Source: Herbiconiux gentiana
GTDB taxonomy: Bacteria; Actinomycetota; Actinomycetes; Actinomycetales; Microbacteriaceae
Length of the DNA stretch: 64,000 nucleotides
Direction: 5' to 3'
Assembly: GCF_024978135.1 (NCBI RefSeq)
Contig: NZ_JANTEZ010000010.1
Span: 1-64,000, forward strand
The notes below the pieces were generated by a model. The model was given only the letters and a program-made list of their open reading frames with translations, searched no databases and had not been told where the DNA came from. Every line of letters begins with the position of its first letter. The first letter of the stretch is position 1. Positions 1-64,000 of the stretch are shown piece after piece. A program made the position numbers and the translations under genes.

Positions 1-108
1 GATGCCGCCGTCGTCGCGGATCGCGAGGATCGACCGCACCAGGTGCTGGCGGTAGCCCATGCGCCCGGTGACGCCGTTCATGATGATGCGAAGCGTCTGC
101 GTCGACAC
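1..108 (-). CDS. Gfo/Idh/MocA-family oxidoreductase, N-terminal fragment
   Basis: Only the first 36 codons are in the window; the gene runs off the left edge. Reading from a GTG at 108 gives VSTQTLRIIMNGVTGRMGYR and then a sequence typical of the NAD(P)-binding N-terminus of Gfo/Idh/MocA sugar dehydrogenases (the GVTGRMG nucleotide loop). A GAGAG stretch about 12 nt upstream could serve as a weak ribosome-binding site. The next ATG in frame, at 60, would remove the Rossmann start and is unlikely. The gene has its own operator-bearing promoter and lies downstream of the sugar-transport operon, so it probably oxidises or reduces a sugar from the same pathway. The exact substrate cannot be inferred from this fragment. 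Confidence 0.8.
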   Translation of the reverse strand, partial: MSTQTLRIIMNGVTGRMGYRQHLVRSILAIRDDGGI

Positions 109-137
109 GTCGTTTCCGTTCTCTCGGGCTCTCCGGG

Positions 138-191
138 TGGAAAGCGCTTTCCAGGTAGTTCGACTCTGCCAGACGGGTCCGGCGTTGTCCA
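138..191 (-). promoter_or_regulatory. LacI-type operator and probable promoter of the Gfo/Idh gene
   Basis: A perfect 16-bp palindrome, TGGAAAGCGCTTTCCA, occupies 138-153 on the leader of the oxidoreductase starting at 108. It is the best copy of the operator that recurs through the first 30 kb. A possible promoter precedes it on the minus strand: TGGACA (191-186), 17 nt, CAGAGT (168-163). This puts the operator over the expected transcription start, as at the other regulon promoters. The operator is clear; the promoter hexamers are weak. Confidence 0.7.
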
Positions 192-209
192 GGGGTAGTG
201 GGTGGGGTG

Positions 210-1244
210 TCAGCCCGTCACCGGCGTCCCGGCCGCCACCGCGTTGTGCAGGCGGTCGATGTCGAGCCCCAGCCGTGACGGGCTGGCGATGTTCGTCAGC
301 AGCACGAACGAGACGCCGAGCTCCGGATAGATCCAGAACTCCGTGCCCGCCCAGCCGCCGTGCCCGTAGGTGCGCTGCTCGAGCAGCCCGGGCGCGGCGA
401 AGCGCAGGTTCCAGCCGAGTCCCCAGTCCTGGCCGCGCTCGGCCGGGTAGGGCGCGAGCCGAGGCAGGCCCGTGGTCTGCGGTCGCAGCATGGCGTCGAC
501 GGTCGACGAATGCACGACCCGCCGCCCGCCCGCACCCGCACCACCACCAGCAGCACCACCAGCGCCATCCGCCAGCAGCGCCGACCCCAGCACGAGCAGA
601 TCCTCGGCGGTCGCGTACAGCCCCGCCCCCGGATGCGCGAGCCTCTGCAGCGCCTGATAGTCCAGCCCCTGCTCGGCCGCGTCGAACACCGGATGCGGAT
701 CGCACCCCGCGTCGAACGTCAGCCCGGGCATCCCGGCATCGGCGGCGAGCGCGTCGAGCTCGTGCTGCAGCGACTCCCCCGTGGCGTGCTCGACGAGTGC
801 CTGCACGCCGGCGAACGCGATGGACGAGTAGCGCGACACGGTTCCGGCGGCGAAGTCGGCGTCCGCGCCGAGCAGCGAGGCCTCGAGCCCGAGCGGCGTG
901 TGCAGCGGCGGTTCGGCGATGCCCGAGGTGTGGCTGAGCAGGTGACGCAGGCGCACCGTGTCGGAGCGGTCGGCCCCGAACGCCGGCCGAGCATCCTGAA
1001 GCGGGGTCTCGGGGGTGAGCAACCCCCGCTCGACGGCGCGCAGGGCGGTCAGCGCGACGATCGGCTTGGTGATCGAGAACAGCGGATAGTGGTCGCCCGT
1101 GCCCGCCACCCGCGACCCGCTCGCACCGAAGGCCTCGAGTTCGAGCACCCCGTTCGCGTCGGCGATGCCGAGCACGGCGGTCGGCAGGATGCCCTCGTCG
1201 ACCTGCCGCCGGGCCCAGCTCAGGGAATGCCCGTAGCCGCTCAT
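210..1244 (-). CDS. Serine hydrolase of the beta-lactamase/class C PBP fold
   Basis: The 344-residue protein shows the SxxK nucleophile motif as SITK at residues 57-60, an RYSS segment at the position of the usual YxN motif, and a C-terminal HGGWAGTEF corresponding to the HxG motif. No signal peptide is seen, so it is probably cytoplasmic. Family members act as esterases, peptidases or beta-lactamases. In this setting an esterase that removes acyl groups from imported pectin-derived oligosaccharides is plausible, but this is inference. Its ATG overlaps the TGA of the fucosidase by four bases, so it is translationally coupled as the last gene of the transporter operon. A GGAGAG-like run precedes the start. 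Confidence 0.85.
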   Translation of the reverse strand: MSGYGHSLSWARRQVDEGILPTAVLGIADANGVLELEAFGASGSRVAGTGDHYPLFSITKPIVALTALRAVERGLLTPETPLQDARPAFGADRSDTVRLRHLLSHTSGIAEPPLHTPLGLEASLLGADADFAAGTVSRYSSIAFAGVQALVEHATGESLQHELDALAADAGMPGLTFDAGCDPHPVFDAAEQGLDYQALQRLAHPGAGLYATAEDLLVLGSALLADGAGGAAGGGAGAGGRRVVHSSTVDAMLRPQTTGLPRLAPYPAERGQDWGLGWNLRFAAPGLLEQRTYGHGGWAGTEFWIYPELGVSFVLLTNIASPSRLGLDIDRLHNAVAAGTPVTG

Positions 1245-2479
1245 CGCGCCTCCTCGGGAAGGGCGAACACGCGCACCGGGCCGTCGGCGGCCGCGGTCGC
1301 TGCAGGGTCGTCGACCACCACGACGAGACCGTCCGCAGTGCGCCACGCCCGCCACCAGGGCTCCACCGCCGAGTCGGCACGGTCCGCTTCCGGCACCGTC
1401 ACGCGGATGCCCGCCCGCTCGACCATCGACCGCCCCACGGTCGCGGGCTTCACCTCGGCCAGCCATGGCGCCACCCCCTCGAGGGTGCGCCGCTGCACCT
1501 CCGGGATCTCGCCCGCCGCCGTCGGACCCACGTTCAGCAGCAGCCGCCCGCCTCGCGACACGACGTCGGCGTAGAGCCGGGCCAGCTCGCGCGGGCTCAA
1601 CGTCAACGACTCGTCCTCGACGGCGTTGTAGCCGAACGAGAAGCCGAGCCCGCGGCAGTGCTCCCAGCCGAGGTCGGTCTCGTTCGCGGTGCCGCTGTCG
1701 TACTCGCTGGTGCGGTAGTCGCCCACCGCGGCGCCCCACCGGTCGTTCACGATGCCCTCGGGGGCGGCAGCCCGGAAGCGCGCCAGCAGCTGCTCGATCG
1801 AGGTCGGCCCGGCCGTCTTGCCGGCGTCGGGCCAGTCGATGTCGTTCCAGAGCACCTCGGGCGCGTAGCGGTCGATGAGGTCGGCCACCTGGGCGAAGGC
1901 GTAGTCGTTGTAGTCGGCGCCCACGGGCCGGCGGTCGGCGAGCTGGTCGCTGGCGGTGAGCGGCGGATGCTCCGCGAACCCCCAGTCGAGACCCCCCGAG
2001 TAGTACACGCCGAACCGCATCCCGGCCTCGCGCACGGCACTCGCGAGCGGCCCGATCAGGTCGCGGCGGGGCCCCCGCGCCACCGTGCTGAGCTCCCCCG
2101 CACCCGGAGCGTCCCAGAGCGCGATGCCGTCGTGGTGCTTCGTGGTCGGCACGACGTAGTCGGCGCCGACCGAGGCGAACAGGCGCGCCCAGTCGGCGGG
2201 GTCGTAGCGCTCGGCCGTCCAGGCGTCGAGGAGGGCGGCGTAGGGAGCGCCCCCGTAGAGCTCGGCATGCCGCCGCGCGGCGGGCGAGCCCTCGATGCGG
2301 ATCGTGTTGGCGTACCACTCGGCGTAGGCGTTGTGGGCGAACCACTCCTCGTCGGGCACCGCTCCGAGAGCGCCGCTCGGCTCGGCCCAGGCCGGCACGG
2401 AGTAGGCGCCCCAGTGCACGAAGACGCCGAGCGTTGCGTCGCGGGCCCAGGCGGGCAGCGGGCGGGTGAGCACGCTCAT
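1241..2479 (-). CDS. GH29 alpha-L-fucosidase
   Basis: The 412-residue protein begins with the GH29 signature FVHWGAYSVPAW and contains DYVVPTTKHHDGIALW, both diagnostic of alpha-L-fucosidases. The segment VLWNDIDWPDAG matches the nucleophile region (WNDxxWP). There is no signal peptide, so the enzyme should act on oligosaccharides brought in by the adjacent ABC importer and release L-fucose or a related sugar. It is somewhat shorter than many GH29 enzymes and appears to lack an accessory C-terminal domain beyond a short beta segment. Start and stop overlap both neighbours by four bases (ATGA), showing tight operon organisation. Family assignment is secure; the natural substrate is not. Confidence 0.9.
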   Translation of the reverse strand: MSVLTRPLPAWARDATLGVFVHWGAYSVPAWAEPSGALGAVPDEEWFAHNAYAEWYANTIRIEGSPAARRHAELYGGAPYAALLDAWTAERYDPADWARLFASVGADYVVPTTKHHDGIALWDAPGAGELSTVARGPRRDLIGPLASAVREAGMRFGVYYSGGLDWGFAEHPPLTASDQLADRRPVGADYNDYAFAQVADLIDRYAPEVLWNDIDWPDAGKTAGPTSIEQLLARFRAAAPEGIVNDRWGAAVGDYRTSEYDSGTANETDLGWEHCRGLGFSFGYNAVEDESLTLSPRELARLYADVVSRGGRLLLNVGPTAAGEIPEVQRRTLEGVAPWLAEVKPATVGRSMVERAGIRVTVPEADRADSAVEPWWRAWRTADGLVVVVDDPAATAAADGPVRVFALPEEAR

Positions 2480-3204
2480 CGCGTCTCCTCCGGCCCCAGC
2501 ACGTCGTCGTCGCCGTCCCCGCGCCGCGGCCGCTCGGGGATCGCCACCAGCGCCAGCACGACGCAGCCGAGCGCCGGCACGGCGAGCGGCAGCAGCTGCC
2601 ACGTCACGACCACCGCGAAGGCCGCCGTGGCGACCGTGTAGCCCGCACCGGCCGGGTCGCCGCGCAGCGCCGACGGAACCGCGGTGAGGGCGGCGCGCCA
2701 GCCGGCATCCGTCGACCATCGACCGCTCGCGGTGAGCAGCACGAGCGCGACCCCGGCGAGCCCCACCCAGCCGACGAGGCCGACGAGCGGGCCACCGGGC
2801 AGTGCGCCGGAATTGGCCAGATCGATGTCGAGCACCAGCACGAGCACGAGCGCCGCCGCCCCGAGGGCCACCAGCACTCCCCCGAGCAGCGCGGCCCTGA
2901 ACTCGCTCCACGCGGTGCCGAACGTCGACTCCTCGGCCCGGAGGAAGCGGCGCATGTGCCCCGCACCCGCCACGAGGGCGGCCGGCAGCGTGACGATCGG
3001 CAGCGACACGAGCGTCACGAGGATGCCGACGGTCAGCACCTCCCCCAGCAGCGCGAAGCGGTTGCGGGCGCCAGGGAAGCGCGCGGGCGGAGCGTCGTCG
3101 CGGAGCGGACCGCTGCCCGATTCGGCGGCCCGGCGTGCGGCGCGATCGCCCTGCCGGAGCTGTCGGTCGGTGCGGCGGTGCTGCTGCCGGTCGGTCACGG
3201 TCAT
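2476..3204 (-). CDS. YesL/DUF624-like integral membrane protein
   Basis: This 242-residue protein has a hydrophilic, Arg-rich N-terminus of about 45 residues, followed by five or so hydrophobic segments, including the run GEVLTVGILVTLVSLPIVTL that is typical of YesL-type proteins found in sugar ABC transporter operons. In Bacillus subtilis yesL belongs to the rhamnogalacturonan cluster, which fits this locus. Its molecular role is unknown; an accessory function in sugar uptake is usually proposed from context. It starts one base inside the stop of the upstream permease (TGATG) and its own stop overlaps the fucosidase start, so it is co-translated with both. Confidence 0.75.
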   Translation of the reverse strand: MTVTDRQQHRRTDRQLRQGDRAARRAAESGSGPLRDDAPPARFPGARNRFALLGEVLTVGILVTLVSLPIVTLPAALVAGAGHMRRFLRAEESTFGTAWSEFRAALLGGVLVALGAAALVLVLVLDIDLANSGALPGGPLVGLVGWVGLAGVALVLLTASGRWSTDAGWRAALTAVPSALRGDPAGAGYTVATAAFAVVVTWQLLPLAVPALGCVVLALVAIPERPRRGDGDDDVLGPEETR

Positions 3205-4115
3205 CAGCCCTTGAGCCCCTGCGTGGCCACCCCGTCGACGAGGAAGCGCTGGAACACGATGAAGAAGATCAGGATCGGCAGGAGCGCGAGGAACGACACC
3301 GCGACCGTCGCCCCGTAGTCGGAGGTGCTGGTGGCGTCGTTGTAGAGGCGCAGCGCGATCGGCAGCGGGTACTTCTCGGGCGAATTCACGTAGAGCAGCG
3401 GGCCGAGGAAGTCGTTCCAGGTCCAGATGAACGCGAAGATCGCGCTCGTGATCAGGGCGGGCCTGATCAGCGGCAGGATGATCGAGAAGAAGATGCGCGT
3501 GTGCCCGGCGCCGTCGATGCGGGCCGCCTCGTCCATGTCGCGCGGGATGTTGCGGATGAACTGCACCATCAGGAAGACGAAGAACGCCTCGGTCGCGAGG
3601 AACTTGGGCAGGATCAGCGGCACGTAGGTGTCCACCAGCTCGAGCTTCTGGAACATGATGTACTGCGGGATGATGATGACGTGGAACGGCAGCAGCAGCG
3701 TTCCGATCATCGCCGCGAACAGCACGCCGACGCCCTTGAACTTGATGCGGGCGAAGGCGTAGGCCGCCAGCGCCGACGAGGCCAGGATGCCTACGACCGC
3801 GCTCACGGCGATCAGCAGCGAGTTGCCGAAGAACCGCCAGAGCGGCGTTCCGGCGATGCCGTCGAACACCTTGAGGTAGTTGTCGATCGTCGGGTTGTCG
3901 GGAATGAGGCCCGGGTTGGAGCCGAACTCGCTCGACGGCTTGAAGGTTGAGAAGACCAGCCAGACCAGCGGGTACAGGATGATCGCGGTGAGCGCGAGCA
4001 GCACGACGAACCAGATGACCGTGCTGACCGTCTTGCGCTTCGGGCGCCGACGCCTCGGCTGCGGCTCGAGCTGGCCCTCGAGGAAGGCGGCCCGGTCGAC
4101 TTCGATGGTGCTCAT
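3204..4115 (-). CDS. Carbohydrate ABC transporter permease, MalG type (CUT1)
   Basis: The protein has 303 residues with a basic cytoplasmic N-terminus and six predicted membrane spans. The EAA loop that contacts the ATPase is visible as EAARIDGAGHTRIFFSIILP, the hallmark of MalG-type CUT1 permeases. It forms the import channel together with the MalF-type partner encoded just upstream. The ATG overlaps the upstream TGA (ATGA at 4112-4115). No ATP-binding subunit is encoded nearby, so a shared MsiK/MsmX-like ATPase encoded elsewhere is likely to energise it. Confidence 0.93.
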   Translation of the reverse strand: MSTIEVDRAAFLEGQLEPQPRRRRPKRKTVSTVIWFVVLLALTAIILYPLVWLVFSTFKPSSEFGSNPGLIPDNPTIDNYLKVFDGIAGTPLWRFFGNSLLIAVSAVVGILASSALAAYAFARIKFKGVGVLFAAMIGTLLLPFHVIIIPQYIMFQKLELVDTYVPLILPKFLATEAFFVFLMVQFIRNIPRDMDEAARIDGAGHTRIFFSIILPLIRPALITSAIFAFIWTWNDFLGPLLYVNSPEKYPLPIALRLYNDATSTSDYGATVAVSFLALLPILIFFIVFQRFLVDGVATQGLKG

Positions 4116-5113
4116 TTGTTCTCTCCCGCGTAGTGGACCCACGACTTCGACGTGCGGAACAGGATGAAGGCGATGATCGCGACCACGATCACGAGCACCC
4201 AGGCCATCGCCGCGGCGTAGCCCATCTGCCCGTCGGCGAAGCCCCGCTTGTAGAGGTAGAGGGTGTAGAAGTTCGTCATGCCGGCGGGGCCGCCCGAGCC
4301 GTTCGAGATGATGTACGCCGAGGCGAACACCTGGAAGGCGTTGATGGTCTCCAGCAGCAGGTTGAAGAAGATCACGCTCGAGAGCATCGGGATGGTCACC
4401 GAGCGGAACTTGCGCACCGGGCCGGCGCCGTCGACCTCGGCGGCCTCGTAGAGCTCGCGGGGGATCTGCTTGAGACCGGCGAGGAAGATGACCATCGGGG
4501 CGCCGAACTGCCAGACCGCCAGCAGGATCATCATCGGGATGACGAGCGAGACGTTGCCGACCCAGCCGCCGATGTCGATGCCGAACAGACTCAGCGAGGA
4601 GTCGACCGGCCCATCGGTGGAGAACATCGCCCGCCACACAATGGCGACCGACACCGAGGCGCCGATCAGCGAGGGAGCGTAGAAGGAGGAGCGGAAGAAG
4701 CCGGTGCCGCGGTTGCGGTAGTTCAGCAGCATCGCGATGCCGAGGGCCGCGGCGAGCTTCACCGGGGTGCCGACGAGCACGTAGACCAGGGTGATCTGCA
4801 CGGACTGCAGGAACTGCGGGTCCTGCGTGAACATACGCACGTAGTTGTCGAAGCCGACGAACTTGGGGTCGGCGAACAGGTTGTACTTCGTGAACGAGAG
4901 GTACAGGGAGTAGATCATCGGCCCGAGCGTGAGGCCCAGGAAGCCGATCAGCCACGGCAGCAGGAAGGTGTAGCCCGCCACGTTCTCGCGGCGGTTCGCC
5001 CGTCGCCGGCCCGGCTTGGTCGCCGGGTTCTTCGTCCGGCCGCCGCCCTTGGCCGGGCTGCCGGCTGCGGTGCCGGTGGACTGCGACGAGGCAGCCTCTT
5101 TCGTGATCGTCAC
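4112..5113 (-). CDS. Carbohydrate ABC transporter permease, MalF type (CUT1)
   Basis: The 333-residue protein begins with about 45 hydrophilic residues followed by the first span (YTFLLPWLIGFLGLTLGPMI), a common start for CUT1 MalF-like permeases. The ATPase-docking EAA loop reads EAAEVDGAGPVRKFRSVTIP. I chose the GTG at 5113 because GGAG lies 7 nt upstream; a longer frame from 5155 lacks such a site. It pairs with the MalG-type permease whose start overlaps its stop, and with the lipoprotein encoded 70 bp upstream. Expected substrates are di- or oligosaccharides; the neighbouring enzymes point to pectic side-chain oligosaccharides. Confidence 0.93.
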   Translation of the reverse strand: MTITKEAASSQSTGTAAGSPAKGGGRTKNPATKPGRRRANRRENVAGYTFLLPWLIGFLGLTLGPMIYSLYLSFTKYNLFADPKFVGFDNYVRMFTQDPQFLQSVQITLVYVLVGTPVKLAAALGIAMLLNYRNRGTGFFRSSFYAPSLIGASVSVAIVWRAMFSTDGPVDSSLSLFGIDIGGWVGNVSLVIPMMILLAVWQFGAPMVIFLAGLKQIPRELYEAAEVDGAGPVRKFRSVTIPMLSSVIFFNLLLETINAFQVFASAYIISNGSGGPAGMTNFYTLYLYKRGFADGQMGYAAAMAWVLVIVVAIIAFILFRTSKSWVHYAGENK

Positions 5114-5183
5114 GCGATTTCTCCGATCCCTGTCACGCACTCCGGGCCCGGACACGAGGTCCGGGCCCGGAAGGCGTCGGTGG

Positions 5184-6494
5184 TCACTGGTTGAGGACGA
5201 CGTCCATCTCGTTGAAGAACTGGTCGACGGCCTCGTCGACCGTCAGGGTGCCGAAGCCGAGCTCCTGGCCGATCTGGCGGAACTTCTCCTCCAGCGTGCC
5301 GGCGCCGACGATCGGAACCGGGGGCGCGTCGCCGAGGCGGTCCTGGATGGACGCCTCGTAGTCGCGGATCTGGGCGTCGAGGCCGCCGAGGTCGGCGCCC
5401 TCGAGCTGCGTCTCGGAGGCGGGCAGACCGCGGTTGGTGCCGAAGATCGCTCCGACCTCGGGCGAGTTCACCAGGAAGTTCACGAGCGTCGCCGCGGCCT
5501 CGGGGTGATCGGTCTTCGACGAGATGGTGTGCAGCATGGAGGGCTTCAAGTACAGGTCCTTCGCGCCTTCCTTCGTCACCGGCGGGGCCACCAGGCCGAG
5601 CTCGGTGTAGCCGTCACCCAGGTTGCCCAGGTAGCCGGCACCGAAGTTGTCCCAGGTCAGCTCGCTCGCGGTCTGCGCGGCGTCGAAGCCCGACAGCGGG
5701 TAGATCTCCTCGAGACGCTGCTGCGGGATCGTGTAGGCGGGGTCGCGCACCTCGGCGCCCTGCTCCCAGAACTCGGCGAGACGCGCCTTGTCGAAGCCGG
5801 GCTCGCCGTCCTCGCTGAACAGCTGCTTGCCCTCGGCCCGGAGCTGGATCTCGAAGTTCTGGATGCGGGCGGTCCAGTCGGTGCCGCCCGAGATGCCCTG
5901 GGCGCCGCCGGCGGTGGTGACCTGCTTCATCCAGTCGGCGTAGTCGTCCCAGCTGCCGCCGCCCTCGTAGCCGGCGACGCCGACCTGCTCGAGGAGCTTC
6001 GGGTTGGTGTAGAGGCCCCAGGCGTTGGTGGAGGTCGCGATGCCGGTGGTGGTGCCGTCGACGACCCCGATGCCGAGGATGTTCTCGGCGATGCCGTCGG
6101 TCTCGATCGTGCTGCCGAGGTAGGGGTCGAGGTCGAGCAGCAGGCCGTTCTCGGAGTACTGGCGAAGGTAGGAGTAGTCGAACTGCATCACGTCGGGCAG
6201 GCCACCGCCGGCCGCCTCGGTCTGGCGCTTCTCCCAGAACTCGGGGAAGCCGAGGAAGGAGCTGTTCACCGTGATGTTCGGGTACTCCTCGTTGAAGGCG
6301 GCGAAGGCCTGGTCGTAGAGACCGGCGCGCACGTCGTTGCCCCAGAACGCGAAGTTGAGGGTGACCTTCTCGGCGGGGTCGTAGGTCGCGGCGGGCTCGG
6401 AGCCTCCGCCGGCGCACCCCGTGAGGGCGAGAGCGGCGGTGACGCCGATCGCTGCTGCGGCGACCGCCGTTCGGCGCTTGCGAATTTCGAACAT
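5184..6494 (-). CDS. Sugar-binding lipoprotein of a CUT1 ABC importer
   Basis: The 436-residue precursor has a basic start, a hydrophobic core and the lipobox LTGC, with the lipidated Cys at residue 27, so the mature protein is anchored to the outer face of the membrane. The remainder has the extracellular solute-binding family 1 pattern (FAFWGNDV near the N-terminus, repeated Trp and Tyr, and PEAAATLVNFLVNSPEV near the C-terminal third). It captures sugars for the two downstream permeases. A strong ribosome-binding site, AGGAGG, lies 6 nt before the ATG. It is the first gene of an operon running down to 210 and is controlled by the operator at 6543-6556. Confidence 0.95.
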   Translation of the reverse strand: MFEIRKRRTAVAAAAIGVTAALALTGCAGGGSEPAATYDPAEKVTLNFAFWGNDVRAGLYDQAFAAFNEEYPNITVNSSFLGFPEFWEKRQTEAAGGGLPDVMQFDYSYLRQYSENGLLLDLDPYLGSTIETDGIAENILGIGVVDGTTTGIATSTNAWGLYTNPKLLEQVGVAGYEGGGSWDDYADWMKQVTTAGGAQGISGGTDWTARIQNFEIQLRAEGKQLFSEDGEPGFDKARLAEFWEQGAEVRDPAYTIPQQRLEEIYPLSGFDAAQTASELTWDNFGAGYLGNLGDGYTELGLVAPPVTKEGAKDLYLKPSMLHTISSKTDHPEAAATLVNFLVNSPEVGAIFGTNRGLPASETQLEGADLGGLDAQIRDYEASIQDRLGDAPPVPIVGAGTLEEKFRQIGQELGFGTLTVDEAVDQFFNEMDVVLNQ

Positions 6495-6542
6495 CTTTGT
6501 CCTCCTGGAAACGTCTGTGTCTGCCCGGTGCCGCGCTTCGCT

Positions 6543-6588
6543 AGAAAGCGCTTTCCGCCACTGTAAACGAACTGCCCCCGCCGGTCAA
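6543..6588 (-). promoter_or_regulatory. Promoter and LacI-type operator of the sugar importer operon
   Basis: On the minus strand a clear promoter reads TTGACC (6588-6583), a 17-nt spacer, and TACAGT (6565-6560). Three bases later begins the near-perfect palindrome AGAAAGCGCTTTCC (plus-strand 6543-6556), overlapping the expected start of transcription near 6553. This geometry fits simple repression by a LacI-family protein released by a pathway sugar. The leader to the binding-protein ATG is about 60 nt. Confidence 0.87.
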
Positions 6589-6630
6589 CACGCTCCGGAA
6601 AAACGTTTCAAGCCCGTGCTCCCCTCACGC

Positions 6631-8403
6631 TCAGCGGCGGCGCGCCGGTGCCGAGAGCCTCCCGGCCAGCACGGCTGCGCCGGCGCCGGCGGTCGCGAGG
6701 CCACCCGCGATCGCGGCGATCGGGCCGGCGTCGAGGCCGGTCGCGGCGAGAGCTCCGTCCCCACCGCCGGCCGCGGGCGCGGGCGCCGGCGGGAGCGGGG
6801 GGACCGGCGGCGCGGGCGGCGCCGGGGGCGTCGGGGCGTGGGCGAACACCTCGTCGAGCCAGTCGTACACGACCTCGTTGCGCAGCTGCGGCGCCATCGG
6901 GGCGCAGTGGAACTGGGCTCCCTCCGCCTCGGTGAAGACATGGGTCGAGATCGAAGCGGCGCCGGTCAGCCAGCCCTTCACGGTCACGTCCTGACCCGAG
7001 AAGAAGGTGTCGTACTCGTAGCTCAGCAGCAGCGAGTGGGAGGTGACCTGCGCGAACAACGACTGGTCGGCCGTGTAGCGCCCGATCGCGGCCAGGAGGC
7101 CCTCGATGTCCTGGATCACCACGCCGGACAGCGCCTGGGCGTGGAACGCCTGGCCGAAGATCTCCCCGCGCTTGTTCAGCAGGAAGCGGAAGTACGCCTG
7201 GCTCCTCTCGGGGCCGAGCCCGTAGGCGGGCAGGTTCGCGTAGACGTCGTTCACCCAGATGTCGTTCGGCAGGCCCTTCAGGGCGTCGTAGGGCACCGTC
7301 GGGTCGTTGAACACCGGGTCGGCGACCACGGCCTTGATGCGGTGCTCGAACGCGGCGGCCCGCATCACCAGGAGGCCGCCGAAGCTCCAGCCGGTCAGGG
7401 CGACCGCGTCGCGGTCGGTCTCGGGCTGGGCGAGCACGAAGTCGACCAACGGGGTGATGACGTCCTCCCAGTACGGGGTGAACGGGACGTCCTGCTCGAA
7501 CAGCAGCGACCCCTGGCCCGGCCCCTCGAACATCAGCGCGTTGTAGCCACGCTCCAGGGCGGCGGCACCACCGAAGGCGTAGGTGTCGACGAGCTGGGCG
7601 TCGCTGCCGTTGTTCACGATCACCGTCGGCTTCGGGCCGTCGCCCGCGGCACGGGCCCAGTAGGCCGGAACCGTGACCGTGCGGGCGACGGGCGCGCCGG
7701 AGGCGTCGGGGAACCTCACGGTCATCGGGATCTCGACCCGGGTCCACACGGGCTGCAGCAGCGCGGCGGCCTCCGCCCAGCAGCGCTGCATGGCGCCATA
7801 GAGCTCGGCCTCGCGGGTGGGCGCGTCGGTGCCCAGCACGAAGAAGAGCACGCCGGTGTAGTAGCCGGCCGCGCGCAGGTACTTCGACCGCGCGCTGACG
7901 AAGCGGCCCGCCGCCTTCTCGGCATCCGCCTCGGTGGCCAGGCGAGCGGCGAGCGCCTCGAAGGTGGCGTTGTACGGGTCGTAGATCGGCAGGGGCTGGC
8001 CGTCGATCGCGGCCATCGCCGCGGTCACCTCCTGGACGCCGGTCGCGACCTCGCCCACCTCGGCCGCCCCGTAGGCGGCCTCGCCGTAGTTGAACTGGGC
8101 CTGGAAGTTCAGGTCGGGCTGCTGCGGGAAGGGCGTGAGGCCCGAGACCTCCGTCGGCGCCGGAACGATGGCGGCCGGTGCCGCGGCGCGGGACGTGGGG
8201 ATCCCGGTCCCGGCGATCGCGGTCGCTGCCGACACTCCGGCCACGGGCTGAGCCGCGAGCACGGCGCCGCCGCCGACACCGAGGGCGGCGAGGCCCAGGA
8301 GGTTGCGGCGAGTCAGCGCTCCGCTGGGCGCCTCGACCGCCGCGGTGGTCTCCATCTTCGTCTTCTTGGCCGTCTTCGTCTTCTTCGTCGTGCGCCCGCT
8401 CAT
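6631..8403 (-). CDS. Tat-exported alpha/beta hydrolase with a LAATG cell-wall sorting signal
   Basis: The 590-residue precursor has a twin-arginine motif (TRRNLLGLAALG, about residues 31-42) followed by a hydrophobic, Ala-rich stretch, so it is probably exported folded by Tat. The middle contains an alpha/beta-hydrolase core with the nucleophile elbow GWSFGG. A Pro-rich linker (PPAPPAPPVPPLPPAPAP) leads to LAATG at residues 552-556, a hydrophobic segment and a basic end (ARRR). That arrangement matches the LAXTG signals of class E sortases. It is therefore probably a surface-anchored esterase/acylhydrolase. The long basic N-region (KKTKTAKKTK) may mean translation starts at the second Met, residue 17. 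No operator is evident upstream. Confidence 0.85.
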   Translation of the reverse strand: MSGRTTKKTKTAKKTKMETTAAVEAPSGALTRRNLLGLAALGVGGGAVLAAQPVAGVSAATAIAGTGIPTSRAAAPAAIVPAPTEVSGLTPFPQQPDLNFQAQFNYGEAAYGAAEVGEVATGVQEVTAAMAAIDGQPLPIYDPYNATFEALAARLATEADAEKAAGRFVSARSKYLRAAGYYTGVLFFVLGTDAPTREAELYGAMQRCWAEAAALLQPVWTRVEIPMTVRFPDASGAPVARTVTVPAYWARAAGDGPKPTVIVNNGSDAQLVDTYAFGGAAALERGYNALMFEGPGQGSLLFEQDVPFTPYWEDVITPLVDFVLAQPETDRDAVALTGWSFGGLLVMRAAAFEHRIKAVVADPVFNDPTVPYDALKGLPNDIWVNDVYANLPAYGLGPERSQAYFRFLLNKRGEIFGQAFHAQALSGVVIQDIEGLLAAIGRYTADQSLFAQVTSHSLLLSYEYDTFFSGQDVTVKGWLTGAASISTHVFTEAEGAQFHCAPMAPQLRNEVVYDWLDEVFAHAPTPPAPPAPPVPPLPPAPAPAAGGGDGALAATGLDAGPIAAIAGGLATAGAGAAVLAGRLSAPARRR

Positions 8404-8504
8404 CGTCTACCGCCCCATCGTGGTCGTCGCGGGCGCCGGACCCCGGCTCACCCAGGCACCCCGAAGCGGCCCCCGTCGTCAAATCTAGTGCCGCGGGTCC
8501 AGTG

Positions 8505-9452
8505 TCACGGACGGTCCGCCACGACGAGGGCTCCGGCGTGCACGGCGAGGGGAGCCGCCTGGAGCCAGGTGATGCGGGACGCCGGGGTGGGGGCGGCGTC
8601 GAGCTCGGTGCCCGTCCAGTGGGGGTGGGTGAAGTAGTAGAGGGTGGCCGTGTCGCCGTCGACCACGACGTCGCCATGCCGGCCGACGGGTGCCGCGCGT
8701 TCGCCGAGGAGCACGGCGTCGGGGCCGCCCTGGCGCGTCCACGCGACCGCGTCGGTCGAGCGGTAGGCGGCGAATCCGCGCCACTCGTCGACGAGCATCC
8801 ACCACCACCCGCCGAGCTCGAAGACGTTGGGGCCCTCGTGCGGGCGGCCGCCGATGGCCTCGCCCTCGACGCGCCACTCGTGCTCGTCGCCGAGGTCGGG
8901 GCTCGAGGCGACCCAGGTGGTCGAGTCGCGGGCCTCGTCCTTGTACCAGAGTCGCCAGAGGCCGTCGGGGCAGCGGGCGACGCAGGCGTCGATGACGCGG
9001 TCCGACGAGAGCGGCAGGGGGCGGATGCGCGTCCAGCGCTCGAGGTCGGGGCTCCGGTACTCGACGATCCGCCGCGCGTGCCCCTCCCAGCGGTCGGGGA
9101 TGCCCTCGATGACCGAGAGGTACATGCGGTACTGCGTGCCGTCGTGGATCACCTCCGGCGCCCAGTGCGTGTCGGGGCCGGCGAACGGGTCGCTCGGGCG
9201 GGGCCCTCGAGCGGGCTCGGCGTCGAGACCCTCCACGATGCCCGCCGCGCGCCAGCTGCGCCCGTCGTCCGAGCGCGCGACGCCGATGCGGCTGCCGTGC
9301 ACCCACGTCACTCCGGGGCCGGGGTCGGCCGGGCGGCGGCGGGTGTAGAACATCCACCACTCGCCCGTCTCGTGGTGGCGGATGACCGTGGGATCGGCCG
9401 CCCCGTCGGTGTCGGGATCGCGGAACAGCGGCTCGAGGAATACCCCGCTCAC
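8505..9452 (-). CDS. GH43-like five-bladed beta-propeller glycosidase
   Basis: The 315-residue protein starts SGVFLEPLFRDPDTDGAADP, with the Asp-Pro that opens GH43-type propellers, followed by repeated blades containing WWMFYT, YRMYLS, LWRLWYKD and WWWMLVDEW. Candidate catalytic acids are Asp in DPTVI, Glu in APEVIHDG and Glu in HEGPNVFE. No signal peptide is seen, so it is intracellular. GH43 and related clans remove arabinose, xylose or similar units; I cannot choose a substrate. The GTG start at 9452 overlaps the upstream TGA (GTGA), making it the last gene of the PmoA-Gfo/Idh-GH operon. GH117 or GH130-like assignment is an alternative. Confidence 0.8.
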   Translation of the reverse strand: MSGVFLEPLFRDPDTDGAADPTVIRHHETGEWWMFYTRRRPADPGPGVTWVHGSRIGVARSDDGRSWRAAGIVEGLDAEPARGPRPSDPFAGPDTHWAPEVIHDGTQYRMYLSVIEGIPDRWEGHARRIVEYRSPDLERWTRIRPLPLSSDRVIDACVARCPDGLWRLWYKDEARDSTTWVASSPDLGDEHEWRVEGEAIGGRPHEGPNVFELGGWWWMLVDEWRGFAAYRSTDAVAWTRQGGPDAVLLGERAAPVGRHGDVVVDGDTATLYYFTHPHWTGTELDAAPTPASRITWLQAAPLAVHAGALVVADRP

Positions 9453-10579
9453 GGGCGCAGGTCGGTGACGGGGCTCTCCAGCGAGCGCATCCGGTCGGCG
9501 TCGTCGCGGAGCGTCGCCGGCGTGACCGTGCGCCCCGTCGCCGCGGACGAGTACAGCGCCGTCACGATCTCGAGCGAGCGAGCCGCACTCGCGGCGACCG
9601 CCGGCAGCGGCGCGTTGGAGTGCAGGGCGTCGTACACCTCCCGCACCAGCGGTACGTGCCCGCTCCCCTCCTCCACCTCGGGCAGCCGCCACTCCGGCGC
9701 CGGCTCGACCCCGGGCGCCGGCGTGATGCGCCAGTTCTCGTGCCCGTGCCCGTACAGGTGCTCGACGGTGACGGTCGCGAGCTCGGTGTCGATCCGCACC
9801 GAGCTCACCTCGCGCGGCGACAGCGCGCTCGTGATCACCGATGCCACCACGCCATTCGCGAAGGTCACCACCGCCGTCGAGACGTCCTCGGTCTCGGTCT
9901 CGCGGCCGAGCCGCCAGAGCTGCCCCGACACGCTCGCCCAGTCCCCGAGCAGGTGGGCGAGCAGGTCGAGCTGGTGGATGCCGTGCCCCAGCGTCGGCCC
10001 CCCGCCCTCGCTCGCCCAGGTGCCCCGCCACGGCACGTCGAAGTAGGCCTGCGGCCGGTACCAGAGGGTCTGGCAGGTGGCGACGAGCGGGCGGCCGAGG
10101 GCTCCGTCGGCGAGCAGCCCCCGCACGTGCGCGGCCGCGGTGCCGGTGCGCTGCTGGAACACGATGGCGAGCTCGCGCCCGGTCGCCGCCGCGGCATCCG
10201 TCATCGTCTGCAGCTCGTCGAGCGAGAGCGCGGCGGGCTTCTCGCACACCACGTGAACCCCGGCCGCGAACGCGGCGAGCGCCTGCTCGGCGTGCACCGC
10301 GGGCGGCGTGCAGATGTGCAGCACGTCGAGGTCGAGGGCGAGCAGGGCGTCGAGGTCGGTCACGGCATCGACCGGGGGTCCGGATGCTCGGCTCCACCGC
10401 TCGGCGAACGCCTGCGCCCGCGCGGGGTCGAGGTCGGCGACACCCACGAGAACGGCCCCGTCGTAGGCGGCGAGGGCCTCGGCGTGCAGCTCGGAGATGC
10501 CGCCGGTGCCGACGATGCCGGCGCGCAGGGGCCGCGTGGGCTCTTTTCGCTCACTGTCGGCGGGGGTCGGGTGGGTCAT
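9449..10579 (-). CDS. Gfo/Idh/MocA-family NAD(P)-dependent oxidoreductase
   Basis: The 376-residue protein has the Rossmann start RAGIVGTGGISELHAEAL (residues 18-35), the EKP motif of the family (VCEKPAALS) and the C-terminal substrate domain with GGGPTLGHGIHQLDLL, which supplies the conserved His. Such enzymes oxidise or reduce sugars or inositols at a ring hydroxyl. It is sandwiched between a PmoA-like gene and a GH43-like gene with four-base overlaps on both sides, so the three products probably act together on one sugar derivative. It is one of three Gfo/Idh genes in the same operator-defined regulon. Confidence 0.92.
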   Translation of the reverse strand: MTHPTPADSERKEPTRPLRAGIVGTGGISELHAEALAAYDGAVLVGVADLDPARAQAFAERWSRASGPPVDAVTDLDALLALDLDVLHICTPPAVHAEQALAAFAAGVHVVCEKPAALSLDELQTMTDAAAATGRELAIVFQQRTGTAAAHVRGLLADGALGRPLVATCQTLWYRPQAYFDVPWRGTWASEGGGPTLGHGIHQLDLLAHLLGDWASVSGQLWRLGRETETEDVSTAVVTFANGVVASVITSALSPREVSSVRIDTELATVTVEHLYGHGHENWRITPAPGVEPAPEWRLPEVEEGSGHVPLVREVYDALHSNAPLPAVAASAARSLEIVTALYSSAATGRTVTPATLRDDADRMRSLESPVTDLRP

Positions 10580-11589
10580 GCGGACTCCTTCTTCGCGAGG
10601 GTGACGGCGTGGGCGGCGAGACGGGCCGCGGCGGATTCGTCGAGGGCGCCGTCGGCGATCACCACGGCGTAGCGGGCTCGCAGCTCGGCGCCCGGGGCGA
10701 CCTCCCACTCCTCGTCGAAGAAGGGGGCGGGGCAGAGTCCGGCGTACTCGGCGCTGCGGGCGAACCACGGCGTCGGATGCCGGGGGTTGCCGGGCAGGTC
10801 GATCATGACGATCGAGGAGGAACGGGCATCCGGATGCTCGCCCACGAAGCCGAGCCACGGCGACCTGGTGCCGCGGAACTCGTCGCCGCCTTCGCCGCTG
10901 TGCACTGCTTCTGCGTTCGGCGCCAGGATGCGGCCGCCCGTGAACGAGGCCGGGCCGCGCCAGAACAGCCCGCCGTAGCCCGCGTTCGGGCGACCCTCGG
11001 TGGTGGGCGAGCCGAGGGCGATGGGCGCGGGGGTGCGGTTGGTCATGGTGGTGTCGAAGACGAGCATCCAGGCCGTGTCGTCGAGCACTTGGGCGGTGAG
11101 GCGCCGGGTCTCGTCGAAGAGGGTGCGGCCGTTCTCGGTGACCCAGTCGAGGCGTTCCACGATCTCGGCGCGGGGGCCGTCGTCGAGGCGGTCGAAGCCG
11201 AGGTGGCGCTGGCGGCCGTTGTTCGGCAGCTGGACGTATCCCTCGCCACGGCGGTAGCTGGGGCCGCCCCAGAAGTTCTCGTCGCCGACGACCGGCAGCG
11301 ACCAGGACAGGCCCTTGTGCCAGACGTGATCGGCGGGGCGCAGATCGGTGACGACGTCTCCGGCGAGCGTGCGGAGCGGCGCGAAGTACGGTCGCGGCGA
11401 CTCGAGCTGCGGGTCGGGCGGCAGCATCACGTACTCGGCGAGCACGCGCGGTGCGGCGGTGGTGCCGTCGGCGGTGGTGCCGTCGCCGGTAGCGGTCGCG
11501 GTCGCGGCGGCGGGCCCGGCGGCCTCCGTGCCGGCCTTGACACCGAACAGCAGGCGGTCGGCGGTCTCGGTGATCGTGATGTCGGTCAC
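10576..11589 (-). CDS. PmoA-like family protein (DUF6807)
   Basis: The 337-residue soluble protein contains the family core near HVWHKGLSWSLPVVGDENFW, plus NNGRQRHLGFDR and a later SPWLGFVGEHPD. Proteins of this family are named after a methane monooxygenase subunit but are soluble and usually sit beside Gfo/Idh dehydrogenases and glycosidases; their chemistry is not established. A lyase or epimerase acting on oxidised sugars is conceivable. The first 45 residues hold an Ala/Thr/Gly-rich low-complexity insert. It is the first gene of the operon and carries an operator 42-55 nt upstream. Function is not assignable from sequence alone. Confidence 0.8.
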   Translation of the reverse strand: MTDITITETADRLLFGVKAGTEAAGPAAATATATGDGTTADGTTAAPRVLAEYVMLPPDPQLESPRPYFAPLRTLAGDVVTDLRPADHVWHKGLSWSLPVVGDENFWGGPSYRRGEGYVQLPNNGRQRHLGFDRLDDGPRAEIVERLDWVTENGRTLFDETRRLTAQVLDDTAWMLVFDTTMTNRTPAPIALGSPTTEGRPNAGYGGLFWRGPASFTGGRILAPNAEAVHSGEGGDEFRGTRSPWLGFVGEHPDARSSSIVMIDLPGNPRHPTPWFARSAEYAGLCPAPFFDEEWEVAPGAELRARYAVVIADGALDESAAARLAAHAVTLAKKESA

Positions 11590-11630
11590 CGGGGCTCCTG
11601 TCGTCGTCGGTCAGGGTGTCGTCGCTGCGT

Positions 11631-11657
11631 GGAAAGCGCTATCCGCGTTCGAATGTA
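11631..11657 (-). promoter_or_regulatory. LacI-type operator and -10 box of the PmoA/Gfo-Idh/GH43 operon
   Basis: The plus-strand site GGAAAGCGCTATCC (11631-11644) matches the regulon operator at 13 of 14 positions. On the minus strand a good -10, TACATT (11657-11652), lies 7 nt before it; I see no convincing -35. The site overlaps the last bases before and around the stop region of the upstream M24 gene (which ends at 11663), so this operon can be regulated separately from the lacI-M24 unit. Confidence 0.72.
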
Positions 11658-11662
11658 CACGA

Positions 11663-12940
11663 TCAGCGCCGAAGCGCGACCGGTCGACGGCGACCCGCCA
11701 CCACCTCGACCGGCCAGCGCGGATCGTCCGTGAGGGGCTCGATCCCGGCGGACGTCACGAGCACCGTGTCCTCCACCTTGGCACCCGGGGCGCTCGGGTT
11801 CCAGGCGAAGGCGTGGTTCTCCTGCACGACGTCGTCGACCCCGAAGGTGGCCCGCGGGTCACGGCCGGCGTAGCCCGTGGGCCCACCCTGATGGTGCCGC
11901 CGCCACTCTCCGGCCTCGAACCCGGCCTCGGCGTAGGCGGCGACCCCCGCCGCGAACACCTCCCCCACCGTCGCCCCGGGCACCGTTGCGTCGAAGAACC
12001 GCGCCTCCACCTCGAGCACCCGCCGCTCGGTGTCCCCCACGGCCGATCGCGAGGCGCCGTTCGTCACGACGAGTCCCGCCCCGCCACCCCGCCCACCGGC
12101 GGCCCCCGCGTCGCCGGCCGGCACGACGACCCCGACCCCGCCACCCCGCCCGCCGGCGGCCTCCGCGTCGGGTCCCACCGCCGGCTCCCACGCGACCCAC
12201 CGGGTCGCGTTCGCGATCAGGCCGTGTCTCCGGCCGCACACCACGAGCATCGCCCGCCGCCCGAGCGGCCCGTCGGTGGGCAGCGGATGCCGATGCCGCA
12301 CCCGCGCGTCCCCGCTCACCAGCACCACCACCGGGTCGATCCCGCGCGCCACCAACGCGCCGGCCAGCACCGCGGCCGCCTCGCGCTCGCTGCTCCCGGG
12401 CGTCACGGCCAGCGCGACATCGGTCAGCACCTCGGCGACCTCGGCCCCCAGCCGCCGATACCGCCCCAGCTCCCCCGGCAGCAGCGACGCCCGCGCGGCG
12501 CGCAGCTCGGTGGCGACGTCACCCTCGCTGATCAGCCCCAACCGGGCAGCACCCTCCCGCGATCCCACCCGCGCCGCGACCGCCGACTGCGCCACCGGCG
12601 CGGCCGCCACCGGCGGCGTCGGCGCTGAAGGCAGCACGGGCAGGAGCGGCTCGTGCCAGGGCACCCGCGTCACGTGCGCGGCGTCGTCGGGGTGGAGCTC
12701 CTCAGCGAGCATCCGCTCGGCCTCGTTCTCGAAGACCCGGATCTCGTCGCCACCCGGCCGCACCACCACCGCCGCCACCGGGTCACCCATCAGCGACACG
12801 TGGGTGCGCGCGCCGTCGAGGTACCACGTCACCGCTGCGTGCGAGCTGAGGATCAGACCCTCGGCACCGCGGCCGCCGAGCAGCTCGAGCAGCCGAGCGC
12901 GCTTGACAAGCCGGTCGGCCGAGCGCGCCACGACGGTCAC
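11663..12940 (-). CDS. M24 (creatinase/aminopeptidase P-like) protein with altered metal site
   Basis: The 425-residue protein has the two-domain layout of M24 peptidases: an N-terminal domain (SSHAAVTWYLDGARTHVS) and a C-terminal pita-bread domain. The expected first ligand region reads VVCGRRHGLIANATR, where the two metal-binding Asp of peptidases appear as non-acidic residues; HHQGGPTGY keeps the His and KVEDTVLVT keeps the last Glu. It may therefore work without metals, as creatinase does, or be inactive as a peptidase. A Gly-rich repeat (two GGRGGG blocks) interrupts the catalytic domain. The GTG start overlaps the lacI stop (GTGA), so it is co-translated with the regulator. Its link to sugar metabolism is unknown. 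Confidence 0.8.
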   Translation of the reverse strand: MTVVARSADRLVKRARLLELLGGRGAEGLILSSHAAVTWYLDGARTHVSLMGDPVAAVVVRPGGDEIRVFENEAERMLAEELHPDDAAHVTRVPWHEPLLPVLPSAPTPPVAAAPVAQSAVAARVGSREGAARLGLISEGDVATELRAARASLLPGELGRYRRLGAEVAEVLTDVALAVTPGSSEREAAAVLAGALVARGIDPVVVLVSGDARVRHRHPLPTDGPLGRRAMLVVCGRRHGLIANATRWVAWEPAVGPDAEAAGGRGGGVGVVVPAGDAGAAGGRGGGAGLVVTNGASRSAVGDTERRVLEVEARFFDATVPGATVGEVFAAGVAAYAEAGFEAGEWRRHHQGGPTGYAGRDPRATFGVDDVVQENHAFAWNPSAPGAKVEDTVLVTSAGIEPLTDDPRWPVEVVAGRRRPVALRR

Positions 12941-14052
12941 GCCCCCACCCCCAGCTCAGCGGTGGCGGAGGCGGTGGCCGTCGCGGGGGCGGAGGCGGAA
13001 GCGGCGGCGGCAGCTTCGCGGACGCCGGCCGTCCGCCGAGCCTCTGACGGCGGCGCCGTGCTCGTGCGGTGCTCGAGGCGCGGCCGGAAGAGCAGCGCGT
13101 GCTCCGACGCCTCCCCCGCGATCAGCGCCCGCAGCCGTGACCACACCTGCGCCCCGAGCTCGCTCCGCGGAACGGACATGCTGGTCAGCGGCGGAGTCGC
13201 GTAGCGCGCGAGCGGCACGTCGTCGAAGCCGGCGACCGAGACGTCGTCGGGGATGCGCAGCCCGAGCTCGACGAGGCGCGGCATGAGGCCGAGCGCCACG
13301 AGGTCGTTGAAGGCGATCACCGCGGTCGCGCCCGCCCGCACGGCGGTGGCGACGGCGTCGGCGGCGCGGTGGCCGTCGTCCAGGCGGGATCCGCACGGGA
13401 GGGCGTCGACGGTCACCCCGGGGTGGGCGGTGACGGCGTCGCGGAGGCCGCGCATCCGCTCGCCCTGGGAGGAGCTGGCGTCGGGGCCCGCCAGATAGAC
13501 CAGCCGCGTGTGACCGAGGCCGGCGAGGTGGTCGACGAGGTCGCGCATGCCGCGGGCGTAGTCGACGCCGACCGTGGGCACCGCGGGGTCGTCCAGGCTG
13601 CGGTTGACGACGACGGCCGGTGCGAGCAAGGGGGCGAGGGCGCGCAGCTGAGGGGCGGGCATCCGCGGGGCGCAGAGCACGATAGCGTCGCAGCGGTGGC
13701 GGGCCTCGCGGGCGATCGCGGGCTCTTCGTCGGCCTGCTCGGCGGTGTCGGCGACGAGCACGCGGTAGCCGTCGGCCGCGGCGGCGAGGCTCAGACCCTT
13801 CAGGATGCCCTGGAACAGCGGGTTCTCGAGGTCGGGCACGACCATCGCGACGGTGTCGTTGCGTCCGTGCACGAGGCTCCGGGCGGCGATGCTCGGGGTG
13901 TAGCCGAGGGCCGCGACGGCGGCGTGCACGCGGGTGGCGATGGCCGGGTCGACGTTCTGCTTGCCGTTCAGCACGCGCGAGACGGAGGCCTGGGAGACGC
14001 CGGCGCGCGCGGCGACGTCGGCGATGGTGGCGGGTCTGGTTCGGTCGGCCAT
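12937..14052 (-). CDS. LacI-family transcriptional regulator, likely regulator of the pectin/uronate regulon
   Basis: The 371-residue protein has an N-terminal HTH (TIADVAARAGVSQASVSRVL) with the hinge-helix region, followed by a periplasmic-binding-protein-like effector domain (VAMVVPDLENPLFQGILKGL) and a low-complexity Ala-rich tail. I chose the ATG at 14052 because GAGGA lies 5 nt upstream; the ATG at 14100 would place the operator inside the coding region. The gene faces the uronate operon, and both promoters carry the same operator, so autoregulation together with control of that operon is likely. It is co-transcribed with the M24 gene. A second LacI protein (23870) may share or split the regulon. 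Confidence 0.93.
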   Translation of the reverse strand: MADRTRPATIADVAARAGVSQASVSRVLNGKQNVDPAIATRVHAAVAALGYTPSIAARSLVHGRNDTVAMVVPDLENPLFQGILKGLSLAAAADGYRVLVADTAEQADEEPAIAREARHRCDAIVLCAPRMPAPQLRALAPLLAPAVVVNRSLDDPAVPTVGVDYARGMRDLVDHLAGLGHTRLVYLAGPDASSSQGERMRGLRDAVTAHPGVTVDALPCGSRLDDGHRAADAVATAVRAGATAVIAFNDLVALGLMPRLVELGLRIPDDVSVAGFDDVPLARYATPPLTSMSVPRSELGAQVWSRLRALIAGEASEHALLFRPRLEHRTSTAPPSEARRTAGVREAAAAASASAPATATASATAELGVGA

Positions 14053-14083
14053 CTGTCCTCGAGTGCTGGCGGCGGCGTCGGTG

Positions 14084-14104
14084 GGAAATCGCTTACTCAC
14101 TGTA
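14084..14104 (-). promoter_or_regulatory. -10 box and operator of the lacI-M24 unit
   Basis: On the minus strand TACAGT (14104-14099) is followed after one base by AGTAAGCGATTTCC (14097-14084), matching the regulon operator at 11 of 14 positions. The same TACAGT hexamer is used at the importer promoter. A possible -35, TGGCCC (14128-14123), lies 18 nt upstream. The weaker operator match suits partial autorepression. Confidence 0.62.
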
Positions 14105-14113
14105 GCCGCGCGG

Positions 14114-14163
14114 TTGCCGCGGGGGCCAGTGCTCGCTTAGGCTCAGGTGAGAAAGCGGTTTCC
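14114..14163 (+). promoter_or_regulatory. Promoter and operator of the uronate-oxidation operon
   Basis: TTGCCG (14114-14119), an 18-nt spacer and TAGGCT (14138-14143) form a plausible promoter on the plus strand. AGAAAGCGGTTTCC (14150-14163), a 12-of-14 match to the operator, begins 6 nt after the -10 and covers the expected start site. The promoter is back-to-back with that of lacI; the two operators lie 66 bp apart. Confidence 0.7.
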
Positions 14164-14211
14164 CGACGGTAGGAAGCAGGCAATGGGAAGCAGCCCATGA
14201 AGGAGCAACGG

Positions 14212-15336
14212 ATGCACGTGGTCGTCACCGGTTCGTCGGGCCGCCTCGGGCGCAGTGTCGTCGCAGGTCTCCTGGAGCACGGCCACCGCGTCACGGGCCT
14301 CGACCGCGCTCCGGCCGGCCCCGGCCTGGCGGTAGATGCCCCCGCCATCTCGGTCACCGCCACCGCGCCAGCCCCCGCCACCTCGGCCCCCGCGACGAGC
14401 GCCCCCACCCACACCGAACACCACCTAGACCTCCGCGACGCCCCCGCCCTAGACGCCCTCCTCGCCGATCTCCGCCCCGACGCGATCGTGCACCTCGCCG
14501 CCATCGCCGTGCCCTTCAGCGCCCCCGAGCTCGAGATCCTCACCACGAACACCGCCCTCGCCTACACCGTCTGCGCCGCCGCCGATCACGCCGGCGTGCC
14601 CCGCACCCTCGTCGCCAGCAGCCCCACCGTGCTCGGATACTCCCACCCCGCCTGGCACCCCCGAACCCTCCCCCTCGACGAGGCCCACCCGGTCGAACCG
14701 TCCCACGCCTACGCCCTGTCGAAGGCCGTCCTCGAAGAAGAGGTGCGGATGTTCGCCCGAACCTCCCCGCACGTCTTCGGCTCCTTCCGCCCCTGCTACG
14801 TCATCTCGCCCGAAGAATGGGCCGGCGCCCCCACCCAGCAGGGCCACACCGTGCTCGACCGCCTGCGCGATCCGGCGCTGGCCGCGGTCAGCCTGTTCAA
14901 CTACGTCGACGCCCGGGACGCCGCCGACTTCGTGCACGCCTGGCTCGCCGCCGACCCCGCCTCCATCGACGGCGAATGCTTCTTCGTGGGGGCCGCCGAC
15001 GCCCTCGCGGTCGAACCGGTCGCGGCCCTCTGGCGTGAGCACGCCCCGGCCCTCGGTGAGGCGGCCGACGCCCTCGGCCCGGGCGCCCCCGTCTTCAGCA
15101 TCGCCAAAGCAGAGCGGATGCTCGGCTGGCGCCCCACGCGCACCTGGCGCACCGAGCTCCCCACCTGGCCCGAAGCCCTGGCCCCCGAGACCGACCTGGC
15201 CCCCGACACCGCCCCGGCCGCCGATGCCGACCCGGCCCCCGACACCGCCCCGGCCGCCGATGCCGGGCCGACCACCGACACCGGCCCGGTGGCCGACACC
15301 ACCCCGATGACCGATCAGAGAGCAGCGCGACCATGA
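14212..15336 (+). CDS. NAD-dependent epimerase/dehydratase-type SDR, probable uronate dehydrogenase
   Basis: The 374-residue extended SDR has the nucleotide loop VTGSSGRLGRS at its start and the catalytic YxxxK as YALSK in SHAYALSKAVLEEE. VHLAAIAVP and VASSPTVLGY follow the order seen in uronate dehydrogenases. With the next three genes it would oxidise galacturonate or glucuronate to the aldaro-lactone, the first step of the oxidative uronate pathway; another aldose dehydrogenase is the alternative. I start at 14212 because AAGGAG sits 6 nt upstream; the upstream ATG at 14197 overlaps that site. The last 50 residues are an Asp/Pro/Ala repeat tail made from a 32-bp perfect repeat (15198-15229 and 15234-15265) and are probably dispensable. 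Confidence 0.75.
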   Translation: MHVVVTGSSGRLGRSVVAGLLEHGHRVTGLDRAPAGPGLAVDAPAISVTATAPAPATSAPATSAPTHTEHHLDLRDAPALDALLADLRPDAIVHLAAIAVPFSAPELEILTTNTALAYTVCAAADHAGVPRTLVASSPTVLGYSHPAWHPRTLPLDEAHPVEPSHAYALSKAVLEEEVRMFARTSPHVFGSFRPCYVISPEEWAGAPTQQGHTVLDRLRDPALAAVSLFNYVDARDAADFVHAWLAADPASIDGECFFVGAADALAVEPVAALWREHAPALGEAADALGPGAPVFSIAKAERMLGWRPTRTWRTELPTWPEALAPETDLAPDTAPAADADPAPDTAPAADAGPTTDTGPVADTTPMTDQRAARP

Positions 15337-16370
15337 CCGATGGACTTCCCACCCCGCCCGCGCCCGCGCCGATCACCTTCGACGGCGTCCTCTTCTTCCC
15401 CGTCACCCCGTTCGGCACCGACGGCGGGGTCGACCACGGCCTGCTCGCCGAGCACGTCGCGAGCCGGCTGCCCCACGGCCCCGGCGCCGTGTTCCCGGCG
15501 TGCGGAACGGGCGAGTTCCACGCCCTCAGCGCCGCCGAGGTCGCCGAGGTCGTGCGCACCACGGTCGAGACCGTCGCCACCGCCGACCGCCGCGTGCCCG
15601 TGCTCGCCGGCGCCGGCGGCCCGCTCGGCCACGCGATCGAGAACGCCCGCAGCGCCGAGGCGGCGGGCGCGGACGGCCTGCTGCTGCTGCCTCCGTACCT
15701 CGTCTCGGGCACCACCGCCGGGCTCGTCGCCTACGTCGAGGCGGTGCTCGCCGCGACCAGCCTGCCGGTCGTGCTCTACCACCGGGGCACCGCCCGCTAC
15801 ACGCCGGACGCCGTGCGGCGCCTCGCCGCGCATCCGCAGATCATCGGCTTCAAGGACGGCACGGGCGACATCGGCGCCACGCAGGAGATCGTGCTGGCGG
15901 CCGCCGCGACGGGGCGCGAACTGCAGTTCTTCAACGGGCTGCTGACGGCCGAGCTGACGCAGGGGGCGTTCCGCGGGATCGGGGTGCCGCTGTACTCGTC
16001 GGCGGCGTTCGCGATGATCCCCGAGCTGGCGGTGCTGCACTATGCGGCCTACACGAGCGGCGACGAGGCGCTGCGGCTGCGGCTGCTCGAGCAGTTCTAC
16101 GTGCCGCTGGTGCGCCTGCGCGACGAGACGCCCGGGTTCGGGGTGTCGCTGATCAAGGCGGGGCTGCGCATCCGGGGGCTGGCGGTGGGGTCGGTGCGGC
16201 CGCCGCTGGTCGACCCGACGGGCGAGCAGGAGTCGCGTCTGGCCGCGCTGCTCGACACGGGGCTGGCGCTGGCCGCCGAGCTGGCGCCGAGTGGTGAGAC
16301 CGATCGCGCCGCACCCGCCGCACCGGCGACCGCCGGGTCGAGCACGCTCGCCGCACCCGCACCGCGATGA
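15333..16370 (+). CDS. kdgD: DapA-superfamily dehydratase, probable 5-dehydro-4-deoxyglucarate dehydratase
   Basis: The 345-residue protein is a class I aldolase/dehydratase of the DHDPS superfamily. It starts FDGVLFFPVTPFGTDGGVD and has PACGTGEFHALS, the Tyr of VLYHRG and the Schiff-base Lys of IIGFKDGTGD. The GTGEFHAL and FKDGTGD segments fit KdgD, which converts 5-dehydro-4-deoxyglucarate to 2,5-dioxopentanoate with loss of water and CO2. The neighbouring dehydratase and semialdehyde dehydrogenase supply its substrate and consume its product, supporting this role over dihydrodipicolinate synthase. The ATG overlaps the previous stop (ATGA). The C-terminal 30 residues are Ala/Pro-rich. Confidence 0.85.
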   Translation: MTDGLPTPPAPAPITFDGVLFFPVTPFGTDGGVDHGLLAEHVASRLPHGPGAVFPACGTGEFHALSAAEVAEVVRTTVETVATADRRVPVLAGAGGPLGHAIENARSAEAAGADGLLLLPPYLVSGTTAGLVAYVEAVLAATSLPVVLYHRGTARYTPDAVRRLAAHPQIIGFKDGTGDIGATQEIVLAAAATGRELQFFNGLLTAELTQGAFRGIGVPLYSSAAFAMIPELAVLHYAAYTSGDEALRLRLLEQFYVPLVRLRDETPGFGVSLIKAGLRIRGLAVGSVRPPLVDPTGEQESRLAALLDTGLALAAELAPSGETDRAAPAAPATAGSSTLAAPAPR

Positions 16371-17554
16371 CCGCGCGCATCGCCGGCCTCAGCACGCGTC
16401 TCATTCGCGTGCCGCTCCGGCGCCCCTGGGGCCCCGACGTCACGTCGATCTCGCTCGTCGAGACCGTCGTGCGCGACAGCGACGGGGCCGAGGGCTTCGG
16501 ATTCTCGTGGACACCGTCCATCGGCGCCGAAGCCGCGCAAGCCCTGCTCGACCACGACATCACCCGCTTCGCCGTCGGCCGCGGCACCGGCCCCGAGGCG
16601 CTCTGGCCCGAGCTCTGGGCGCACCTGCACGAGGCCGGCTCGGGCGGACTCACCACCATCGCGATGGCCGGCCTCGACCTCGCCCTCTGGGACCTCGCCG
16701 GCCGCCGCGCCGACCGCTCGCTCACCGAGCTGCTGACGCAGGGCGCGGGCGGCGCGACCGCCCCGAAAGGCGCGACCGCAGCGTCCGGCCCGACCGGCCC
16801 AACCGGCCCGACCGGCCCGCCCGGCACCGACCCCGAGGTCTACGGCAGCGGCGTCAACCTGCACTACCCCCTGCCCGAGCTCGTGGCCCAGGCCGAGCGC
16901 TGGGTGGCGAGCGGCTTCGACGCCGTGAAGGTGAAGGTCGGCAGCCCCGAGCTCGCCGACGACGTCGCCCGCGTGCGCGCCGTGCGCGAGGTGATCGGCC
17001 CCGACCGCCGCCTGATGATCGACGCCAACCAGCGCTGGGATCTCGAGCACGCCGTCCGCGCCCTCGACACCCTCGCCGAGTTCGACCTGCGCTGGATCGA
17101 GGAGCCCCTCCGCGCCGACGACCTCCCCGCCCACGAGGCCCTCCGCGCCCGCACCGCCGTGCCGATCGCGCTCGGCGAGAACGTGCACACGCGCTACCGC
17201 GTCGAGGAGTTCCTGCGGGCCGGCGTCGTGGACGTGCTGCAGCCGAACGCCGTGCGCGTCGGCGGCGTCACTCCCTTCCAGCAGATCGCCGCCCTCGCCC
17301 GCGTGAACGGCGTCGAGGTCGCCCCGCACCTCCTGCTCGAACTCTCGGGCCAGCTCGCCGCCGCCTTCCCGCCCGCCGCCGCCCGCCCCCTCGTCGAAGC
17401 GGTCGAAGACGCGGGCTTCGCGTCCTTCGGCATCCTGGCGTCCCCCTCCCCCATCACCGTCGACGGCTCCCGAATGCACGTGACCGACCACCCCGGCCTG
17501 GGCCTCCGATTCGCCGCCCGACCCCTCGCCTCGACCCGAACGGACACCCCATGA
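16367..17554 (+). CDS. Enolase-superfamily (mandelate racemase type) sugar-acid dehydratase
   Basis: The 395-residue protein shows the MR-subgroup signature: catalytic KVKVG, metal ligands Asp in MIDANQRWD, Glu in WIEEPL and Glu in ALGENVH, and a C-terminal His in APHLLLEL. In this operon it should dehydrate galactarate/glucarate or the corresponding lactone to 5-dehydro-4-deoxyglucarate, bridging the dehydrogenase and KdgD; the exact acid is uncertain. A collagen-like insert (GPTGPTGPTGPPGTD, about residues 144-158) made of 9-bp DNA repeats interrupts the loop between the capping domain and the barrel, and is probably neutral. The ATG overlaps the upstream stop by four bases. Confidence 0.85.
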   Translation: MTARIAGLSTRLIRVPLRRPWGPDVTSISLVETVVRDSDGAEGFGFSWTPSIGAEAAQALLDHDITRFAVGRGTGPEALWPELWAHLHEAGSGGLTTIAMAGLDLALWDLAGRRADRSLTELLTQGAGGATAPKGATAASGPTGPTGPTGPPGTDPEVYGSGVNLHYPLPELVAQAERWVASGFDAVKVKVGSPELADDVARVRAVREVIGPDRRLMIDANQRWDLEHAVRALDTLAEFDLRWIEEPLRADDLPAHEALRARTAVPIALGENVHTRYRVEEFLRAGVVDVLQPNAVRVGGVTPFQQIAALARVNGVEVAPHLLLELSGQLAAAFPPAAARPLVEAVEDAGFASFGILASPSPITVDGSRMHVTDHPGLGLRFAARPLASTRTDTP

Positions 17555-19083
17555 CCCCCGCCGCCGAGCGCATCACCTCCCCCGCCGCCGAGCGCACCAC
17601 CTCCCCCGCCGAGCTCGACGCGATCGCCGAGCGGGCTCGCCGAGCATCCGCCGCCCTGGTCGGCACCCCCGCCGCCGCCCGCGCGCGCTGGCTGAGTGCC
17701 GCCGCCGACGACCTCGACGCCGCCGCCGACGAGCTGGTCGAGCTCGCCGACCGCGAGACCTCCCTCGGCCGCCCCCGCCTGCCCGGAGAACTCGCTCGCA
17801 CCACCGCCCAGCTGCGCCTGTTCGCCGAGGCCATCCTCGAGGGCTCCTACATCGAGGCGACGATCGACCACGCCGACCCCGCCGCGGTGCCGCCGCACGG
17901 CGACCTCCGCCGGATGCTCCGCCCCCTCGGCCCCGTGGGCGTCTTCGGCGCGTCGAACTTCCCGTTCGCGTTCTCGATCGCCGGGGGCGACACCGCGTCG
18001 GCGCTGGCCGCCGGATGCCCGGTGATCGTGAAGGCGCACCCCGCGCATCCGCTGCTCTCGCACCGCACGGCCGAGATCGTGGACGCCGCCCTCACCGCCG
18101 CGAGAGCCCCGGCCGGCACCTTCGCGATGATCGAGGGCCGCGACGCCGGCACCGCGCTCGTGACCCACCCGGCCGTGCGCGCGATCGGCTTCACCGGGTC
18201 GCTGCACGGCGGCCGCGCGCTGTTCGATCTCGCGGCCGGCCGACCCGACCCGATCCCGTTCTACGGCGAGCTCAGCGCGCTGAACCCCGTGCTGATCACC
18301 TCCGCCGCCCTCGAGGCGCGCGCCGCCGAGCTCGCCGAGGGCCTCGTCGGCTCGTTCACCCTCGGTGCCGGGCAGTTCTGCACCAAGCCGGGCGTCGTGC
18401 TCGTGCCCCGCGCCTCGGGCTTCGCCGACCGGGTGGGCGCGGTGCTCGGCGCCGGGGCGAATGCGTCGGCCGACGCTTCCACGAGCGCAGGGCCCCGGAT
18501 GCTCTCGGCCGCCATCGCCTCGGGCTACGGCGACGGTGTGCAGGCCCTCACCGCCCACCCGTCGGTGCGGGTCGTCGCGGGCGGGGCGGCGCAGGCGTCG
18601 GCGGCCGCGGCGGACGGCCGCGCATCCGTCGCCCTGTTCGAGACCGCCGCCGCGACCGTGCTCGCCGACCCCGACGCGCTGCTCGTCGAGTGCTTCGGCC
18701 CGGCGGCTCTGGTGATCGAGTACGACGACCGCGCGCAGGCGCTGGCCGTGCTCGGGGCGATCGGCGGGAGCCTCACGGCGACCCTGCACGCCGAGCCGGG
18801 CGAGCCGGTCGACGACGTCGTGGCCGCGATGACCGCGATCGCCGGGCGCGTGCTGTTCGCGGGCTGGCCGACGGGCGTTGCGGTGACGTGGTCGCAGCAG
18901 CACGGGGGGCCGTGGCCGGCGACGACGTCGATCCACACCTCGGTCGGGGTGACCGCGCTGCGCCGTTTCCTCCGGCCGGTCGCCTACCAGGACGCTCCCG
19001 ACCCGCTGCTGCCGCCGGAGCTCCGCGAGGCGAACCCGCTCGGCATCCCGCGCCGCGTCGACGGGGCGCTGACGCTCGACTGA
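17551..19083 (+). CDS. 2,5-dioxovalerate (2-oxoglutarate semialdehyde) dehydrogenase
   Basis: The 510-residue aldehyde dehydrogenase has the cofactor segment FGASNFPFAFS, the general-base Glu in PFYGELSALNP and the catalytic Cys in GAGQFCTKPG. PFYGELSALNP and the C-terminal TSVGVTALRRFLRPVAYQ are characteristic of the group that oxidises 2-oxoglutarate semialdehyde to 2-oxoglutarate (class III KGSADH). It would complete the oxidative uronate pathway, feeding the TCA cycle. The start overlaps the enolase stop (ATGA). The first 25 residues are Ala/Glu-rich and variable. The operon ends here; the next gene has its own leaderless start. Confidence 0.88.
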   Translation: MTPAAERITSPAAERTTSPAELDAIAERARRASAALVGTPAAARARWLSAAADDLDAAADELVELADRETSLGRPRLPGELARTTAQLRLFAEAILEGSYIEATIDHADPAAVPPHGDLRRMLRPLGPVGVFGASNFPFAFSIAGGDTASALAAGCPVIVKAHPAHPLLSHRTAEIVDAALTAARAPAGTFAMIEGRDAGTALVTHPAVRAIGFTGSLHGGRALFDLAAGRPDPIPFYGELSALNPVLITSAALEARAAELAEGLVGSFTLGAGQFCTKPGVVLVPRASGFADRVGAVLGAGANASADASTSAGPRMLSAAIASGYGDGVQALTAHPSVRVVAGGAAQASAAAADGRASVALFETAAATVLADPDALLVECFGPAALVIEYDDRAQALAVLGAIGGSLTATLHAEPGEPVDDVVAAMTAIAGRVLFAGWPTGVAVTWSQQHGGPWPATTSIHTSVGVTALRRFLRPVAYQDAPDPLLPPELREANPLGIPRRVDGALTLD

Positions 19084-19167
19084 CCCGCAGTGGGCGTCGG
19101 CCCTCGCCGGCTCGCGTCGGGCATCCGGCGCCTTCCGCCCGGCCGAGCACCGGCCTAGGGTTGCGGC

Positions 19168-19812
19168 ATGGATGCGCGGCCGATCGACGTCGTCTTCGTC
19201 CGCGGTGCCGGCGAGGGCGCCTACGAAGCCGACGAGCTCCTCGCCGACAGCCTCGCCCGCCACCTCGGCCGCGGCTACGCGGTCACCATGCCCCGGCTGC
19301 CCGCTGACGACGACGACAGCGAGCCGGGCCACAGCGGCCCACTTCAGATCATCGCCGACGCCATCGCAGCCGCGCACCCGCCCGTCGTCCTCGTCGGCCA
19401 TTCGGCGGGCGGCTACCTCCTGCTCGAGGCGCTCACCCGCCGAGCACCCGAAGAGGGAGACGGAGACGCGGACGGGCCACCCCGCGCATCCGTCGCCCTC
19501 ATCGCGCTGATCGCCGCGCCCTACCCCGGCGCCGACCCCGACTGGACCTTCGACGGCTTCGACCTGCCCACCGACATCGCCGAGCGCCTGCCGCCCGGCG
19601 CCCCCGTGCTGCTCTATGCGAGCGAGGACGACGACATCGTCCCCTTCGCCCACCGCGACCTCTACGCGGCCGCGCTCCCCGGAGCGATCACGCGCACCAC
19701 CACCGGCGGCCACCAGCTCGGCGACGACCTCTCGCTCGTGGCGGCCGACATCCGCACCCACGTCCCGCGCCGCCGCCCGACCCACCCCTCCCCGGGCCGC
19801 GTGCCGAGCTGA
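19168..19812 (+). CDS. Small alpha/beta hydrolase
   Basis: The 214-residue protein resembles RBBP9/YdeN-type hydrolases: VVFVRGAGEGAY near the start, the nucleophile elbow GHSAGG, an acidic residue in YASEDDDIVP and a C-terminal His in TGGHQLGDDLS. Substrate is unknown. A -10 box TAGGGT (19156-19161) ends 6 nt before the ATG, so the mRNA is probably leaderless. It is independent of the uronate operon, 84 bp upstream. The last 20 residues are Pro/Arg-rich and unlikely to be structured. Confidence 0.82.
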   Translation: MDARPIDVVFVRGAGEGAYEADELLADSLARHLGRGYAVTMPRLPADDDDSEPGHSGPLQIIADAIAAAHPPVVLVGHSAGGYLLLEALTRRAPEEGDGDADGPPRASVALIALIAAPYPGADPDWTFDGFDLPTDIAERLPPGAPVLLYASEDDDIVPFAHRDLYAAALPGAITRTTTGGHQLGDDLSLVAADIRTHVPRRRPTHPSPGRVPS

Positions 19813-19848
19813 GCCGCATGCTGAGCGGAGCCGCCGCCGCGCATCCGC

Positions 19849-21579
19849 TCACCCGGCCGCGGACCTGGGCGGATGCCCGTGCCGGGGCACCTCGATCGAG
19901 ACCAGATGGTCGACCACGGGCAGCGAGCGCGACAGGGCCCGGGCCGCGTCGCTCACCTCGGTGTCGTAGCCGGTGGTGCGCGAGCGGTGCTGGCTCAGGT
20001 GCTCGCGCCACGAGCCGACGGTGAAGGCCTCGACCAGGAAGCCCGGATGCTCGCGGTCGTCGTAGAGCGTCCAGGTGCGCGCTCCCGTGCGCCGCCGGCT
20101 CTGCTCGACCCGGCGCATCAGGTCGAGGAAGCGGGCGCGATCGGCGTCGGCTATCTCGTAGCGCACGATGACGAGGGTGCTGCCGTCGGGATCGAGTGCC
20201 GGGCGCGCATCCGGCCCCGCCGTGTCAGCATCGCCCGCGGCGCCGCCCGCCTCGTCAGGCCCCGGGAGCTCGACGGGCGGCACGTCGGTGAGCGGCATCG
20301 GTGCCAGCGCCCGGCTCTTGCCGCTGGTCGGCAGCAGCGGTCTCATCAGCAGCCAGAGAGCGGTCAGCAGCACCAGGCCACCCGCTCCCGCGACGGTGAC
20401 GACCACCCCGATCGCCGTGCCGAGCGCCCCCGCGATCGTCGCCCCGAGCGCGGTGCCGCCGAAGAGCACCAGCTGGTAGACCGAGAGCCCGCGGGTGCGC
20501 ACCCACGCCGGAAGGAACGACTGCACCGTGCCGTTCAGGGTCGCGATCACCCCGATCCAGGCGAGCCCGACGACGACGAGCACGGGCAGGGTGATCAGCA
20601 GCGAGTCCGACAGCGCGACCCCGGCGATCCCGAGCCCGTAGAGGGCGCTCGTCACGACGATCAACCGGCTCGTGCCCCACGCGTCGCGGAGCTTCGGGAT
20701 GAGGAACGCCCCGCCGATCGATCCGACTCCGAGCGCGGCGAGCAGCAGGCCGTAGCCGTTCGAGTCGAGCCGCAGTCGCACGTCGGCCAGCACGGGCAGC
20801 AGGGCCCACAGGGCGTTCGCGGGCACGATGAACAGCAGCAGCTGCAGGTAGAGCCGCCGCACGACGCCGGCGTGAGCCACGTAGCGCAGGCCGGCACGCG
20901 TGGCGGCGACGAACGGCTCGCGGTCGGCTTTCGGAGGCGAGTAGCCGCGCCAGAGCAGCAGCACGAGCAGCAGCCCCGCGAAGCTCGCGGCGTTGAGCGC
21001 GAACACGAACGGGATGCCCAGCGAGGCGATCGTCAGCCCGGCGAGGGCCGGGCCGATCGCCCGCGCGACGTTCACCCCGATCGACGACAGCGACGCGGCA
21101 TTCGCGATCAGCCGGGTCGGCACGATCTCGGGCACGATCGCCTGGTACGCCGGCAGCTGCACGGCCGACGCCGTGCCGAGCGCGAAGGTCAGCGCGAGCA
21201 GCAGCACGGGGGTCATCGCGCCCGCGGCGGTCAGCAGTGCCAGCGCGAGAGCGGTGAGAGCCTGGATGCTCTGCACGGCGATGAGCAGCAGCCGGCGGTT
21301 CGCGAACTCACCGAGAACTCCGGCGGGGATGCCGAACAGCAGCACCGGGGCGGCCGACGCCGTCGACACCAGCGCGATCACCGCGGGCGACGCGTGCTGC
21401 TCGACGAGGAACCACTGCGCGCCGACGGTCTGCATCCAGCCGCCGATGTTGCTGATCAGCCCCGCGATCCACAGCCAGCGGAAGATGCGGACGGCGAGCG
21501 GGGCCAGCGCCCCCACCCGGGCGGGCGGCGCGCCCACGGGCGGCGTGGCCGCGCCCGGAGACCGCGTCGGCGCCCCCAC
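19849..21579 (-). CDS. MFS exporter (MFS_3 type) with C-terminal monooxygenase-like domain
   Basis: About 420 residues form a 10-12 span major-facilitator transporter (IFRWLWIAGLISNIGGWMQ, then AQWFLVEQ), of the MFS_3 group that includes the enterobactin exporter. A linker leads to a soluble C-terminal domain (TLVIVRYEIADADRARFLDL, later WREHLSQHRSRTT) found in many such transporters and resembling antibiotic-biosynthesis monooxygenase folds. The start is uncertain: GTG at 21579, 9 bp after the preceding pseudogene's stop, gives 576 residues, but no ribosome-binding site is obvious. A later GTG nearer the first span is possible. Substrate unknown. Confidence 0.82.
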   Translation of the reverse strand: MGAPTRSPGAATPPVGAPPARVGALAPLAVRIFRWLWIAGLISNIGGWMQTVGAQWFLVEQHASPAVIALVSTASAAPVLLFGIPAGVLGEFANRRLLLIAVQSIQALTALALALLTAAGAMTPVLLLALTFALGTASAVQLPAYQAIVPEIVPTRLIANAASLSSIGVNVARAIGPALAGLTIASLGIPFVFALNAASFAGLLLVLLLWRGYSPPKADREPFVAATRAGLRYVAHAGVVRRLYLQLLLFIVPANALWALLPVLADVRLRLDSNGYGLLLAALGVGSIGGAFLIPKLRDAWGTSRLIVVTSALYGLGIAGVALSDSLLITLPVLVVVGLAWIGVIATLNGTVQSFLPAWVRTRGLSVYQLVLFGGTALGATIAGALGTAIGVVVTVAGAGGLVLLTALWLLMRPLLPTSGKSRALAPMPLTDVPPVELPGPDEAGGAAGDADTAGPDARPALDPDGSTLVIVRYEIADADRARFLDLMRRVEQSRRRTGARTWTLYDDREHPGFLVEAFTVGSWREHLSQHRSRTTGYDTEVSDAARALSRSLPVVDHLVSIEVPRHGHPPRSAAG

Positions 21580-21587
21580 CGGCGACG

Positions 21588-22216
21588 TCAGCTGACGGCC
21601 GCGAAGGCGGTCTCGATGACCTCGACCACCTCGTCGGGCTTCGCGATCATCGCCAGGTGGGGCGCCGCGAGCTCGACGACCTCGCGCATGCCGGCGCGCT
21701 CGTAGCCGAAGCGCTCGACGTCGGGGTTGATCGTGTGGTCGTCGGCCGAGACGATGCCCCAGGCCGGTGTCGTCTTCCACGCGGCGACGGGGGCCGCGTC
21801 GCCGAAGGCCGCCGCGGCGAGCGGTCGCTGCGAGACGGCCAGCACCTGGGCGGTCTCGAGCGGAACCCCGCCCGCGAACACCGCGGGGAAGGCGTCGATC
21901 TTCACCGACACGTCGGTGCCCGGCTCGGCTCCGCCGCTCGGGAACGGCGTGTACACCAGGTTCTGCGCGAGGTCGGAGTCGGGGAACCGCCCCTGATCAC
22001 GGCGCCGCCGTAGGAGTGACCGACGAGCAGCACCGGCCCGTCGATCTGCTCCACGAAGGCGCGGATGTACTCCGAGTCGCCGATCAGGCTGCGGTTCGGC
22101 ACGCCGGGCACGAGCACGGCGCGGCCCTTGTCGAGCAGGCGCCGGGTCACCGGGGCCCAGCTGGCGGCGTCGGCGAAGGCGCCGTGCACGAGGACGATGG
22201 TGGGTTCGTTGGCCAT
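21588..22216 (-). pseudogene. Alpha/beta hydrolase disrupted by an internal deletion and frameshift
   Basis: The N-terminal half reads in one frame from the ATG at 22216 (ANEPTIVLVHGAFADAASW, nucleophile elbow GHSYGGAVI) behind an AGAGG site. The C-terminal half (LAQNLVYTPFPSGG through PAWGIVSADDHTINPD to the end) continues in another frame to 21588. Family members have some 30-40 residues between the elbow and this second segment; here the two are joined near 21986-21996. An internal deletion that is not a multiple of three explains this. The protein as encoded would stop early and lack its acid and His. A sequencing or assembly error cannot be excluded. Confidence 0.75.
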
Positions 22217-22308
22217 GGATCAACCTCTTTCTGTCGCAGCGAATCTACGGATCGCCGACGTCGAGCGCCTGTCCCTGCCGTTACCACTCAGACGCGCCGC
22301 CGGGCCCC

Positions 22309-23637
22309 TCAGCCCAGCAGCCGCAGCTCCGGGATGCGCACCGGCTCCCCCGTCTCAAGCGACAGGTTCCCCGCGATCCCCACCGAGATCGCCTTGACCC
22401 CGTCGGCGAACCCGGCGACCCGGCCGAGCGGCTCGTCGACCGCCACCCGGTGGAAGAGGTGGTCGAGCAGGTACGCGTCCCCACCCCCGTGTCCACCGAT
22501 GCCCTCGGGAATGGGCACGACCCGCGCGCTCTCCCAGTGCCGCTGCACGACGAGCCGCTCCGACTCGGGCCGCACGTCGCCGGCCGACTCCGACTGCCCC
22601 GGGTTGGCGCTCGGGTCGACGACCACTCGCCCGTCCTCCCCGATCAGCACCGCCCCGCGCTCGACCACCTCGAGCTCCGCCCGGCCCTCGGTGCCGCTGA
22701 CCGAGACCCGGTAGCCCTCCCAGGGCGAGTGCGCGTTCAGCGAGTAGCTCAGGGTGGCGCCGGAGTCGTAGTCGACCAGGGCGGCGAGGTTGTCCTCGAT
22801 CGTGATGCCCGGGTCGAAGACGTCGCGGTCGCGCAGGTACCCGTCGTGGTGCTCGTTGTCGAGGTAGAGCTCCTTCATGCGCGCATCCGCCCCGAGGTCG
22901 AGCGCGAAGGGGTCGCCCGTGACGCCGGTTCCGCGCGACGGCCGCGCCCCGAGCCCTCGCGCCTCGGCGTTCGCCGCCCCGTAGAAGCGCAGCCCGCCGC
23001 TCGCGAACACCCGCACCGGGGTGGCCGCGATCCACCAGTTCACCAGGTCGAAGTGGTGCGAGGCCTTGTGCACGAAGAGCCCCCCGCTGTTGCGCTTGTC
23101 GCGGTGCCAGCGGCGGAAGTAGTCGGCCCCGTGCACCGTGTCGAGCGCCCACTCGAAGTGCACCGCGGTCACCTGTCCGATCGTGCCGTCGGCGATCACC
23201 GAGCGCAGGGCGCTGTTGCGCGGCGAATAGCGGTAGTTGAAGGTCGTGATGACCTCCCGGCCGGTCGACTCGATCGCGGCCGCGATGCGGCGCACGCTCT
23301 CGACGTCGATCGTCAGCGGCTTCTCGACCACCACGTCGGCCCCCGCCTCGAGGGCGCGCACCACGAAGTCGGCGTGGGTGAAGTCGGGGGTGGTGATGAT
23401 CACCCGGTCGATGCGCTCGTCCACGATCATCCGCTCGAGCTGGTCGGGCGTGTAGCGCTTCGGTGCCCGGATGCCCGCCGCCGTCACCTGGCGCTCGTAG
23501 ACGTCGAGGCGGCCGGGGTTGACGTCGCTCCAGGCCACCAGTTCGGCGACGTCGGCGTGCACGCCGGTCAGCCCGCGCACGTAGAGGTCGGCCCGTCCGC
23601 CCGTGCCGATGAGTGCGTACCGTTCGGTCTGGGCCAT
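22309..23637 (-). CDS. Gfo/Idh/MocA-family oxidoreductase
   Basis: The 442-residue protein begins AQTERYALIGTGGRADLYVR (Rossmann loop GTGGRA), has VVVEKPLTID with the family EKP motif, and the substrate-domain segment GGLFVHKASHHFDLVNWW with catalytic-type Lys/His. It is longer than average, as in some bacterial enzymes acting on glycosides. AGGA lies 9 nt before the ATG. Its promoter carries two copies of the regulon operator, 56 bp apart, and is divergent from a LacI gene. The protein is therefore probably controlled by that regulator and takes part in the same plant-sugar metabolism; the substrate is unknown. Confidence 0.9.
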   Translation of the reverse strand: MAQTERYALIGTGGRADLYVRGLTGVHADVAELVAWSDVNPGRLDVYERQVTAAGIRAPKRYTPDQLERMIVDERIDRVIITTPDFTHADFVVRALEAGADVVVEKPLTIDVESVRRIAAAIESTGREVITTFNYRYSPRNSALRSVIADGTIGQVTAVHFEWALDTVHGADYFRRWHRDKRNSGGLFVHKASHHFDLVNWWIAATPVRVFASGGLRFYGAANAEARGLGARPSRGTGVTGDPFALDLGADARMKELYLDNEHHDGYLRDRDVFDPGITIEDNLAALVDYDSGATLSYSLNAHSPWEGYRVSVSGTEGRAELEVVERGAVLIGEDGRVVVDPSANPGQSESAGDVRPESERLVVQRHWESARVVPIPEGIGGHGGGDAYLLDHLFHRVAVDEPLGRVAGFADGVKAISVGIAGNLSLETGEPVRIPELRLLG

Positions 23638-23680
23638 GGGAGCTGTTCCTGGTTCTGGCGCCTGCGCGCCGTCGCGATCG

Positions 23681-23782
23681 AGAAAGCGCTTGCCGAGCGT
23701 CCAGCGGTCGACCCGGTCGAGAGCACGGATGCAGCGAGAAAGCGCTATCCCAAGTTGTACCAGGGGCGCGCTGAGAGGGCAA
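23681..23782 (-). promoter_or_regulatory. Promoter with tandem LacI-type operators
   Basis: On the minus strand TTGCCC (23782-23777), a 17-nt spacer and TACAAC (23759-23754) form a promoter for the oxidoreductase starting at 23637. Operator 1, AGAAAGCGCTATCC (plus 23737-23750), starts 3 nt after the -10; operator 2, AGAAAGCGCTTGCC (23681-23694), lies exactly 56 bp further downstream in the leader. Two spaced sites would permit looping or a roadblock. The divergent lacI gene starts at 23870, so it may be autoregulated from the same region. Confidence 0.75.
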
Positions 23783-23869
23783 ACATCCCGAACCGGGCGG
23801 CGCGGTCGCGATAGCATCGGGAACGCTCGGGCAACGACCCGCCCGGGTCATCCGGCACCGGAGGAACGC

Positions 23870-24979
23870 ATGACCGGGAACACCCCCGACGGCCCCACCG
23901 CACCCTCGCTCGACGCGGGCTCGCGGCGCAGTTCGCCCGCGACTCTCGAAGACGTCGCCCGCGCGGCCGGAGTCTCGCTCGCGACCGCCTCCCGCTCGCT
24001 GAACGGCAGCAGCCGCACGGTGAACGCCGCCTACCGCAGCAAGGTGCTCGACGCCGCGGCGCGGCTGAACTACTCCCCCAACCTCTCGGCCCAGGCGGTC
24101 GCGCGGGGCAGCACCATGACCGTCGCCCTCGTGGTCGCCGACATCACCGACCCCTACTTCTCGTCGATCGCGGCCGGGGTGGTCGCCGAGGCCGACCAGG
24201 GGCGGCTGATCGTGACGATGGCCGCGACCGAGCGCGACTCCGAGCGGGAGCTCGAGATCGTGCGCACCCTGCGCGGACAGCGACCGAAGGTGATCATTCT
24301 GGCCGGGTCGCGGCGCGAGGGCGACCCCTCGGAGGAGGCGCTCCGTCGCGAACTCGAGGACTACGAGCGGGCCGGCGGCCGCGTGGTGCTGATCAGCCGG
24401 AACGAGCTCGGTTTCCGCACGGTGCAGATCGACAACGCCTCCGGGGCCGCCGACCTCGCGACCGCACTGGTCGGGCTCGGCTACCGCCGCTTCTCGGTGC
24501 TCACCGGAAACCGCGAGCTGAAGACGGCCGCCGACCGGCTCGACGGGTTCACGTCGGGGCTGGAGCGGGCGGGCATCCGCGTCGAGGCCGACCGGGTGGT
24601 GCAGAGCGCCTTCACCCGGGACGGCGGCTACGAGGGCATGCGCTCGTTGATCGCCGCGGGCGTGCAGGCCGACGAGGTGGTGTTCGCGGTGAACGACGTG
24701 ATGGCGGTCGGCGCCCTGTCGGCGCTGCGGGATGCGGGCCTCACCCCCGGCGCCGATGTGGCGGTCGCGGGGTTCGACGACATCCCCACGGTGCAGGACG
24801 TGTGGCCGACGCTGACGACGGTGAACGTGCCGCTCGTCGAGGTGGGGCGGGCCGCGCTGCGGCTGGCGCTCGAGGAGACGGACGCCTCCGTGTCGGCCGA
24901 CTCGGACGCGTCCACCGCGCCCGGGTCTCCGGTGGCGACCTCGGTGGTGGTGCGGGACAGCACGCCGCGCCGCGCGTAG
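23870..24979 (+). CDS. LacI-family transcriptional regulator
   Basis: The 369-residue protein has an HTH (TLEDVARAAGVSLATASRSL) at residues 25-44 and a sugar-binding effector domain (TVALVVADITDPYFSSIAAG, and VAVAGFDDIPTVQDVWPTLT near the C-terminus). GGAGG lies about 5 nt before the ATG, which fixes the start. It faces a Gfo/Idh gene whose promoter bears two operators, so it likely regulates it and possibly the wider regulon alongside the LacI at 12937. The effector is unknown; a pectin breakdown product is a reasonable guess. The last 35 residues are Ser/Ala/Asp-rich. Confidence 0.93.
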   Translation: MTGNTPDGPTAPSLDAGSRRSSPATLEDVARAAGVSLATASRSLNGSSRTVNAAYRSKVLDAAARLNYSPNLSAQAVARGSTMTVALVVADITDPYFSSIAAGVVAEADQGRLIVTMAATERDSERELEIVRTLRGQRPKVIILAGSRREGDPSEEALRRELEDYERAGGRVVLISRNELGFRTVQIDNASGAADLATALVGLGYRRFSVLTGNRELKTAADRLDGFTSGLERAGIRVEADRVVQSAFTRDGGYEGMRSLIAAGVQADEVVFAVNDVMAVGALSALRDAGLTPGADVAVAGFDDIPTVQDVWPTLTTVNVPLVEVGRAALRLALEETDASVSADSDASTAPGSPVATSVVVRDSTPRRA

Positions 24980-25064
24980 AGGTCACCTCGCGGGGCCGTG
25001 CGGCCGCGCATCCGCCCCCTCACCTGCCCGGTCACCTGCCCGCAGGCAGCACAACCGACCCTCC

Positions 25065-26840
25065 CTACGCTGACTGCACCCGGTGCAGCTCCGCGTACCG
25101 GCCGCCCGCCGCGAGCAGCTGCTCGTGCGACCCCACCTCCACGATGCGCCCGTGCTCGAGCACCACGATCCGATCGGCCGAGCGGATGGTCGACAGCCGG
25201 TGCGCCACCACCAGCGTCGTGCGCCCGCGCATCAGCCGGGCGAGCGCCTCCTTCACGGCAGCCTCCGACTCGGGGTCGAGCGCGCTCGTCGCCTCGTCGA
25301 GCAGCAGCACGCGCGGATCGCGCACCAGCGCCCGCGCGATCGCGATGCGCTGCCGCTGCCCGCCGGAGAGCCGGGCGCCGCGCTCACCGACGATGGTGTC
25401 CCAGCCCGCCGGCTGTGAGGCCACGATCTCGAGCGCGTTCGCGTCGCGCAGCGCCGCGAGTACTGTCTCGTCAGGCACCTTCCCCAGCCCGTAGGCCACG
25501 TTCTCCCGGATCGACCCCTCGAACAGCACCGACTCCTGGGGCACCACCGACACGAACCGCCGGAAGGATCGCAGGTCGAGCGTCTCCATGTCGACCCCGT
25601 CGAGCAGCACCCGCCCCGACCCCGGCCGAAGGAATCCGAGCACGAGGTTCAGCATCGTCGACTTGCCCGACCCGCTCGACCCGACGAACGCGATGGTCTC
25701 CCCCGGATGCACGTGCAGTGCGATCCCGCTCAGCGAATCGGTCTCGGCGCCGGGGTACCGGAACGACACGTAGCGCAGCTCGAGCTCGCCCGCGACCGTC
25801 TCGACCGGGGCCTTGCCCTCGTTCTGCTCGAGGTCGGGATCCTGCAGCACCTCCGCCATCGATCGGATCGACTCGGTGCCGCGCGCCACGATCGGCAGCA
25901 GCATCAGGAGGTTCGTCATGCTGCTCGTCAGCAGCGCGAAGTACGAGCTCAGCAGCACCACCTGGCCGGCCGTGATCGGCAGCCAGCCGCTGATCGACAC
26001 CCACGCCGCGAGCACCAGGCAGCCCACCCCGAGCAGCTGCAGGCTCACCCACGACAGCGACGCGAACCGCCCGTTCAGCAGGTCGAGGCTGAACCCCGCG
26101 GTGCGCACACCTTCGGCGCCGTCGGCGACCCGGCGAACGGCGGTGCCCTCGACGCCGTGCGCCCGCGTGATCGGCATCAGGGTCGCCATCTCGCCGACCC
26201 GCGACGAGAAGTGCTCCATCTCGCGCCGGAACGTCTCGTTGCGCCGCGCCGAGCGCTTGCCCAGCACGTACCGCAGCATCACCGCGATCGGGATCGTGAG
26301 CGCGTAGACCGGCAGGAACGCCGGCACGTTGATCGCGGTCATCGTCACGGCGCCGGCGAGCACCATCACCGACGAGAGCAGCGGATGCGCGGTCTGCTGC
26401 AGCATCAGCTCGACGTTCTCGACGTCCCGCACCACCTTGGTCTGCACCACCGACGAGCTGGCCCGCGAGTGGAACCCGATCGACAGGTTCTGCAGACGCG
26501 ACGCGAGCCCGTTGCGCAGGTCGGCGCCGATCTGACGCACGGCGGTCATGAACAGCTTCGTGTACATCACGTGATTCGGATAGTTCTGCAGCAGCGCCGC
26601 GAGGGCGACCGCCGTCCAGATGGCCAGCGAGCTCACCGGGCCGCCGTCGACGACGATGTCGATGACCGCGCCGGTGATGACGGGCAGGAGCCAGAGCGGG
26701 ATGTCCTTCAGCACGAAGAAGAACACCGCGACGACGACCTTGCGGCGGTGCATCCCGAGCAGACGAAGCACGGTGCGGCCCGGATGCGCGCCGTCGACGA
26801 CACCCTCGATACCCTGACCGGTAAGCGCTTTCTTGCTCAT
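25065..26840 (-). CDS. ABC exporter, fused membrane and ATPase domains
   Basis: The 591-residue half-transporter has a six-span type I exporter domain (about residues 20-330) and a nucleotide-binding domain with Walker A GSSGSGKST, signature LSGGQRQR, Walker B VLLLDEAT and switch AHRLST. It should act as a homodimer exporting lipids, drugs or peptides; its substrate cannot be inferred. The ATG at 26840 is not preceded by a clear ribosome-binding site. It sits between the lacI gene and the rhamnogalacturonan lyase, but nothing ties it to sugar degradation, and the importer's missing ATPase is not this protein because it carries its own membrane domain. Confidence 0.92.
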   Translation of the reverse strand: MSKKALTGQGIEGVVDGAHPGRTVLRLLGMHRRKVVVAVFFFVLKDIPLWLLPVITGAVIDIVVDGGPVSSLAIWTAVALAALLQNYPNHVMYTKLFMTAVRQIGADLRNGLASRLQNLSIGFHSRASSSVVQTKVVRDVENVELMLQQTAHPLLSSVMVLAGAVTMTAINVPAFLPVYALTIPIAVMLRYVLGKRSARRNETFRREMEHFSSRVGEMATLMPITRAHGVEGTAVRRVADGAEGVRTAGFSLDLLNGRFASLSWVSLQLLGVGCLVLAAWVSISGWLPITAGQVVLLSSYFALLTSSMTNLLMLLPIVARGTESIRSMAEVLQDPDLEQNEGKAPVETVAGELELRYVSFRYPGAETDSLSGIALHVHPGETIAFVGSSGSGKSTMLNLVLGFLRPGSGRVLLDGVDMETLDLRSFRRFVSVVPQESVLFEGSIRENVAYGLGKVPDETVLAALRDANALEIVASQPAGWDTIVGERGARLSGGQRQRIAIARALVRDPRVLLLDEATSALDPESEAAVKEALARLMRGRTTLVVAHRLSTIRSADRIVVLEHGRIVEVGSHEQLLAAGGRYAELHRVQSA

Positions 26841-26982
26841 GGCCTCATCCTCCCATCAGCCGCCCGACCGGCGCACCCCCGGACTGCGCCAAACCTCCGC
26901 GCGACCACCCCTCCAGAGGAACAGGTCCCGCGGAGGCCTGGCGTTGTCCGCGCAGTCGGGCCGCTACTCGCAGCCGCCGCCG

Positions 26983-29937
26983 CTACTTGCAGCTCAGCGC
27001 CGCGTACGGCACCGAGTAGCTCGAGTGGTACCCGACGCCGTCGACGAAGGAGTACGCCGTGACGCTCGCCGTGCCGGCCGCGATCGCCGCCGCGCCCGAG
27101 CCCACCAGCGAGTAGGCCGCCTTGCCTGCCGCCACCGCCGTGACCTTCTTGTCGGTGCCGAGCGCCGAAAGCCGCACGTCGGCCGGACGCCCGGAGTCGT
27201 TGTAGGCGTACACGGCCACGTGCGCGGTGCCGTTCACGCACTGCGACTTGGCGTTCGCGGCGAGGCGCACCGGCTGGGATCCGGTCACCACCGCGGTGGC
27301 GGACGGCGCCGAGGCCGCCGACGGGCCGGCGTCGCCGACCGCCACGACCTTGGCCGTGTACGAGCCGGCCGGAACCGTGGCCAGGGCGAAGGAGGCTCGC
27401 AGAGCATCCGCCCCCACCGTGGTCTCGAGCGGATCGCCGCCGCCCACCGGGGTCAGCGTGACCCGGTAGCCCGTGATCGCAGAGGTGCCGGGCGAGGCCG
27501 GTGCCTTCCAGGTCACGTTCACGCCGGCGCTGTCGACGCCGATGCCCGGAGCTGCGACCGGCAGGGGCGGGGCCGCGAGTGGCACGTCGGCGAACGACAT
27601 GTCGGAGGCGAGGTAGAACGAGGTGTAGCTCGGCTGGTTGTAGGTGGTGTTCTGCCGGGCGACCTCGACCCGGTACTGCGGGTCGTGCATCAGCGTGTAG
27701 AGCTTGTGCGTCGTCACCTCGGTGCTGACGTGGATGTTCAGCGCACTCGAGTCAGCCGATCGCAGGACGAGCTCCTCGCGCCAGTCGCCGAGCACGTCGG
27801 CCACGAGGTTCGCGGTGCCCTTGGTGCCGTTGTTCGTTCGCTCACCGGTGCCGGTGAGGAGGCGTCCGCGGGTCCAGTCCTCGATCGTCGGGGTCACGTC
27901 GCCGGCCCCGTTCAGGATCTGCGTCGTGAGGTCGCCCGACCAGCGGATCGACTGGTTCGTGCCCGGGATCGCCGCGCCGAGGCTCTCGCCCGACGCCGAG
28001 CGGAGGCGGGTGGCCCAGGTCTCGAGGCCCGGCGTGTTCGGGTCGATGTCGCCGACCATGCCGCGTCCGGTGTCCTTGCCGCTGTACTCGCCGTAGATGA
28101 GCTCGCCGGTGGCGGCGTCGCGCAGCGCGTAGCCGAGGGGGGCGTAGGTCGCTCCCTCGTGCACGGTGAAGATCTCGAGCCCGGGTCGCGCCGGGTCGAT
28201 GTCGGCCACGTGCATGGCGTCGCCGTGGCCGAGCTTGGCCTCGGTGCCCGGCGCCGCACTCCCCTCGGGCAACGTGTCGTAGGAGCTGTAGAGCAGGCTG
28301 CCGTCGTCGTCGATCGTGGCCGAGCCGTAGACGATCTCCTGCCGGCCGTCGCCGTCGACGTCCGCCGCGCTGAGCGAGTGGAAGCCCTGCGTGGTCAGCC
28401 GGCCCCACTCCTCGCTCGTGCCCTCGCGGCCGTGCGGCGAGTCGTTGAAGGGGTTCGTCATCGGGGTGAAGCCGCTGTCGACGAGGAAGCGCTGCGAGAG
28501 GTTCTCGCCGTCCCAGTCCCAGGCCGCGACGGTCGTGCGGGTGTAGTAGCCGCGCGCGAACACGGCAGAGGGGTGCTCGCCGTCGAGATACGCGACCCCC
28601 GCCAGGAAGCGGTCCACCCGGTTGCCGGGCTCGATCCGCGCCATGGCGTAGTCGCCCCAGAGCAAGCCGTCGTCGGTGCGACCGGGCTCGTACGGGATGG
28701 TCTGCAGCTCGGCACCGGTGGCTCCGTCGAAGACCGTGAGGTACTCGGGGCCATCGAGGATGAAGCCCTCGAAGTTGCGCAGCGCGTTGCGGGCGCTGCG
28801 GGAGGGGGCGTAGACGTCGAGGAAGTGGTCGACGAGCTCACGCGCATCCGCCTCACTGAGCGGGTACTGGTGCGTGACCGGGATGCCGAACGCCTCTTCG
28901 AGCGTCGCCGGCCAGGTGCCGTCGACGACCTCGGGGCGGGTCGACCAGCCCCGGAAGACCTCGACGAGGTGGTCGGCGTAGTCGGCCGCGCTGAGGCGGT
29001 AGTCGTCGTCGTTGCTGACGCCGGCGGCGATGTCGGCCTCGGGGAGGGTGACGAAGGCGTCGTTCGTGACTTCTCCGTCGGCGCCGAAGCCCGTCGACTT
29101 CGTGCCGGGGGCGGTCTTCGTCATGAGCTCGGCGCGGCCGTCGCCGTCGAAGTCGTAGACCATGAACTGCGTGTAGTGGGCACCGGCGCGGATGTTCACA
29201 CCCAGGTCGATGCGGTTGAGAAGGGTGCCGTCGAGCTCGTAGGTGTCGAGGAAGACGGTGCCCGTGTAGCCGACCTGGGAGACGTCCTTGGAATTGGAAG
29301 GCTCCCATTTCACGATGAACTCGTAGGCGCCGTCGCCGTCGACGTCGGCGACCGAGGTGTCGCTGGCCGAGTAGGTGTAGGCCTCGTCGGCGGGGGTGAC
29401 GCCGTCGGCGGGTTTGGTGAGCGGGATGCTCGCGACGGCGTCGCCCGCCTTGCCGGCCTCTCCGGCGTCTCGGCTCGTCAGCGTGGTGGCCTTCTCGCTC
29501 TGGGGGCCCTCGTGGCCGCCGAGCACTGGGGCGACGGTGTAGGCGCTGGCCGCGGTTCCGTCGGGGTCGCGGAGGTTGGTGCTGTCGGTGACGTCGGCGA
29601 TCTTGGTGCCGTCGCGGTAGACGGCGAAGTCGGCGCCGGTGAGGCCGGTCTCGCTCGCGCCGTAGGCTTCGCTCTTCAGGAGGCGCCAGCTGAGGAAGAC
29701 GCCGTCGGTCGTGGGGGCGGCGACGAGGCCGCGGTCGAGCGCCTCGAGGCGCGGGGTGGCGAGGGCTGTGGATGCTCCGACCTCCGCTCCCGCTCCTGTC
29801 TCGGCCGCGGCGGTAGCCGGCGTCGCGGCGGCGGCCGGCGTCGCGGCGAACGCGGCCGGCGCGGCGGTGAGTGCGAGCGCGGCGGCGGTCACTCCGACCA
29901 GGCCCGCTCGGCTCGCGCGTTTGAATCGATTCATCAT
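26983..29937 (-). CDS. Secreted PL11 rhamnogalacturonan lyase with Fn3 domain
   Basis: The 984-residue precursor has a Sec signal peptide (basic MMNRFKRASR, hydrophobic core, AFAATP cleavage region). The catalytic part shows the PL11 pattern: GVFLSWRLL near the N-terminus, and calcium-binding loops DVDGDGAYEF, DFDGDGRAEL and DVDGDGRQEI of the eight-bladed propeller. It should cleave the rhamnose-galacturonate backbone of rhamnogalacturonan I by beta-elimination outside the cell. A fibronectin type III module (GVNVTWKAPASPGTSAITGY) and a further C-terminal domain of about 90 residues, perhaps for substrate binding, follow. Start codon is one of two adjacent ATGs (29937 or 29934). It is the only clearly secreted depolymerase here and has its own operator-bearing promoter. 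Confidence 0.92.
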   Translation of the reverse strand: MMNRFKRASRAGLVGVTAAALALTAAPAAFAATPAAAATPATAAAETGAGAEVGASTALATPRLEALDRGLVAAPTTDGVFLSWRLLKSEAYGASETGLTGADFAVYRDGTKIADVTDSTNLRDPDGTAASAYTVAPVLGGHEGPQSEKATTLTSRDAGEAGKAGDAVASIPLTKPADGVTPADEAYTYSASDTSVADVDGDGAYEFIVKWEPSNSKDVSQVGYTGTVFLDTYELDGTLLNRIDLGVNIRAGAHYTQFMVYDFDGDGRAELMTKTAPGTKSTGFGADGEVTNDAFVTLPEADIAAGVSNDDDYRLSAADYADHLVEVFRGWSTRPEVVDGTWPATLEEAFGIPVTHQYPLSEADARELVDHFLDVYAPSRSARNALRNFEGFILDGPEYLTVFDGATGAELQTIPYEPGRTDDGLLWGDYAMARIEPGNRVDRFLAGVAYLDGEHPSAVFARGYYTRTTVAAWDWDGENLSQRFLVDSGFTPMTNPFNDSPHGREGTSEEWGRLTTQGFHSLSAADVDGDGRQEIVYGSATIDDDGSLLYSSYDTLPEGSAAPGTEAKLGHGDAMHVADIDPARPGLEIFTVHEGATYAPLGYALRDAATGELIYGEYSGKDTGRGMVGDIDPNTPGLETWATRLRSASGESLGAAIPGTNQSIRWSGDLTTQILNGAGDVTPTIEDWTRGRLLTGTGERTNNGTKGTANLVADVLGDWREELVLRSADSSALNIHVSTEVTTHKLYTLMHDPQYRVEVARQNTTYNQPSYTSFYLASDMSFADVPLAAPPLPVAAPGIGVDSAGVNVTWKAPASPGTSAITGYRVTLTPVGGGDPLETTVGADALRASFALATVPAGSYTAKVVAVGDAGPSAASAPSATAVVTGSQPVRLAANAKSQCVNGTAHVAVYAYNDSGRPADVRLSALGTDKKVTAVAAGKAAYSLVGSGAAAIAAGTASVTAYSFVDGVGYHSSYSVPYAALSCK

Positions 29938-29952
29938 TGAACCCCAATCACC

Positions 29953-30008
29953 GGAAAGCCCTTTCCCGATTGCGGGCCAAACTACCACCCCCGTTCGGGG
30001 GAGGTCAA
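29953..30008 (-). promoter_or_regulatory. Promoter and operator of the rhamnogalacturonan lyase gene
   Basis: On the minus strand TTGACC (30008-30003), 18 nt and TAGTTT (29984-29979) form the promoter. The operator GGAAAGCCCTTTCC (plus 29953-29966), 13 of 14 to the regulon consensus, covers the region 13-26 nt after the -10. A second inverted repeat of six-base arms, CCCCCG and CGGGGG (29988-30001), sits exactly in the spacer and could bind another protein. Confidence 0.8.
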
Positions 30009-30047
30009 CGGGTCGACGCCCCGGCCGTCATCCAGCCGCCCTGCCAC

Positions 30048-30392
30048 TCACCGCGACGACGCTCGCGATCCCACCCGCCCCGCGATGGTGGCCACGCCGA
30101 GCAGCACCCCGTTCCACACCGCGGCCCCGACCAGCGCCGCCACCGGCAGGATGACGATCCCGTACTGCTGCTCACTCCACAGCACCGACAGCGCGAGCAC
30201 CGCGAACCCCCACGTCCCGAGCCCCGCCAGCACCCGAGCGGCCACCGCCACGACGGCCCCACCGCGCAGACCACCCAGGCCGCCACCCCGGCTCCCCCGC
30301 CGAGCATCCCGCACCGCGACCCACAGCGTCGCGCCACCCACGAGCACCAGCACGACGGGAACGACGAACAGCACCACGGCAGCTCCGGACAT
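30048..30392 (-). CDS. Small membrane protein of unknown function
   Basis: The 114-residue protein has four hydrophobic segments (AAVVLFVVPVVLVLVGGATL, a Gly-rich loop, AARVLAGLGTWGFAVLALSV, YGIVILPVAALVGAAVW) and short charged ends, so it is probably an inner membrane protein. No family was recognised. A -10 box TAGGCT (30404-30399) ends 6 nt before the ATG, indicating leaderless expression and supporting the gene as real. It stands alone downstream of the lyase promoter region. Confidence 0.65.
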   Translation of the reverse strand: MSGAAVVLFVVPVVLVLVGGATLWVAVRDARRGSRGGGLGGLRGGAVVAVAARVLAGLGTWGFAVLALSVLWSEQQYGIVILPVAALVGAAVWNGVLLGVATIAGRVGSRASSR

Positions 30393-30576
30393 GGCGCGAG
30401 CCTATCCGTCTCGCGCTCGCCGCCCACACCGGCTTGCCCGCCCCTTCCGAGCTCCGGCGTTCTGGCTGCAGCCGGCCGAGGCGCCCGAGCCGGCGGGTCG
30501 CGAGGGCACCGCGGTCACGATCAGCGTGGCGGATGCCGGCGGCCTCGATCGGCTCCGTAACCGAACTCGGCTGGGT

Positions 30577-30678
30577 TCAGCCGCCGAGCCCCCATTTTGC
30601 TGCCAGGCCGAGCCCGATCACGATCGCCCCTATCGCGCCGGCGATCCAACCGAGCGCCCGGCGGGATGTGCGATTCAT
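30577..30678 (-). CDS. Possible 33-residue membrane peptide (with overlapping 28-codon ORF upstream)
   Basis: The frame encodes MNRTSRRALGWIAGAIGAIV and continues IGLGLAAKWGLGG: a basic start and one hydrophobic helix, a typical small single-span protein. Its ATG overlaps the TGA of another short frame (30675-30761, 28 codons, beginning MATALGNPGIAVCGLDET) in the ATGA manner common in this genome. Neither has a good ribosome-binding site (GGAGG lies only one base before the upstream ATG). The rest of the 440-bp gap between 30392 and 30831 shows nothing else I can support. Confidence 0.4.
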   Translation of the reverse strand: MNRTSRRALGWIAGAIGAIVIGLGLAAKWGLGG

Positions 30679-30830
30679 CGGCGATCATCCGGCCGGATGA
30701 AAGCCAGGGTCTCGTCGAGGCCGCAGACGGCGATGCCGGGGTTCCCGAGCGCGGTGGCCATGCCTCCACGGTACGAGCAGCCGAGCACGAGCGCCAGCTC
30801 TCCGCACGGCCGGCGAAGAGACCGACGTCG

Positions 30831-32024
30831 TCAGCCGAGGTTGATCGCGATCAGGAGGCCGACGAAGCAGAGCGTGACGAAGCCCACGATGAGGATCGTG
30901 CCGAGGCTCCACGTCGTGCGCAAGGTACCGCGCTGCGTCGCCAGGCGACGCGCCGACCCGTCGGCGCTCCCGTCGGCCCGCGGTACCGGCTCGCCGCGGG
31001 CGGCCCGGTCGTCGCGCCACCGCGCCCAGCGGTCGATGCGGTCGTCGAGCGCGTCGACGGCTGCGGCGAGCGCCTGCCAGCGCTCGGCGCTGTCGGTGAC
31101 GAGGTCGCGGGCACTGATCAGATAGAGCCAGTCGTCGACGATCTCGACGTCGAGGCCGCGCAGGTGATCGACGAGCCGGCCCATCACGTCGGGCGTGAAC
31201 AGGTAGAGCGCGTCACGCTCGTAGCCCTCCGGGCAGTAGAGCCGGAAGTACCGGTCGAAGTCCCCCTCGAGCGACAGCACCTGCGAATCCGGCAGCGCCG
31301 CCGAGGTGTGCAGCGGCCGGCGCGGCCCGTCGAGTGAGCGCAGCAGGATGTTCGGCAGGGCCACCGGCAGCCGCAACGCGCAGTACCCGCCGAACTGGGG
31401 CGACGTGTTGCTCATCGTCGAGTTGAGCAGCTCGTAGTTCGCGAACTCGACCCCCCGAGCATCCGGAGACCGGAGCACGCGGTAGAGGTTGAGGGCGCCC
31501 CGCAGCCGCAGTGGAGCACCCGGGGCGGCGCTCGTGGGCCCGGGGCTGTAGCTCAGCCCGTTCGCCGCGGCGAAGCCCATCAGTCTGTGGTGCACGCGCG
31601 GCCGGGGGCGACGTCGCCGCAGGCGCAGCCACGCCCATCCGCAGACCACGCCGGCCAGCAGCAGCAGGCCGCCCAGCACGCTCTGCACCACCACCGCCTG
31701 CACGACGTCGGGCCCGCCATCGTCGAGGGTCGCCCAGACGATCAACGCGAAGGCCAGGAGCGCGATCGGTGCGGTGAACGTCGCGAACCCCAGGACGAGT
31801 CGCCGAAACGCGCCCGCGAGGTCACGCGCCTCGGGATGCGCGGCGACGAGGGCGCGCCAGGAGCGGCGGACCTCGCGGCGGTGCACGGGTGCCGTGAGTG
31901 CAGTCGTGTCGATCGGTCTGCGCAGCGCCTGCACGGTGTGTCGCCCCCCTCGTTCGGGCGCGGATGCGCGCCCAGACGATCCTGGCCCGGACGCCGGGGG
32001 CTCGCCAGGCCGCGGCACGGTCAT
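30831..32024 (-). CDS. Membrane protein of unknown function
   Basis: The 397-residue protein has a hydrophilic Arg-rich N-terminus of about 70 residues, two membrane spans (VLGFATFTAPIALLAFALIV and VVVQSVLGGLLLLAGVVCGW), a soluble region of some 200 residues (GDFDRYFRLYCPEGYERDAL, FTPDVMGRLVDHLRGLDVEI) and a C-terminal span ending AINLG. The soluble part resembles actinobacterial proteins annotated only as hypothetical. Its ATG overlaps the stop of the GH26-like gene, so the two are co-translated and might act in the same process, perhaps at the cell surface. Confidence 0.75.
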   Translation of the reverse strand: MTVPRPGEPPASGPGSSGRASAPERGGRHTVQALRRPIDTTALTAPVHRREVRRSWRALVAAHPEARDLAGAFRRLVLGFATFTAPIALLAFALIVWATLDDGGPDVVQAVVVQSVLGGLLLLAGVVCGWAWLRLRRRRPRPRVHHRLMGFAAANGLSYSPGPTSAAPGAPLRLRGALNLYRVLRSPDARGVEFANYELLNSTMSNTSPQFGGYCALRLPVALPNILLRSLDGPRRPLHTSAALPDSQVLSLEGDFDRYFRLYCPEGYERDALYLFTPDVMGRLVDHLRGLDVEIVDDWLYLISARDLVTDSAERWQALAAAVDALDDRIDRWARWRDDRAARGEPVPRADGSADGSARRLATQRGTLRTTWSLGTILIVGFVTLCFVGLLIAINLG

Positions 32025-32998
32025 CCGCCCGCCGGGATGAACAGGGGGTCGGACGCCAGGGCTCGGAAGCCCTGCAGGGCGGCGGGCGATGAGCGGATGC
32101 GCCAGTCCCGCTCCTTGTCGACGTCGAACCAGACCAGCGCCCGGATGTCGGGGAATCGCGTGGTGAGCGTCGGCACGATGTCGCGGATCCATCCGGCCTT
32201 GCTGCCGCCCGTCTCGGCTGAGGCCGTCTCGCCGATGATGACGGGTTTGCCGATCGTATGGAGGTCGTCGTAGACCGAATCGACGACGCTCTCGAAGCTC
32301 TGCCACTCGAAGTCGGGGTCGGAGGTGCCCCAGTTGTAGCCGTCGATGCCCGTCCAGTCGACGTAGTCGTCGCCCGGGTAGTACTCGAGGGCTGCCGGCG
32401 CGCCGGCGCTGTCGACGTTGTTCGGTGCCCAGACCCAGACCACCCGGTCTCCCGCCTCGGCCGACACGAGATCGTGCACGTGCCGGTAGGCCGCGACGTA
32501 GAGCGCGGGGTCATGGCCACCCCAGCCCTCCTCCTCGTTCATCTCGGCGGCGAAGTCGACGAACACCGGGGCGTCGAGCGCCGCCGCCTCACGTCCGCGC
32601 TGGGTGAGCAGGGCGTCGTACCGGCCGGCGACGATGTCGGCGAACTCCACGTCGAAGGGCTCCCAATTCACCAGCGACACCTGCCCCCGCGCGGTGTCGC
32701 GGGCGAGCACGGGGTCGGTCGCCCAGCCGTCCTGCCATCCGACATAGGTGAGATGGATGCTCGGGGTCAGGCCGATGGCGTCGTCAGTGCCGTCTGGGCT
32801 GCCGTCGCCGTAGTACATGCCGAGCAGCACGCCCTCGTCGGGCACGAGGGGCACGCCCGGGAACGCCGTCATGGCGTCGGCCGACGCAGCCTCGGGTACC
32901 GGAGCGACCGGTGCCTCCGCCTCCGGCGCCGCCGAGCATCCGGACAGGCCGAGGAGCACAGCGGCGATCGCCGCGACCACTGCTAGCCGTGCTCGCAT
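32021..32998 (-). CDS. GH26-like glycoside hydrolase lipoprotein
   Basis: The 325-residue precursor has a signal peptide ending in the lipobox LSGC, so it is probably membrane-anchored outside the cell. The fold is a (beta/alpha)8 barrel of the GH26 type: the acid/base Glu lies in VDFAAEMNEEEGW, aromatic subsite residues in VVWVWAPNN and WTGIDGYNWG, and the nucleophile Glu in PVIIGETAS. GH26 enzymes are mainly beta-mannanases, but related proteins act on other beta-glucans or exopolysaccharides. A GGAGGGAGG site precedes the ATG. The downstream membrane protein overlaps it. Assignment to GH26 rather than a sister family is moderately secure. Confidence 0.78.
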   Translation of the reverse strand: MRARLAVVAAIAAVLLGLSGCSAAPEAEAPVAPVPEAASADAMTAFPGVPLVPDEGVLLGMYYGDGSPDGTDDAIGLTPSIHLTYVGWQDGWATDPVLARDTARGQVSLVNWEPFDVEFADIVAGRYDALLTQRGREAAALDAPVFVDFAAEMNEEEGWGGHDPALYVAAYRHVHDLVSAEAGDRVVWVWAPNNVDSAGAPAALEYYPGDDYVDWTGIDGYNWGTSDPDFEWQSFESVVDSVYDDLHTIGKPVIIGETASAETGGSKAGWIRDIVPTLTTRFPDIRALVWFDVDKERDWRIRSSPAALQGFRALASDPLFIPAGG

Positions 32999-33089
32999 TG
33001 CCCTCCCTCCTCCGTTCAGGTCGCCGCTCGTTACCGGCGAAACGAACGCTAGCGGACGGCACCGACAACGGCCCTCCGGCGCGGTGCAC

Positions 33090-33719
33090 TCAGCGCCAGT
33101 GAGCCAGTTCCGTGGCCAGGAGGGCGCGCGCCCGCGCGATCATTCCGCGCACCGTGGAGGGCGGGAGGGTGAGGCGGCGGGCGATCTCGTCGTAGCTCAG
33201 CTCGTCGAGCTGGCGGAGGTGCCAGCAGCGCCGTTGGGCATCCGGCATCGTGTCGAGCACCCGTTGAAGATCGGCCGCCAGGCAGGAGCGGCGCGCACCG
33301 TCGTCGGGATCGGGCTGGTCGGCGGTGAGCATCCGCTGGTCGTCGAGTTCGCCGCCCCGGGTGCGCACGGCCGCCGAGCGGAGGCGGTCGTAGCTGCGGC
33401 GACGGGCGGTGGTGACGAGCCAGCCGGCGATGGAATCGCCGTCGATGACGCTGTCGGCGTGGGTCCAGGCGGCGAGGAAGGTCTCCTGCACCACGTCATC
33501 GATGTCATCCGTGCTGCCGAGGGTGCGGTACGCGATCTGGCGGAGGAGGCCCGAGTAGCGCTGGACGATCTGCGCGAAGGCCCGGTCGTCGCCGGACGCG
33601 GCCCGCACCACGAGCACGCGGTCGGAGTCCCAGGAGAGCTCGTCCAGCGGATTCGACGGAGCGATCGACGCGGGACGGGTGAGGCTGGGGACACTGGTGG
33701 CACTGGTTCTGGGCGGCAT
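33090..33719 (-). CDS. ECF-type RNA polymerase sigma factor
   Basis: The 209-residue protein has sigma region 2 (AFAQIVQRYSGLLRQIAY, then DDVVQETFLAAW) and region 4 (LSYDEIARRLTLPPSTVRGM), the minimal ECF layout. The 30-residue N-terminal extension is Ser/Pro-rich. No anti-sigma gene is adjacent: downstream lies the GH26 gene on the same strand, and the DUF2277 gene is divergent. A GGAG-containing stretch (CCTCCGG on the plus strand) precedes the start. What signal it senses is not visible. Confidence 0.92.
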   Translation of the reverse strand: MPPRTSATSVPSLTRPASIAPSNPLDELSWDSDRVLVVRAASGDDRAFAQIVQRYSGLLRQIAYRTLGSTDDIDDVVQETFLAAWTHADSVIDGDSIAGWLVTTARRRSYDRLRSAAVRTRGGELDDQRMLTADQPDPDDGARRSCLAADLQRVLDTMPDAQRRCWHLRQLDELSYDEIARRLTLPPSTVRGMIARARALLATELAHWR

Positions 33720-33877
33720 GCGGACTCCGGAGGATTATTCAATACGTGTGCATGATTCGGCGCGGGTCGGCTGTGCGCTTGGATCGGGCGCACCCCCAGT
33801 TGAGGGGACGGGCGCGCTGAGGTGGCACTGCCTCGGCCCCATGGACGCGCCTCGGCTGCCGGAGTAACCTCGCCCGC

Positions 33878-34174
33878 ATGTGCAGGAACATCCGGGTGCT
33901 CCACAACTTCGAGCCAGCGACGACCGACGACGAGGTGCGGGAGGCCGCCCTGCAGTTCGTGCGGAAGGTGAGCGGGTCGACGCATCCCTCGCGAGCGAAC
34001 AGCGCGGCCTTCGACCGGGCCATCGATGAGATCGCGGCCGCCACCCGGCGCATGCTCGACGAGCTCGTGACGAATGCGCCGCCGAAGAATCGCGAAGACC
34101 AGGCCATCAAGGGCCGGGAACGGCACGAGAAGCGGATGGAGCGGGAGGTGCGGATCCGCACGGCGGCCGTGTGA
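33878..34174 (+). CDS. DUF2277 family protein
   Basis: The 98-residue protein starts MCRNIRVLHNFEPATTDDEV, the conserved beginning of DUF2277, a small family common in actinobacteria and of unknown function. Many charged residues and an Arg/Lys-rich C-terminus suggest a soluble helical protein. TAACCT (33865-33870) ends 7 nt before the ATG, indicating a leaderless transcript. It is divergent from the ECF sigma factor with a 158-bp gap in which I see no other gene. Confidence 0.9.
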   Translation: MCRNIRVLHNFEPATTDDEVREAALQFVRKVSGSTHPSRANSAAFDRAIDEIAAATRRMLDELVTNAPPKNREDQAIKGRERHEKRMEREVRIRTAAV

Positions 34175-34275
34175 GGCGGGATGCGGCGGTGGGCGGCGTG
34201 AGGCTGTCGACGCCGCGACCGCTTGGTCAGCCGCTTGGCGGCGTGATCGCGGGGCGCGCTCGACGGAGTACCTAG

Positions 34276-34373
34276 CAGCGCCGCAGATGGCGCGGCCGAT
34301 CAGCCACCCGGCGGCGCCGCACGGCGCGCTGGATCGGCCTCGCGGCGGCGCCGCACAGCGCGCGCCCGATCAG
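34276..34373. repeat. Threefold imperfect ~30-bp tandem repeat
   Basis: Three units built on a GCGCCGCA...GCGC...GATC pattern start near 34276, 34310 and 34343, spaced 33-34 bp. They lie between the DUF2277 gene and the end of the HNH endonuclease gene, the last unit touching its stop codon. No function is apparent; hairpins within the units could terminate transcription. Confidence 0.5.
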
Positions 34374-35812
34374 AACGGCGGGCGGTCGGGAAGGTGAATC
34401 GGCGGTGCAGGGCGGGCCGGAGCACCCGGCGGCGAGGCCGTCGACGGCGACGTAGCGGGCGGCGACGTCAAGGACGGAGACGACGGCCATGACGATGGCA
34501 CCGCCGCCGCCGGCGACTGCACCTGAGGAGCACCCCGCAGCGGGCCCGCCTGACCGTGACCCGCGCCCCGATCGGGCGGGCGGGTCGTGTGCCGAGCACC
34601 CGAGGGCGACGTCCAGTGCAGTGCCCGACCTTCGCCTGCCTGCACCGTCCAGTCGGTCTGGTGCTTCACGGTGTGGTGCCGGCGGCAGAGGGCGGCGAGG
34701 TTGTCGAGGCCGGTCTCTCCGCCGTGGGCCCAGTCGGAGGTGTGATCGAGGTCGCAGCGATCGGCACGGCGCACGCAGCCCGGGAAACGGCACGTCTCGT
34801 CGTCGAGCACCACCGCAGCTCGCAAGTCGGCGGGCACCTTGTAGCGGTCGCGGCCGACCGAGAGCCGCCGGCCCGTGATGGGGTCGGTCAGGATGCGCAG
34901 GAACGACGTCGCCCCGGCGGCCATTCGGCGGGCGGTCTCGAGATCGATCGGGCCGTAGCCGACCAGTTCGACGGGGTCGACCGCCCCTGCCCCACGATCG
35001 AGCAGCGCCATGACCGGCACGGTGAGGTTGATGTTCGCCGTGATGCCACGCGCCCGGGCGGAGGTGTCGCCGTCGCGGTGGAGCAGCAGCTCGACGAGGC
35101 CGTCGGCCCGCAGTTGCGCGTGCGTGCGCGTCTCCTCGGGTGAGCGCAGAGCCCGCCCCAGCTGGTCGAGCGTGTCGTCGATGGCGTAGGCGGCCACGGC
35201 CGGCAGGTGGCAGACGAGCGTCGCCATGCCGTCGCGCTCCTTCTCGAGCCACACCGCCCGCTCCTCGCGCGCTTCGCGGTGGCGGGCGTCGATGGATTCG
35301 GGGTGCATCCGCTCTCTCACCAGACGCGCGTGCGACGCCAGCTGCGAGGGGGTCTGCGAATCGGCCTTGTCGAGCGCGGCGGACTCGAACTCGCCCCGCG
35401 CGCTTTCGGGCAGCGTGCGGGCCTGGCGCACCACCGCCTGGGCATGCGGGTAGTCGATGTCGCCGTTCGCCAGCAGCGCGAGCGTCGACGGCAGCGAGTC
35501 GCTCAGCGTCTCGGCCTCGTCGATGCGGCGAGCCGCCGTCGCCTCGGGGACGCGCAAGGTCGTGGCGACCTCGGTCACCAGTGACCGCCGCGCGTGCTCG
35601 AGGGAGCTGCCCGGCAGCCCCGCCAGGAGGTTCGCCTTGCGGGCAGCCGCGGCCAGCACCCGGACAGCCTTCGCCTCGAGCCTCGCCTGTTCGCGCCGGA
35701 TCACCGCCACCTCATCGGCATCAGCCCCGATTCCCCGCAACAACGCCTCCCGCAGGTCGGCGGGAGAGCGCGCCTCAGACGAGGCGGAAGCGAAGGCGAC
35801 GGAATGGTTCAT
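34370..35812 (-). CDS. DUF222/13E12-type HNH endonuclease
   Basis: The 480-residue protein has the helical DUF222 region (RRSLVTEVATTLRVPEATAA) followed by the HNH zinc-finger nuclease core: CRFPGCVRRADRCDLDHTSD, then GETGLDNLAALCRRHHTVKH. All Cys and His of the motif are present. Such genes occur in many copies in actinobacterial genomes; their cellular role is unresolved, and mobility has been suggested. The C-terminal 80 residues are Pro/Ser/Ala-rich low complexity. The gene is flanked by repeats on both sides (34276-34373 and 35907-35991), which is compatible with a mobile history, but no terminal repeats framing it were found. Confidence 0.9.
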   Translation of the reverse strand: MNHSVAFASASSEARSPADLREALLRGIGADADEVAVIRREQARLEAKAVRVLAAAARKANLLAGLPGSSLEHARRSLVTEVATTLRVPEATAARRIDEAETLSDSLPSTLALLANGDIDYPHAQAVVRQARTLPESARGEFESAALDKADSQTPSQLASHARLVRERMHPESIDARHREAREERAVWLEKERDGMATLVCHLPAVAAYAIDDTLDQLGRALRSPEETRTHAQLRADGLVELLLHRDGDTSARARGITANINLTVPVMALLDRGAGAVDPVELVGYGPIDLETARRMAAGATSFLRILTDPITGRRLSVGRDRYKVPADLRAAVVLDDETCRFPGCVRRADRCDLDHTSDWAHGGETGLDNLAALCRRHHTVKHQTDWTVQAGEGRALHWTSPSGARHTTRPPDRGAGHGQAGPLRGAPQVQSPAAAVPSSWPSSPSLTSPPATSPSTASPPGAPARPAPPIHLPDRPPF

Positions 35813-35906
35813 GAGCTTGTCTCAATCTTACTGCGTGGTCGTCACTGAATCAATCGATCGAGCCGATCAAATCGCCGTTTTCGAAGACCCGGCCATGACC
35901 ATCGAG

Positions 35907-35991
35907 GGCAAGCGCGGAGCGCGCGGCAGCCCCCTCGCACCACCGCTGAACGTCAGAACCCGACAGGGCTGCCGCGCGCTTCGCGCTTGCC
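35907..35991. repeat. 26-bp near-perfect inverted repeat
   Basis: Arms at 35907-35932 and 35966-35991 are inverted copies differing at one position, separated by 33 bp. The arms begin GGCAAGCGCG and end GGCAGCCC. The element lies in the 330-bp divergent gap between the HNH gene (35812) and a small membrane protein (36142). It could be a REP/MITE-like element or a cruciform-forming regulator site. No T-run follows, so a simple terminator is unlikely. I see no gene in the rest of the gap. Confidence 0.75.
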
Positions 35992-36141
35992 GATGACACC
36001 TGTGGTCGGCTCATGCAGACCCGCACTCCGATGGCCGAGGAGGTCTGCGCTGCGACTCCTCGAGACGGGCCGTTGTCGCATCGGTCGACACCTCGTCCAA
36101 AGGGGTGGAAACGGAGGGCGCCGAGTGGCTAGAGTTCGGGC

Positions 36142-36345
36142 ATGACGAGCCCCGGTCCGCTGAGCCCCGGTCGCTATCGCGCGACCCTCATCCTGGGCCT
36201 CGTGCTCTCCGTCGCCTGTGTGGTGATCGGCGTGGTCACCCTGGTGCTGAACACGAATCCGCTGTTCGGGTGGTTCTTCCTGATCGTCGGGGTCGTGGTG
36301 CTGGTGCTGTCGATCGTGCAGCTGTACCGCTCGAACAGGTCCTGA
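36142..36345 (+). CDS. Small two-span membrane protein
   Basis: The 67-residue protein has a short polar start (MTSPGPLSPGRYR) and two hydrophobic helices (ATLILGLVLSVACVVIGVVT and LFGWFFLIVGVVVLVLSIVQ) with a basic end. A promoter with TGGAAA (36106-36111), 18 nt and TAGAGT (36130-36135) ends 6 nt before the ATG, so the mRNA should be leaderless. Similar small membrane proteins are widespread in actinobacteria without known function. Confidence 0.75.
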   Translation: MTSPGPLSPGRYRATLILGLVLSVACVVIGVVTLVLNTNPLFGWFFLIVGVVVLVLSIVQLYRSNRS

Positions 36346-36376
36346 CCCGCGCCCGTTCGCCGGCCAGGCAGGCGGG

Positions 36377-36462
36377 CGGATGCGCGGGGCCGACTCAGCC
36401 GGTCGGATGCGCGGGGCCGACTCAGCCGGTCGATGCGCTCGATCCGCTCGATGCGGTCGATG
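36377..36462. repeat. Adjacent 27-bp duplication and 9-bp minisatellite
   Basis: A 27-bp unit beginning CGGATGCGCG occurs twice in perfect tandem (36377-36403, 36404-36430). It is followed directly by about three and a half copies of a 9-bp unit (CGATGCGCT, CGATCCGCT, CGATGCGGT, CGATG; 36431-36462). They lie between the small membrane protein and the tRNA terminator and encode nothing I can support. Confidence 0.8.
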
Positions 36463-36504
36463 TTGCCGTGCATCCCACCAGCACGCCGCCCGCCCGTGGG
36501 CAAC

Positions 36505-36528
36505 AAAAAAGGCCCGGAGGACCGGGCC
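36505..36528 (-). terminator. Rho-independent terminator of the tRNA-Gln gene
   Basis: On the minus strand a 7-bp GC stem (GGCCCGG/CCGGGCC, 36528-36511) with a four-base loop is followed by six T residues (36510-36505). It begins nine bases after the tRNA 3' end, so it should terminate the tRNA transcript. Confidence 0.9.
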
Positions 36529-36536
36529 GGATCTTG

Positions 36537-36608
36537 CTGGGGTACCTGGACTCGAACCAAGAACAACTGAACCAGAATCAGCCGTGTTGCCAATTACACC
36601 ATACCCCA
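36537..36608 (-). tRNA. tRNA-Gln (anticodon CTG)
   Basis: The 72-nt minus-strand sequence folds as a cloverleaf. The acceptor stem is TGGGGTA/TACCCCA with discriminator G; the D arm contains GTAATTGGCAAC. The anticodon stem is GCTGA/TCAGT with loop TTCTGGT, giving anticodon CTG (reads CAG, Gln). The T arm is CTTGG/CCAGG with loop TTCGAGT. CCA is not encoded. A strong terminator follows immediately. Glu is excluded because the central loop is CTG, not CTC. Confidence 0.95.
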
Positions 36609-36674
36609 ATGGCCTTCACCGGAGTTCGGGCCGTCGTCTACCCTAGCCTATCTGCGGCGCGCTGCCAAAAGCGC

Positions 36675-37136
36675 TCACAGCGGCGCGATCACCGCACTCC
36701 GCACGTGCTCGTAGACGACCGAGGTGCGCACGTCCGCCACCTCGGGCCGCTCCGTCAGCCGATCGATCACGAAGCCGTACAGCGCCTCGTTGTCGGGCAC
36801 CGCGACGTGCACCAGGAAGTCCTCCGAGCCCGACGTCACGAACACCCCGATGGTCTCGGGCAGCTCGCTCACCCACGACCGGAACCCCTCGATGTTCTTC
36901 CGCGACGGCGGCCGGATGCGCACCGCAATCATCGCCTGCACCCCGCGCCCGAGGCTGCCGAGGTCGACGGTGACGGTCGATCCGGTGAGCACACCGCGGT
37001 CGCGCAGGGCCCGCACGCGGTCGAGCGCGGTGGTGGGCGCGACCCCGACCGAGGCGGCGAGGTCGCGATTGGTGCGCCGTGCATCCGTCTGCAGTTCGCG
37101 CAGGATGGCCGTGTCGAGTGCGTCCAGCGAGGCCAT
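36675..37136 (-). CDS. Lrp/AsnC-family transcriptional regulator
   Basis: The 153-residue protein begins with the winged HTH (LDALDTAILRELQTDARRTN, then RDLAASVGVAPTTALDRVRA) and continues with the RAM ligand-binding domain (GVFVTSGSEDFLVHVAVPDN). GGAGG lies about 5 nt before the ATG. Such regulators sense amino acids or related metabolites and often control a divergent gene; here that is the DUF2000 gene at 37245. The intergenic region holds a repeated TTCGAT (in CGTTCGATGTACGGTTCGAT) that could be part of its site. Confidence 0.93.
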   Translation of the reverse strand: MASLDALDTAILRELQTDARRTNRDLAASVGVAPTTALDRVRALRDRGVLTGSTVTVDLGSLGRGVQAMIAVRIRPPSRKNIEGFRSWVSELPETIGVFVTSGSEDFLVHVAVPDNEALYGFVIDRLTERPEVADVRTSVVYEHVRSAVIAPL

Positions 37137-37244
37137 CCGGCCCTCCTCTCCGTTCGATGTACGGTTCGATAGCGAGAGTGTCGTGCGGATGCATACTATC
37201 TCCGCATCCGGTCGTACGGGCCGGCAGTCGAAGAGAGAGCACGA

Positions 37245-37733
37245 ATGCCCGCGACCCCCGCGTTCCGCCCCGAGGAGATCCTCACCCACGAGTCCACCCG
37301 GTCGGCGCGGCTGAAGTGGGTGGTGGTCGTTGACACGGCCCTCGAGCCCGGACGACTGGCCAACGCCGTGGCCTGCGTCGCCGCCGCCACCGGTGACGCC
37401 GTGCGGGGGCTGCAGGGGCCGGGTGGCGCGGATGCGGGTGGGGCCGAGCATCCGGGGCTCGCCTGGGCCGGCTGCACCGTGCTCGGCGCCGGGGCCGAGC
37501 AGCTCGCGAACGTGCGGGCCAAGGCCGTGGCTGCCGCGGAGTCGGCGGAGACCGACGACGAGGCCGTGTGGATCGCCGACATGCCGCTCGCGGCGCAGAC
37601 CACCCGCGTCTACGACGAGTACCTCGCCGAGCTTGCGCGCACGGCGCCCGATCAGCTGCAGTCGCTGGCGCTCAGCATCGTGGGGCCGCGGGCGACCGTC
37701 GACCGCATCGTGAAGAAGCTCAGACTGCTCTGA
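37245..37733 (+). CDS. DUF2000 family protein
   Basis: The 162-residue protein contains RLKWVVVVDTALEPGRLANA and DMPLAAQTTRVYDEYLAELA, the conserved blocks of DUF2000, a small soluble alpha/beta family related to peptidyl-tRNA hydrolase-2-like folds with no settled function. It is divergent from an Lrp/AsnC regulator that probably controls it. A -10 box TACTAT (37194-37199) lies 45 nt upstream, and GAGAGAG before the ATG could serve as ribosome-binding site. Confidence 0.85.
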   Translation: MPATPAFRPEEILTHESTRSARLKWVVVVDTALEPGRLANAVACVAAATGDAVRGLQGPGGADAGGAEHPGLAWAGCTVLGAGAEQLANVRAKAVAAAESAETDDEAVWIADMPLAAQTTRVYDEYLAELARTAPDQLQSLALSIVGPRATVDRIVKKLRLL

Positions 37734-37750
37734 GCGTCGGCCCGCCAGGG

Positions 37751-38065
37751 TCAGGCGCTGAGCGCGATTTCGTGGTCGGTGCCCGCGGTGCCGGCGGCGC
37801 GGACGTGGGCGTCCTGGAGGATCCAGGCGAGCGCCGAGCCGTGCCGCGGGTCGAAGTGCGCCGATCGGTGCCAGGCGTTGACGAAGACGTCGAGGCAGAC
37901 GGCCTCCGCCTGCTGCGGGTCGGCCACGAACTGCCGGATGAACCCCAGCACCCTCGGCGCCGTGCGGTCGTACAGCTCGGCGAACGCGTCCGTGTCCCCG
38001 TCGGCCGTCCGGGCGAGCAGCGTCTCCAGCGGGCTGCTCTGCTCGGGGCTTCGGTGCGGGATCAC
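37751..38065 (-). CDS. Sigma-factor-like protein containing region 2 only
   Basis: The 104-residue protein matches ECF sigma region 2 (DAFAELYDRTAPRVLGFIRQ, EAVCLDVFVNAWHRSAHFDP, RHGSALAWILQDAH), resembling the SigK group, but ends shortly after (TAGTDHEIALSA) without region 4, which normally recognises -35 elements. The start is a GTG at 38065 behind GAGTGAAG. No region 4 remnant is seen in the downstream 15 bp before the DUF2000 gene's end on the other strand. It could be a decayed sigma factor or a stand-alone regulator that binds core polymerase. It is convergent with DUF2000. Confidence 0.7.
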   Translation of the reverse strand: MIPHRSPEQSSPLETLLARTADGDTDAFAELYDRTAPRVLGFIRQFVADPQQAEAVCLDVFVNAWHRSAHFDPRHGSALAWILQDAHVRAAGTAGTDHEIALSA

Positions 38066-38175
38066 ACTTCACTCTGACATGACCGAGGAATCCATGCTCG
38101 CGTATCGACCTGCGCCCAGCCGGGATTCGCTCAGCGGCACCGCACCGCCTCGAGCCCGACGGTAGGCTCGCCCGC

Positions 38176-38793
38176 ATGGACGCTCCCCCGCTCGTGGTGA
38201 AGGTCTGCGGTCTCCGCACCGAGGCCGCGATCGACACCGCGGTGGCCGCGGGCGCCGACGCCGTGGGCTTCGTGATCGCCGCCGGCAGCCCGCGCCACCT
38301 CGACGGGGACACCGCCCGCCGGCTCGTCGAGCACACCGCGGGACGGGCGACCACCGTGCTGGTGACGAAGGGCATCTCGCCCGAAAAGGCCGCGGAGGCA
38401 GCTCACGCGGCCGGGGTCGACGTGCTGCAGGTGCACGGGTTCGACCGGCGGGAGGTGGGGCGGGCATCCGCTCTGTTCGCCCGAGTGTGGCGGGCGACGT
38501 CGCTCGACGCGGACGACCTCGGGTCGTGGGGCGAGGAGCTGCTGCTGATCGACTCGCCACGGCCCGGGTCGGGCGAGCGCTGGGATCTCGGTGCGCTGCG
38601 CGAGCGCCGCCCGGAGGGCCCCTGGCTGCTGGCGGGCGGGCTCGACCCCTCGAACGTCGCCCAGGCCGTCGCCGAGGCCGCGCCCGACGGCGTGGACGTC
38701 TCGAGCGGTGTCGAGTCGGCGCCCGGCGTGAAGGACCACGCGCTGATCGAGCGCTTCGTCGCCGAAGCCCGGTCCGCCTCGACGGTGCGATGA
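38176..38793 (+). CDS. trpF: Phosphoribosylanthranilate isomerase
   Basis: The 205-residue (beta/alpha)8 enzyme has the catalytic Cys at residue 11 in VVKVCGLR and the catalytic Asp at residue 126 in LLLIDSPRPGSG. VDVLQVHG and LLAGGLDPSNVAQAV complete the family pattern, with VDVSSGVES at the phosphate site. It isomerises N-(5'-phosphoribosyl)anthranilate to CdRP in tryptophan synthesis in the cytoplasm. No other trp gene lies nearby, so it is an orphan trpF. TAGGCT (38163-38168) ends 7 nt before the ATG, giving a leaderless transcript. It is translationally coupled to the next gene. Confidence 0.93.
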   Translation: MDAPPLVVKVCGLRTEAAIDTAVAAGADAVGFVIAAGSPRHLDGDTARRLVEHTAGRATTVLVTKGISPEKAAEAAHAAGVDVLQVHGFDRREVGRASALFARVWRATSLDADDLGSWGEELLLIDSPRPGSGERWDLGALRERRPEGPWLLAGGLDPSNVAQAVAEAAPDGVDVSSGVESAPGVKDHALIERFVAEARSASTVR

Positions 38794-39179
38794 GCGCGGT
38801 CGCAAGCGTCGACGAGTTCGTCGCCGCACTCGAACCGGAGCAGCGCGCTCAGGTGCTCGAGCTGCGGCGGGTCATTCTCGCGCTGCCGGTCGAGCTCGGC
38901 GAGCACATCAAGTGGAACTCGCCCAGTTACGTGCACGGCGGGGTGGACCGCCTAACGATGAACGTGCGCAACCGGGAGGGCGCTCTGCAGCTCATCCTCC
39001 ACTTCGGTGCGGGGCGGCCCGAAGTGAAGGGGGCGCCACCCGTCCTGACCGACGCGACCGGGCTCGTGCGCTGGCTGTCCGACATCCGCGGGGTGGTCAC
39101 CGTGCCGCCGGGCTCCGCGGTGCGCGAGCTCGAGCCGGCGCTGACGTCGGTACTGACCTCCTGGCTGCAGATCGGCTGA
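38790..39179 (+). CDS. DUF1801 family protein
   Basis: The 129-residue protein has the DUF1801 pattern: LRRVILALPVELGEHIKWNS near the N-terminus, followed by PSYVHGGVDRLTMNV and LILHFGAG. These are small soluble proteins of the YdhG fold without a known activity. Its ATG overlaps the trpF stop (ATGA), so it is co-translated with trpF although no functional link to tryptophan is known. Confidence 0.88.
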   Translation: MSAVASVDEFVAALEPEQRAQVLELRRVILALPVELGEHIKWNSPSYVHGGVDRLTMNVRNREGALQLILHFGAGRPEVKGAPPVLTDATGLVRWLSDIRGVVTVPPGSAVRELEPALTSVLTSWLQIG

Positions 39180-39365
39180 CGCGAGGGAACCAGAGCGCGC
39201 CGCCGGAACCCCCCGGCTTCCGACGTCGGTCGCAGAGTGGGCGGTGCAGAACTGAACAGCTGTCGGAACATCCGGAATCGCGCTCTCACGGGCCATTTCG
39301 CGGCGTTATGGTTGACCCACTCTTCACCCCTCGGAGAGAAGGAACACCGAACGCGGAGGACGATC

Positions 39366-40202
39366 ATGCCGTTTGTGACCACGGACGATGGCGCAGAAAT
39401 CTACTACAAGGACTGGGGCCCCAAGGACGCCCAGCCGATCATGTTCCACCACGGATGGCCGCTGTCGTCCGACGACTGGGACGCCCAGATGCTCTACTTC
39501 CTCGACCAGGGCTTCCGCGTGATCGCCAGCGACCGCCGCGGTCACGGCCGCTCGTCGCAGATCGGCACCGGTCACGACATGGACCACTACGCCAGCGACG
39601 CCTCGGCGGTCGTCGAGCACCTCGACCTGCGGAACGCCATCCACATCGGTCACTCGACCGGTGGCGGCCAGGTCGCACGTTACGTCGCGAAGTACGGCGA
39701 GCCCCAGGGCCGCGTCGCCAAGGCCGTGCTCGTCTCCTCCGTGCCGCCGCTGATGGTGCAGACCGACGCCAACCCCGAGGGCACCCCGATCTCGGTGTTC
39801 GACGGCTTCCGCAGCGCTCTCGCCGCGAACCGTGCCGAGTTCTTCCAGGCGGTCGCCTCCGGCCCGTTCTACGGCTTCAACCGTCCGGGCGTCGAGCTGT
39901 CCGAGCCGGTCGTCGCCAACTGGTGGCGCCAGGGCATGACCGGCAGCGCGCTGGCTCACTACCTCGGCATCAAGGCGTTCTCCGAGACCGACCAGACCGA
40001 GGACCTCAAGGCCATCTCCGTGCCCGTGCTCGTCACCCAGGGCGACGACGACCAGGTCGTCCCCTACAAGGACGCGTCGCTGAAGCAGCACGAGCTGCTG
40101 CAGAACTCGACCCTGAAGATCTACGAGGGCTACCCGCACGGCATGCTGACGACCCACGCCGACGTGATCAACCCCGACCTGCTGGCCTTCATCAAGTCCT
40201 AG
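39366..40202 (+). CDS. Alpha/beta hydrolase, non-haem chloroperoxidase/arylesterase type
   Basis: The 278-residue protein is a typical perhydrolase-group enzyme: IMFHHGWPLSSDDWDAQMLY with the oxyanion HGW, GHGRSSQ, the nucleophile elbow GHSTGG, Asp in VLVTQGDDDQVVP and His in YEGYPHGMLTTH. The catalytic triad is intact. Such enzymes hydrolyse aryl esters and can form peracids. No signal peptide. GGAGG lies 7-8 nt before the ATG. It is monocistronic, ending at the hairpin 40224-40256. Its codon use is notably optimised towards C-ending codons, suggesting good expression. Confidence 0.93.
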   Translation: MPFVTTDDGAEIYYKDWGPKDAQPIMFHHGWPLSSDDWDAQMLYFLDQGFRVIASDRRGHGRSSQIGTGHDMDHYASDASAVVEHLDLRNAIHIGHSTGGGQVARYVAKYGEPQGRVAKAVLVSSVPPLMVQTDANPEGTPISVFDGFRSALAANRAEFFQAVASGPFYGFNRPGVELSEPVVANWWRQGMTGSALAHYLGIKAFSETDQTEDLKAISVPVLVTQGDDDQVVPYKDASLKQHELLQNSTLKIYEGYPHGMLTTHADVINPDLLAFIKS

Positions 40203-40223
40203 CGGCTCGCCATTCGTGCCGAC

Positions 40224-40256
40224 GAGGTGCACCCGGGTCCGCCCGAGGTGCACCTC
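40224..40256 (+). terminator. Hairpin terminator after the chloroperoxidase-like gene
   Basis: A 10-bp perfect stem (GAGGTGCACC at 40224-40233, GGTGCACCTC at 40247-40256) encloses a 13-base loop. A short T-containing stretch follows (TTCGGCGTTT). It sits 22 bp after the stop codon. Confidence 0.75.
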
Positions 40257-40294
40257 TTCGGCGTTTAGCCGCCGCGCTCTGCGAGGATGAGCGC

Positions 40295-40942
40295 GTGCAG
40301 CAGAACGAGGGGCCGCGCCGGCCCGAGGTCACAACCGTCGAGATCATCGGTGGGCCCGAGCGGCTCACCGTGGGGCTGCACGAGCACGATCCCGCCTGGG
40401 CGACGGTCTTCGAGAGCCACCGGCGGGTGATTCAGGATGCTCTCGCCGACGTCCCGGCCGACGCCCGCCCCGTGGCGATCGAGCACATCGCCGTCGAGCA
40501 CATCGCCGTCGAGCACATCGGGTCGACCGCCGTGCCGGGGCTCGCGGCGAAGCCGATCGTCGACATCGTCGTGGCCGTCGGCGACATCACGGCCGAGGAG
40601 CACCACGTCGACCGCCTCGTGGCGGCCGGCTACGAACTGAGGGTGCGGGAACCGGGCCACCGCCTCGTGCGCACCCCGGAGCGCGACGTGCACGTGCACC
40701 TCTACCAGCAGGGCGACCCTGCCATCGCCGAGTACCTGCTGCTGCGCGACCACCTGCGCGCCGACGCCGGCGACCGCGCCCTGTACGAGAGCACGAAACG
40801 CGCGCTGATGGCCGAGAGCTGGGCCGACATGAACGCCTACTCCGACGCCAAGACGGAGGTCATCGCCGCCATCAAGGAACGGGCGCGGCGGGCCGCCGGT
40901 GCCGACGCGTCTCACGGAGGGGTCAGCGACCCACCCGCGTGA
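40295..40942 (+). CDS. GrpB/DUF4269-type nucleotidyltransferase-like protein
   Basis: The 215-residue protein has the GrpB family blocks: EHDPAWATVFESHRRVI, VEHIGSTAVPGLAAKPIVDI (GSTA-type nucleotidyltransferase motif with the DI carboxylate) and ERDVHVHLYQQGDPAIAEYL. Function is unknown; the fold suggests nucleotidyl transfer. The GTG start at 40295 follows GAGGA by 8 nt. Immediately before GSTA a 15-bp sequence encoding VEHIA is tandemly repeated, so EHI occurs three times instead of once. The gene's last 20 bp overlap the convergent gene at 40923. Confidence 0.88.
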   Translation: MQQNEGPRRPEVTTVEIIGGPERLTVGLHEHDPAWATVFESHRRVIQDALADVPADARPVAIEHIAVEHIAVEHIGSTAVPGLAAKPIVDIVVAVGDITAEEHHVDRLVAAGYELRVREPGHRLVRTPERDVHVHLYQQGDPAIAEYLLLRDHLRADAGDRALYESTKRALMAESWADMNAYSDAKTEVIAAIKERARRAAGADASHGGVSDPPA

Positions 40943-41501
40943 ACAGCCCCGGGTAGTCCGTGACAAAGCCCTCGTCGTCGACCTCCACGTCGCGCACGAA
41001 GCTGCCGTCGAGAGCCTCGTAGCGGTAGACGGAGGGCGCGATGCGCGTGTAGCGTTGGCGGTCGGCGGAGACCTGCAGCGAGGGGACGTCCACGTAGGCC
41101 GTGGTGATCTCGGCGCTCTGGCCGAGGGCGAGGCCGATGCGGCGGATCGGCAGCGTGTTGCTGAACGGGGTGGCGCTCAGATCGACGTCGAGGGCGTCGG
41201 AGAGGGCGACGAGCATCCGCCCGTCATCGCCCTGCCAGTGGCCGTCGCCGGTCGACCACAGCTCGAGCGCGCGGTTCGTGGAGTTCTCGACCACGCTGAC
41301 GTGCCGGGTGCGCCAGGCCTCGTCGCACTCGATGCGGTAGAACACCTCGAAGCCGGTCGATCGCTCCGGGTCGCGGTCGTCGGGGTCGGCGGTGATGTGG
41401 CCGACCGCGGTCGCGCCCGAGGGGGTGAGGGTGAGGGTGAGGCCCTCGAAGCCGCTCCGGCTCGACGGGACCCACGCCAGCGAGCGGGTAATGATCGGCA
41501 C
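40923..41501 (-). CDS. Putative glycolipid-binding protein (DUF1089)
   Basis: The 192-residue protein shows the DUF1089 pattern: GFEVFYRIECDEAWRTRHV near the middle, WSTGDGHWQGDDG, DVDLSATPFSNTLPIRRIGL and YRYEALDGSF near the end. The family is annotated as putative glycolipid-binding from structural work on a homologue; the physiological role is unknown. The start is GTG at 41501 with GAGGAGG about 6 nt upstream. It is convergent with and slightly overlaps the GrpB-like gene. Confidence 0.85.
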   Translation of the reverse strand: MPIITRSLAWVPSSRSGFEGLTLTLTPSGATAVGHITADPDDRDPERSTGFEVFYRIECDEAWRTRHVSVVENSTNRALELWSTGDGHWQGDDGRMLVALSDALDVDLSATPFSNTLPIRRIGLALGQSAEITTAYVDVPSLQVSADRQRYTRIAPSVYRYEALDGSFVRDVEVDDEGFVTDYPGLFTRVGR

Positions 41502-41586
41502 GGCTGACCTCCTCGCCGACGAACCTACTCCCCCGGGCGCTCGCCCGCGGGGGCTGGGTCTGTGGGGGCTGGGCCTGCGGACGCCG

Positions 41587-41692
41587 GACCTGCGGAGGTG
41601 CGGGCCGCCCGCCGCTGCCGCAGGTAGGCGATCAGCGCCGACCTGCGGATGTGCGGGCCGCCCGCCGCTGCCGCAGGTAGGCGACGAGCGCC
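41587..41692. repeat. Perfectly adjoining 53-bp tandem duplication
   Basis: The segment 41640-41692 is repeated directly at 41587-41639 with about three mismatches. It spans the 3' end of the DedA gene. Because 53 is not a multiple of three, the second copy shifts the reading frame and creates the DedA stop at 41634-41632. Confidence 0.93.
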
Positions 41693-42279
41693 GAACCGAC
41701 CGTGAGCACGGCGATGCCGATCAGCACCCACTCCATGTACTGCTGCACGATCGCGGCCACCTCGGGGATGCCGCCGAGCGCGAAGCCGAGCCCGATGATC
41801 GCGCTCGACCAGATCAGGGCGCCCAGGGCGTTGTAGGCGGAGAAGTGCGAGCGCTTCATGCGCCCGACGCCCGCCGCGACCGGCGCGAAGGTGCGCACGA
41901 CGCCGATGAAGCGGGCGATCGTGACGGCCCAGCCGCCGAAGCGGTCAAAGAACGCCTGGGTGCGGTCGACGTTCTTGCGGCTGAAGAAGCCCGAGTCGCG
42001 CCGTTCGAAGATGCCGGGGCCGGCGCGCTTGCCGATCGTGTAGCCGAGCTGGTCGCCGAGGAAAGCCGCGGCGAAGACGGCGAGGATGACGACGGGCAGC
42101 GGCAGCGGGATGTCGCCCGTAAAGGTCAGCAGACCCGCGAAGAACAGCAGGGTGTCGCCGGGGAGGAAGAACCCGATCAGCAGGCCGGTCTCGGCGAAGA
42201 CGATCACGCAGACGAGCAGCAGGCCCCAGAGGCCCGCGCCCTGGATGGCGTCCTGGAAGCCGAAGATGTCCCTGATCAC
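41632..42279 (-). CDS. DedA/SNARE-associated family membrane protein
   Basis: The 215-residue protein has the DedA signature: FAETGLLIGFFLPGDTLLFF, GDQLGYTIGKRAG, and RFGGWAVTIARFIGVVRTFA followed by PVAAGVGRM. Members are membrane transporters or scramblases (undecaprenyl phosphate or phospholipid flipping, membrane potential homeostasis). The GTG at 42279 follows TAGGGT (42291-42286) by 6 nt, so translation is leaderless and divergent from the equally leaderless gene at 42340. The C-terminus ends TSAGRR because of a 53-bp duplication; without it the frame would run on about 25 residues with a Pro/Ala-rich tail. The membrane core is intact. Confidence 0.93.
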   Translation of the reverse strand: MIRDIFGFQDAIQGAGLWGLLLVCVIVFAETGLLIGFFLPGDTLLFFAGLLTFTGDIPLPLPVVILAVFAAAFLGDQLGYTIGKRAGPGIFERRDSGFFSRKNVDRTQAFFDRFGGWAVTIARFIGVVRTFAPVAAGVGRMKRSHFSAYNALGALIWSSAIIGLGFALGGIPEVAAIVQQYMEWVLIGIAVLTVGSALVAYLRQRRAARTSAGRR

Positions 42280-42339
42280 CCCTCGACCCTAGCCGTCTGC
42301 GGTGTCGCGCCGCTTTGAGCGATCGCTAGGCTTGTTCGC

Positions 42340-42807
42340 GTGATCAGGGGGTACGTCGAGGGCGATGCGGCGGCCACTCTCGAGGTGTTCGAGCGGGCGA
42401 TCCTCGAGACGGCCCGGTCGGATTACAGCGAGGAGCAGGTGCGGGCGTGGCTCGGCGGACCACGCGAGCTCGCCCGCTGGAACGCGGAGCGGCTCGCGAC
42501 CCGCACGGTCGTCGACGAGCTCGACGGTGCGGTCGCCGGCTTCAGCGACCTTGGGGCGGATGGCTACGTCGATCGCCTGTTCGTGCATCCGTCGTTCGCC
42601 CGCCGCGGTGCAGCAGCACGGCTGCTCGACGCCGTCGTCGCGACGGGCGAGGACCTCGGGCTGGCCGAGCTGACGACGCACGCGAGCCTCGTGGCACGGC
42701 CGGTCTTCGAGCGCGCCGGCTTCGACGTGGTGCATCGCGAGACGGTCGAGCGGGGTGCACTCACGCTCGACCGGTTCTTCATGCGGCGGATGCTCGGAGA
42801 CGGGTAG
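42340..42807 (+). CDS. GNAT-family N-acetyltransferase
   Basis: The 155-residue protein has a GNAT fold: AVAGFSDLGADGYVDRLFVH (beta4), the acetyl-CoA loop SFARRGAAARLL corresponding to RxxGxA, and AELTTHASLVARPVFERAGF. The substrate is unknown. The GTG start is 7 nt after TAGGCT (42327-42332), so the transcript is leaderless. Its 3' end faces the FAD oxidoreductase; a 7-bp GC hairpin (42815-42833) without a T-run lies between them. Confidence 0.9.
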   Translation: MIRGYVEGDAAATLEVFERAILETARSDYSEEQVRAWLGGPRELARWNAERLATRTVVDELDGAVAGFSDLGADGYVDRLFVHPSFARRGAAARLLDAVVATGEDLGLAELTTHASLVARPVFERAGFDVVHRETVERGALTLDRFFMRRMLGDG

Positions 42808-42872
42808 CTCGGCGGCCCGCGGTCGACGCGGGCGTCAGTCGCCGCAGGCGGCTCGGGCGGCGGGGCGGCGGG

Positions 42873-43949
42873 CTAGAGCGGGCCGAGGAGACGGCGGGCG
42901 ACGGCGGCGGCCGTGCGGGCGCCGGCTCCGGCTGCGACGATCAGCTGCTGCGGGCCGGGGGGCGTGAGGTCGCCGGCCGCATAGAGGCCCGGCACCGAGG
43001 TGGCTCCGAGGGCGTCGACCACGAGGTGGCCGTCGGCGTCGCGCTCGAGGCCGGTGAGCTCGGCGAGATGGGCGTCGGGCACGGTCCAGGTGGGGCGCAC
43101 GAAGCCGCCGGTGCGCGGCACGACCGTGCCATCGGCGAGGCGCACCCCGGTCAGGCCCGAGCGGTCGCCCTCGAGGTCGTCGATCGGGCGGCGCTCCACC
43201 GCGATGCCGCGCGCGGCCAGGGCGGCCTCCTCGGCGGCGGTCACGGCGTCGGGGGCGTCGTTCGTGAAGACGATCAGGTCGTCGGTGACCTGCGAGACGA
43301 GCAGCGCGCGCTCGGCGAGGTCGGCGCTCTCACCGATCAGCGCGAGCGGCTGGTCGCTCTTCTCGAACAGGTCGCAGGCGAGGCAGCTGTGCAGGGCGGT
43401 TCCGTAGTAGGCGCGGATGCTCGGCAGCGCGGGAAGCGTCTCGGCGAGGCCGTGGGTCAGCACGACGACGGGCGCGGTGACGGTGCGGTCGGCCGAGCCG
43501 CGCACGCCGCGGGACGTGACGGTGAAGAGGGGGGCGCCGCCGGTGGCGGTGGCGGAGTCGGCCGCGGCTCCCGGGGTGATGGTCGTGACCAGGCCCTGGT
43601 GGAACTCGGCGGTGGGGTAGCCGGCGAACTCCTCGCGGCCGAGGGCGCGCAGCTCGAGGGGCGAGACGCCGTCGCGGGTGATGAAGCCGTGCGAGATGAG
43701 GGTGGCCGAGTGGCGGGGGCGGTTGCTGTCGAGGATCAGCACCCGACGGCGCGCGCGCACCAGGTTGAGGCCGACGGACAGGCCGGCGGGGCCGCCGCCG
43801 ATGACGATGACCTCGTAGGCGTCGCCGTCGTAGCCGCGCACGGCCTCGGCGGGGCCGCCGGCTGTGCTGCTCGCCGAGACGCCGCCCGGCGCCGCCGCGC
43901 CGATACCGCTGACAGTCGCGCCGGGGCCGCCCGCAGCCGCGCCCGTCAC
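42873..43949 (-). CDS. FAD-dependent oxidoreductase of the thioredoxin reductase-like group
   Basis: The 358-residue protein has an Ala/Gly-rich leader of about 40 residues, then the FAD loop [15 protein letters not shown], a CxxC as HSCLACD in the position of the redox cysteines of thioredoxin reductases, and the C-terminal FAD motif [14 protein letters not shown]. It is compact and the NADPH-domain motif is poorly conserved, so it may reduce a small thiol compound rather than thioredoxin, or be a ferredoxin/bacillithiol-type reductase. The ATG overlaps the gltX stop (ATGA), so it is co-translated with gltX. Confidence 0.87.
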
Positions 43950-45475
43950 AGCGCCGCCACCAGCGCCTCGAGCCGCGCGATCGTCTCGGCCTTGCCGAGG
44001 ATCTGCATCGACTCGAACAGCGGCGGCGAGATGCGCCGCCCCGACAGCGCGACGCGCAGCGGCCCGTAGGCCACGCGCGGCTTCAGCCCCAGCCCGTCGA
44101 TCAGCGCCGCGGCGAGCGCCGACTGGATCGCCTCATGCTCCCACTCCGACTCCGGCACGTCGAGGAGCCCCGCGATCGCCGCGTTCAGCACGAGTCCGGC
44201 GTTCTCGGGCAGCGAGGCCCGGGCGTCCTCGGCGTAGCTGAGCGAGTCGGCCGGCACGAAGAACGACGCCAGCAGCGCGGGCGCCTCGCCGAGCAGCTGC
44301 ATGCGGGTCTGCACGAGCGGGGCGACCTGGTCGAGCACGCGCTGCTGCGCATCCGTCACCGGAACCGAGACGATGCCCTCGGCCGCGAGGTACGGCACGA
44401 GCCGCGACGCGAAGTCGTCGGGGGCCAGCAGCCGGATGTGGTCGCCGTCGATCGACTCGGCCTTCTTCAGGTCGAAGCGCGCCGGGTTCGGCAGCACGTC
44501 GGCCACGTCGAAGGCCGCCACCATCTCCTCCAGCGAGAACACGTCGCGGTCGGCCGCGAGCGACCAGCCGAGCAGCGCCAGGTAGTTCACGAGCCCCTCG
44601 GGGATGAACCCGCGCTCGCGGTGCAGGAACAGGTTCGACTCGGGGTCGCGCTTTGAGAGCTTCTTGTTGCCGTCGCCCATCACGTAGGGCAGGTGCCCGA
44701 AGCGCGGCACGAAGGTGGTCACGCCGATGTCGATCAGCGCGTGGTACAACGCGATCTGGCGAGGGGTCGACGAGAGCAGGTCTTCGCCGCGCAGCACGTG
44801 GGTGACCCCCATCAGCGCGTCGTCGACCGGGTTGACGAGCGTGTAGAGCGGATGCCCGTTGGGCCGCACGATCACGAAGTCCGTGAACGACCCCGCGGGG
44901 AACGTGATCTCGCCGCGCACGAGGTCGTCGAACGACAGGTCGGTGTCGGGCACCCGCAGGCGCAGCGCCGGCTCGCGCCCCTCGGCCCGGAAGGCCGCTC
45001 TCTGCTCCTCGGTGAGGGTGCGGTCGAAGTTGTCATAGCCGAGCTGCTTCGCGCGGCCGGCGGCCTCGTTGCGGGCGTCGATCTCCTCGGCGTTCGAGAA
45101 GCTCTCGTAGACGTGGCCCGACTCGAGCAGGCGGGCGATGACGTCGCGGTAGAGGTCGTAGCGCTCCGACTGGCGGTAGGGGGCGTGGGGGCCGCCGACG
45201 CCGGGGCCCTCGTCCCAGTTCAGGCCGAGCCAGGTGAGGGCGTCGACGAGCTGCTCGTAGCTCTCCTCGGAGTCGCGGTTGGCATCGGTGTCCTCGATGC
45301 GGAAGATCATCGTGCCGCCCGTGTGGCGCGCGTAGGCCCAGTTGAACAAGGCGGTGCGCACGAGCCCCACGTGGGGCGTGCCCGTGGGGCTCGGGCAGAA
45401 CCGCACGCGCACGTCGGCGCCCGTGGCGGTGGAGAACGGATGCTCGGACGACTGTGCTGGTGACGTTGCGCTCAT
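43946..45475 (-). CDS. gltX: Glutamyl-tRNA synthetase
   Basis: The 509-residue class I synthetase has the HIGH-type motif in [54 protein letters not shown] and the KMSKS-type motif [12 protein letters not shown]. It charges tRNA-Glu; since no GatCAB information is visible here, whether it also misacylates tRNA-Gln is unknown. TAGAAT (45490-45485) lies 9 nt before the ATG, so the leader is two to three bases at most. It is divergent from the DUF1206 gene and co-translated with the oxidoreductase downstream. The N-terminal 20 residues are variable. Confidence 0.97.
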
Positions 45476-45536
45476 GACCCGCCGATTCTATCGGGGCCGG
45501 GCCGGTGGCAGGCCGGTCGCGTGCCAGGCTGGTGGG

Positions 45537-46364
45537 ATGTCCTCCTCCGCGAAGAGCGCCGTGCGCGACGTCAGCCGCAACCCGGTGTTCCGGGTCGTCG
45601 CCCGCTCCGGGTTCGCGGTGAACGGCATGCTGCACCTCCTGATCGGGCTGCTCGCGATCGGTGTGGCGCTGCATGGCATCGACGGCGCCGGCGGTGTCGG
45701 CGGCGGCGAAGCCGACCATTCCGGGGCCCTACGGGAGCTCGCGGCCACCCCCGGGGGTGTCGTCGTGCTCTGGGCTTCGGTGCTCGCCCTGTTCACGCTC
45801 GCGCTGTTCCAGCTGGTGACGTTGCCGCTGCGACGCGCCGACGGGCCGCTGAAGACCTGGGGTCGCCGGGTCGTCGAGGCCGGGAAGGCGGCGGTCTACG
45901 TCGTGCTCGGCTCGACCGCGCTGATCTTCGCCCTCGGCGGATCGACCAGCGGCTCCGACACCAGCCAGACGTTCAGCGCGGGCCTGATCGCGACACCCGG
46001 CGGGGTCTTCCTGCTCGTCGCCGTCGGCCTCACGGTCGGCGGATTCGGCGTGGGGTTCGTGGCGATCGCGGTGCGGCGGGGCTTCCGCAAGCTGATCGTG
46101 GTGCCCGACGGGGTGCCGGGGCGGGTGGTCGTGGGCCTCGGCGTGGTGGGGTACGCCGCCCAGGGAGTGGCGCTCGTCGTGGTCGGGGTGCTCTTCCTCG
46201 TGGCAGCGCTGAGCTCCGACTCCGCGGCCGCCTCGGGACTCGACGGGGCGCTGAGGGTGCTGGCCGCGCTGCCGTTCGGTGGGCCGCTCCTCGTCGCGGT
46301 CGGGGTCGGCTTCCTCGCCTACGGACTGTTCCTGATCGCCCGGGCGAGGATCGCGAAGCTGTAG
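45537..46364 (+). CDS. DUF1206 membrane protein
   Basis: The 275-residue protein carries three repeats of a two-helix unit, each beginning near an Arg-rich turn (FRVVARSGFAVNGMLHLLIG; WGRRVVEAGKAAVYVVLGST; VVVGLGVVGYAAQGVALVVV), the DUF1206 pattern of six membrane helices. Function is unknown; membrane-stress roles have been suggested. CAGGCT (45525-45530) ends 6 nt before the ATG, giving a probable leaderless transcript. Its stop is three bases from the end of the convergent ABC permease gene. Confidence 0.88.
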   Translation: MSSSAKSAVRDVSRNPVFRVVARSGFAVNGMLHLLIGLLAIGVALHGIDGAGGVGGGEADHSGALRELAATPGGVVVLWASVLALFTLALFQLVTLPLRRADGPLKTWGRRVVEAGKAAVYVVLGSTALIFALGGSTSGSDTSQTFSAGLIATPGGVFLLVAVGLTVGGFGVGFVAIAVRRGFRKLIVVPDGVPGRVVVGLGVVGYAAQGVALVVVGVLFLVAALSSDSAAASGLDGALRVLAALPFGGPLLVAVGVGFLAYGLFLIARARIAKL

Positions 46365-46367
46365 GGC

Positions 46368-47948
46368 CTAGGCGGCCGACCGCAGCGACTTCAGCCGCGA
46401 CAGCACCTCGGGCGCCGAGCGGTCGAGCTGCGCCCCGCCGAGGCGCAGCCCCAGCACGAGCAGCGCCCCTCCGAGCCCCACCCCCACCACGAGCGTGAGC
46501 CAGCCGAGCAGCGCCGAGTCGAGCACGAGGCTGAGGATCGCGAGCACCACCGCGGGGATCGTCAGGAGCAGCACGATCCCCCAGGTCGCGAAGCCGGCGA
46601 GCGCCGTGGTGAAGCCGGCGCCGGGCGCCGACTTGAACGGGTTGTCGCCCGCCTGCGGCACCGGGATGACGATCCGCGCCGACGAGACGCTGACCACCGC
46701 GAAGCCGCTGAGCAGCGCGGCCGCCGCGAGACCGAGCAGCATCGGCAGCCGCTCCCAGGCGCCGATCACGGCGACGGGCACGATCGTGCCGATCAGCACC
46801 AGCGGCACGGAGATGATCGCGAGCGCCCACACCCGCCCGAGCCGGTCGTCGAGGCCCCGCACCCCGTCGGCGACGTGGGTGGCGAACGCCGTGCCGTCGA
46901 AGGAGATGTCGGCGTACAGGGCGATGCCGAGGAAGAAGGCGATGATCGGGCCGGTGAGGGTGAAGACCCACTCCCCCGAGCCGTTCGCCGAGTAGAACCA
47001 CAACAGCACCGGCACCAACGGCACCGTGATGAGCTGGCGGGCGTAGCGCGGGTCGCGGCGCCAGTAGGTCAGAGCCCGGGCGGCCACGGCACCGGCGGGG
47101 GTCGCGGGGAGCAGGCCGAACATCCCCGTCTTGCCCTTGGCCACCCGCTTGGCGCCGGTCGCGGCCGGGGTGACGAGCGCGCTGGCGAGCGCCGCCCGCC
47201 AGATGAGTAGCAGCACAGCGAGCGTGGCGAGCGCGATGACGAGCTTGGCCAGGGCGGGGCCCCAGTCGCCGATCGCGACGTCGGCCGCGATCGCCCAGGG
47301 CGCGCCGACGGGCGTCCAGCCCACGGCCCGGGCGATGGCGGGCAGCTGATCGGCCGAGACGGCGAGCGTGCGGCCGAGGCCGATGACGATCGGGCCGAGC
47401 AGGATGATCGGGATGAACACGAGCACACCGCCGAGCTCCCGGAACCGGCGCTTGGACTGGAGCGTCGTCGACAGCGCCGCCACGGCGCGCGATCCGACCA
47501 CGCAGATCAGCACCGCGATCAGTCCGCCGATCACCGCCGCGACCGCCGCCAGCGGGGAGCGGATCCAGCTCGCGGCCGTCGCCACCGCCGCGATGGTGGT
47601 GACGATGCCCGGCACGCCGAGCACGCCCGAGAGCGTGAGTCCGGCGAGCAGGGTGTTCAGCGGCACCGGGAACACCGACAGCCGCGCCGGGTCGAGCGTC
47701 TGCTCGATGCCGAAGGCGAACAGCGGCACCACGATCCAGCCCAGCACCACGAGGGCGCCGGCGAGAACGAGCACGGTGGACGTCAGCTCGACGGGCGCGA
47801 AGGAGAGCGCGATCAGGCCGGCCAGCACGCCGACCAGCAGCCCCAGTCCGTAGAGGCCTCCGATGATCACGGCGACGAGCTGCCACGGGCTGCGCTTCAG
47901 CGAGTTGCGCAGCACCAGCAGCCGCAGCCTTACGAGCGTCGCAACCAT
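46368..47948 (-). CDS. ABC-2 type transporter permease
   Basis: The 526-residue protein has 12 or so hydrophobic segments (SPWQLVAVIIGGLYGLGLLV, VLAGALVVLGWIVVPLFAFG, later LGWLTLVVGVGLGGALLVLG) and cytoplasmic loops rich in Arg/Lys, as in large ABC-2 exporter permeases of actinobacteria. It overlaps the upstream ATPase gene by 19 bp and should form the exporter with it. Substrate unknown. The start ATG at 47948 lies inside the ATPase coding end, consistent with translational coupling. Confidence 0.88.
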   Translation of the reverse strand: MVATLVRLRLLVLRNSLKRSPWQLVAVIIGGLYGLGLLVGVLAGLIALSFAPVELTSTVLVLAGALVVLGWIVVPLFAFGIEQTLDPARLSVFPVPLNTLLAGLTLSGVLGVPGIVTTIAAVATAASWIRSPLAAVAAVIGGLIAVLICVVGSRAVAALSTTLQSKRRFRELGGVLVFIPIILLGPIVIGLGRTLAVSADQLPAIARAVGWTPVGAPWAIAADVAIGDWGPALAKLVIALATLAVLLLIWRAALASALVTPAATGAKRVAKGKTGMFGLLPATPAGAVAARALTYWRRDPRYARQLITVPLVPVLLWFYSANGSGEWVFTLTGPIIAFFLGIALYADISFDGTAFATHVADGVRGLDDRLGRVWALAIISVPLVLIGTIVPVAVIGAWERLPMLLGLAAAALLSGFAVVSVSSARIVIPVPQAGDNPFKSAPGAGFTTALAGFATWGIVLLLTIPAVVLAILSLVLDSALLGWLTLVVGVGLGGALLVLGLRLGGAQLDRSAPEVLSRLKSLRSAA

Positions 47949-48697
47949 TCCGGCCCCTCCGCGTGGGTGCGGCCGCCGACGAGCTCGACGAACCGGTCCT
48001 CCAGGGTCGAGTCGCCGCGCACCTCGTCGACGGTGCCCGCGACGAGCACCGTGCCGTGCGCGACGACGGCGACGTGGTCGCACATCCGCTGCACGAGGTC
48101 CATCACGTGGCTCGAGACGATGACCGTGCCGCCGTTCTGCACGTAGCCGGTGAGGATGTCGCGGATGTTCGCCGCCGACACAGGGTCGACCGACTCGAAG
48201 GGCTCGTCGAGCACCAGCAGCCGCGGGGCGTGCACGAGCGCGCAGGCGAGCGCGATCTTCTTCGTCATGCCGGCGGAGTAGTCGACGACCAGCGTGCCGG
48301 CCGCCTGCTCGAGGTCGAGCAGCTTCAGCAGGTCGGCGACGCGCTCCGCCACCTCGGCCCGCTCGAGGCCGAACAGCAGCCCGTTGTAGGTCACGAGCTG
48401 CTCGCCCGTGAGCCGGTCGAACAGTTTCACGCCGTCGCTCAGGTTGCCGATCTGCGCCTTGGCCTTCAGCGGCTCGCGCCACAGGTCGATGCCGTGCACG
48501 AGCGACTGCCCCGCATCCGGCCTGAGCAGGCCCGTGGCCATCGAGAGCGTCGTGGTCTTGCCCGCACCGTTGGGCCCCACGAGGCCGTAGAACGAGCCGG
48601 TCGGAACCGTGAGGCTCAGATCGTTCACGGCGATCTTGTCGCCGAAGTGCTTGCGGAGACCGGTCAGCTGCAGCGCCGGTGCTGATGGATCGGACAA
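47930..48697 (-). CDS. ABC transporter ATP-binding protein (ABC-2 exporter)
   Basis: The 255-residue ATPase has Walker A GPNGAGKTTT, a Q-loop region, the degenerate signature YSAGMTKK typical of ABC-2 exporters, Walker B LLVLDEPFESVDP and the switch His in VSSHVMDLV. The start is an unusual TTG at 48697, supported by GGGGGA 5-6 nt upstream and by the immediate SDPSAPALQLTGLRKHFGDK. It powers export through the downstream permease. The function may be antibiotic, lipid or peptide efflux; nothing here decides. Confidence 0.93.
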   Translation of the reverse strand: MSDPSAPALQLTGLRKHFGDKIAVNDLSLTVPTGSFYGLVGPNGAGKTTTLSMATGLLRPDAGQSLVHGIDLWREPLKAKAQIGNLSDGVKLFDRLTGEQLVTYNGLLFGLERAEVAERVADLLKLLDLEQAAGTLVVDYSAGMTKKIALACALVHAPRLLVLDEPFESVDPVSAANIRDILTGYVQNGGTVIVSSHVMDLVQRMCDHVAVVAHGTVLVAGTVDEVRGDSTLEDRFVELVGGRTHAEGPEWLRRS

Positions 48698-48793
48698 GTC
48701 ATCCCCCAGATGGTCGTGTCGGTACCGTCAACTCTGGCCGAACTCGCAGACTTCACCAAATGCCCGCGCCCAGAGGCGGCATACGCTCGGAAT

Positions 48794-49786
48794 ATGTCCC
48801 GCCCGCGCCGCTCCGACCGACGGGACCGCTGGCGCTCGCACCTGCTGTCCACCCTCTCGGGCCAGAGCGACGGCCGCCCGGCCTGGGTGCAGGCGATCGC
48901 CGAGGGCAACGACGTCGGCTACTTCGGCCCCGGTTCCGCCTCCTGGGCGGTGCACGGCGGCATGGCGACCATGGTGGCGGGCATCCGCGCGCTGCTGATG
49001 CAGACGCTGCACCCGGGCGCCATGGCGGGCGTGCACGACTGGTCGCGCTACAAGGAGGACCCGCTCGGCCGCCTCACCGGCACCATCCGCTGGCTGGTCA
49101 CCGTGACGTTCGCCGACACGACCGTGGCCGACCGCGAGTCGGGCCGGGTCGCCCACTTCCACGAGCGGGTGCGCGGCGAGTACGTCGACGACCACGGCGT
49201 CACGGTGCCGTACACGGCCGGCGACCCCGAGCTGCTCGCCTGGGTGCACGTCGTCTTCACCGACGCCTTCCTCTCCAGCCACACCCTGTGGGACGAGCCG
49301 ATCCCGGGCGGTGCCGACCGGTACGTGCGCGAGTGGGCGAAGGCCGGCGAGCTGATCGGGGTGCAGGATGCTCCGCGGAGCGATCGCGAGCTCCGCGCCC
49401 AGCTCGAGGCGTTCCGGGCCTCCGGGGTGCTGAAGAGCGACGAGCGGGTGCGCGAGGCCGTGCGGTTCATCCGCCGGCCGCCGCTGGCCAAGGGCTTCCT
49501 GCCCGCCTACCGCATCATGTTCGCCGGCGCCGTGGCCTCCCTGCCCAAGGAGTACCGGCGGATGCTCGGCCTCCGCCGCTCGCCGCTGCCGGTGATCTGG
49601 GCCACCGGCCGGGTGCTGGCCGTGGTGCGGCGCGTGATGGGCAGCGAGTCGTCGTCGGAGGAGGCGGCGCTGTCGCGCATCCGTCGCCTGGGGGCAGCGG
49701 CGGCCCGCCGGCCGGCGGGGGCACCGGGCCCGACGGCGGCACCGGAACCGACGGGCGCACCGGAGCCCACGGGGGCACCGGGATAG
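48794..49786 (+). CDS. Oxygenase MpaB family protein (DUF2236)
   Basis: The 330-residue protein contains the DUF2236 core: QTLHPGAMAGVHDWSRYKED with the conserved His and Asp, FADTTVADRESGRVAHFHER and HVVFTDAFLSSHTLW. The family includes the rubber oxygenase Lcp-like and mycophenolic acid MpaB enzymes, thought to bind haem; oxygenase activity is inferred from those relatives. TACGCT (48782-48787) ends 6 nt before the ATG, indicating leaderless expression. The C-terminus is a repeat tail (APEPTGAPEPTGAPG). Its stop overlaps the -10 of the following lacI gene. Confidence 0.88.
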   Translation: MSRPRRSDRRDRWRSHLLSTLSGQSDGRPAWVQAIAEGNDVGYFGPGSASWAVHGGMATMVAGIRALLMQTLHPGAMAGVHDWSRYKEDPLGRLTGTIRWLVTVTFADTTVADRESGRVAHFHERVRGEYVDDHGVTVPYTAGDPELLAWVHVVFTDAFLSSHTLWDEPIPGGADRYVREWAKAGELIGVQDAPRSDRELRAQLEAFRASGVLKSDERVREAVRFIRRPPLAKGFLPAYRIMFAGAVASLPKEYRRMLGLRRSPLPVIWATGRVLAVVRRVMGSESSSEEAALSRIRRLGAAAARRPAGAPGPTAAPEPTGAPEPTGAPG

Positions 49787-49795
49787 TCTTCGACC

Positions 49796-50812
49796 GTGTC
49801 GATCACGCTGCACGACGTCGCCCGGCTGGCCGGGGTGTCGATCAAGACGGTGTCGAACGTGGTGCACGACTCGCCGGGCATCCGGCCCGAGACCCGGGCG
49901 CGCGTGCTGGCGGCGATCGAAGAGCTCGGCTACCGCCCCAATCTGACGGCCCGCGGTCTGCGGTCGGGGCGCACCGGAGCCATCGGGCTCGTCATCCCCG
50001 ACCTCCGCAACGCGTACTTCGCCGAGCTGGCCGGGGCGGTCATGACCGCGGCGCACGCGCGCGGACTGTACGTGCTGATCGAGCAGATCAGCGGCTACGA
50101 CAAGGCGTCGGAGCTCGCCGTACTGCGGGGCCCGCGGATGCAGCTGGTCGACGGCATCCTGCACAGCGTGCTCACCCTCGACGACGACGACGTGGGGATG
50201 CTCGACCTGCCGACCCCGCTGGTGCTGCTCGGCGACCGCATCTTCGACGGCCCGACCGACCACGTGACCATGCCGAACGTCGCCGGATCACGGGCCGCGA
50301 CCGAGCACCTGCTGGGGCTGGGGTGCCGGCGCATCCTGGCTCTCGGCGCGCACCCGGGCGAGGTGGCCGGGTCGGCGGCGCTGCGGCTGCGGGGGTACGG
50401 CGAGGCCCTCTCCGCGGCCGGGGTGCCCGTGCATCCGGAGCTCGTGATCGCGGTGCAGGACTGGCAGCGCTTCGACGGAGCCGCCGCGATGCGCGCCGTC
50501 ATCGCCTCGGGCCTGGAGTTCGACGGGATCGTGGCCTTCAACGACCCGCTGGCGCTCGGGGCGCTGCGCGTCGTGCTGGAGGCGGGGCTGCGTGTGCCCG
50601 AGGACGTCGCGATCATCGGCTTCGACGACATCGACGAGACGCGCTACTCGCTGCCGACCCTCTCGACGATCGATCCGGGGCGTGACGAGATCGCCGAGAT
50701 CGCCGTCGGGTGGCTCGTGGAGCGCATCGGGGCCCCACGCGGGTCGATCGCGCCGCGCGAGCACGAGACGCGGGTGCGGCTGGTGCAGCGGGAGTCGACG
50801 ACCCGCTCTTGA
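49796..50812 (+). CDS. LacI-family regulator, probable regulator of the arabinofuranosidase
   Basis: The 338-residue protein has a canonical HTH (ITLHDVARLAGVSIKTVSNV) and hinge, and an effector domain (IGLVIPDLRNAYFAELAGAV; VAIIGFDDIDETRYSLPTLS). TAGTCT (49784-49789) ends 6 nt before the GTG start, so it is leaderless and its promoter overlaps the MpaB stop. It is 66 bp upstream of a GH51 gene that has a palindromic AACGTT site, and is likely its repressor with arabinose or an arabino-oligosaccharide as inducer. Its DNA-binding residues differ from those of the other two LacI proteins, in line with the different site. Confidence 0.92.
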   Translation: MSITLHDVARLAGVSIKTVSNVVHDSPGIRPETRARVLAAIEELGYRPNLTARGLRSGRTGAIGLVIPDLRNAYFAELAGAVMTAAHARGLYVLIEQISGYDKASELAVLRGPRMQLVDGILHSVLTLDDDDVGMLDLPTPLVLLGDRIFDGPTDHVTMPNVAGSRAATEHLLGLGCRRILALGAHPGEVAGSAALRLRGYGEALSAAGVPVHPELVIAVQDWQRFDGAAAMRAVIASGLEFDGIVAFNDPLALGALRVVLEAGLRVPEDVAIIGFDDIDETRYSLPTLSTIDPGRDEIAEIAVGWLVERIGAPRGSIAPREHETRVRLVQRESTTRS

Positions 50813-50841
50813 CGGGCCCGCCCTGAGCCCTCAGGATGCAA

Positions 50842-50854
50842 TTACAACGTTTAC
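50842..50854 (+). promoter_or_regulatory. Candidate LacI operator before the GH51 gene
   Basis: TTACAACGTTTAC (50842-50854), centred on the palindrome AACGTT, lies in the AT-rich gap between the lacI stop and the GH51 start. AACGTT-centred sites are common for LacI-family arabinose regulators. Only six central bases are perfectly symmetric, so the assignment is tentative. Confidence 0.5.
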
Positions 50855-50878
50855 CTGACAGCAGCGTTAAGGACAGCC

Positions 50879-52390
50879 TTGGTCTCCGCACGACTCACCA
50901 TCGACCCCCACTTCACCGTCGGCCCGATCAACCGGCGCCTGTTCGGCTCGTTCGTCGAGCACCTCGGCCGGTGCGTCTACGACGGACTGTACGAGCCCGG
51001 ACATCCCACCGCCGACGCCGAGGGGTTCCGTCAGGACGTGATCGACCTGGTCACGGAGCTCGGTGTCTCGACCATCCGCTACCCGGGGGGCAACTTCGTC
51101 TCGGGCTTCCGCTGGGAGGACAGCGTGGGCCCGGTCGCCGAGCGGCCGCGCCGGCTCGACCTCGCCTGGCACTCCACCGAGACGAACGAGGTCGGACTGC
51201 ACGAGTTCTCGAACTGGCTCGACAAGGTGGGCAGCGAGCTGATGCTCGCGATCAACCTCGGCACCCGCGGCACGATGGAGGCCCTCGACCTGCTCGAGTA
51301 CGCCAACCTGCCGGGCGGCACGGCGCTCAGTCAGCAGCGCATCGACAACGGGCGCACCGACGCCTTCGGCGTGAAGATGTGGTGCCTCGGCAACGAGATG
51401 GACGGCCCGTGGCAGCTCGGTCACCGCTCGGCCGAGGACTACGGGAAGCTCGCCTCGCAGACCGCGAAGGCGATGCGCCAGCTCGACCCTTCGGTGGAGC
51501 TCGTCGCGTGCGGCTCCTCCAGCGCGCACATGCCGACCTTCGGCGAGTGGGAGAGGGTCGTGCTGACCCACAGCTACGACGACGTCGACTACATCTCCTG
51601 CCACGCCTACTACCAGGAGAAGAACGGCGACCTCGGCAGCTTCCTCGCCTCGGCGGTCGACATGGACCACTTCATCGACTCGGTCACCGCGACCGCCGAC
51701 CACGTCAAGGCCGTGCTCGGCTCGTCGAAGACCATCGACATCTCCTTCGACGAGTGGAACGTCTGGTACCTCGACCGCTACGAGGACGTCGACAGGATCG
51801 AGGGCATCGACAACTGGCCGGTCGCCCCGCGCCTGCTCGAGGACGCCTACTCGGTGGCCGACGCCGTCGTGTTCGGCAACCTGCTGATCTCGCTGCTGCG
51901 CCATGCCGACCGCGTCACCAGCGCCTCGCTCGCGCAGCTCGTGAACGTGATCGCCCCGATCATGACCGAGCCCGGCGGGCCGGCCTGGAAGCAGACCACC
52001 TACTTCCCGTTCGCGCTGACCTCGCGGCTCGCCACCGGTGACGCCCTCGACGTGAAGCTCGAGTCGGACGACTACGAGACCGCGGTGTACGGTACCGTGC
52101 CGCTGGTGGACGCCGTCGCCACGCACGACGCCTCGACGGGGTCGACCTCGGTGTTCCTCGTGAACCGCAGCCAGCACGAGCCGGCGACCGTCACGATCGA
52201 CATCGCGGCACTCGGCGCGGTGGCCGTGCGCGAGGCGCAGACGCTGACCGACACCGACACCTCGGCGAAGAACGTGCTGGGCGACGAGGAGCGGGTGGGC
52301 CTCGTGGCGACCGAGAGCGTGGTCGTCGGCGACGGCGGAGTGACGATCATCCTGCCGCCCGTGTCATGGACGGCGCTCTCGCTGGGCTGA
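50879..52390 (+). CDS. GH51 alpha-L-arabinofuranosidase
   Basis: The 503-residue protein matches GH51: RRLFGSFVEHLGRCVYDGLY at the start, RYPGGNFVSGFRWED, the acid/base Glu in WCLGNEMDGPWQ, and the nucleophile Glu in DISFDEWNVWY. No signal peptide, so it releases L-arabinose from imported arabino-oligosaccharides in the cytoplasm. The start is TTG at 50879 with AAGGA 5 nt upstream; no better codon exists before the conserved VSARLTIDP. It follows a LacI gene and a candidate operator and complements the pectin-degrading island in region 1, since arabinan decorates rhamnogalacturonan I. Confidence 0.95.
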   Translation: MVSARLTIDPHFTVGPINRRLFGSFVEHLGRCVYDGLYEPGHPTADAEGFRQDVIDLVTELGVSTIRYPGGNFVSGFRWEDSVGPVAERPRRLDLAWHSTETNEVGLHEFSNWLDKVGSELMLAINLGTRGTMEALDLLEYANLPGGTALSQQRIDNGRTDAFGVKMWCLGNEMDGPWQLGHRSAEDYGKLASQTAKAMRQLDPSVELVACGSSSAHMPTFGEWERVVLTHSYDDVDYISCHAYYQEKNGDLGSFLASAVDMDHFIDSVTATADHVKAVLGSSKTIDISFDEWNVWYLDRYEDVDRIEGIDNWPVAPRLLEDAYSVADAVVFGNLLISLLRHADRVTSASLAQLVNVIAPIMTEPGGPAWKQTTYFPFALTSRLATGDALDVKLESDDYETAVYGTVPLVDAVATHDASTGSTSVFLVNRSQHEPATVTIDIAALGAVAVREAQTLTDTDTSAKNVLGDEERVGLVATESVVVGDGGVTIILPPVSWTALSLG

Positions 52391-52475
52391 GCGGCCCGTC
52401 GGAGCGGACCGACCCGGTAGGCTCGGGGTGAACCGCGGCCGTCGGACGCCGCGATCAAAACTGAGGAGATCGAAC

Positions 52476-52856
52476 GTGACGACCGTGGTTGTGCCCCCGA
52501 AGCCGAGAACGATGCTGGCCGCACCCGTCAAGGGCATCGTCGCCGTCGTGCTCTGGGTCGTCGCCATCGCGCTCTGGGTCATCGCGCCGAACATGACCGA
52601 CCCGCGCTGGGGCGCGTACCTCATCGACATCGGCATCGTGCTGGCCTCGGTCGGTTTCGCCGCCCCGACGCTCACGTACTCGGTGCCGCTCCGCAACACC
52701 GTCATCGCGGGCATCGCCGCCATCGCGCTGTTCGCGCTCGGCGACCTCGGCGGCATCCTCGTGATCAGCTACATGCTGCGTATCCTGGTGCCCCTGCTTG
52801 CGCTGTTCTCGGCGCTCTACGCCGTCGTCGGCCGCGTTCGCGTCTGGTACAACTGA
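52476..52856 (+). CDS. Small membrane protein of unknown function
   Basis: The 126-residue protein has four hydrophobic segments (VKGIVAVVLWVVAIALWVIA; YLIDIGIVLASVGFAAPTLT; NTVIAGIAAIALFALGDLGG; VISYMLRILVPLLALFSALY). No family recognised. The GTG at 52476 has GAGGAG 7 nt upstream and is preferred over an in-frame GTG at 52428. Monocistronic by appearance. Confidence 0.75.
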   Translation: MTTVVVPPKPRTMLAAPVKGIVAVVLWVVAIALWVIAPNMTDPRWGAYLIDIGIVLASVGFAAPTLTYSVPLRNTVIAGIAAIALFALGDLGGILVISYMLRILVPLLALFSALYAVVGRVRVWYN

Positions 52857-52941
52857 GCCCCTCGCGCTGCACCCCGCGCCCGTAACGCACTCGTTCGGGC
52901 GCCGAAACACGGCCGTCACACACGCGCCCTAGATTCGAGCC

Positions 52942-53040
52942 ATGAGGTCGTCGCACGAGTCACTGGGGTTCTGCCAGTGGTTCTGCCTGCGCCGACAGAG
53001 CGGTCACCACAACACCGCCGTCTACTCGTTCAACTCCTGA
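52942..53040 (+). CDS. 32-residue leaderless ORF, possible leader peptide
   Basis: The frame encodes MRSSHESLGFCQWFCLRRQS followed by GHHNTAVYSFNS. TAGATT (52930-52935) ends 6 nt before the ATG, the spacing seen at eleven or more longer genes here, so the ORF is probably transcribed and translated from the first base. It is Ser-rich (six), has three His, two of them adjacent, and a CQWFC pair. Downstream hairpins (53067-53142) with alternative pairings precede the VOC gene. This layout resembles a translation-controlled leader peptide, but a stand-alone small protein is equally possible. I recognise no family. Confidence 0.6.
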   Translation: MRSSHESLGFCQWFCLRRQSGHHNTAVYSFNS

Positions 53041-53066
53041 CCGCGCCCCGCGTCGAGGCACCGGTG

Positions 53067-53142
53067 CGCCCATCGGGCGGCTGAGCCTCCGCGGGACTGC
53101 TCCGTCCCCCGCAGGGCCTCCAGCCCTGTCAGGGACCCCTGC
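53067..53142 (+). promoter_or_regulatory. Alternative hairpins between the leader ORF and the VOC gene
   Basis: A small hairpin (CGCCC/GGGCG, 53067-53079) and a bulged one (GCGGGAC at 53091-53097 with GTCCCCCGC at 53104-53112) are followed by four mutually complementary segments: A GCAGGG (53111-53116), B CCCTG (53124-53128), C CAGGG (53130-53134), D CCCCTGC (53136-53142). A can pair with B or D, and C with B or D. That is the logic of an attenuator or translational switch. The segments are short and GC-rich, so chance cannot be excluded. Confidence 0.45.
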
Positions 53143-53179
53143 GCGCCCAGTGAACGATTCCTCCAGACGGGGTACACCC

Positions 53180-53887
53180 ATGCGACTCGACGACGTCTGC
53201 ATCGTGAACAGCGATGTGACCGCTTCCGACGACTTCTACCGCGACACGCTCGGCCTCGAGCGGCGGATGCGCAACGTGCGCTTCGCCGACTTCGTGTTCG
53301 ACAGCGGGCCGCGGCTGGCGATGTGGCTGCGGCCGAGCATCGCCGAGACCGTCGGGGCGGCCTATCCGACCCGGCCGGGGCTGCCGTTCCGGCTGGTGCT
53401 CGAGGTTCCGGATGCGCGTCCCGGCCCGGTCTCGGACCCGGACGGGTTCGTGCTGACGCTCGCGGCGCCGTCCGGGTCGGGCTCGCGCCCGGGCGGCAGT
53501 CGCAGCCGCCTCGCCGAGGTCGAGCTCGCCGTCACCGACCCGGAGGTCACCGGGGAGTTCCTCGAGACCCTCGGGTTCTCGCGGGCATCCGGTGACCCGC
53601 ACCGCTACGACGGGGGCGACGGCACCGTCATCGCCCTCGTCGCGGCCCACTCGCTCGCGGGCTCGCCCCGCCTCGCGTCGTTCTCGCAGAACGGCGGGCA
53701 CGTCATGCTCGCCGTCGAGCTCGACACGGGCGAGCAGGTCGACGCCCTCCACGAATCGCTCACCGCGCGCGGCCTCGCCGCCTCCGGTGCCCCCGCCGTC
53801 TACGAGTGGGGTGCCCGGTCGACGTACTTCGTCGATCCCGACGGGTACATCTGGGAGATCTACGCGTGGGTGGAGACACCCCGCTGA
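53180..53887 (+). CDS. Two-domain VOC (glyoxalase/bleomycin resistance) family protein
   Basis: The 235-residue protein consists of two VOC modules of about 110 residues: the first begins RLDDVCIVNSDVTASDDFYR, the second RLAEVELAVTDPEVTGEFLE; the end (ARSTYFVDPDGYIWEIYAWV) has the metal-binding Glu of the family. Metal-dependent isomerase, lyase or dioxygenase activity, or resistance-type sequestration, is possible. The ATG at 53180 with GGGG 7 nt upstream is preferred to the GTG at 53150. Preceded by a leader ORF and hairpins; 67 bp before the BMP gene. Confidence 0.85.
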   Translation: MRLDDVCIVNSDVTASDDFYRDTLGLERRMRNVRFADFVFDSGPRLAMWLRPSIAETVGAAYPTRPGLPFRLVLEVPDARPGPVSDPDGFVLTLAAPSGSGSRPGGSRSRLAEVELAVTDPEVTGEFLETLGFSRASGDPHRYDGGDGTVIALVAAHSLAGSPRLASFSQNGGHVMLAVELDTGEQVDALHESLTARGLAASGAPAVYEWGARSTYFVDPDGYIWEIYAWVETPR

Positions 53888-53954
53888 GCTCCCGCTCCCC
53901 GCACCATCCTCCGCACCACTCCACCTGCACCACTCCCTCAGAAGGAGCACACCC

Positions 53955-55052
53955 ATGACCCGTTCCACCCCGTTCCCCCGCCTCGGCGCCCTCGGCGCCC
54001 TCACCGCGACGGCCGCGCTCGTGCTGGCCGGCTGCGCGTCCGCCCCGAGCGACGCCGGCAGCGCATCCGGAACCAGCCCGGCCGGCGCCGAGGGCGACGT
54101 GCTGCCCTGCATCGTCAGCGACGAGGGCGGCTTCGACGACCAGTCGTTCAACCAGCTGGGCCTCGAAGGCGTCACCCTCGCCGCCAAGGCGCTCGGCACG
54201 GATCACATCGACGTGCAGAGCGAGTCGGAGAGCGACTACGCGCCGAACATCGCGAGCCTCGTCGACCAGGGCTGCACCACGATCGTCACCATGGGCTACC
54301 TGCTCGCGGCGGCCACCGAGGAGGCCGCGACCGCGAACCCCGACGTGCACTTCGTGATGGTCGACGACAACACGATCACCGCCGACAACGTCAAGGCCGC
54401 GGTCTGGGACACCTCGCAGGCCGGCTTCCTCGTGGGCTACGCCGCCGCGGACTACACCGCGACCGGCAAGGTCGGCACCTACGGCGGGGCGCAGATCCCG
54501 CCCGTGACCCTGTACATGGACGGCTTCGCCCGGGGCGTCGAGTACCACAACGCCGAGAAGGGCACCGACGTGCAGGTGATCGGCTGGAACCCCGACACGC
54601 AGGAGGGGCAGTTCACCGGCAACTTCAGCGACATCAACGCGGCGAAGGTGCTCTCGCAGGGCATCCTCGAGCAGGGTGTCGACGTGATCCTGCCGGTCGG
54701 CGGGCCGATCTACAAGGGCGCCGGCCAGGCCATCCGCGAGTCGGCGAAGCCGGTGGCGCTCGTCGGCGTCGACACCGACATGTACGTCAGCGACCCCGAC
54801 TACGACGACCTCTGGTTCTCGTCGATCGCCCGTGACATGCCGAAGTCGATCTCCGAGGTCATCCAGGCCTCCGCGTCGGGCGACTTCTCGAACGAGACCT
54901 ACGTGGGCACGCTCGAGAACGGCGGCGTGCTGATGAGCCCGTTCCACGACTTCACCTCGAAGGTCGCGCCCACCCTCCAGGCCGAGCTCGACACCATCGA
55001 GCAGGGCCTCGTCGCGGGCACCATCCCCATCGACACCCCCTCGGCCCCGTAA
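53955..55052 (+). CDS. BMP-family nucleoside-binding lipoprotein
   Basis: The 365-residue precursor has a signal peptide with lipobox VLAGC. The mature part shows the BMP/Med pattern: CIVSDEGGFDDQSFNQLGLE (the FDDQSFNQ ligand loop), VQSESESDYAPNIASLVDQG and GTYGGAQIPPVTLYMDGFA. BMP proteins bind purine nucleosides for ABC import. No ATPase or permease gene lies nearby, so partners must be encoded elsewhere. A nucleoside hydrolase-like gene and a deaminase follow, which supports nucleoside or nucleobase metabolism. AAGGAG precedes the ATG; a perfect 23-bp hairpin ends the transcript. Confidence 0.93.
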   Translation: MTRSTPFPRLGALGALTATAALVLAGCASAPSDAGSASGTSPAGAEGDVLPCIVSDEGGFDDQSFNQLGLEGVTLAAKALGTDHIDVQSESESDYAPNIASLVDQGCTTIVTMGYLLAAATEEAATANPDVHFVMVDDNTITADNVKAAVWDTSQAGFLVGYAAADYTATGKVGTYGGAQIPPVTLYMDGFARGVEYHNAEKGTDVQVIGWNPDTQEGQFTGNFSDINAAKVLSQGILEQGVDVILPVGGPIYKGAGQAIRESAKPVALVGVDTDMYVSDPDYDDLWFSSIARDMPKSISEVIQASASGDFSNETYVGTLENGGVLMSPFHDFTSKVAPTLQAELDTIEQGLVAGTIPIDTPSAP

Positions 55053-55071
55053 ACCCCACCCGTAACCCCAC

Positions 55072-55127
55072 CGAGCCGTCGCAATCCGCCCTCTGAACGC
55101 CGTGAGAGGGCGGATTGCGACGGCTCG
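55072..55127 (+). terminator. Perfect 23-bp stem hairpin after the BMP gene
   Basis: Arms 55072-55094 and 55105-55127 are exact inverted copies (beginning CGAGCCGTCG) with a 10-base loop. It lies 20 bp after the stop codon and 55 bp before the next gene. The stem is unusually long and there is only ATTCC after it, so it may act as terminator or as a processing/stability element. Confidence 0.8.
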
Positions 55128-55181
55128 ATTCCCCAGCGATTCGATCCCCCAGAGATTCGATCACCTAGAGAGAGGATGCTC

Positions 55182-56132
55182 GTGCGCGAGTTGATCTGCA
55201 TCACCGACCCGGGGCAGGAGCAGGCCGTCGCGCTGCTCGCGATCCTCGCGTCGCCCGAGGAGTTCCACGTGCAGGCCATCGTGGCCGGCGCGGGCAACAC
55301 CACGCTCGACCACACGGTCGAGAACGTGTTCAAGGTGCTCGAGCTGGCGGGGCCCGAGACGGATGCTCCGCGGATCCCCGTGCACCGCGGCGTCGCCCGG
55401 CCCCTCATCCGCCCTCTCGTCACGGCCGCCCACGTGCACGGCGAGACCGGACTCGACGGCTACGACTTCCCTCCCGTCGCGGGCCGCGCCTCCGACGAGC
55501 CGGGGGTCGCGGCGATCATCCGCCTCTGCCGCGCCGCGCCCCCGGGCGGGATCACGATCGCGCAGTTCTGCAGCATGACGACGCTCGCCGTCGCCCTCAC
55601 GGAGGCGCCCGACATCGCGGCGCACATCGACCAGGTCGTGATGATGGCGGGCGCCTACTTCGAGGTGGGCAACATCACGCCCGCCGCGGAGTTCAACGTC
55701 TTCGTCGACCCGCACGCCGCGGCGATCGTGCTCGGCTCGGGCATCCGGCTCGTCATGCTGCCGCTCGACGTCACCCACCAGCTGCGCAACACCCGGGCGC
55801 GGCTCGACGCCTTCTCGGCGCTCGGCACCCGCTGCGGGCGCGCGGTCGACGAGTTGCTGACCTTCTCGGAGGCGTTCGACCTCGCGAAGTACGGCTGGGA
55901 CGGCGCTCCCCTGCACGGCCCGGTCGTGCCGCTCTATCTGCTGCGGCCCGAGCTCTTCCACGGGCGCGAGATCAACGCCCGCGTCGAGACAAGCAGCGAG
56001 CTGACGATGGGGATGCTCGTCGCCGACTGGTGGGGCGTCACGGGTCTGCCCGCGAACGTCTTCTACGCGCGCGACGTCGACGCCGAGCCGTTCTACGCCG
56101 AGCTCACGGCCCGCATCGCGCGGCTGCCGTAG
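55182..56132 (+). CDS. Nucleoside hydrolase-family protein with a degenerate metal site
   Basis: The 316-residue protein follows the inosine-uridine nucleoside hydrolase fold: RELICITDPGQEQAVALLAI, QVVMMAGAYFEVGN, AAEFNVFVDPHAAAIVL and LHGPVVPLYLLRPELF. In active enzymes the N-terminal motif is DTDPGxDD and the C-terminal one HD; here the first reads ITDPGQEQ and the second HG, so three of the four calcium-binding Asp are replaced and only one is clearly kept. It may have a changed reaction or be a binding protein. The GTG at 55182 has AGAGG 6 nt upstream; the ATG at 55176 is too close to that site but possible. It neighbours BMP and deaminase genes. Confidence 0.85.
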   Translation: MRELICITDPGQEQAVALLAILASPEEFHVQAIVAGAGNTTLDHTVENVFKVLELAGPETDAPRIPVHRGVARPLIRPLVTAAHVHGETGLDGYDFPPVAGRASDEPGVAAIIRLCRAAPPGGITIAQFCSMTTLAVALTEAPDIAAHIDQVVMMAGAYFEVGNITPAAEFNVFVDPHAAAIVLGSGIRLVMLPLDVTHQLRNTRARLDAFSALGTRCGRAVDELLTFSEAFDLAKYGWDGAPLHGPVVPLYLLRPELFHGREINARVETSSELTMGMLVADWWGVTGLPANVFYARDVDAEPFYAELTARIARLP

Positions 56133-56154
56133 CGGCGCGGGCTACGGTCGATCC

Positions 56155-57678
56155 ATGCGCACGCCTCCACCCCCGCGGACACTGTGGCAGAACGCCCTCG
56201 TCATCGCCCTCGACGCGGCGCACGGCGCCACCCCCTTCCGAGCCGACGTGCTCGTCGACGGCACCGACATCCAGGCGGTCGCCGAGGTGTCGCAGCCCGG
56301 CCGGCCGGCGCCCTCGCCCGACACCACCGTCGTCGACGCGACCGGGCTGCTGATCACGCCCGGGCTCGTGAACGCGCACACGCACTCGTGGGAGATCCTG
56401 CTGCGCGGAACGAGCGCACCGCTGCCGCTCGAGGTCTGGACGCTGCTCAGCTACCCGCCGACCGGCGTCGCGCCGGCGTCCGAGCGGCTGGTGCACCTCC
56501 GCACCGTCGTGGCCGCGCTCGAGTCGCTGCGCGGCGGCGCCACGACGCTGCTCGACGACACCGGAGAGCTGCCCGGCCAGACGCCGGCCGGCATCGCGGA
56601 GGTCTTCCGGGCGTACGACGCCACGGGCATCCGCGCCACCTGCACCGGAACCGGCATCGACGTGCCCATCGTCGACCGCCTGCCGTTCGCCGACGAGGTG
56701 CTGCCCGCCGAGGTGCTCGCTGCGAGCCGCGACTCGATGCCGCCGAGCGCCGTGGTGCAGGAGGCGTTCTTCGCCTTCTCCCGAGAGGCGCGGATGCTCG
56801 CCCGGCCGTACCCCCGCCTCCGCTACGCCCTGTCGCCGAGCGCCCCGCAGCGCGTCACCGACGAGTTCCTCGTGCGCGCGGCCGACGAGGCCCGCGAGCA
56901 CGGCGAGGTGCTGCACACCCACCTGCTGGAGACCAAGCTGCAGCAGACGCTGGCACTCAGCCGCTATCCCGGCCGCACGATCGTCGAGCACCTCGACACC
57001 CTCGGCGTGCTGGGGCCGAACCTCACCGCCGCCCACGGCGTCTGGCTCACCCCGCACGACCTCGAACTGCTCGCCGCCTCGGGCGCGACCGTCGCCCACA
57101 ACCCGGTCTCGAACCTCAAGCTCGGCTCGGGCACGCTGCCCTGGCGGGCGATGCACGACGAGGGCGTTCGCGTGGCGCTCGGCTCCGACGGGGCCTCCAG
57201 CAACGACTCGATGCGGATGCTCGACGTGCTGAAGCAGACCGCGCTCGCCCACACCCTCTCCGACCCCGACTACCGGGGGTGGCCGCTCGTGCCCGAGGTG
57301 CTGCACGCCGGAACGGTCGCGGGCGCCCGCGCCGCCGGCTGGGGCGACCGCTCCGGATCGCTCACCCCCGGGCTCGCGGCCGACCTCGTCGTGTACGACC
57401 TGACCGCGACCACCGCGTTCACCCCGCTGAACGACGCCGCGCAGCAGCTCGTGTTCGCCGAGAACGGGGCCTCGATCGCCGAGGTCTGGGTCGACGGGCG
57501 CTGCGTCCTGCGCGACGGCCGCAGCACGCTCGTCGACGAGGAGGCGCTGCTGGCGGAGTTCCGGGAGGAGGCGAGCCGGTATCTCGCCGACCAGCTGCCC
57601 CGGTGGCGGCAGCTGCAGCGCTCGCTCGAGCCCGCGGTGCGGAAGGCGTACTTACGCGCCTGGGGCCGCGCGCTGTAG
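56155..57678 (+). CDS. Amidohydrolase-family deaminase (AtzA/TrzN/8-oxoguanine deaminase-like)
   Basis: The 507-residue metal-dependent hydrolase has all expected ligands: HTHSW in LVNAHTHSWEILLR, His in VLHTHLLETKLQ, His in TAAHGVWLTPHDLELL and Asp in LGSDGASSNDSMRMLD. The HxxxE of the hairpin (HLLET) is typical of the subgroup that deaminates purines, cytosine or triazines, or dechlorinates them. Cytoplasmic. TACGGT (56143-56148) ends 6 nt before the ATG, so it has its own leaderless transcript 22 bp after the nucleoside hydrolase-like gene. Together they suggest salvage or degradation of a modified nucleobase. Confidence 0.9.
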   Translation: MRTPPPPRTLWQNALVIALDAAHGATPFRADVLVDGTDIQAVAEVSQPGRPAPSPDTTVVDATGLLITPGLVNAHTHSWEILLRGTSAPLPLEVWTLLSYPPTGVAPASERLVHLRTVVAALESLRGGATTLLDDTGELPGQTPAGIAEVFRAYDATGIRATCTGTGIDVPIVDRLPFADEVLPAEVLAASRDSMPPSAVVQEAFFAFSREARMLARPYPRLRYALSPSAPQRVTDEFLVRAADEAREHGEVLHTHLLETKLQQTLALSRYPGRTIVEHLDTLGVLGPNLTAAHGVWLTPHDLELLAASGATVAHNPVSNLKLGSGTLPWRAMHDEGVRVALGSDGASSNDSMRMLDVLKQTALAHTLSDPDYRGWPLVPEVLHAGTVAGARAAGWGDRSGSLTPGLAADLVVYDLTATTAFTPLNDAAQQLVFAENGASIAEVWVDGRCVLRDGRSTLVDEEALLAEFREEASRYLADQLPRWRQLQRSLEPAVRKAYLRAWGRAL

Positions 57679-57837
57679 GCTGTCGGTCTGACCAACCCCT
57701 GGTTGGTGTGGTCGGCCCCCTCCCCCTGCTTCTGCGTCGCGCCTCGGCGTTCGCGCGGCGGGCGCGAGGACGCGGCCGATCCGAGGCTGAAAACCTCCGG
57801 CATCCCGCATCCGCATCGAAGCCCGGAGGTCACCTCT
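57676..57837 (+). promoter_or_regulatory. Structured 5' leader with sequestered ribosome-binding site before the MFS gene
   Basis: TAGGCT (57676-57681), overlapping the stop of the amidohydrolase, is a likely -10, giving a leader of about 150 nt. It contains a hairpin CCAACC/GGTTGG (near 57692-57706), a long GC-rich hairpin (about 57733-57772) and a final one in which CCTCCGG (57794-57800) pairs exactly with CCGGAGG (57823-57829). The latter contains the GGAGG 8 nt before the ATG. Masking the ribosome-binding site in this way is typical of riboswitches or translational attenuators. I do not recognise a known riboswitch class. Confidence 0.6.
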
Positions 57838-59307
57838 ATGTCATCTCTCACATCCGCCCGCACCCCGAACCGGTGGTGGGCCCTCGTCGTGCTCGCGCTC
57901 ACCCAGCTCGTGGTCGTGCTCGACGGCACCATCGTGAACATCGCCCTGCCGCAGGCGCAGGAGCAGCTCGGACTCAGCGACGTCGAGCGCCAGTGGGTCG
58001 TCACCGCCTACGCGCTCGCGTTCGGCGCGCTGCTGCTGCTCGGCGGCCGCATCGCCGACTACTGGGGCCGCAAGCGCACCTACCTCGTCGGCATGCTCGG
58101 CTTCGGCGTCGCGTCGGCCTTCGGAGGGCTGGCGCAGAACGGCACCGAGCTGATCCTCGCCCGCGGGCTGCAGGGCGTCTTCGCCGCCCTGCTCGCGCCC
58201 GCCGCGCTGGCGCTCCTGACCGTGACCTTCCCGGGCGGCCGCGAGCGCAACACCGCCTTCGCCGTGTTCGGCACGGTCGCGGGTGCGGGCGCCGCAGTCG
58301 GCCTCGTGCTGGGCGGCGTGCTCACCGAGTTCGCCGACTGGCGCTGGTGCCTGCTCGTCAACGTCTTCTTCGTGATCGTCGGCCTGATCGGCGGCATGCT
58401 GCTGGTCAAGGAGTCGAAGGCCGAGGGCGACAACCGCTACGACGTGCTCGGCGCGATCACCGTCACACTCGGCCTCGGCTCGCTGGTCTACGGCTTCAGC
58501 CTCGCCGAGGGCGGCTGGGGCTCGCTCGACACCATCGGTTTCCTCGCGCTCGGCGTGGGCCTGCTCGTGCTGTTCGTCGTGATCGAGCGCCGCGTGGCGC
58601 AGCCCCTGCTGCCGCTCCGGATCGTCACCAACCGCGTGCGCGGCGGCGCCTTCCTCGTGCAGGCGATCGTCGGCAGCGTGATGATCGGCGCGATGCTCTA
58701 CCTGGCGTTCCACCTGCAGATCGTGCTCGGGCTCGACCCGCTGCCCGCCGGGCTCGCGAGCCTGCCGATGACCGCGGTGATCATGGTCGTGGCCCCGATC
58801 GCCACCAAGCTGCTGCCCGCGATCGGGCCGCGCCCGCTGATGATCGTCGGCCCGCTGATCGCCGCCGCCGGCCTGGTGTACCTCAGCTTCATCACCGCCG
58901 ACGGCTCCTACCTCGTGCAGGTGCTGCCCGCGCTGATCGTGATCGGCGTCGGCATGGCGCTGGTGTTCGTGCCGCTGCAGAACCTGGCGCTCACGGGTGT
59001 CGCCCCGCACGACGCCGGGGCGGCCTCGGCCACCGCGAACTCGGCGATGCAGATCGGCGGCTCGATCGGCCTGTCGGTGTTCACCGCGATCTACGCCTCG
59101 GCCGTGTCGGGGTTCTCGCCGGCGGCCGGCACCGCGGCGGGCGCCGCGCAGCTGCAGGCGTTCACGAGCGGCTACTCGGCGGCGTTCCTCGCGTCGGCCG
59201 TCGGCCTCGTGCTCGCGTCGGTCATCGCGGCGGTGCTCATCCGCGGCACGAAGAGCGAGCTGCTCCCCTCCACGGCCGACGCGTCGTCCGCGGTCCCCGT
59301 GCACTAG
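57838..59307 (+). CDS. DHA2-type (EmrB/QacA) MFS multidrug exporter
   Basis: The 489-residue protein has 14 predicted spans and the DHA2 motifs LVVVLDGTIVNIALPQAQEQ (motif D1), GGRIADYWGRKRTYL (motif A) and GTVAGAGAAVGLVLGGVLTE (motif C, antiporter). It should export drugs or metabolites by proton antiport. Translation is probably controlled by the 150-nt leader. It follows the nucleobase-related genes, so a purine analogue or waste product is a conceivable substrate, but this is only proximity. A strong hairpin ends it. Confidence 0.93.
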   Translation: MSSLTSARTPNRWWALVVLALTQLVVVLDGTIVNIALPQAQEQLGLSDVERQWVVTAYALAFGALLLLGGRIADYWGRKRTYLVGMLGFGVASAFGGLAQNGTELILARGLQGVFAALLAPAALALLTVTFPGGRERNTAFAVFGTVAGAGAAVGLVLGGVLTEFADWRWCLLVNVFFVIVGLIGGMLLVKESKAEGDNRYDVLGAITVTLGLGSLVYGFSLAEGGWGSLDTIGFLALGVGLLVLFVVIERRVAQPLLPLRIVTNRVRGGAFLVQAIVGSVMIGAMLYLAFHLQIVLGLDPLPAGLASLPMTAVIMVVAPIATKLLPAIGPRPLMIVGPLIAAAGLVYLSFITADGSYLVQVLPALIVIGVGMALVFVPLQNLALTGVAPHDAGAASATANSAMQIGGSIGLSVFTAIYASAVSGFSPAAGTAAGAAQLQAFTSGYSAAFLASAVGLVLASVIAAVLIRGTKSELLPSTADASSAVPVH

Positions 59308-59320
59308 CCCGCCGCGGAAT

Positions 59321-59380
59321 CGACTTGGCCCGTGCCGTCCTAAAACTCTCGTTTTGGAACGGCACGGGCCAAGTCGTTTT
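59321..59380. terminator. Bidirectional 26-bp hairpin terminator
   Basis: Arms 59321-59346 and 59351-59376 are inverted copies with two adjacent mismatches and a four-base loop (TCTC), flanked by TTTT at 59377-59380 and by AAAAC/GTTTT within the stem. It separates the convergent MFS gene (ends 59307) and CNNM gene (ends 59386) and can serve both. Confidence 0.9.
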
Positions 59381-59385
59381 CGGCG

Positions 59386-60423
59386 CTACGCGCTGGTCGC
59401 GTCCGAGACCTCGCCGACCAGCTCCTCGATGATGTCCTCGAGGAAGAGCACGCCCGTGACCGCACCCTCGGCCGTCAGCGAGCGCGCCACGTGCGAGCCG
59501 CGGCGGCGCATGCCCTCGAGGGCGTCCTCGAGATCGGCGTCCCGGGCCACCGAGGTGAGGCGACGGATGCGCTTCCCGGGCACGGGCGCGTCGAAGGCCT
59601 CGCCCGCCAGATCCATCACGTCCTTCAGGTGCAGGTAGCCCTCGGGCTCCCCCGCCGCATCCGTGAGGATGTAGCGCGAGTACCCGTGCGACGCGACCGC
59701 CCGCTGGATGTCCCGCGGGGTCGCCCCGGCGGGCAGCAGCACCATCTCGGCGATCGGCACCTCGACGTCGCGCACCTTCTTCGTCGTGAACTCGAACGCG
59801 GCGGTGAGGGTGCCCGACGTATCCGTCAGCACCCCCTCGCGGGTCGACTGCTCGACGATCGACGCCACCTCGTCGAGGGTGTACGTGCTCGTCGCCTCGT
59901 CTTTCGGCGTCACCCGGAAGGCGCGCAGGATGAGGTTCGCCAGCCCGTTCAGCGCCCAGATCACCGGCCGCACCACCTTCGAGACGAAAACCAGCGGCGG
60001 CGCGAGGATGAGCGCGGCGCGGTCGGGCACCGAGAAGCTGAGGTTCTTCGGCACCATCTCGCCGAACACCACGTGCAGGAAGGTCACCAGCACCAGCGCG
60101 ATCACGAACGCGACCCCGCCGATCAGCTCGGGGCTGAGCGGCGTGAGCGCGAGCGGGTACTCGAGCAGGTGGTGGATGGCCGGCTCCGAGACGTTCAGGA
60201 TGACCAGCGAGCACACGGTGATGCCGAGCTGGCTGGTGGCCAGCATGAGGGTGGCGTGCTCCATGGCCCAGAGCGTCGTCTTCGCGGCCTTGCTGCCGGC
60301 CTCGGCGCGCGGCTCGATCTGCGAGCGGCGGGCCGAGATCACCGCGAACTCGGCGCCCACGAAGAAGGCGTTGACGACGAGCAGCACGACGAGCCACACG
60401 ATTCCGGGAACGATGTCACTCAT
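59386..60423 (-). CDS. CNNM/CBS-domain membrane protein (hemolysin-C-like)
   Basis: The 345-residue protein has the CNNM transmembrane domain (WLVVLLVVNAFFVGAEFAVI; FLHVVFGEMVPKNLSFSVPD) and a CBS pair (VLLPAGATPRDIQRAVASHG, later VTGVLFLEDIIEELVGEV). It lacks the C-terminal CorC domain present in its neighbour. The family is linked to magnesium or divalent cation efflux. Its ATG overlaps the stop of the upstream paralogue (ATGA), so the two are co-translated and may form a hetero-oligomer. Confidence 0.92.
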   Translation of the reverse strand: MSDIVPGIVWLVVLLVVNAFFVGAEFAVISARRSQIEPRAEAGSKAAKTTLWAMEHATLMLATSQLGITVCSLVILNVSEPAIHHLLEYPLALTPLSPELIGGVAFVIALVLVTFLHVVFGEMVPKNLSFSVPDRAALILAPPLVFVSKVVRPVIWALNGLANLILRAFRVTPKDEATSTYTLDEVASIVEQSTREGVLTDTSGTLTAAFEFTTKKVRDVEVPIAEMVLLPAGATPRDIQRAVASHGYSRYILTDAAGEPEGYLHLKDVMDLAGEAFDAPVPGKRIRRLTSVARDADLEDALEGMRRRGSHVARSLTAEGAVTGVLFLEDIIEELVGEVSDATSA

Positions 60424-61799
60424 CGCTTCTCCTCCAGTCGGGAGTCGATCAGGGTGGCGGGGGTGCCTTCGGCGGCGGAGCCCTCGGCCGGCGAACCGTC
60501 TTCGGGCGGCTCCTCGGGGATGAACCGCAGCCGGTCGAGCCGCAGACCGTCGACGCGTTCGACCCGCAGCACGCCGCCGTCGATGTCGATCTCGTCACCG
60601 AGCTCCGGCAGCCGGTCGAGCTCGTCGATCACGTAGCCGGCCACGGTCTCGTGGTCGTCCTCGGCAGGCACGCGGATGCCCGTGCGGGCCTGCAGCTCGT
60701 CGGGCCGGAGGCTCGCGTCGAACGTGATGGAGCGGCCCGTGCGCACGATGCCCGCACGCAGGCGGTCGTGCTCGTCCTCCAGCTCGCCCACGAGCTCCTC
60801 CACGAGGTCCTCCAGGGTGACGATGCCGGCCGTTCCGCCGTGCTCGTCGGTCGCGATCGCGATCTGGAAGCCGTTGCGGCGCAGGAGCCCGAGCAGCGTG
60901 TCGATGCCCATCGATTCGGGCACGAAGAGCGGGTCGACCATGAGCTCGCCGACGGTGACGCCCTGGCGGGCATCCGGATCGATGGCGAAGCCCTGCTTGA
61001 CGTGCACCACACCGACGATGTCGTCGACGCTGGTGCCCGTGACGGGGAAGCGCGAGAAGCCGGTGCGCTGCGCGAGCGCCACGACGTCGGCCGCGGTGTC
61101 GTCGGGGCCGACGCTCGCCATGCGCACGCGCGGGGTCATCACGTCGGCGGTCTCGCGCTCGGAGAAGGTGAGCGTGCGGCCGAGCAGCGTGGCGTGGTCG
61201 GTGTCGAGCATGCCCTCCAGGGCGGAGCGGCGCACGAGGGAGCCGAGCTCCTCGGCCGAGCGGGCGCCCGAGAGCTCCTCCTTCGGCTCGATGCCCATCG
61301 CGCGGATGAGTGCGTTGGCCGTGTTGTTGAACAGCAGGATGACCGGCTTGAACACGGTCGTGAAGACCACCTGGAACGGCACGACGACCTTCGCGGTCTG
61401 CCGGGGCAGCGCCAAGGCGAAGTTCTTCGGCACCAGCTCGCCGATGACCATCGAGAACAGGGTGGCGATCAGGATGCCCAGCACGGCGCCGATCCCGGGG
61501 ACCACCGCCTCGGGGATGCCGACGCCGATCAGCGGCTCGCGCAGCAGCGAGGAGATCGCCGGTTCGAAGGTGTAGCCGGTGAGCAGGGTGGTGAGGGTGA
61601 TGCCGAGCTGCGCGCCCGACAGGTGGGTCGACGTGATGCGCAGGGCGCCGATGGTCGGCCCGAGCCGCTTCTCGCCGCGCGCCTGGCGCTGCTCGAGATC
61701 GTGACGGTCGAGGTTCACCAGGGCGAACTCGCTGGCGACGAAGAATCCGGTGCCGACGGTCAGCACGAGGCCGATCGCGAGCATGCTCAGTTCATACAA
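60420..61799 (-). CDS. CNNM/CBS/CorC-domain membrane protein
   Basis: The 459-residue protein has the full hemolysin-C architecture: CNNM membrane domain (VLTVGTGFFVASEFALVNLD; MVIGELVPKNFALALPRQTA), two CBS domains (MTPRVRMASVGPDDTAADVV; TDEHGGTAGIVTLEDLVEEL) and a CorC/HlyC domain (TVAGYVIDELDRLPELGDEI). Role: divalent cation (probably Mg) transport or resistance. The start is TTG at 61799 (LYELSMLAIG), with GGGGG about 8 nt upstream; an ATG at residue 6 is the alternative. Pairs with the shorter paralogue downstream. Confidence 0.92.
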   Translation of the reverse strand: MYELSMLAIGLVLTVGTGFFVASEFALVNLDRHDLEQRQARGEKRLGPTIGALRITSTHLSGAQLGITLTTLLTGYTFEPAISSLLREPLIGVGIPEAVVPGIGAVLGILIATLFSMVIGELVPKNFALALPRQTAKVVVPFQVVFTTVFKPVILLFNNTANALIRAMGIEPKEELSGARSAEELGSLVRRSALEGMLDTDHATLLGRTLTFSERETADVMTPRVRMASVGPDDTAADVVALAQRTGFSRFPVTGTSVDDIVGVVHVKQGFAIDPDARQGVTVGELMVDPLFVPESMGIDTLLGLLRRNGFQIAIATDEHGGTAGIVTLEDLVEELVGELEDEHDRLRAGIVRTGRSITFDASLRPDELQARTGIRVPAEDDHETVAGYVIDELDRLPELGDEIDIDGGVLRVERVDGLRLDRLRFIPEEPPEDGSPAEGSAAEGTPATLIDSRLEEKR

Positions 61800-61997
61800 G
61801 GGCGGGCCCCCTGCGAGTGAGCACGCGGGCTGCACCTACGAGGTGAGCGCCGTGGTTCTGGTCGGCAAGGGGCACGGGTCTGTGATGGGGAGGGTCGTCC
61901 ATGCCGACAATCGTAGCGGGGGCGGCTGGAAAAGCGCCTGGACGGGCGGTTCGCGGTGTTCGGGATGCTCTCAGCGCGCATCCGGGATCATGGACGG

Positions 61998-63308
61998 ATG
62001 ACCGTGTTCGAGCCACCCTGTGGGCCCGTCGAGGGCCGGCGCGACGGCGACGTCGTGCGGGTGCAGGGGGTGCCGTACGCCTGGGCCGCGCGGATCGCGC
62101 GACCCATGCCGTTCGAGGCATGGACCGAGGTGCGGCCCGCCGTCGAGCGCGCGCCGGCGTGTCCGCAGCCGCAGAACGCGTTCCTCGACGAGGTGCTCGG
62201 CACCCGCTGGGGCGAGCTGCCGGCCGACGAGCACTGCCAACGACTCACGATCACGCTGCCCGGTGACCTCGCCGAGGGCGAGCAGGTGCCGGTGATGGTC
62301 TGGATCCACGGCGGCTCGTACACCTCGGGCGCCGGCGACCTCGCGATCATGGATCCGGCGCCGCTCGTGCGCGAGCAGCGCGTGATCGTGGTGGCCGTCA
62401 CGTACCGGCTCGGACTGTTCGGCTACCTCGCCTCGGGCGAGCGGCCGGCGAACCTCGGGCTCCTCGACCAGCTCGAGGCCTTCCGCTGGGTGCAGCGCAA
62501 CATCGCGGCGTTCGGGGGCGACCCGGGCCGGGTGACGGCGTTCGGCGAGTCGGCGGGCGGCGACGCGGTGGCGCACCTGATGACGCTGCCGGAGGCACCG
62601 CGGCTGTTCGGCCGGGCGATCATCCAGAGCGCGCCGCTCGGCATCTCGCGCGGGCGGGCCCGGATGAGCGACGCGATGGGACGTGTGGCTTCGGCCGTCA
62701 CACCGACCATGCCGGCCGACGAGGTGGTGGCGCTGCAGGAGCAGGTCGCGGCGCCCGCCCGGCGGCACGGGCTGCTCGCCGGGATGCCGTTCGGCACGCA
62801 GTACGGCCACGATCCGCTGCCGCCCGAGCCGCTCGTCGAGGCGGCGTGGCGGGCGGCGGCGCCGTCGATCGAGGTGCTGATCGGCACCACGGCCGAGGAG
62901 GCGCGGCTGTTCGTGGCCCGGGTTCCGGCGGTGAAGGTGCTGGCGGGGCTGCCGCTCGTGGGCCGGTTCGTGCAGCGGATGCTCGTCGCGCTCGTCACCC
63001 GCATCGTCTACGGCCGCCCGGCGGCGGTCTTCGCGCGGCGGCACGCCCGGGCCGGGGGCGTGGCCCACCGCTACGTGATCTCGTGGGCGGCGCCGGGCAA
63101 CCCCTACGGCGCGTGCCACACGATCGACCTTCCGCTGCTGTTCGGCAGCTGGGACACGTGGTCGCGCGCGGCGCTCGTCGCTGGCGCGACGCCCGCGTCG
63201 CTCGCGACCGCGGGCCGCGCCGTGCGGCAGGCCTGGGGCAATTTCGCCCACGGCCGCCTCCCCGCGGCGGGCGCGGTCCCGGGCGCCGTCCGCCACTGGC
63301 GCCTCTGA
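61998..63308 (+). CDS. Type-B carboxylesterase
   Basis: The 436-residue alpha/beta hydrolase shows the carboxylesterase/lipase pattern: VRVQGVPYA at the N-terminus, VMVWIHGGSYTSGAG with the oxyanion HGG, FGGDPGRVTAFGESAGGDAV with the nucleophile Ser, Glu in GTTAEEARLF and His in GACHTIDLPLLFG. All triad residues are present. It is shorter than the usual 480-500 residues. GATCAT (61986-61991) ends 6 nt before the ATG, suggesting a leaderless start. Substrate unknown. Confidence 0.9.
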   Translation: MTVFEPPCGPVEGRRDGDVVRVQGVPYAWAARIARPMPFEAWTEVRPAVERAPACPQPQNAFLDEVLGTRWGELPADEHCQRLTITLPGDLAEGEQVPVMVWIHGGSYTSGAGDLAIMDPAPLVREQRVIVVAVTYRLGLFGYLASGERPANLGLLDQLEAFRWVQRNIAAFGGDPGRVTAFGESAGGDAVAHLMTLPEAPRLFGRAIIQSAPLGISRGRARMSDAMGRVASAVTPTMPADEVVALQEQVAAPARRHGLLAGMPFGTQYGHDPLPPEPLVEAAWRAAAPSIEVLIGTTAEEARLFVARVPAVKVLAGLPLVGRFVQRMLVALVTRIVYGRPAAVFARRHARAGGVAHRYVISWAAPGNPYGACHTIDLPLLFGSWDTWSRAALVAGATPASLATAGRAVRQAWGNFAHGRLPAAGAVPGAVRHWRL

Positions 63309-63366
63309 CCCGCGCCGTCCCGCGCTGCACCCCGCCCCGCCCCGCTCCGCCCCGCCTGCGCGCGAA

Positions 63367-63422
63367 CCGGGTCGCGCAAAAGCACCTCCGCGGGACGGCG
63401 GAACGGACTTCGCGCGACCCGG
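63367..63422. terminator. Hairpin between convergent genes
   Basis: CCGGGTCGCGC (63367-63377) pairs perfectly with GCGCGACCCGG (63412-63422); the interior can form a second stem (TCCGC/GCGGA). It lies between the carboxylesterase and MmcQ-like genes and directly abuts the stop codon of the latter at 63424. No long T-run, so efficiency is uncertain. Confidence 0.6.
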
Positions 63423-63423
63423 C

Positions 63424-63774
63424 TCAGGGCCGCTGGGCGCGCGGGAGGCCCGCGACCACGAGGTCGTAGGAGTTCACGATGAGGTCGTGCACGAGCTCGC
63501 CGTCGCTGCCGGGGCCGAGCGTGACCGTCACCCAGTGGCGCTTGTTCATGTGGTAGCCGGGCCGGATCCACGGGTGGTCGCGCACGAGCGCCTCGCCGTG
63601 CGCCGGGGCGACCTTCAGCGTGACGCTCTCGACCTCGGAGTCGAGCGGAGTGAGGGCGAACACCTTCCCCACCACCTTGGCGACCGCGGTCTCCGGCCCG
63701 AACGGCCGCTCGTCGGTGGTGGCGGGCAGGGCGGCGCAGGCCTCGAGCACGTCGGCGCGGCGGCGGATCTCCAT
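63424..63774 (-). CDS. MmcQ/YjbR family DNA-binding-like protein
   Basis: The 116-residue protein has the MmcQ/YjbR (CyaY-like fold) pattern: ERPFGPETAVAKVVGKVFAL, TLKVAPAHGEALVRDHPWIR and PGYHMNKRHWVTVTLGPGSD. The function is unsettled; some are listed as DNA-binding. TAGCCT (63786-63781) ends 6 nt before the ATG, indicating leaderless expression. Confidence 0.9.
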   Translation of the reverse strand: MEIRRRADVLEACAALPATTDERPFGPETAVAKVVGKVFALTPLDSEVESVTLKVAPAHGEALVRDHPWIRPGYHMNKRHWVTVTLGPGSDGELVHDLIVNSYDLVVAGLPRAQRP

Positions 63775-63915
63775 GCACGGAGGCTAGCCCGCCCGTCCTA
63801 CACTGCGCATCCGCCCGTCAGCCAGCCAGGTGACCACTGGAGCCGGCCGAAGTAAGTGGGGCGCAGGACCCCCGCCGTTCATCCGCCGTTCGCCCGGGGG
63901 CGCTACGGTGCCGAC

Positions 63916-64000
63916 GTGACGCTGTTCAACGGCTGGGCCATTCCCGCCGAACTCGACGACCTCCTGCGCTCGAGCGTGCTCGACGACGATGACGACGACC
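63916..64000 (+). CDS. Unknown protein, N-terminal fragment
   Basis: A GTG at 63916, 6 nt after TACGGT (63904-63909), opens a frame VTLFNGWAIPAELDDLLRSS continuing VLDDDDDD to the right edge. The leaderless layout matches other genes here, which is the main evidence. Too little is visible to name it. Confidence 0.55.
   Translation, partial: MTLFNGWAIPAELDDLLRSSVLDDDDDD

Follow-up and report, generated by a model that had tools for sequence, protein, structure and literature searches.

The regulator RhgR is of the AraC type. It controls rhamnogalacturonan use in Bacillales, and two LacI-family regulators, RhiR of Rhizobiales and Erwinia and RhaR of Actinomycetales, are predicted in the cited excerpt to act on rhamnogalacturonide or rhamnose genes through 20-bp palindromes (PMC3870299). 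Operators of the LacI/GalR family are described as even palindromes with a central CG; more than 75% of LacI-family sites lie 140 to 30 bp before a start codon, and fewer than 1% lie inside coding regions (PMC4052901). Paralogous repressors that share a cell usually must avoid each other's sites. Cross-recognition is on record for E. coli, where GntR recognises IdnR sites (PMC4052901).

The stretch analyzed here (the window) comprises 64,000 nucleotides of Herbiconiux gentiana DNA. Comparison with related genomes makes it likely that this DNA carries the operators of two paralogous LacI repressors, which we call LacI1 and LacI2, with an outer and an inner part of the pathway divided between them and with hybrid operators at the GfoC/LacI2 promoter (Table 1).

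Gene content of the locus

A PL11 lyase and a YesO-type ABC importer are both present, which is the combination expected of a yes-type rhamnogalacturonan locus. The lyase is probably secreted, judging from an earlier reading of the sequence, and the DUF624 protein of the importer operon is presumably of the YesL type found in the B. subtilis yes genes. No GH105 protein (unsaturated rhamnogalacturonyl hydrolase) was found among the window proteins given to Pfam, all of which are encoded before position 32307. GfoA heads, in relatives, a unit consisting of GfoA, DUF993 and the isomerase-like protein AP_endonuc_2. The analysis suggests a pectin-sugar role for DUF6807 (PmoA), DUF993 and several Gfo/Idh enzymes.

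The oxidative pathway of uronate catabolism uses uronate dehydrogenase, galactaro-lactone cycloisomerase or galactarate dehydratase, KdgD, and 2-oxoglutarate semialdehyde dehydrogenase. Four matching families are encoded in the operon at 14212-19083, with enzymes 1, 3 and 4 placed at superfamily level only, and the set would fit oxidation of galacturonate to 2-oxoglutarate. We name the enzymes of this operon from family matches, and a curated cut-off is exceeded by just one of them, the dehydratase at 15333 (PRK03620, 382 bits vs a cut-off of 278); against the narrower TIGR03249 KdgD equivalog it scores 279, below that model's own cut-off of 374. Weak PDB matches of the epimerase-family dehydrogenase include uronate dehydrogenase, and the best curated match of the enolase-superfamily dehydratase, below cut-off and accompanied by superfamily matches, is talarate/galactarate dehydratase.

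LacI1 and LacI2 both have the LacI/GalR domains PF00356 and PF13377 above cut-off, and are ~34-37% identical to each other. There are 30 LacI matches in the genome at E<=1e-20, and a third LacI paralog among them could bind some of the sites described below.

Table 1. Genes and candidate operators of the locus, with positions in the window
Feature	Position	Strand	Basis
GfoA, Gfo/Idh oxidoreductase gene (5' part, truncated at the contig end)	1..108	-	
Operator GGAAAGCGCTTTCC before GfoA, pure G-type (LacI2, predicted)	139..152		
Importer operon (predicted from gene spacing)	210..6494	-	Pfam
Beta-lactamase-fold protein, importer operon	210..1244	-	Pfam
GH29, importer operon	1241..2479	-	Pfam
DUF624 (YesL-type), importer operon	2476..3204	-	Pfam
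Two importer permeases	4112..5155, 3204..4112	-	Pfam
Solute-binding protein, YesO-like	5184..6494	-	PDB match to YesO, E=2.8e-40
Operator AGAAAGCGCTTTCC before importer	6543..6556		
PmoA operon	8505..11589	-	Pfam
GH43, PmoA operon	8505..9452	-	Pfam
GfoB, Gfo/Idh	9449..10579	-	Pfam
DUF6807 (PmoA)	10576..11589	-	Pfam
Operator GGAAAGCGCTATCC before PmoA, pure G-type (LacI2, predicted)	11631..11644		
M24-fold protein, overlaps the end of LacI1	11663..12940	-	Pfam
LacI1, LacI-family regulator, recognition helix VSQASVSR	12937..14052	-	Pfam, orthologs
Operator GGAAATCGCTTACT before LacI1-M24, one G-type and one A-type half	14084..14097		
Operator AGAAAGCGGTTTCC before uronate operon, hybrid in the window	14150..14163		
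Uronate-oxidation operon	14212..19083	+	
Epimerase-family dehydrogenase	14212..15336	+	
5-dehydro-4-deoxyglucarate dehydratase	15333..16370	+	
Enolase-superfamily dehydratase	16367..17554	+	
Aldehyde dehydrogenase	17551..19083	+	
GfoC, Gfo/Idh oxidoreductase, divergent from LacI2	22309..23637	-	Pfam on longer ORF 22309-23817; orthologs
Hybrid operator 1 (A/G), GfoC-proximal	23681..23694		
Hybrid operator 2 (A/G), 56 bp from operator 1	23737..23750		
LacI2, LacI-family regulator, recognition helix VSLATASR	23870..24979	+	Pfam, orthologs
ABC transporter, membrane and ATPase domains	25065..26840	-	Pfam
Ninth candidate operator AGAAAGCGCTTACC, codons 3-7 of the ABC-transporter gene	26820..26833	-	
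Rhamnogalacturonan lyase, PL11 (YesW-like)	26983..29937	-	Pfam; PDB match to YesW, E=3.9e-158
Operator GGAAAGCCCTTTCC before lyase, G-type (LacI2, predicted), centre CC not CG	29953..29966		

Operator sites in the window and in the genome

The initial annotation listed eight 14-bp sites, and a new scan confirmed their coordinates and agreed with their scores: 139 (14 of 14 matches), 6543 (13), 11631 (13), 14084 (11), 14150 (12), 23681 (12), 23737 (12) and 29953 (13). That list had overlooked a ninth site, which the same scan finds with 12 of 14 matches at 26820, within the ABC-transporter gene. When up to three mismatches are allowed, the window contains nine matches vs 1.70 expected (sd 1.28), and none of 100 shuffles reaches nine. 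The central CG is present in eight of the nine sites; 29953 has CC, which is kept in the relatives G003 and G012. Seven sites lie ~31-100 bp before the nearest chosen start and 29953 lies ~16 bp before one, while 26820 is inside a reading frame.

The genome scanned has 3,854,319 bases in 17 contigs and is 99.84% complete. With at most two mismatches, the consensus occurs at 13 places, eight of them in the window, and the reversed-pattern control at six. Exact matches to the degenerate consensus RGAAAGCGSTWDCC are found at eight places genome-wide: seven in the first 27 kb of the window (139, 6543, 11631, 14150, 23681, 23737 and 26820), plus position 138 of contig C5 (C5:138). At up to two mismatches RGAAAGCGSTWDCC shows no enrichment genome-wide (103+97 matches vs 125+129 for the control), so that only good matches are meaningful. 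None of the genome scans, whether with the consensus, the exact, the A-type or the G-type pattern (see below), returned hundreds of equally good sites.

Outside the window, matches to the consensus with at most two mismatches are limited to C5:138, C5:637, C1:339992, C11:37594 and C16:21924. The first of these precedes a second copy of GfoA, and 153 bases at the start of contig C5 align to the first 154 of the window at 93%. C5:637 is upstream of a gene for a 1422-aa protein. Together with C5:8139, it looks like a different motif, GGATAGCGYTGTCC, which is perhaps the site of contig C5's own LacI genes. C1:339992 sits inside a called ORF; the gene lists around these genome sites came from a rough GC-based caller.

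In G003, Herbiconiux sp. VKM Ac-1786 (G012) and H. daphne (G002), 345 of 350 site bases (98.6%) are identical to those of the window, 26820 included, and 711 of 1150 flanking bases (62%; 25 on each side, 26820 excluded) are identical. The flanks at 139 and 29953 in G003 and G012 are nearly identical too, rather than diverged. We counted sites at up to one mismatch in 16 Herbiconiux genomes: there are 4-5 in each of the four whose LacI1 ortholog reaches 75% identity or more, two in G007, one in G001 and none in the other ten. The perfect site GGAAAGCGCTTTCC precedes GfoA in G001, G002, G003, G007 and G012, and in G001 and G007 a LacI2-like gene is nearby. In G011 and G015, whose LacI1 relatives are at 53%, there are site variants whose outer position is A or T.

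Promoters relative to the sites

For all seven units, the best -35/-10 pair has at least 7 of 12 consensus bases (23737 being taken as the GfoC operator), vs 7.6% of random window positions, when the -10 may end within 20 nt of the operator. Other arrangements score lower: 23681 toward GfoC reaches 4, the two toward LacI2 reach 4 and 6, and 26820 reaches 5. Operator 2 (23737) begins ~3 nt after a TTGCCC-17-TACAAC promoter that reads toward GfoC. The initial annotation had placed nearly all sites 1-12 nt after a -10. This description stands for six units, in which by eye the -10 (TACAGT, TACATT, TACAGT, TAGGCT, TACAAC, TAGTTT) ends 1-12 nt before the operator, but does not extend to GfoA, the first Gfo/Idh gene, where no clear -10 is seen by eye before the operator.

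Two operator types associated with two LacI proteins

The sites fall into two types, distinguished chiefly by base seven counted from the centre, which is A or G in each half. In our comparison, LacI1 is associated with GAGAAAnCGnTTTCTC and the uronate-oxidation operon, and LacI2 with GGGaaaGCGCttTCCC and the importer, Gfo/Idh, PmoA and lyase units. Because operator type, by sequence comparison, tracks LacI1 vs LacI2 across genomes, we rejected, as the main account, the single seven-promoter LacI regulon that was originally proposed. Its suggestion that one or both LacI proteins act here can be made more specific, in that both are implicated, each with its own targets and with a shared node.

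Upstream of LacI1 relatives, a site with at most two mismatches in a 12-base core is found in 29 of 50 loci, and by eye is mostly GAGAAAnCGnTTTCTC; the 21 loci without such a site are mostly from Microbacterium with helix VSLSTVSR. This survey viewed the 50 closest of 80 loci. The LacI1/udh operator of 30 Agromyces loci is A/A in 23, hybrid in six and G/G in none, with none found in the remaining locus, and that of H. daphne is A/A. We found a second site in 11 of these 30 Agromyces loci, on the PmoA side and downstream of LacI1, and all 11 are G/G; in four loci annotated further (L096, L141, L197, L285), such a site stands directly before PmoA.

Around LacI2 relatives, at 30 loci in the family (the window's included), there are 55 sites with up to three mismatches vs four for the reversed control, and by eye they mostly read like GGGAAAGCGCTTTCCC or GGGTAARCGCTTTCCC. 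In G249 and G017, two genomes without LacI1, LacI2 is accompanied by GfoB/PmoA and by GfoA or importer units, which stand under G/G sites. The importer operator is G/G in both Agromyces loci seen, and AGAAAGCGCTTTCC in the window was assigned to LacI2 because its A half is without the outer G of LacI1 sites.

An A-type 16-mer taken from relatives matches the whole genome, at up to two mismatches, only at 14083, 14149 and 23736 (control 0), all in the LacI1/udh and GfoC/LacI2 control regions. The G-type 14-mer at up to one mismatch matches at 139, 6543, 11631, 26820, 29953 and C5:138 (control 0). The two sets do not overlap at these limits, and 23681 is in neither. We also scored the 64 kb with matrices built from other genomes only. 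Under the G matrix the nine sites rank 1-9, the lowest at 11.6 bits and the next position at 2.5; under the A matrix they rank 1-8 and 10, with a non-site at 22219 in ninth place above 11631. The top A-type (LacI1) score in the window belongs to AGAAAGCGGTTTCC.

Modest scores with both matrices are seen for 23681, and 14084 is weak. Chance as the origin of the sites is ruled out by the shuffles, the exact-match count, the conservation and the matrix ranks.

Hybrid operators at the GfoC/LacI2 promoter

The divergent GfoC and LacI2 genes of the window are separated by a region with two operators, spaced 56 bp, both of which combine an A half with a G half. A strict hybrid is present at the LacI2 promoter in 31 of 32 genomes with a close LacI1 (at least 64% identity), four of which were sampled because they have LacI1, vs 4 of 34 genomes without a close LacI1, 24 of which have any site. 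The Fisher p of 2e-13 for hybrid vs LacI1 overstates independence, as the genomes are related, and is not a true probability. These 66 genomes comprise 30 of 66 family genomes with LacI2, 35 of 45 Agromyces genomes with LacI2 (four shared) and five Herbiconiux besides the window's. GfoC orthologs were identified with the query frame 22309-23637, and absence of LacI1 is meant at the E-value limits of the search, with up to 33 candidates per genome scored in one search.

The exception to hybridity is the Agromyces genome G206, which has LacI1 and GfoC and a single G/G site. As a control, G249 is the most informative: LacI1 was not found there, GfoC (76%) and LacI2 are divergent as in the window, and the site is pure G/G. 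Strict hybrids are nonetheless present in G180 and G271, which belong to one genus and in which LacI1 was not found, and in G051 and G188, which have a distant LacI1 relative only. A looser G/A site, without the outer G, occurs in G350, G320 and G327, which are without LacI1. These sites in genomes without a close LacI1 suggest that LacI2 may tolerate one A half alone.

Both operators are present in 22 of 31 genomes with a close LacI1 and with GfoC beside LacI2, and nine are without the pair. The spacing is 56 bp in 20 of the 22 and 57 bp in two, and one member is A/A rather than hybrid in eight pairs. One A/A plus one G/G site alone occurs in no genome of this set. Among the genomes with both LacI1 and GfoC, all four Herbiconiux have operator 2 as A/G, vs G/A in 23 of the 27 Agromyces; therefore, the halves have swapped sides, and the composition of one A and one G half has stayed, usually with the 56-bp spacing.

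In the window's clade (G000, G003, G012), the LacI1/udh region has two hybrids 66 bp apart (14084 and 14150), so the uronate promoter has also become hybrid there. We do not claim looping between paired operators, since 56 and 66 bp are non-integral numbers of turns at 10.5 bp.

A candidate operator within a reading frame

The site at 26820 falls in the start of the ABC-transporter gene (ATG AGC AAG AAA GCG CTT ACC) and is unchanged in G003 and G012. In Agromyces the residues encoded there differ (RQALS, GQTLS, WQAFS), yet the DNA at that spot still reads GGCAAGCGCTTTCC, GGCAAACGCTTTCC or GGCAAGCGTTTTCC. A good match is present in five of the six Agromyces genomes with the ABC start in view (G251, G343, G337, G358, G314), and the sixth, G345, has a poorer match with three mismatches; all six begin at the 8th base after an ATG that was chosen by eye. 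No matching ABC gene was found in the fetched stretches of ten other Agromyces genomes (G093, G309, G308, G354, G350, G352, G344, G310, G353, G334), H. daphne or G249. The site thus looks like an operator within a reading frame, and transcription without a leader, or a true start codon farther downstream, could account for it. A coding coincidence was our first reading of this site, and was then dropped.

A proposed mechanism and its alternatives

We propose that LacI2 represses the outer pathway, which would include the PL11 lyase, the YesO-type importer, the Gfo/Idh-DUF993-isomerase unit, the PmoA-Gfo/Idh-GH43 unit and LacI2 itself, and probably also the ABC transporter through its in-frame operator. 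LacI1 would repress the inner pathway, namely galacturonate oxidation toward 2-oxoglutarate, and its own LacI1-M24 operon. As most operators are near the transcription start, a bound dimer should block initiation, and a sugar bound by the repressor would release it from the operator. LacI1 most likely senses an acid of the galacturonate pathway, and LacI2 an imported rhamnogalacturonan product. Since the GfoC/LacI2 operators have one half of each type, either repressor could act there, and the simplest logic would be that GfoC is expressed only once both have been released, and hence in response to two signals.

One LacI protein, most likely LacI2, might instead bind all nine sites, in which case A or G would be tolerated degeneracy and LacI1 would answer few sites or none. 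This reading could account for the ability of the G matrix alone to score all nine window sites far above background, and for the G/A site at some LacI2 promoters without LacI1 (G180, G271, G350, G320, G327). It is difficult to reconcile, however, with the A/A composition of LacI1-linked operators in 23 of 30 Agromyces loci and H. daphne, or with A-type sites at many distant LacI1 relatives. Moreover, where LacI1 is missing, most of the sites found at LacI2 loci are G/G, and the A pattern picks out the LacI1/udh and GfoC/LacI2 regions, so we regard a single repressor as unlikely. That the sites belong to some other LacI paralog is very improbable: 30 LacI matches in the genome offer candidates, but in different genera the sites go together with LacI1 and LacI2 and lie next to them.

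A further possibility concerns the hybrid operators, which a LacI1-LacI2 heterodimer might read with one subunit on each half. Engineered GalR mutant heterodimers acting on hybrid operators have been described (PMC4693257), and no natural heterodimer in the LacI family was among the matches listed in the open-access literature. Persistence of the hybrid through the flip in operator 2 orientation, and the lack of any genome there with A/A plus G/G alone, speak for a mixed dimer. On the other hand, LacI1 and LacI2 are only ~34-37% identical, and two homodimers binding in turn explain the data equally well, which leaves the heterodimer a slim chance. An equally slim chance attaches to the broader idea that the hybrids are read by a mixed dimer or are at least a two-repressor gate kept by selection; if true, this would be a natural hybrid operator where a single dimer unites two diverged LacI paralogs.

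Comparison with known systems

The evidence supports the initial proposal in that a compact group of LacI-type operators at this locus connects uronate oxidation and the Gfo/Idh enzymes with a YesO-like importer and a rhamnogalacturonan lyase. LacI regulons for rhamnose and rhamnogalacturonan genes, and cross-recognition between GntR and IdnR, were already known from the excerpts cited (PMC3870299, PMC4052901). What appears to be new is a conserved hybrid operator at a shared promoter that is tied to the presence of the second repressor, along with the intragenic operator. Neither a Herbiconiux/Agromyces pectin regulon nor natural hybrid operators of LacI paralogs were among the matches listed in the open-access literature, which is a weak negative. 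A difference of about one base per half-site seems to separate LacI1 from LacI2, and one promoter to bring them together. Herbiconiux and Agromyces, with and without LacI1 and with pure or hybrid operators, thus constitute a natural experiment on how regulatory insulation and cross-talk evolve.

The locus resembles the yes/RhgR system of Bacillus subtilis in its PL11 lyase like YesW, its binding protein like YesO and its two permeases, but differs in having two LacI repressors and several Gfo/Idh proteins, and no GH105 among the proteins scanned. It also differs from the RhiR and RhaR regulons, for which the cited excerpt does not mention a second LacI protein sharing operators (PMC3870299). 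A parallel to the regulators themselves is offered by GntR and IdnR, likewise LacI-family paralogs that repress linked sugar-acid pathways and show cross-recognition, according to the excerpt cited (PMC4052901). In that pair a close paralog reads the other's sites, whereas here the operator types differ and hybrids stand at the shared promoter.

Predicted control of the LacI1 and uronate genes

The two predicted operators before LacI1-M24 and the uronate operon lie 66 bp apart in H. gentiana and in its Herbiconiux relatives G003 and G012, and the same region of an Agromyces genome (G093) carries a pair of sites 67 bp apart. The gene for an M24-fold protein overlaps the end of the LacI1 gene, and still adjoins it in most annotated Agromyces loci. 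Some Agromyces (L283, L284) have a second LacI1-like gene (about 59%), accompanied by its own importer and a PmoA-like gene. Typed in each half by the seventh base out from the operator centre, the sites near this gene are A/A in one genome; another has G/G and a variant.

Coordinates of features
Feature	Contig	Position	Strand
Contig-end stretch with the interrupted Gfo/Idh gene	window	1-154
Corresponding stretch at the second Gfo/Idh copy	C5 (L014)	1-153
M24-fold protein gene	window	11663-12940
Predicted operator	window	14084
Predicted operator	window	14150
Degenerate LacI-like fragment	C5 (L014)	~200-600	minus

Gfo/Idh genes and the C5 locus

The contig end interrupts the Gfo/Idh gene at the start of the window. 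This gene seems to be present twice in the genome, and its far portion is found at the end of contig C16 and within C13; the assembly therefore probably breaks at a duplicated gene. The second copy lies in a carbohydrate locus of lower GC3 (L014). Besides LacI genes of its own, this locus encodes importers, GH36, GH127, and a 1422-aa protein. The latter has F5/8 domains, a weak hint of alginate lyase, and a GGATAGCGCTGTCC site upstream of its gene. Between it and the Gfo/Idh copy is a degenerate fragment that, judged by eye, resembles the middle of a LacI gene.

Gfo/Idh, DUF993, and AP_endonuc_2 genes form a conserved trio in five loci of relatives (L042, L044, L046, L194, and L196), in most of which a perfect G/G site is the predicted controlling operator. 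The products of the trio are candidates to oxidise, isomerise and then cleave a pectin sugar.
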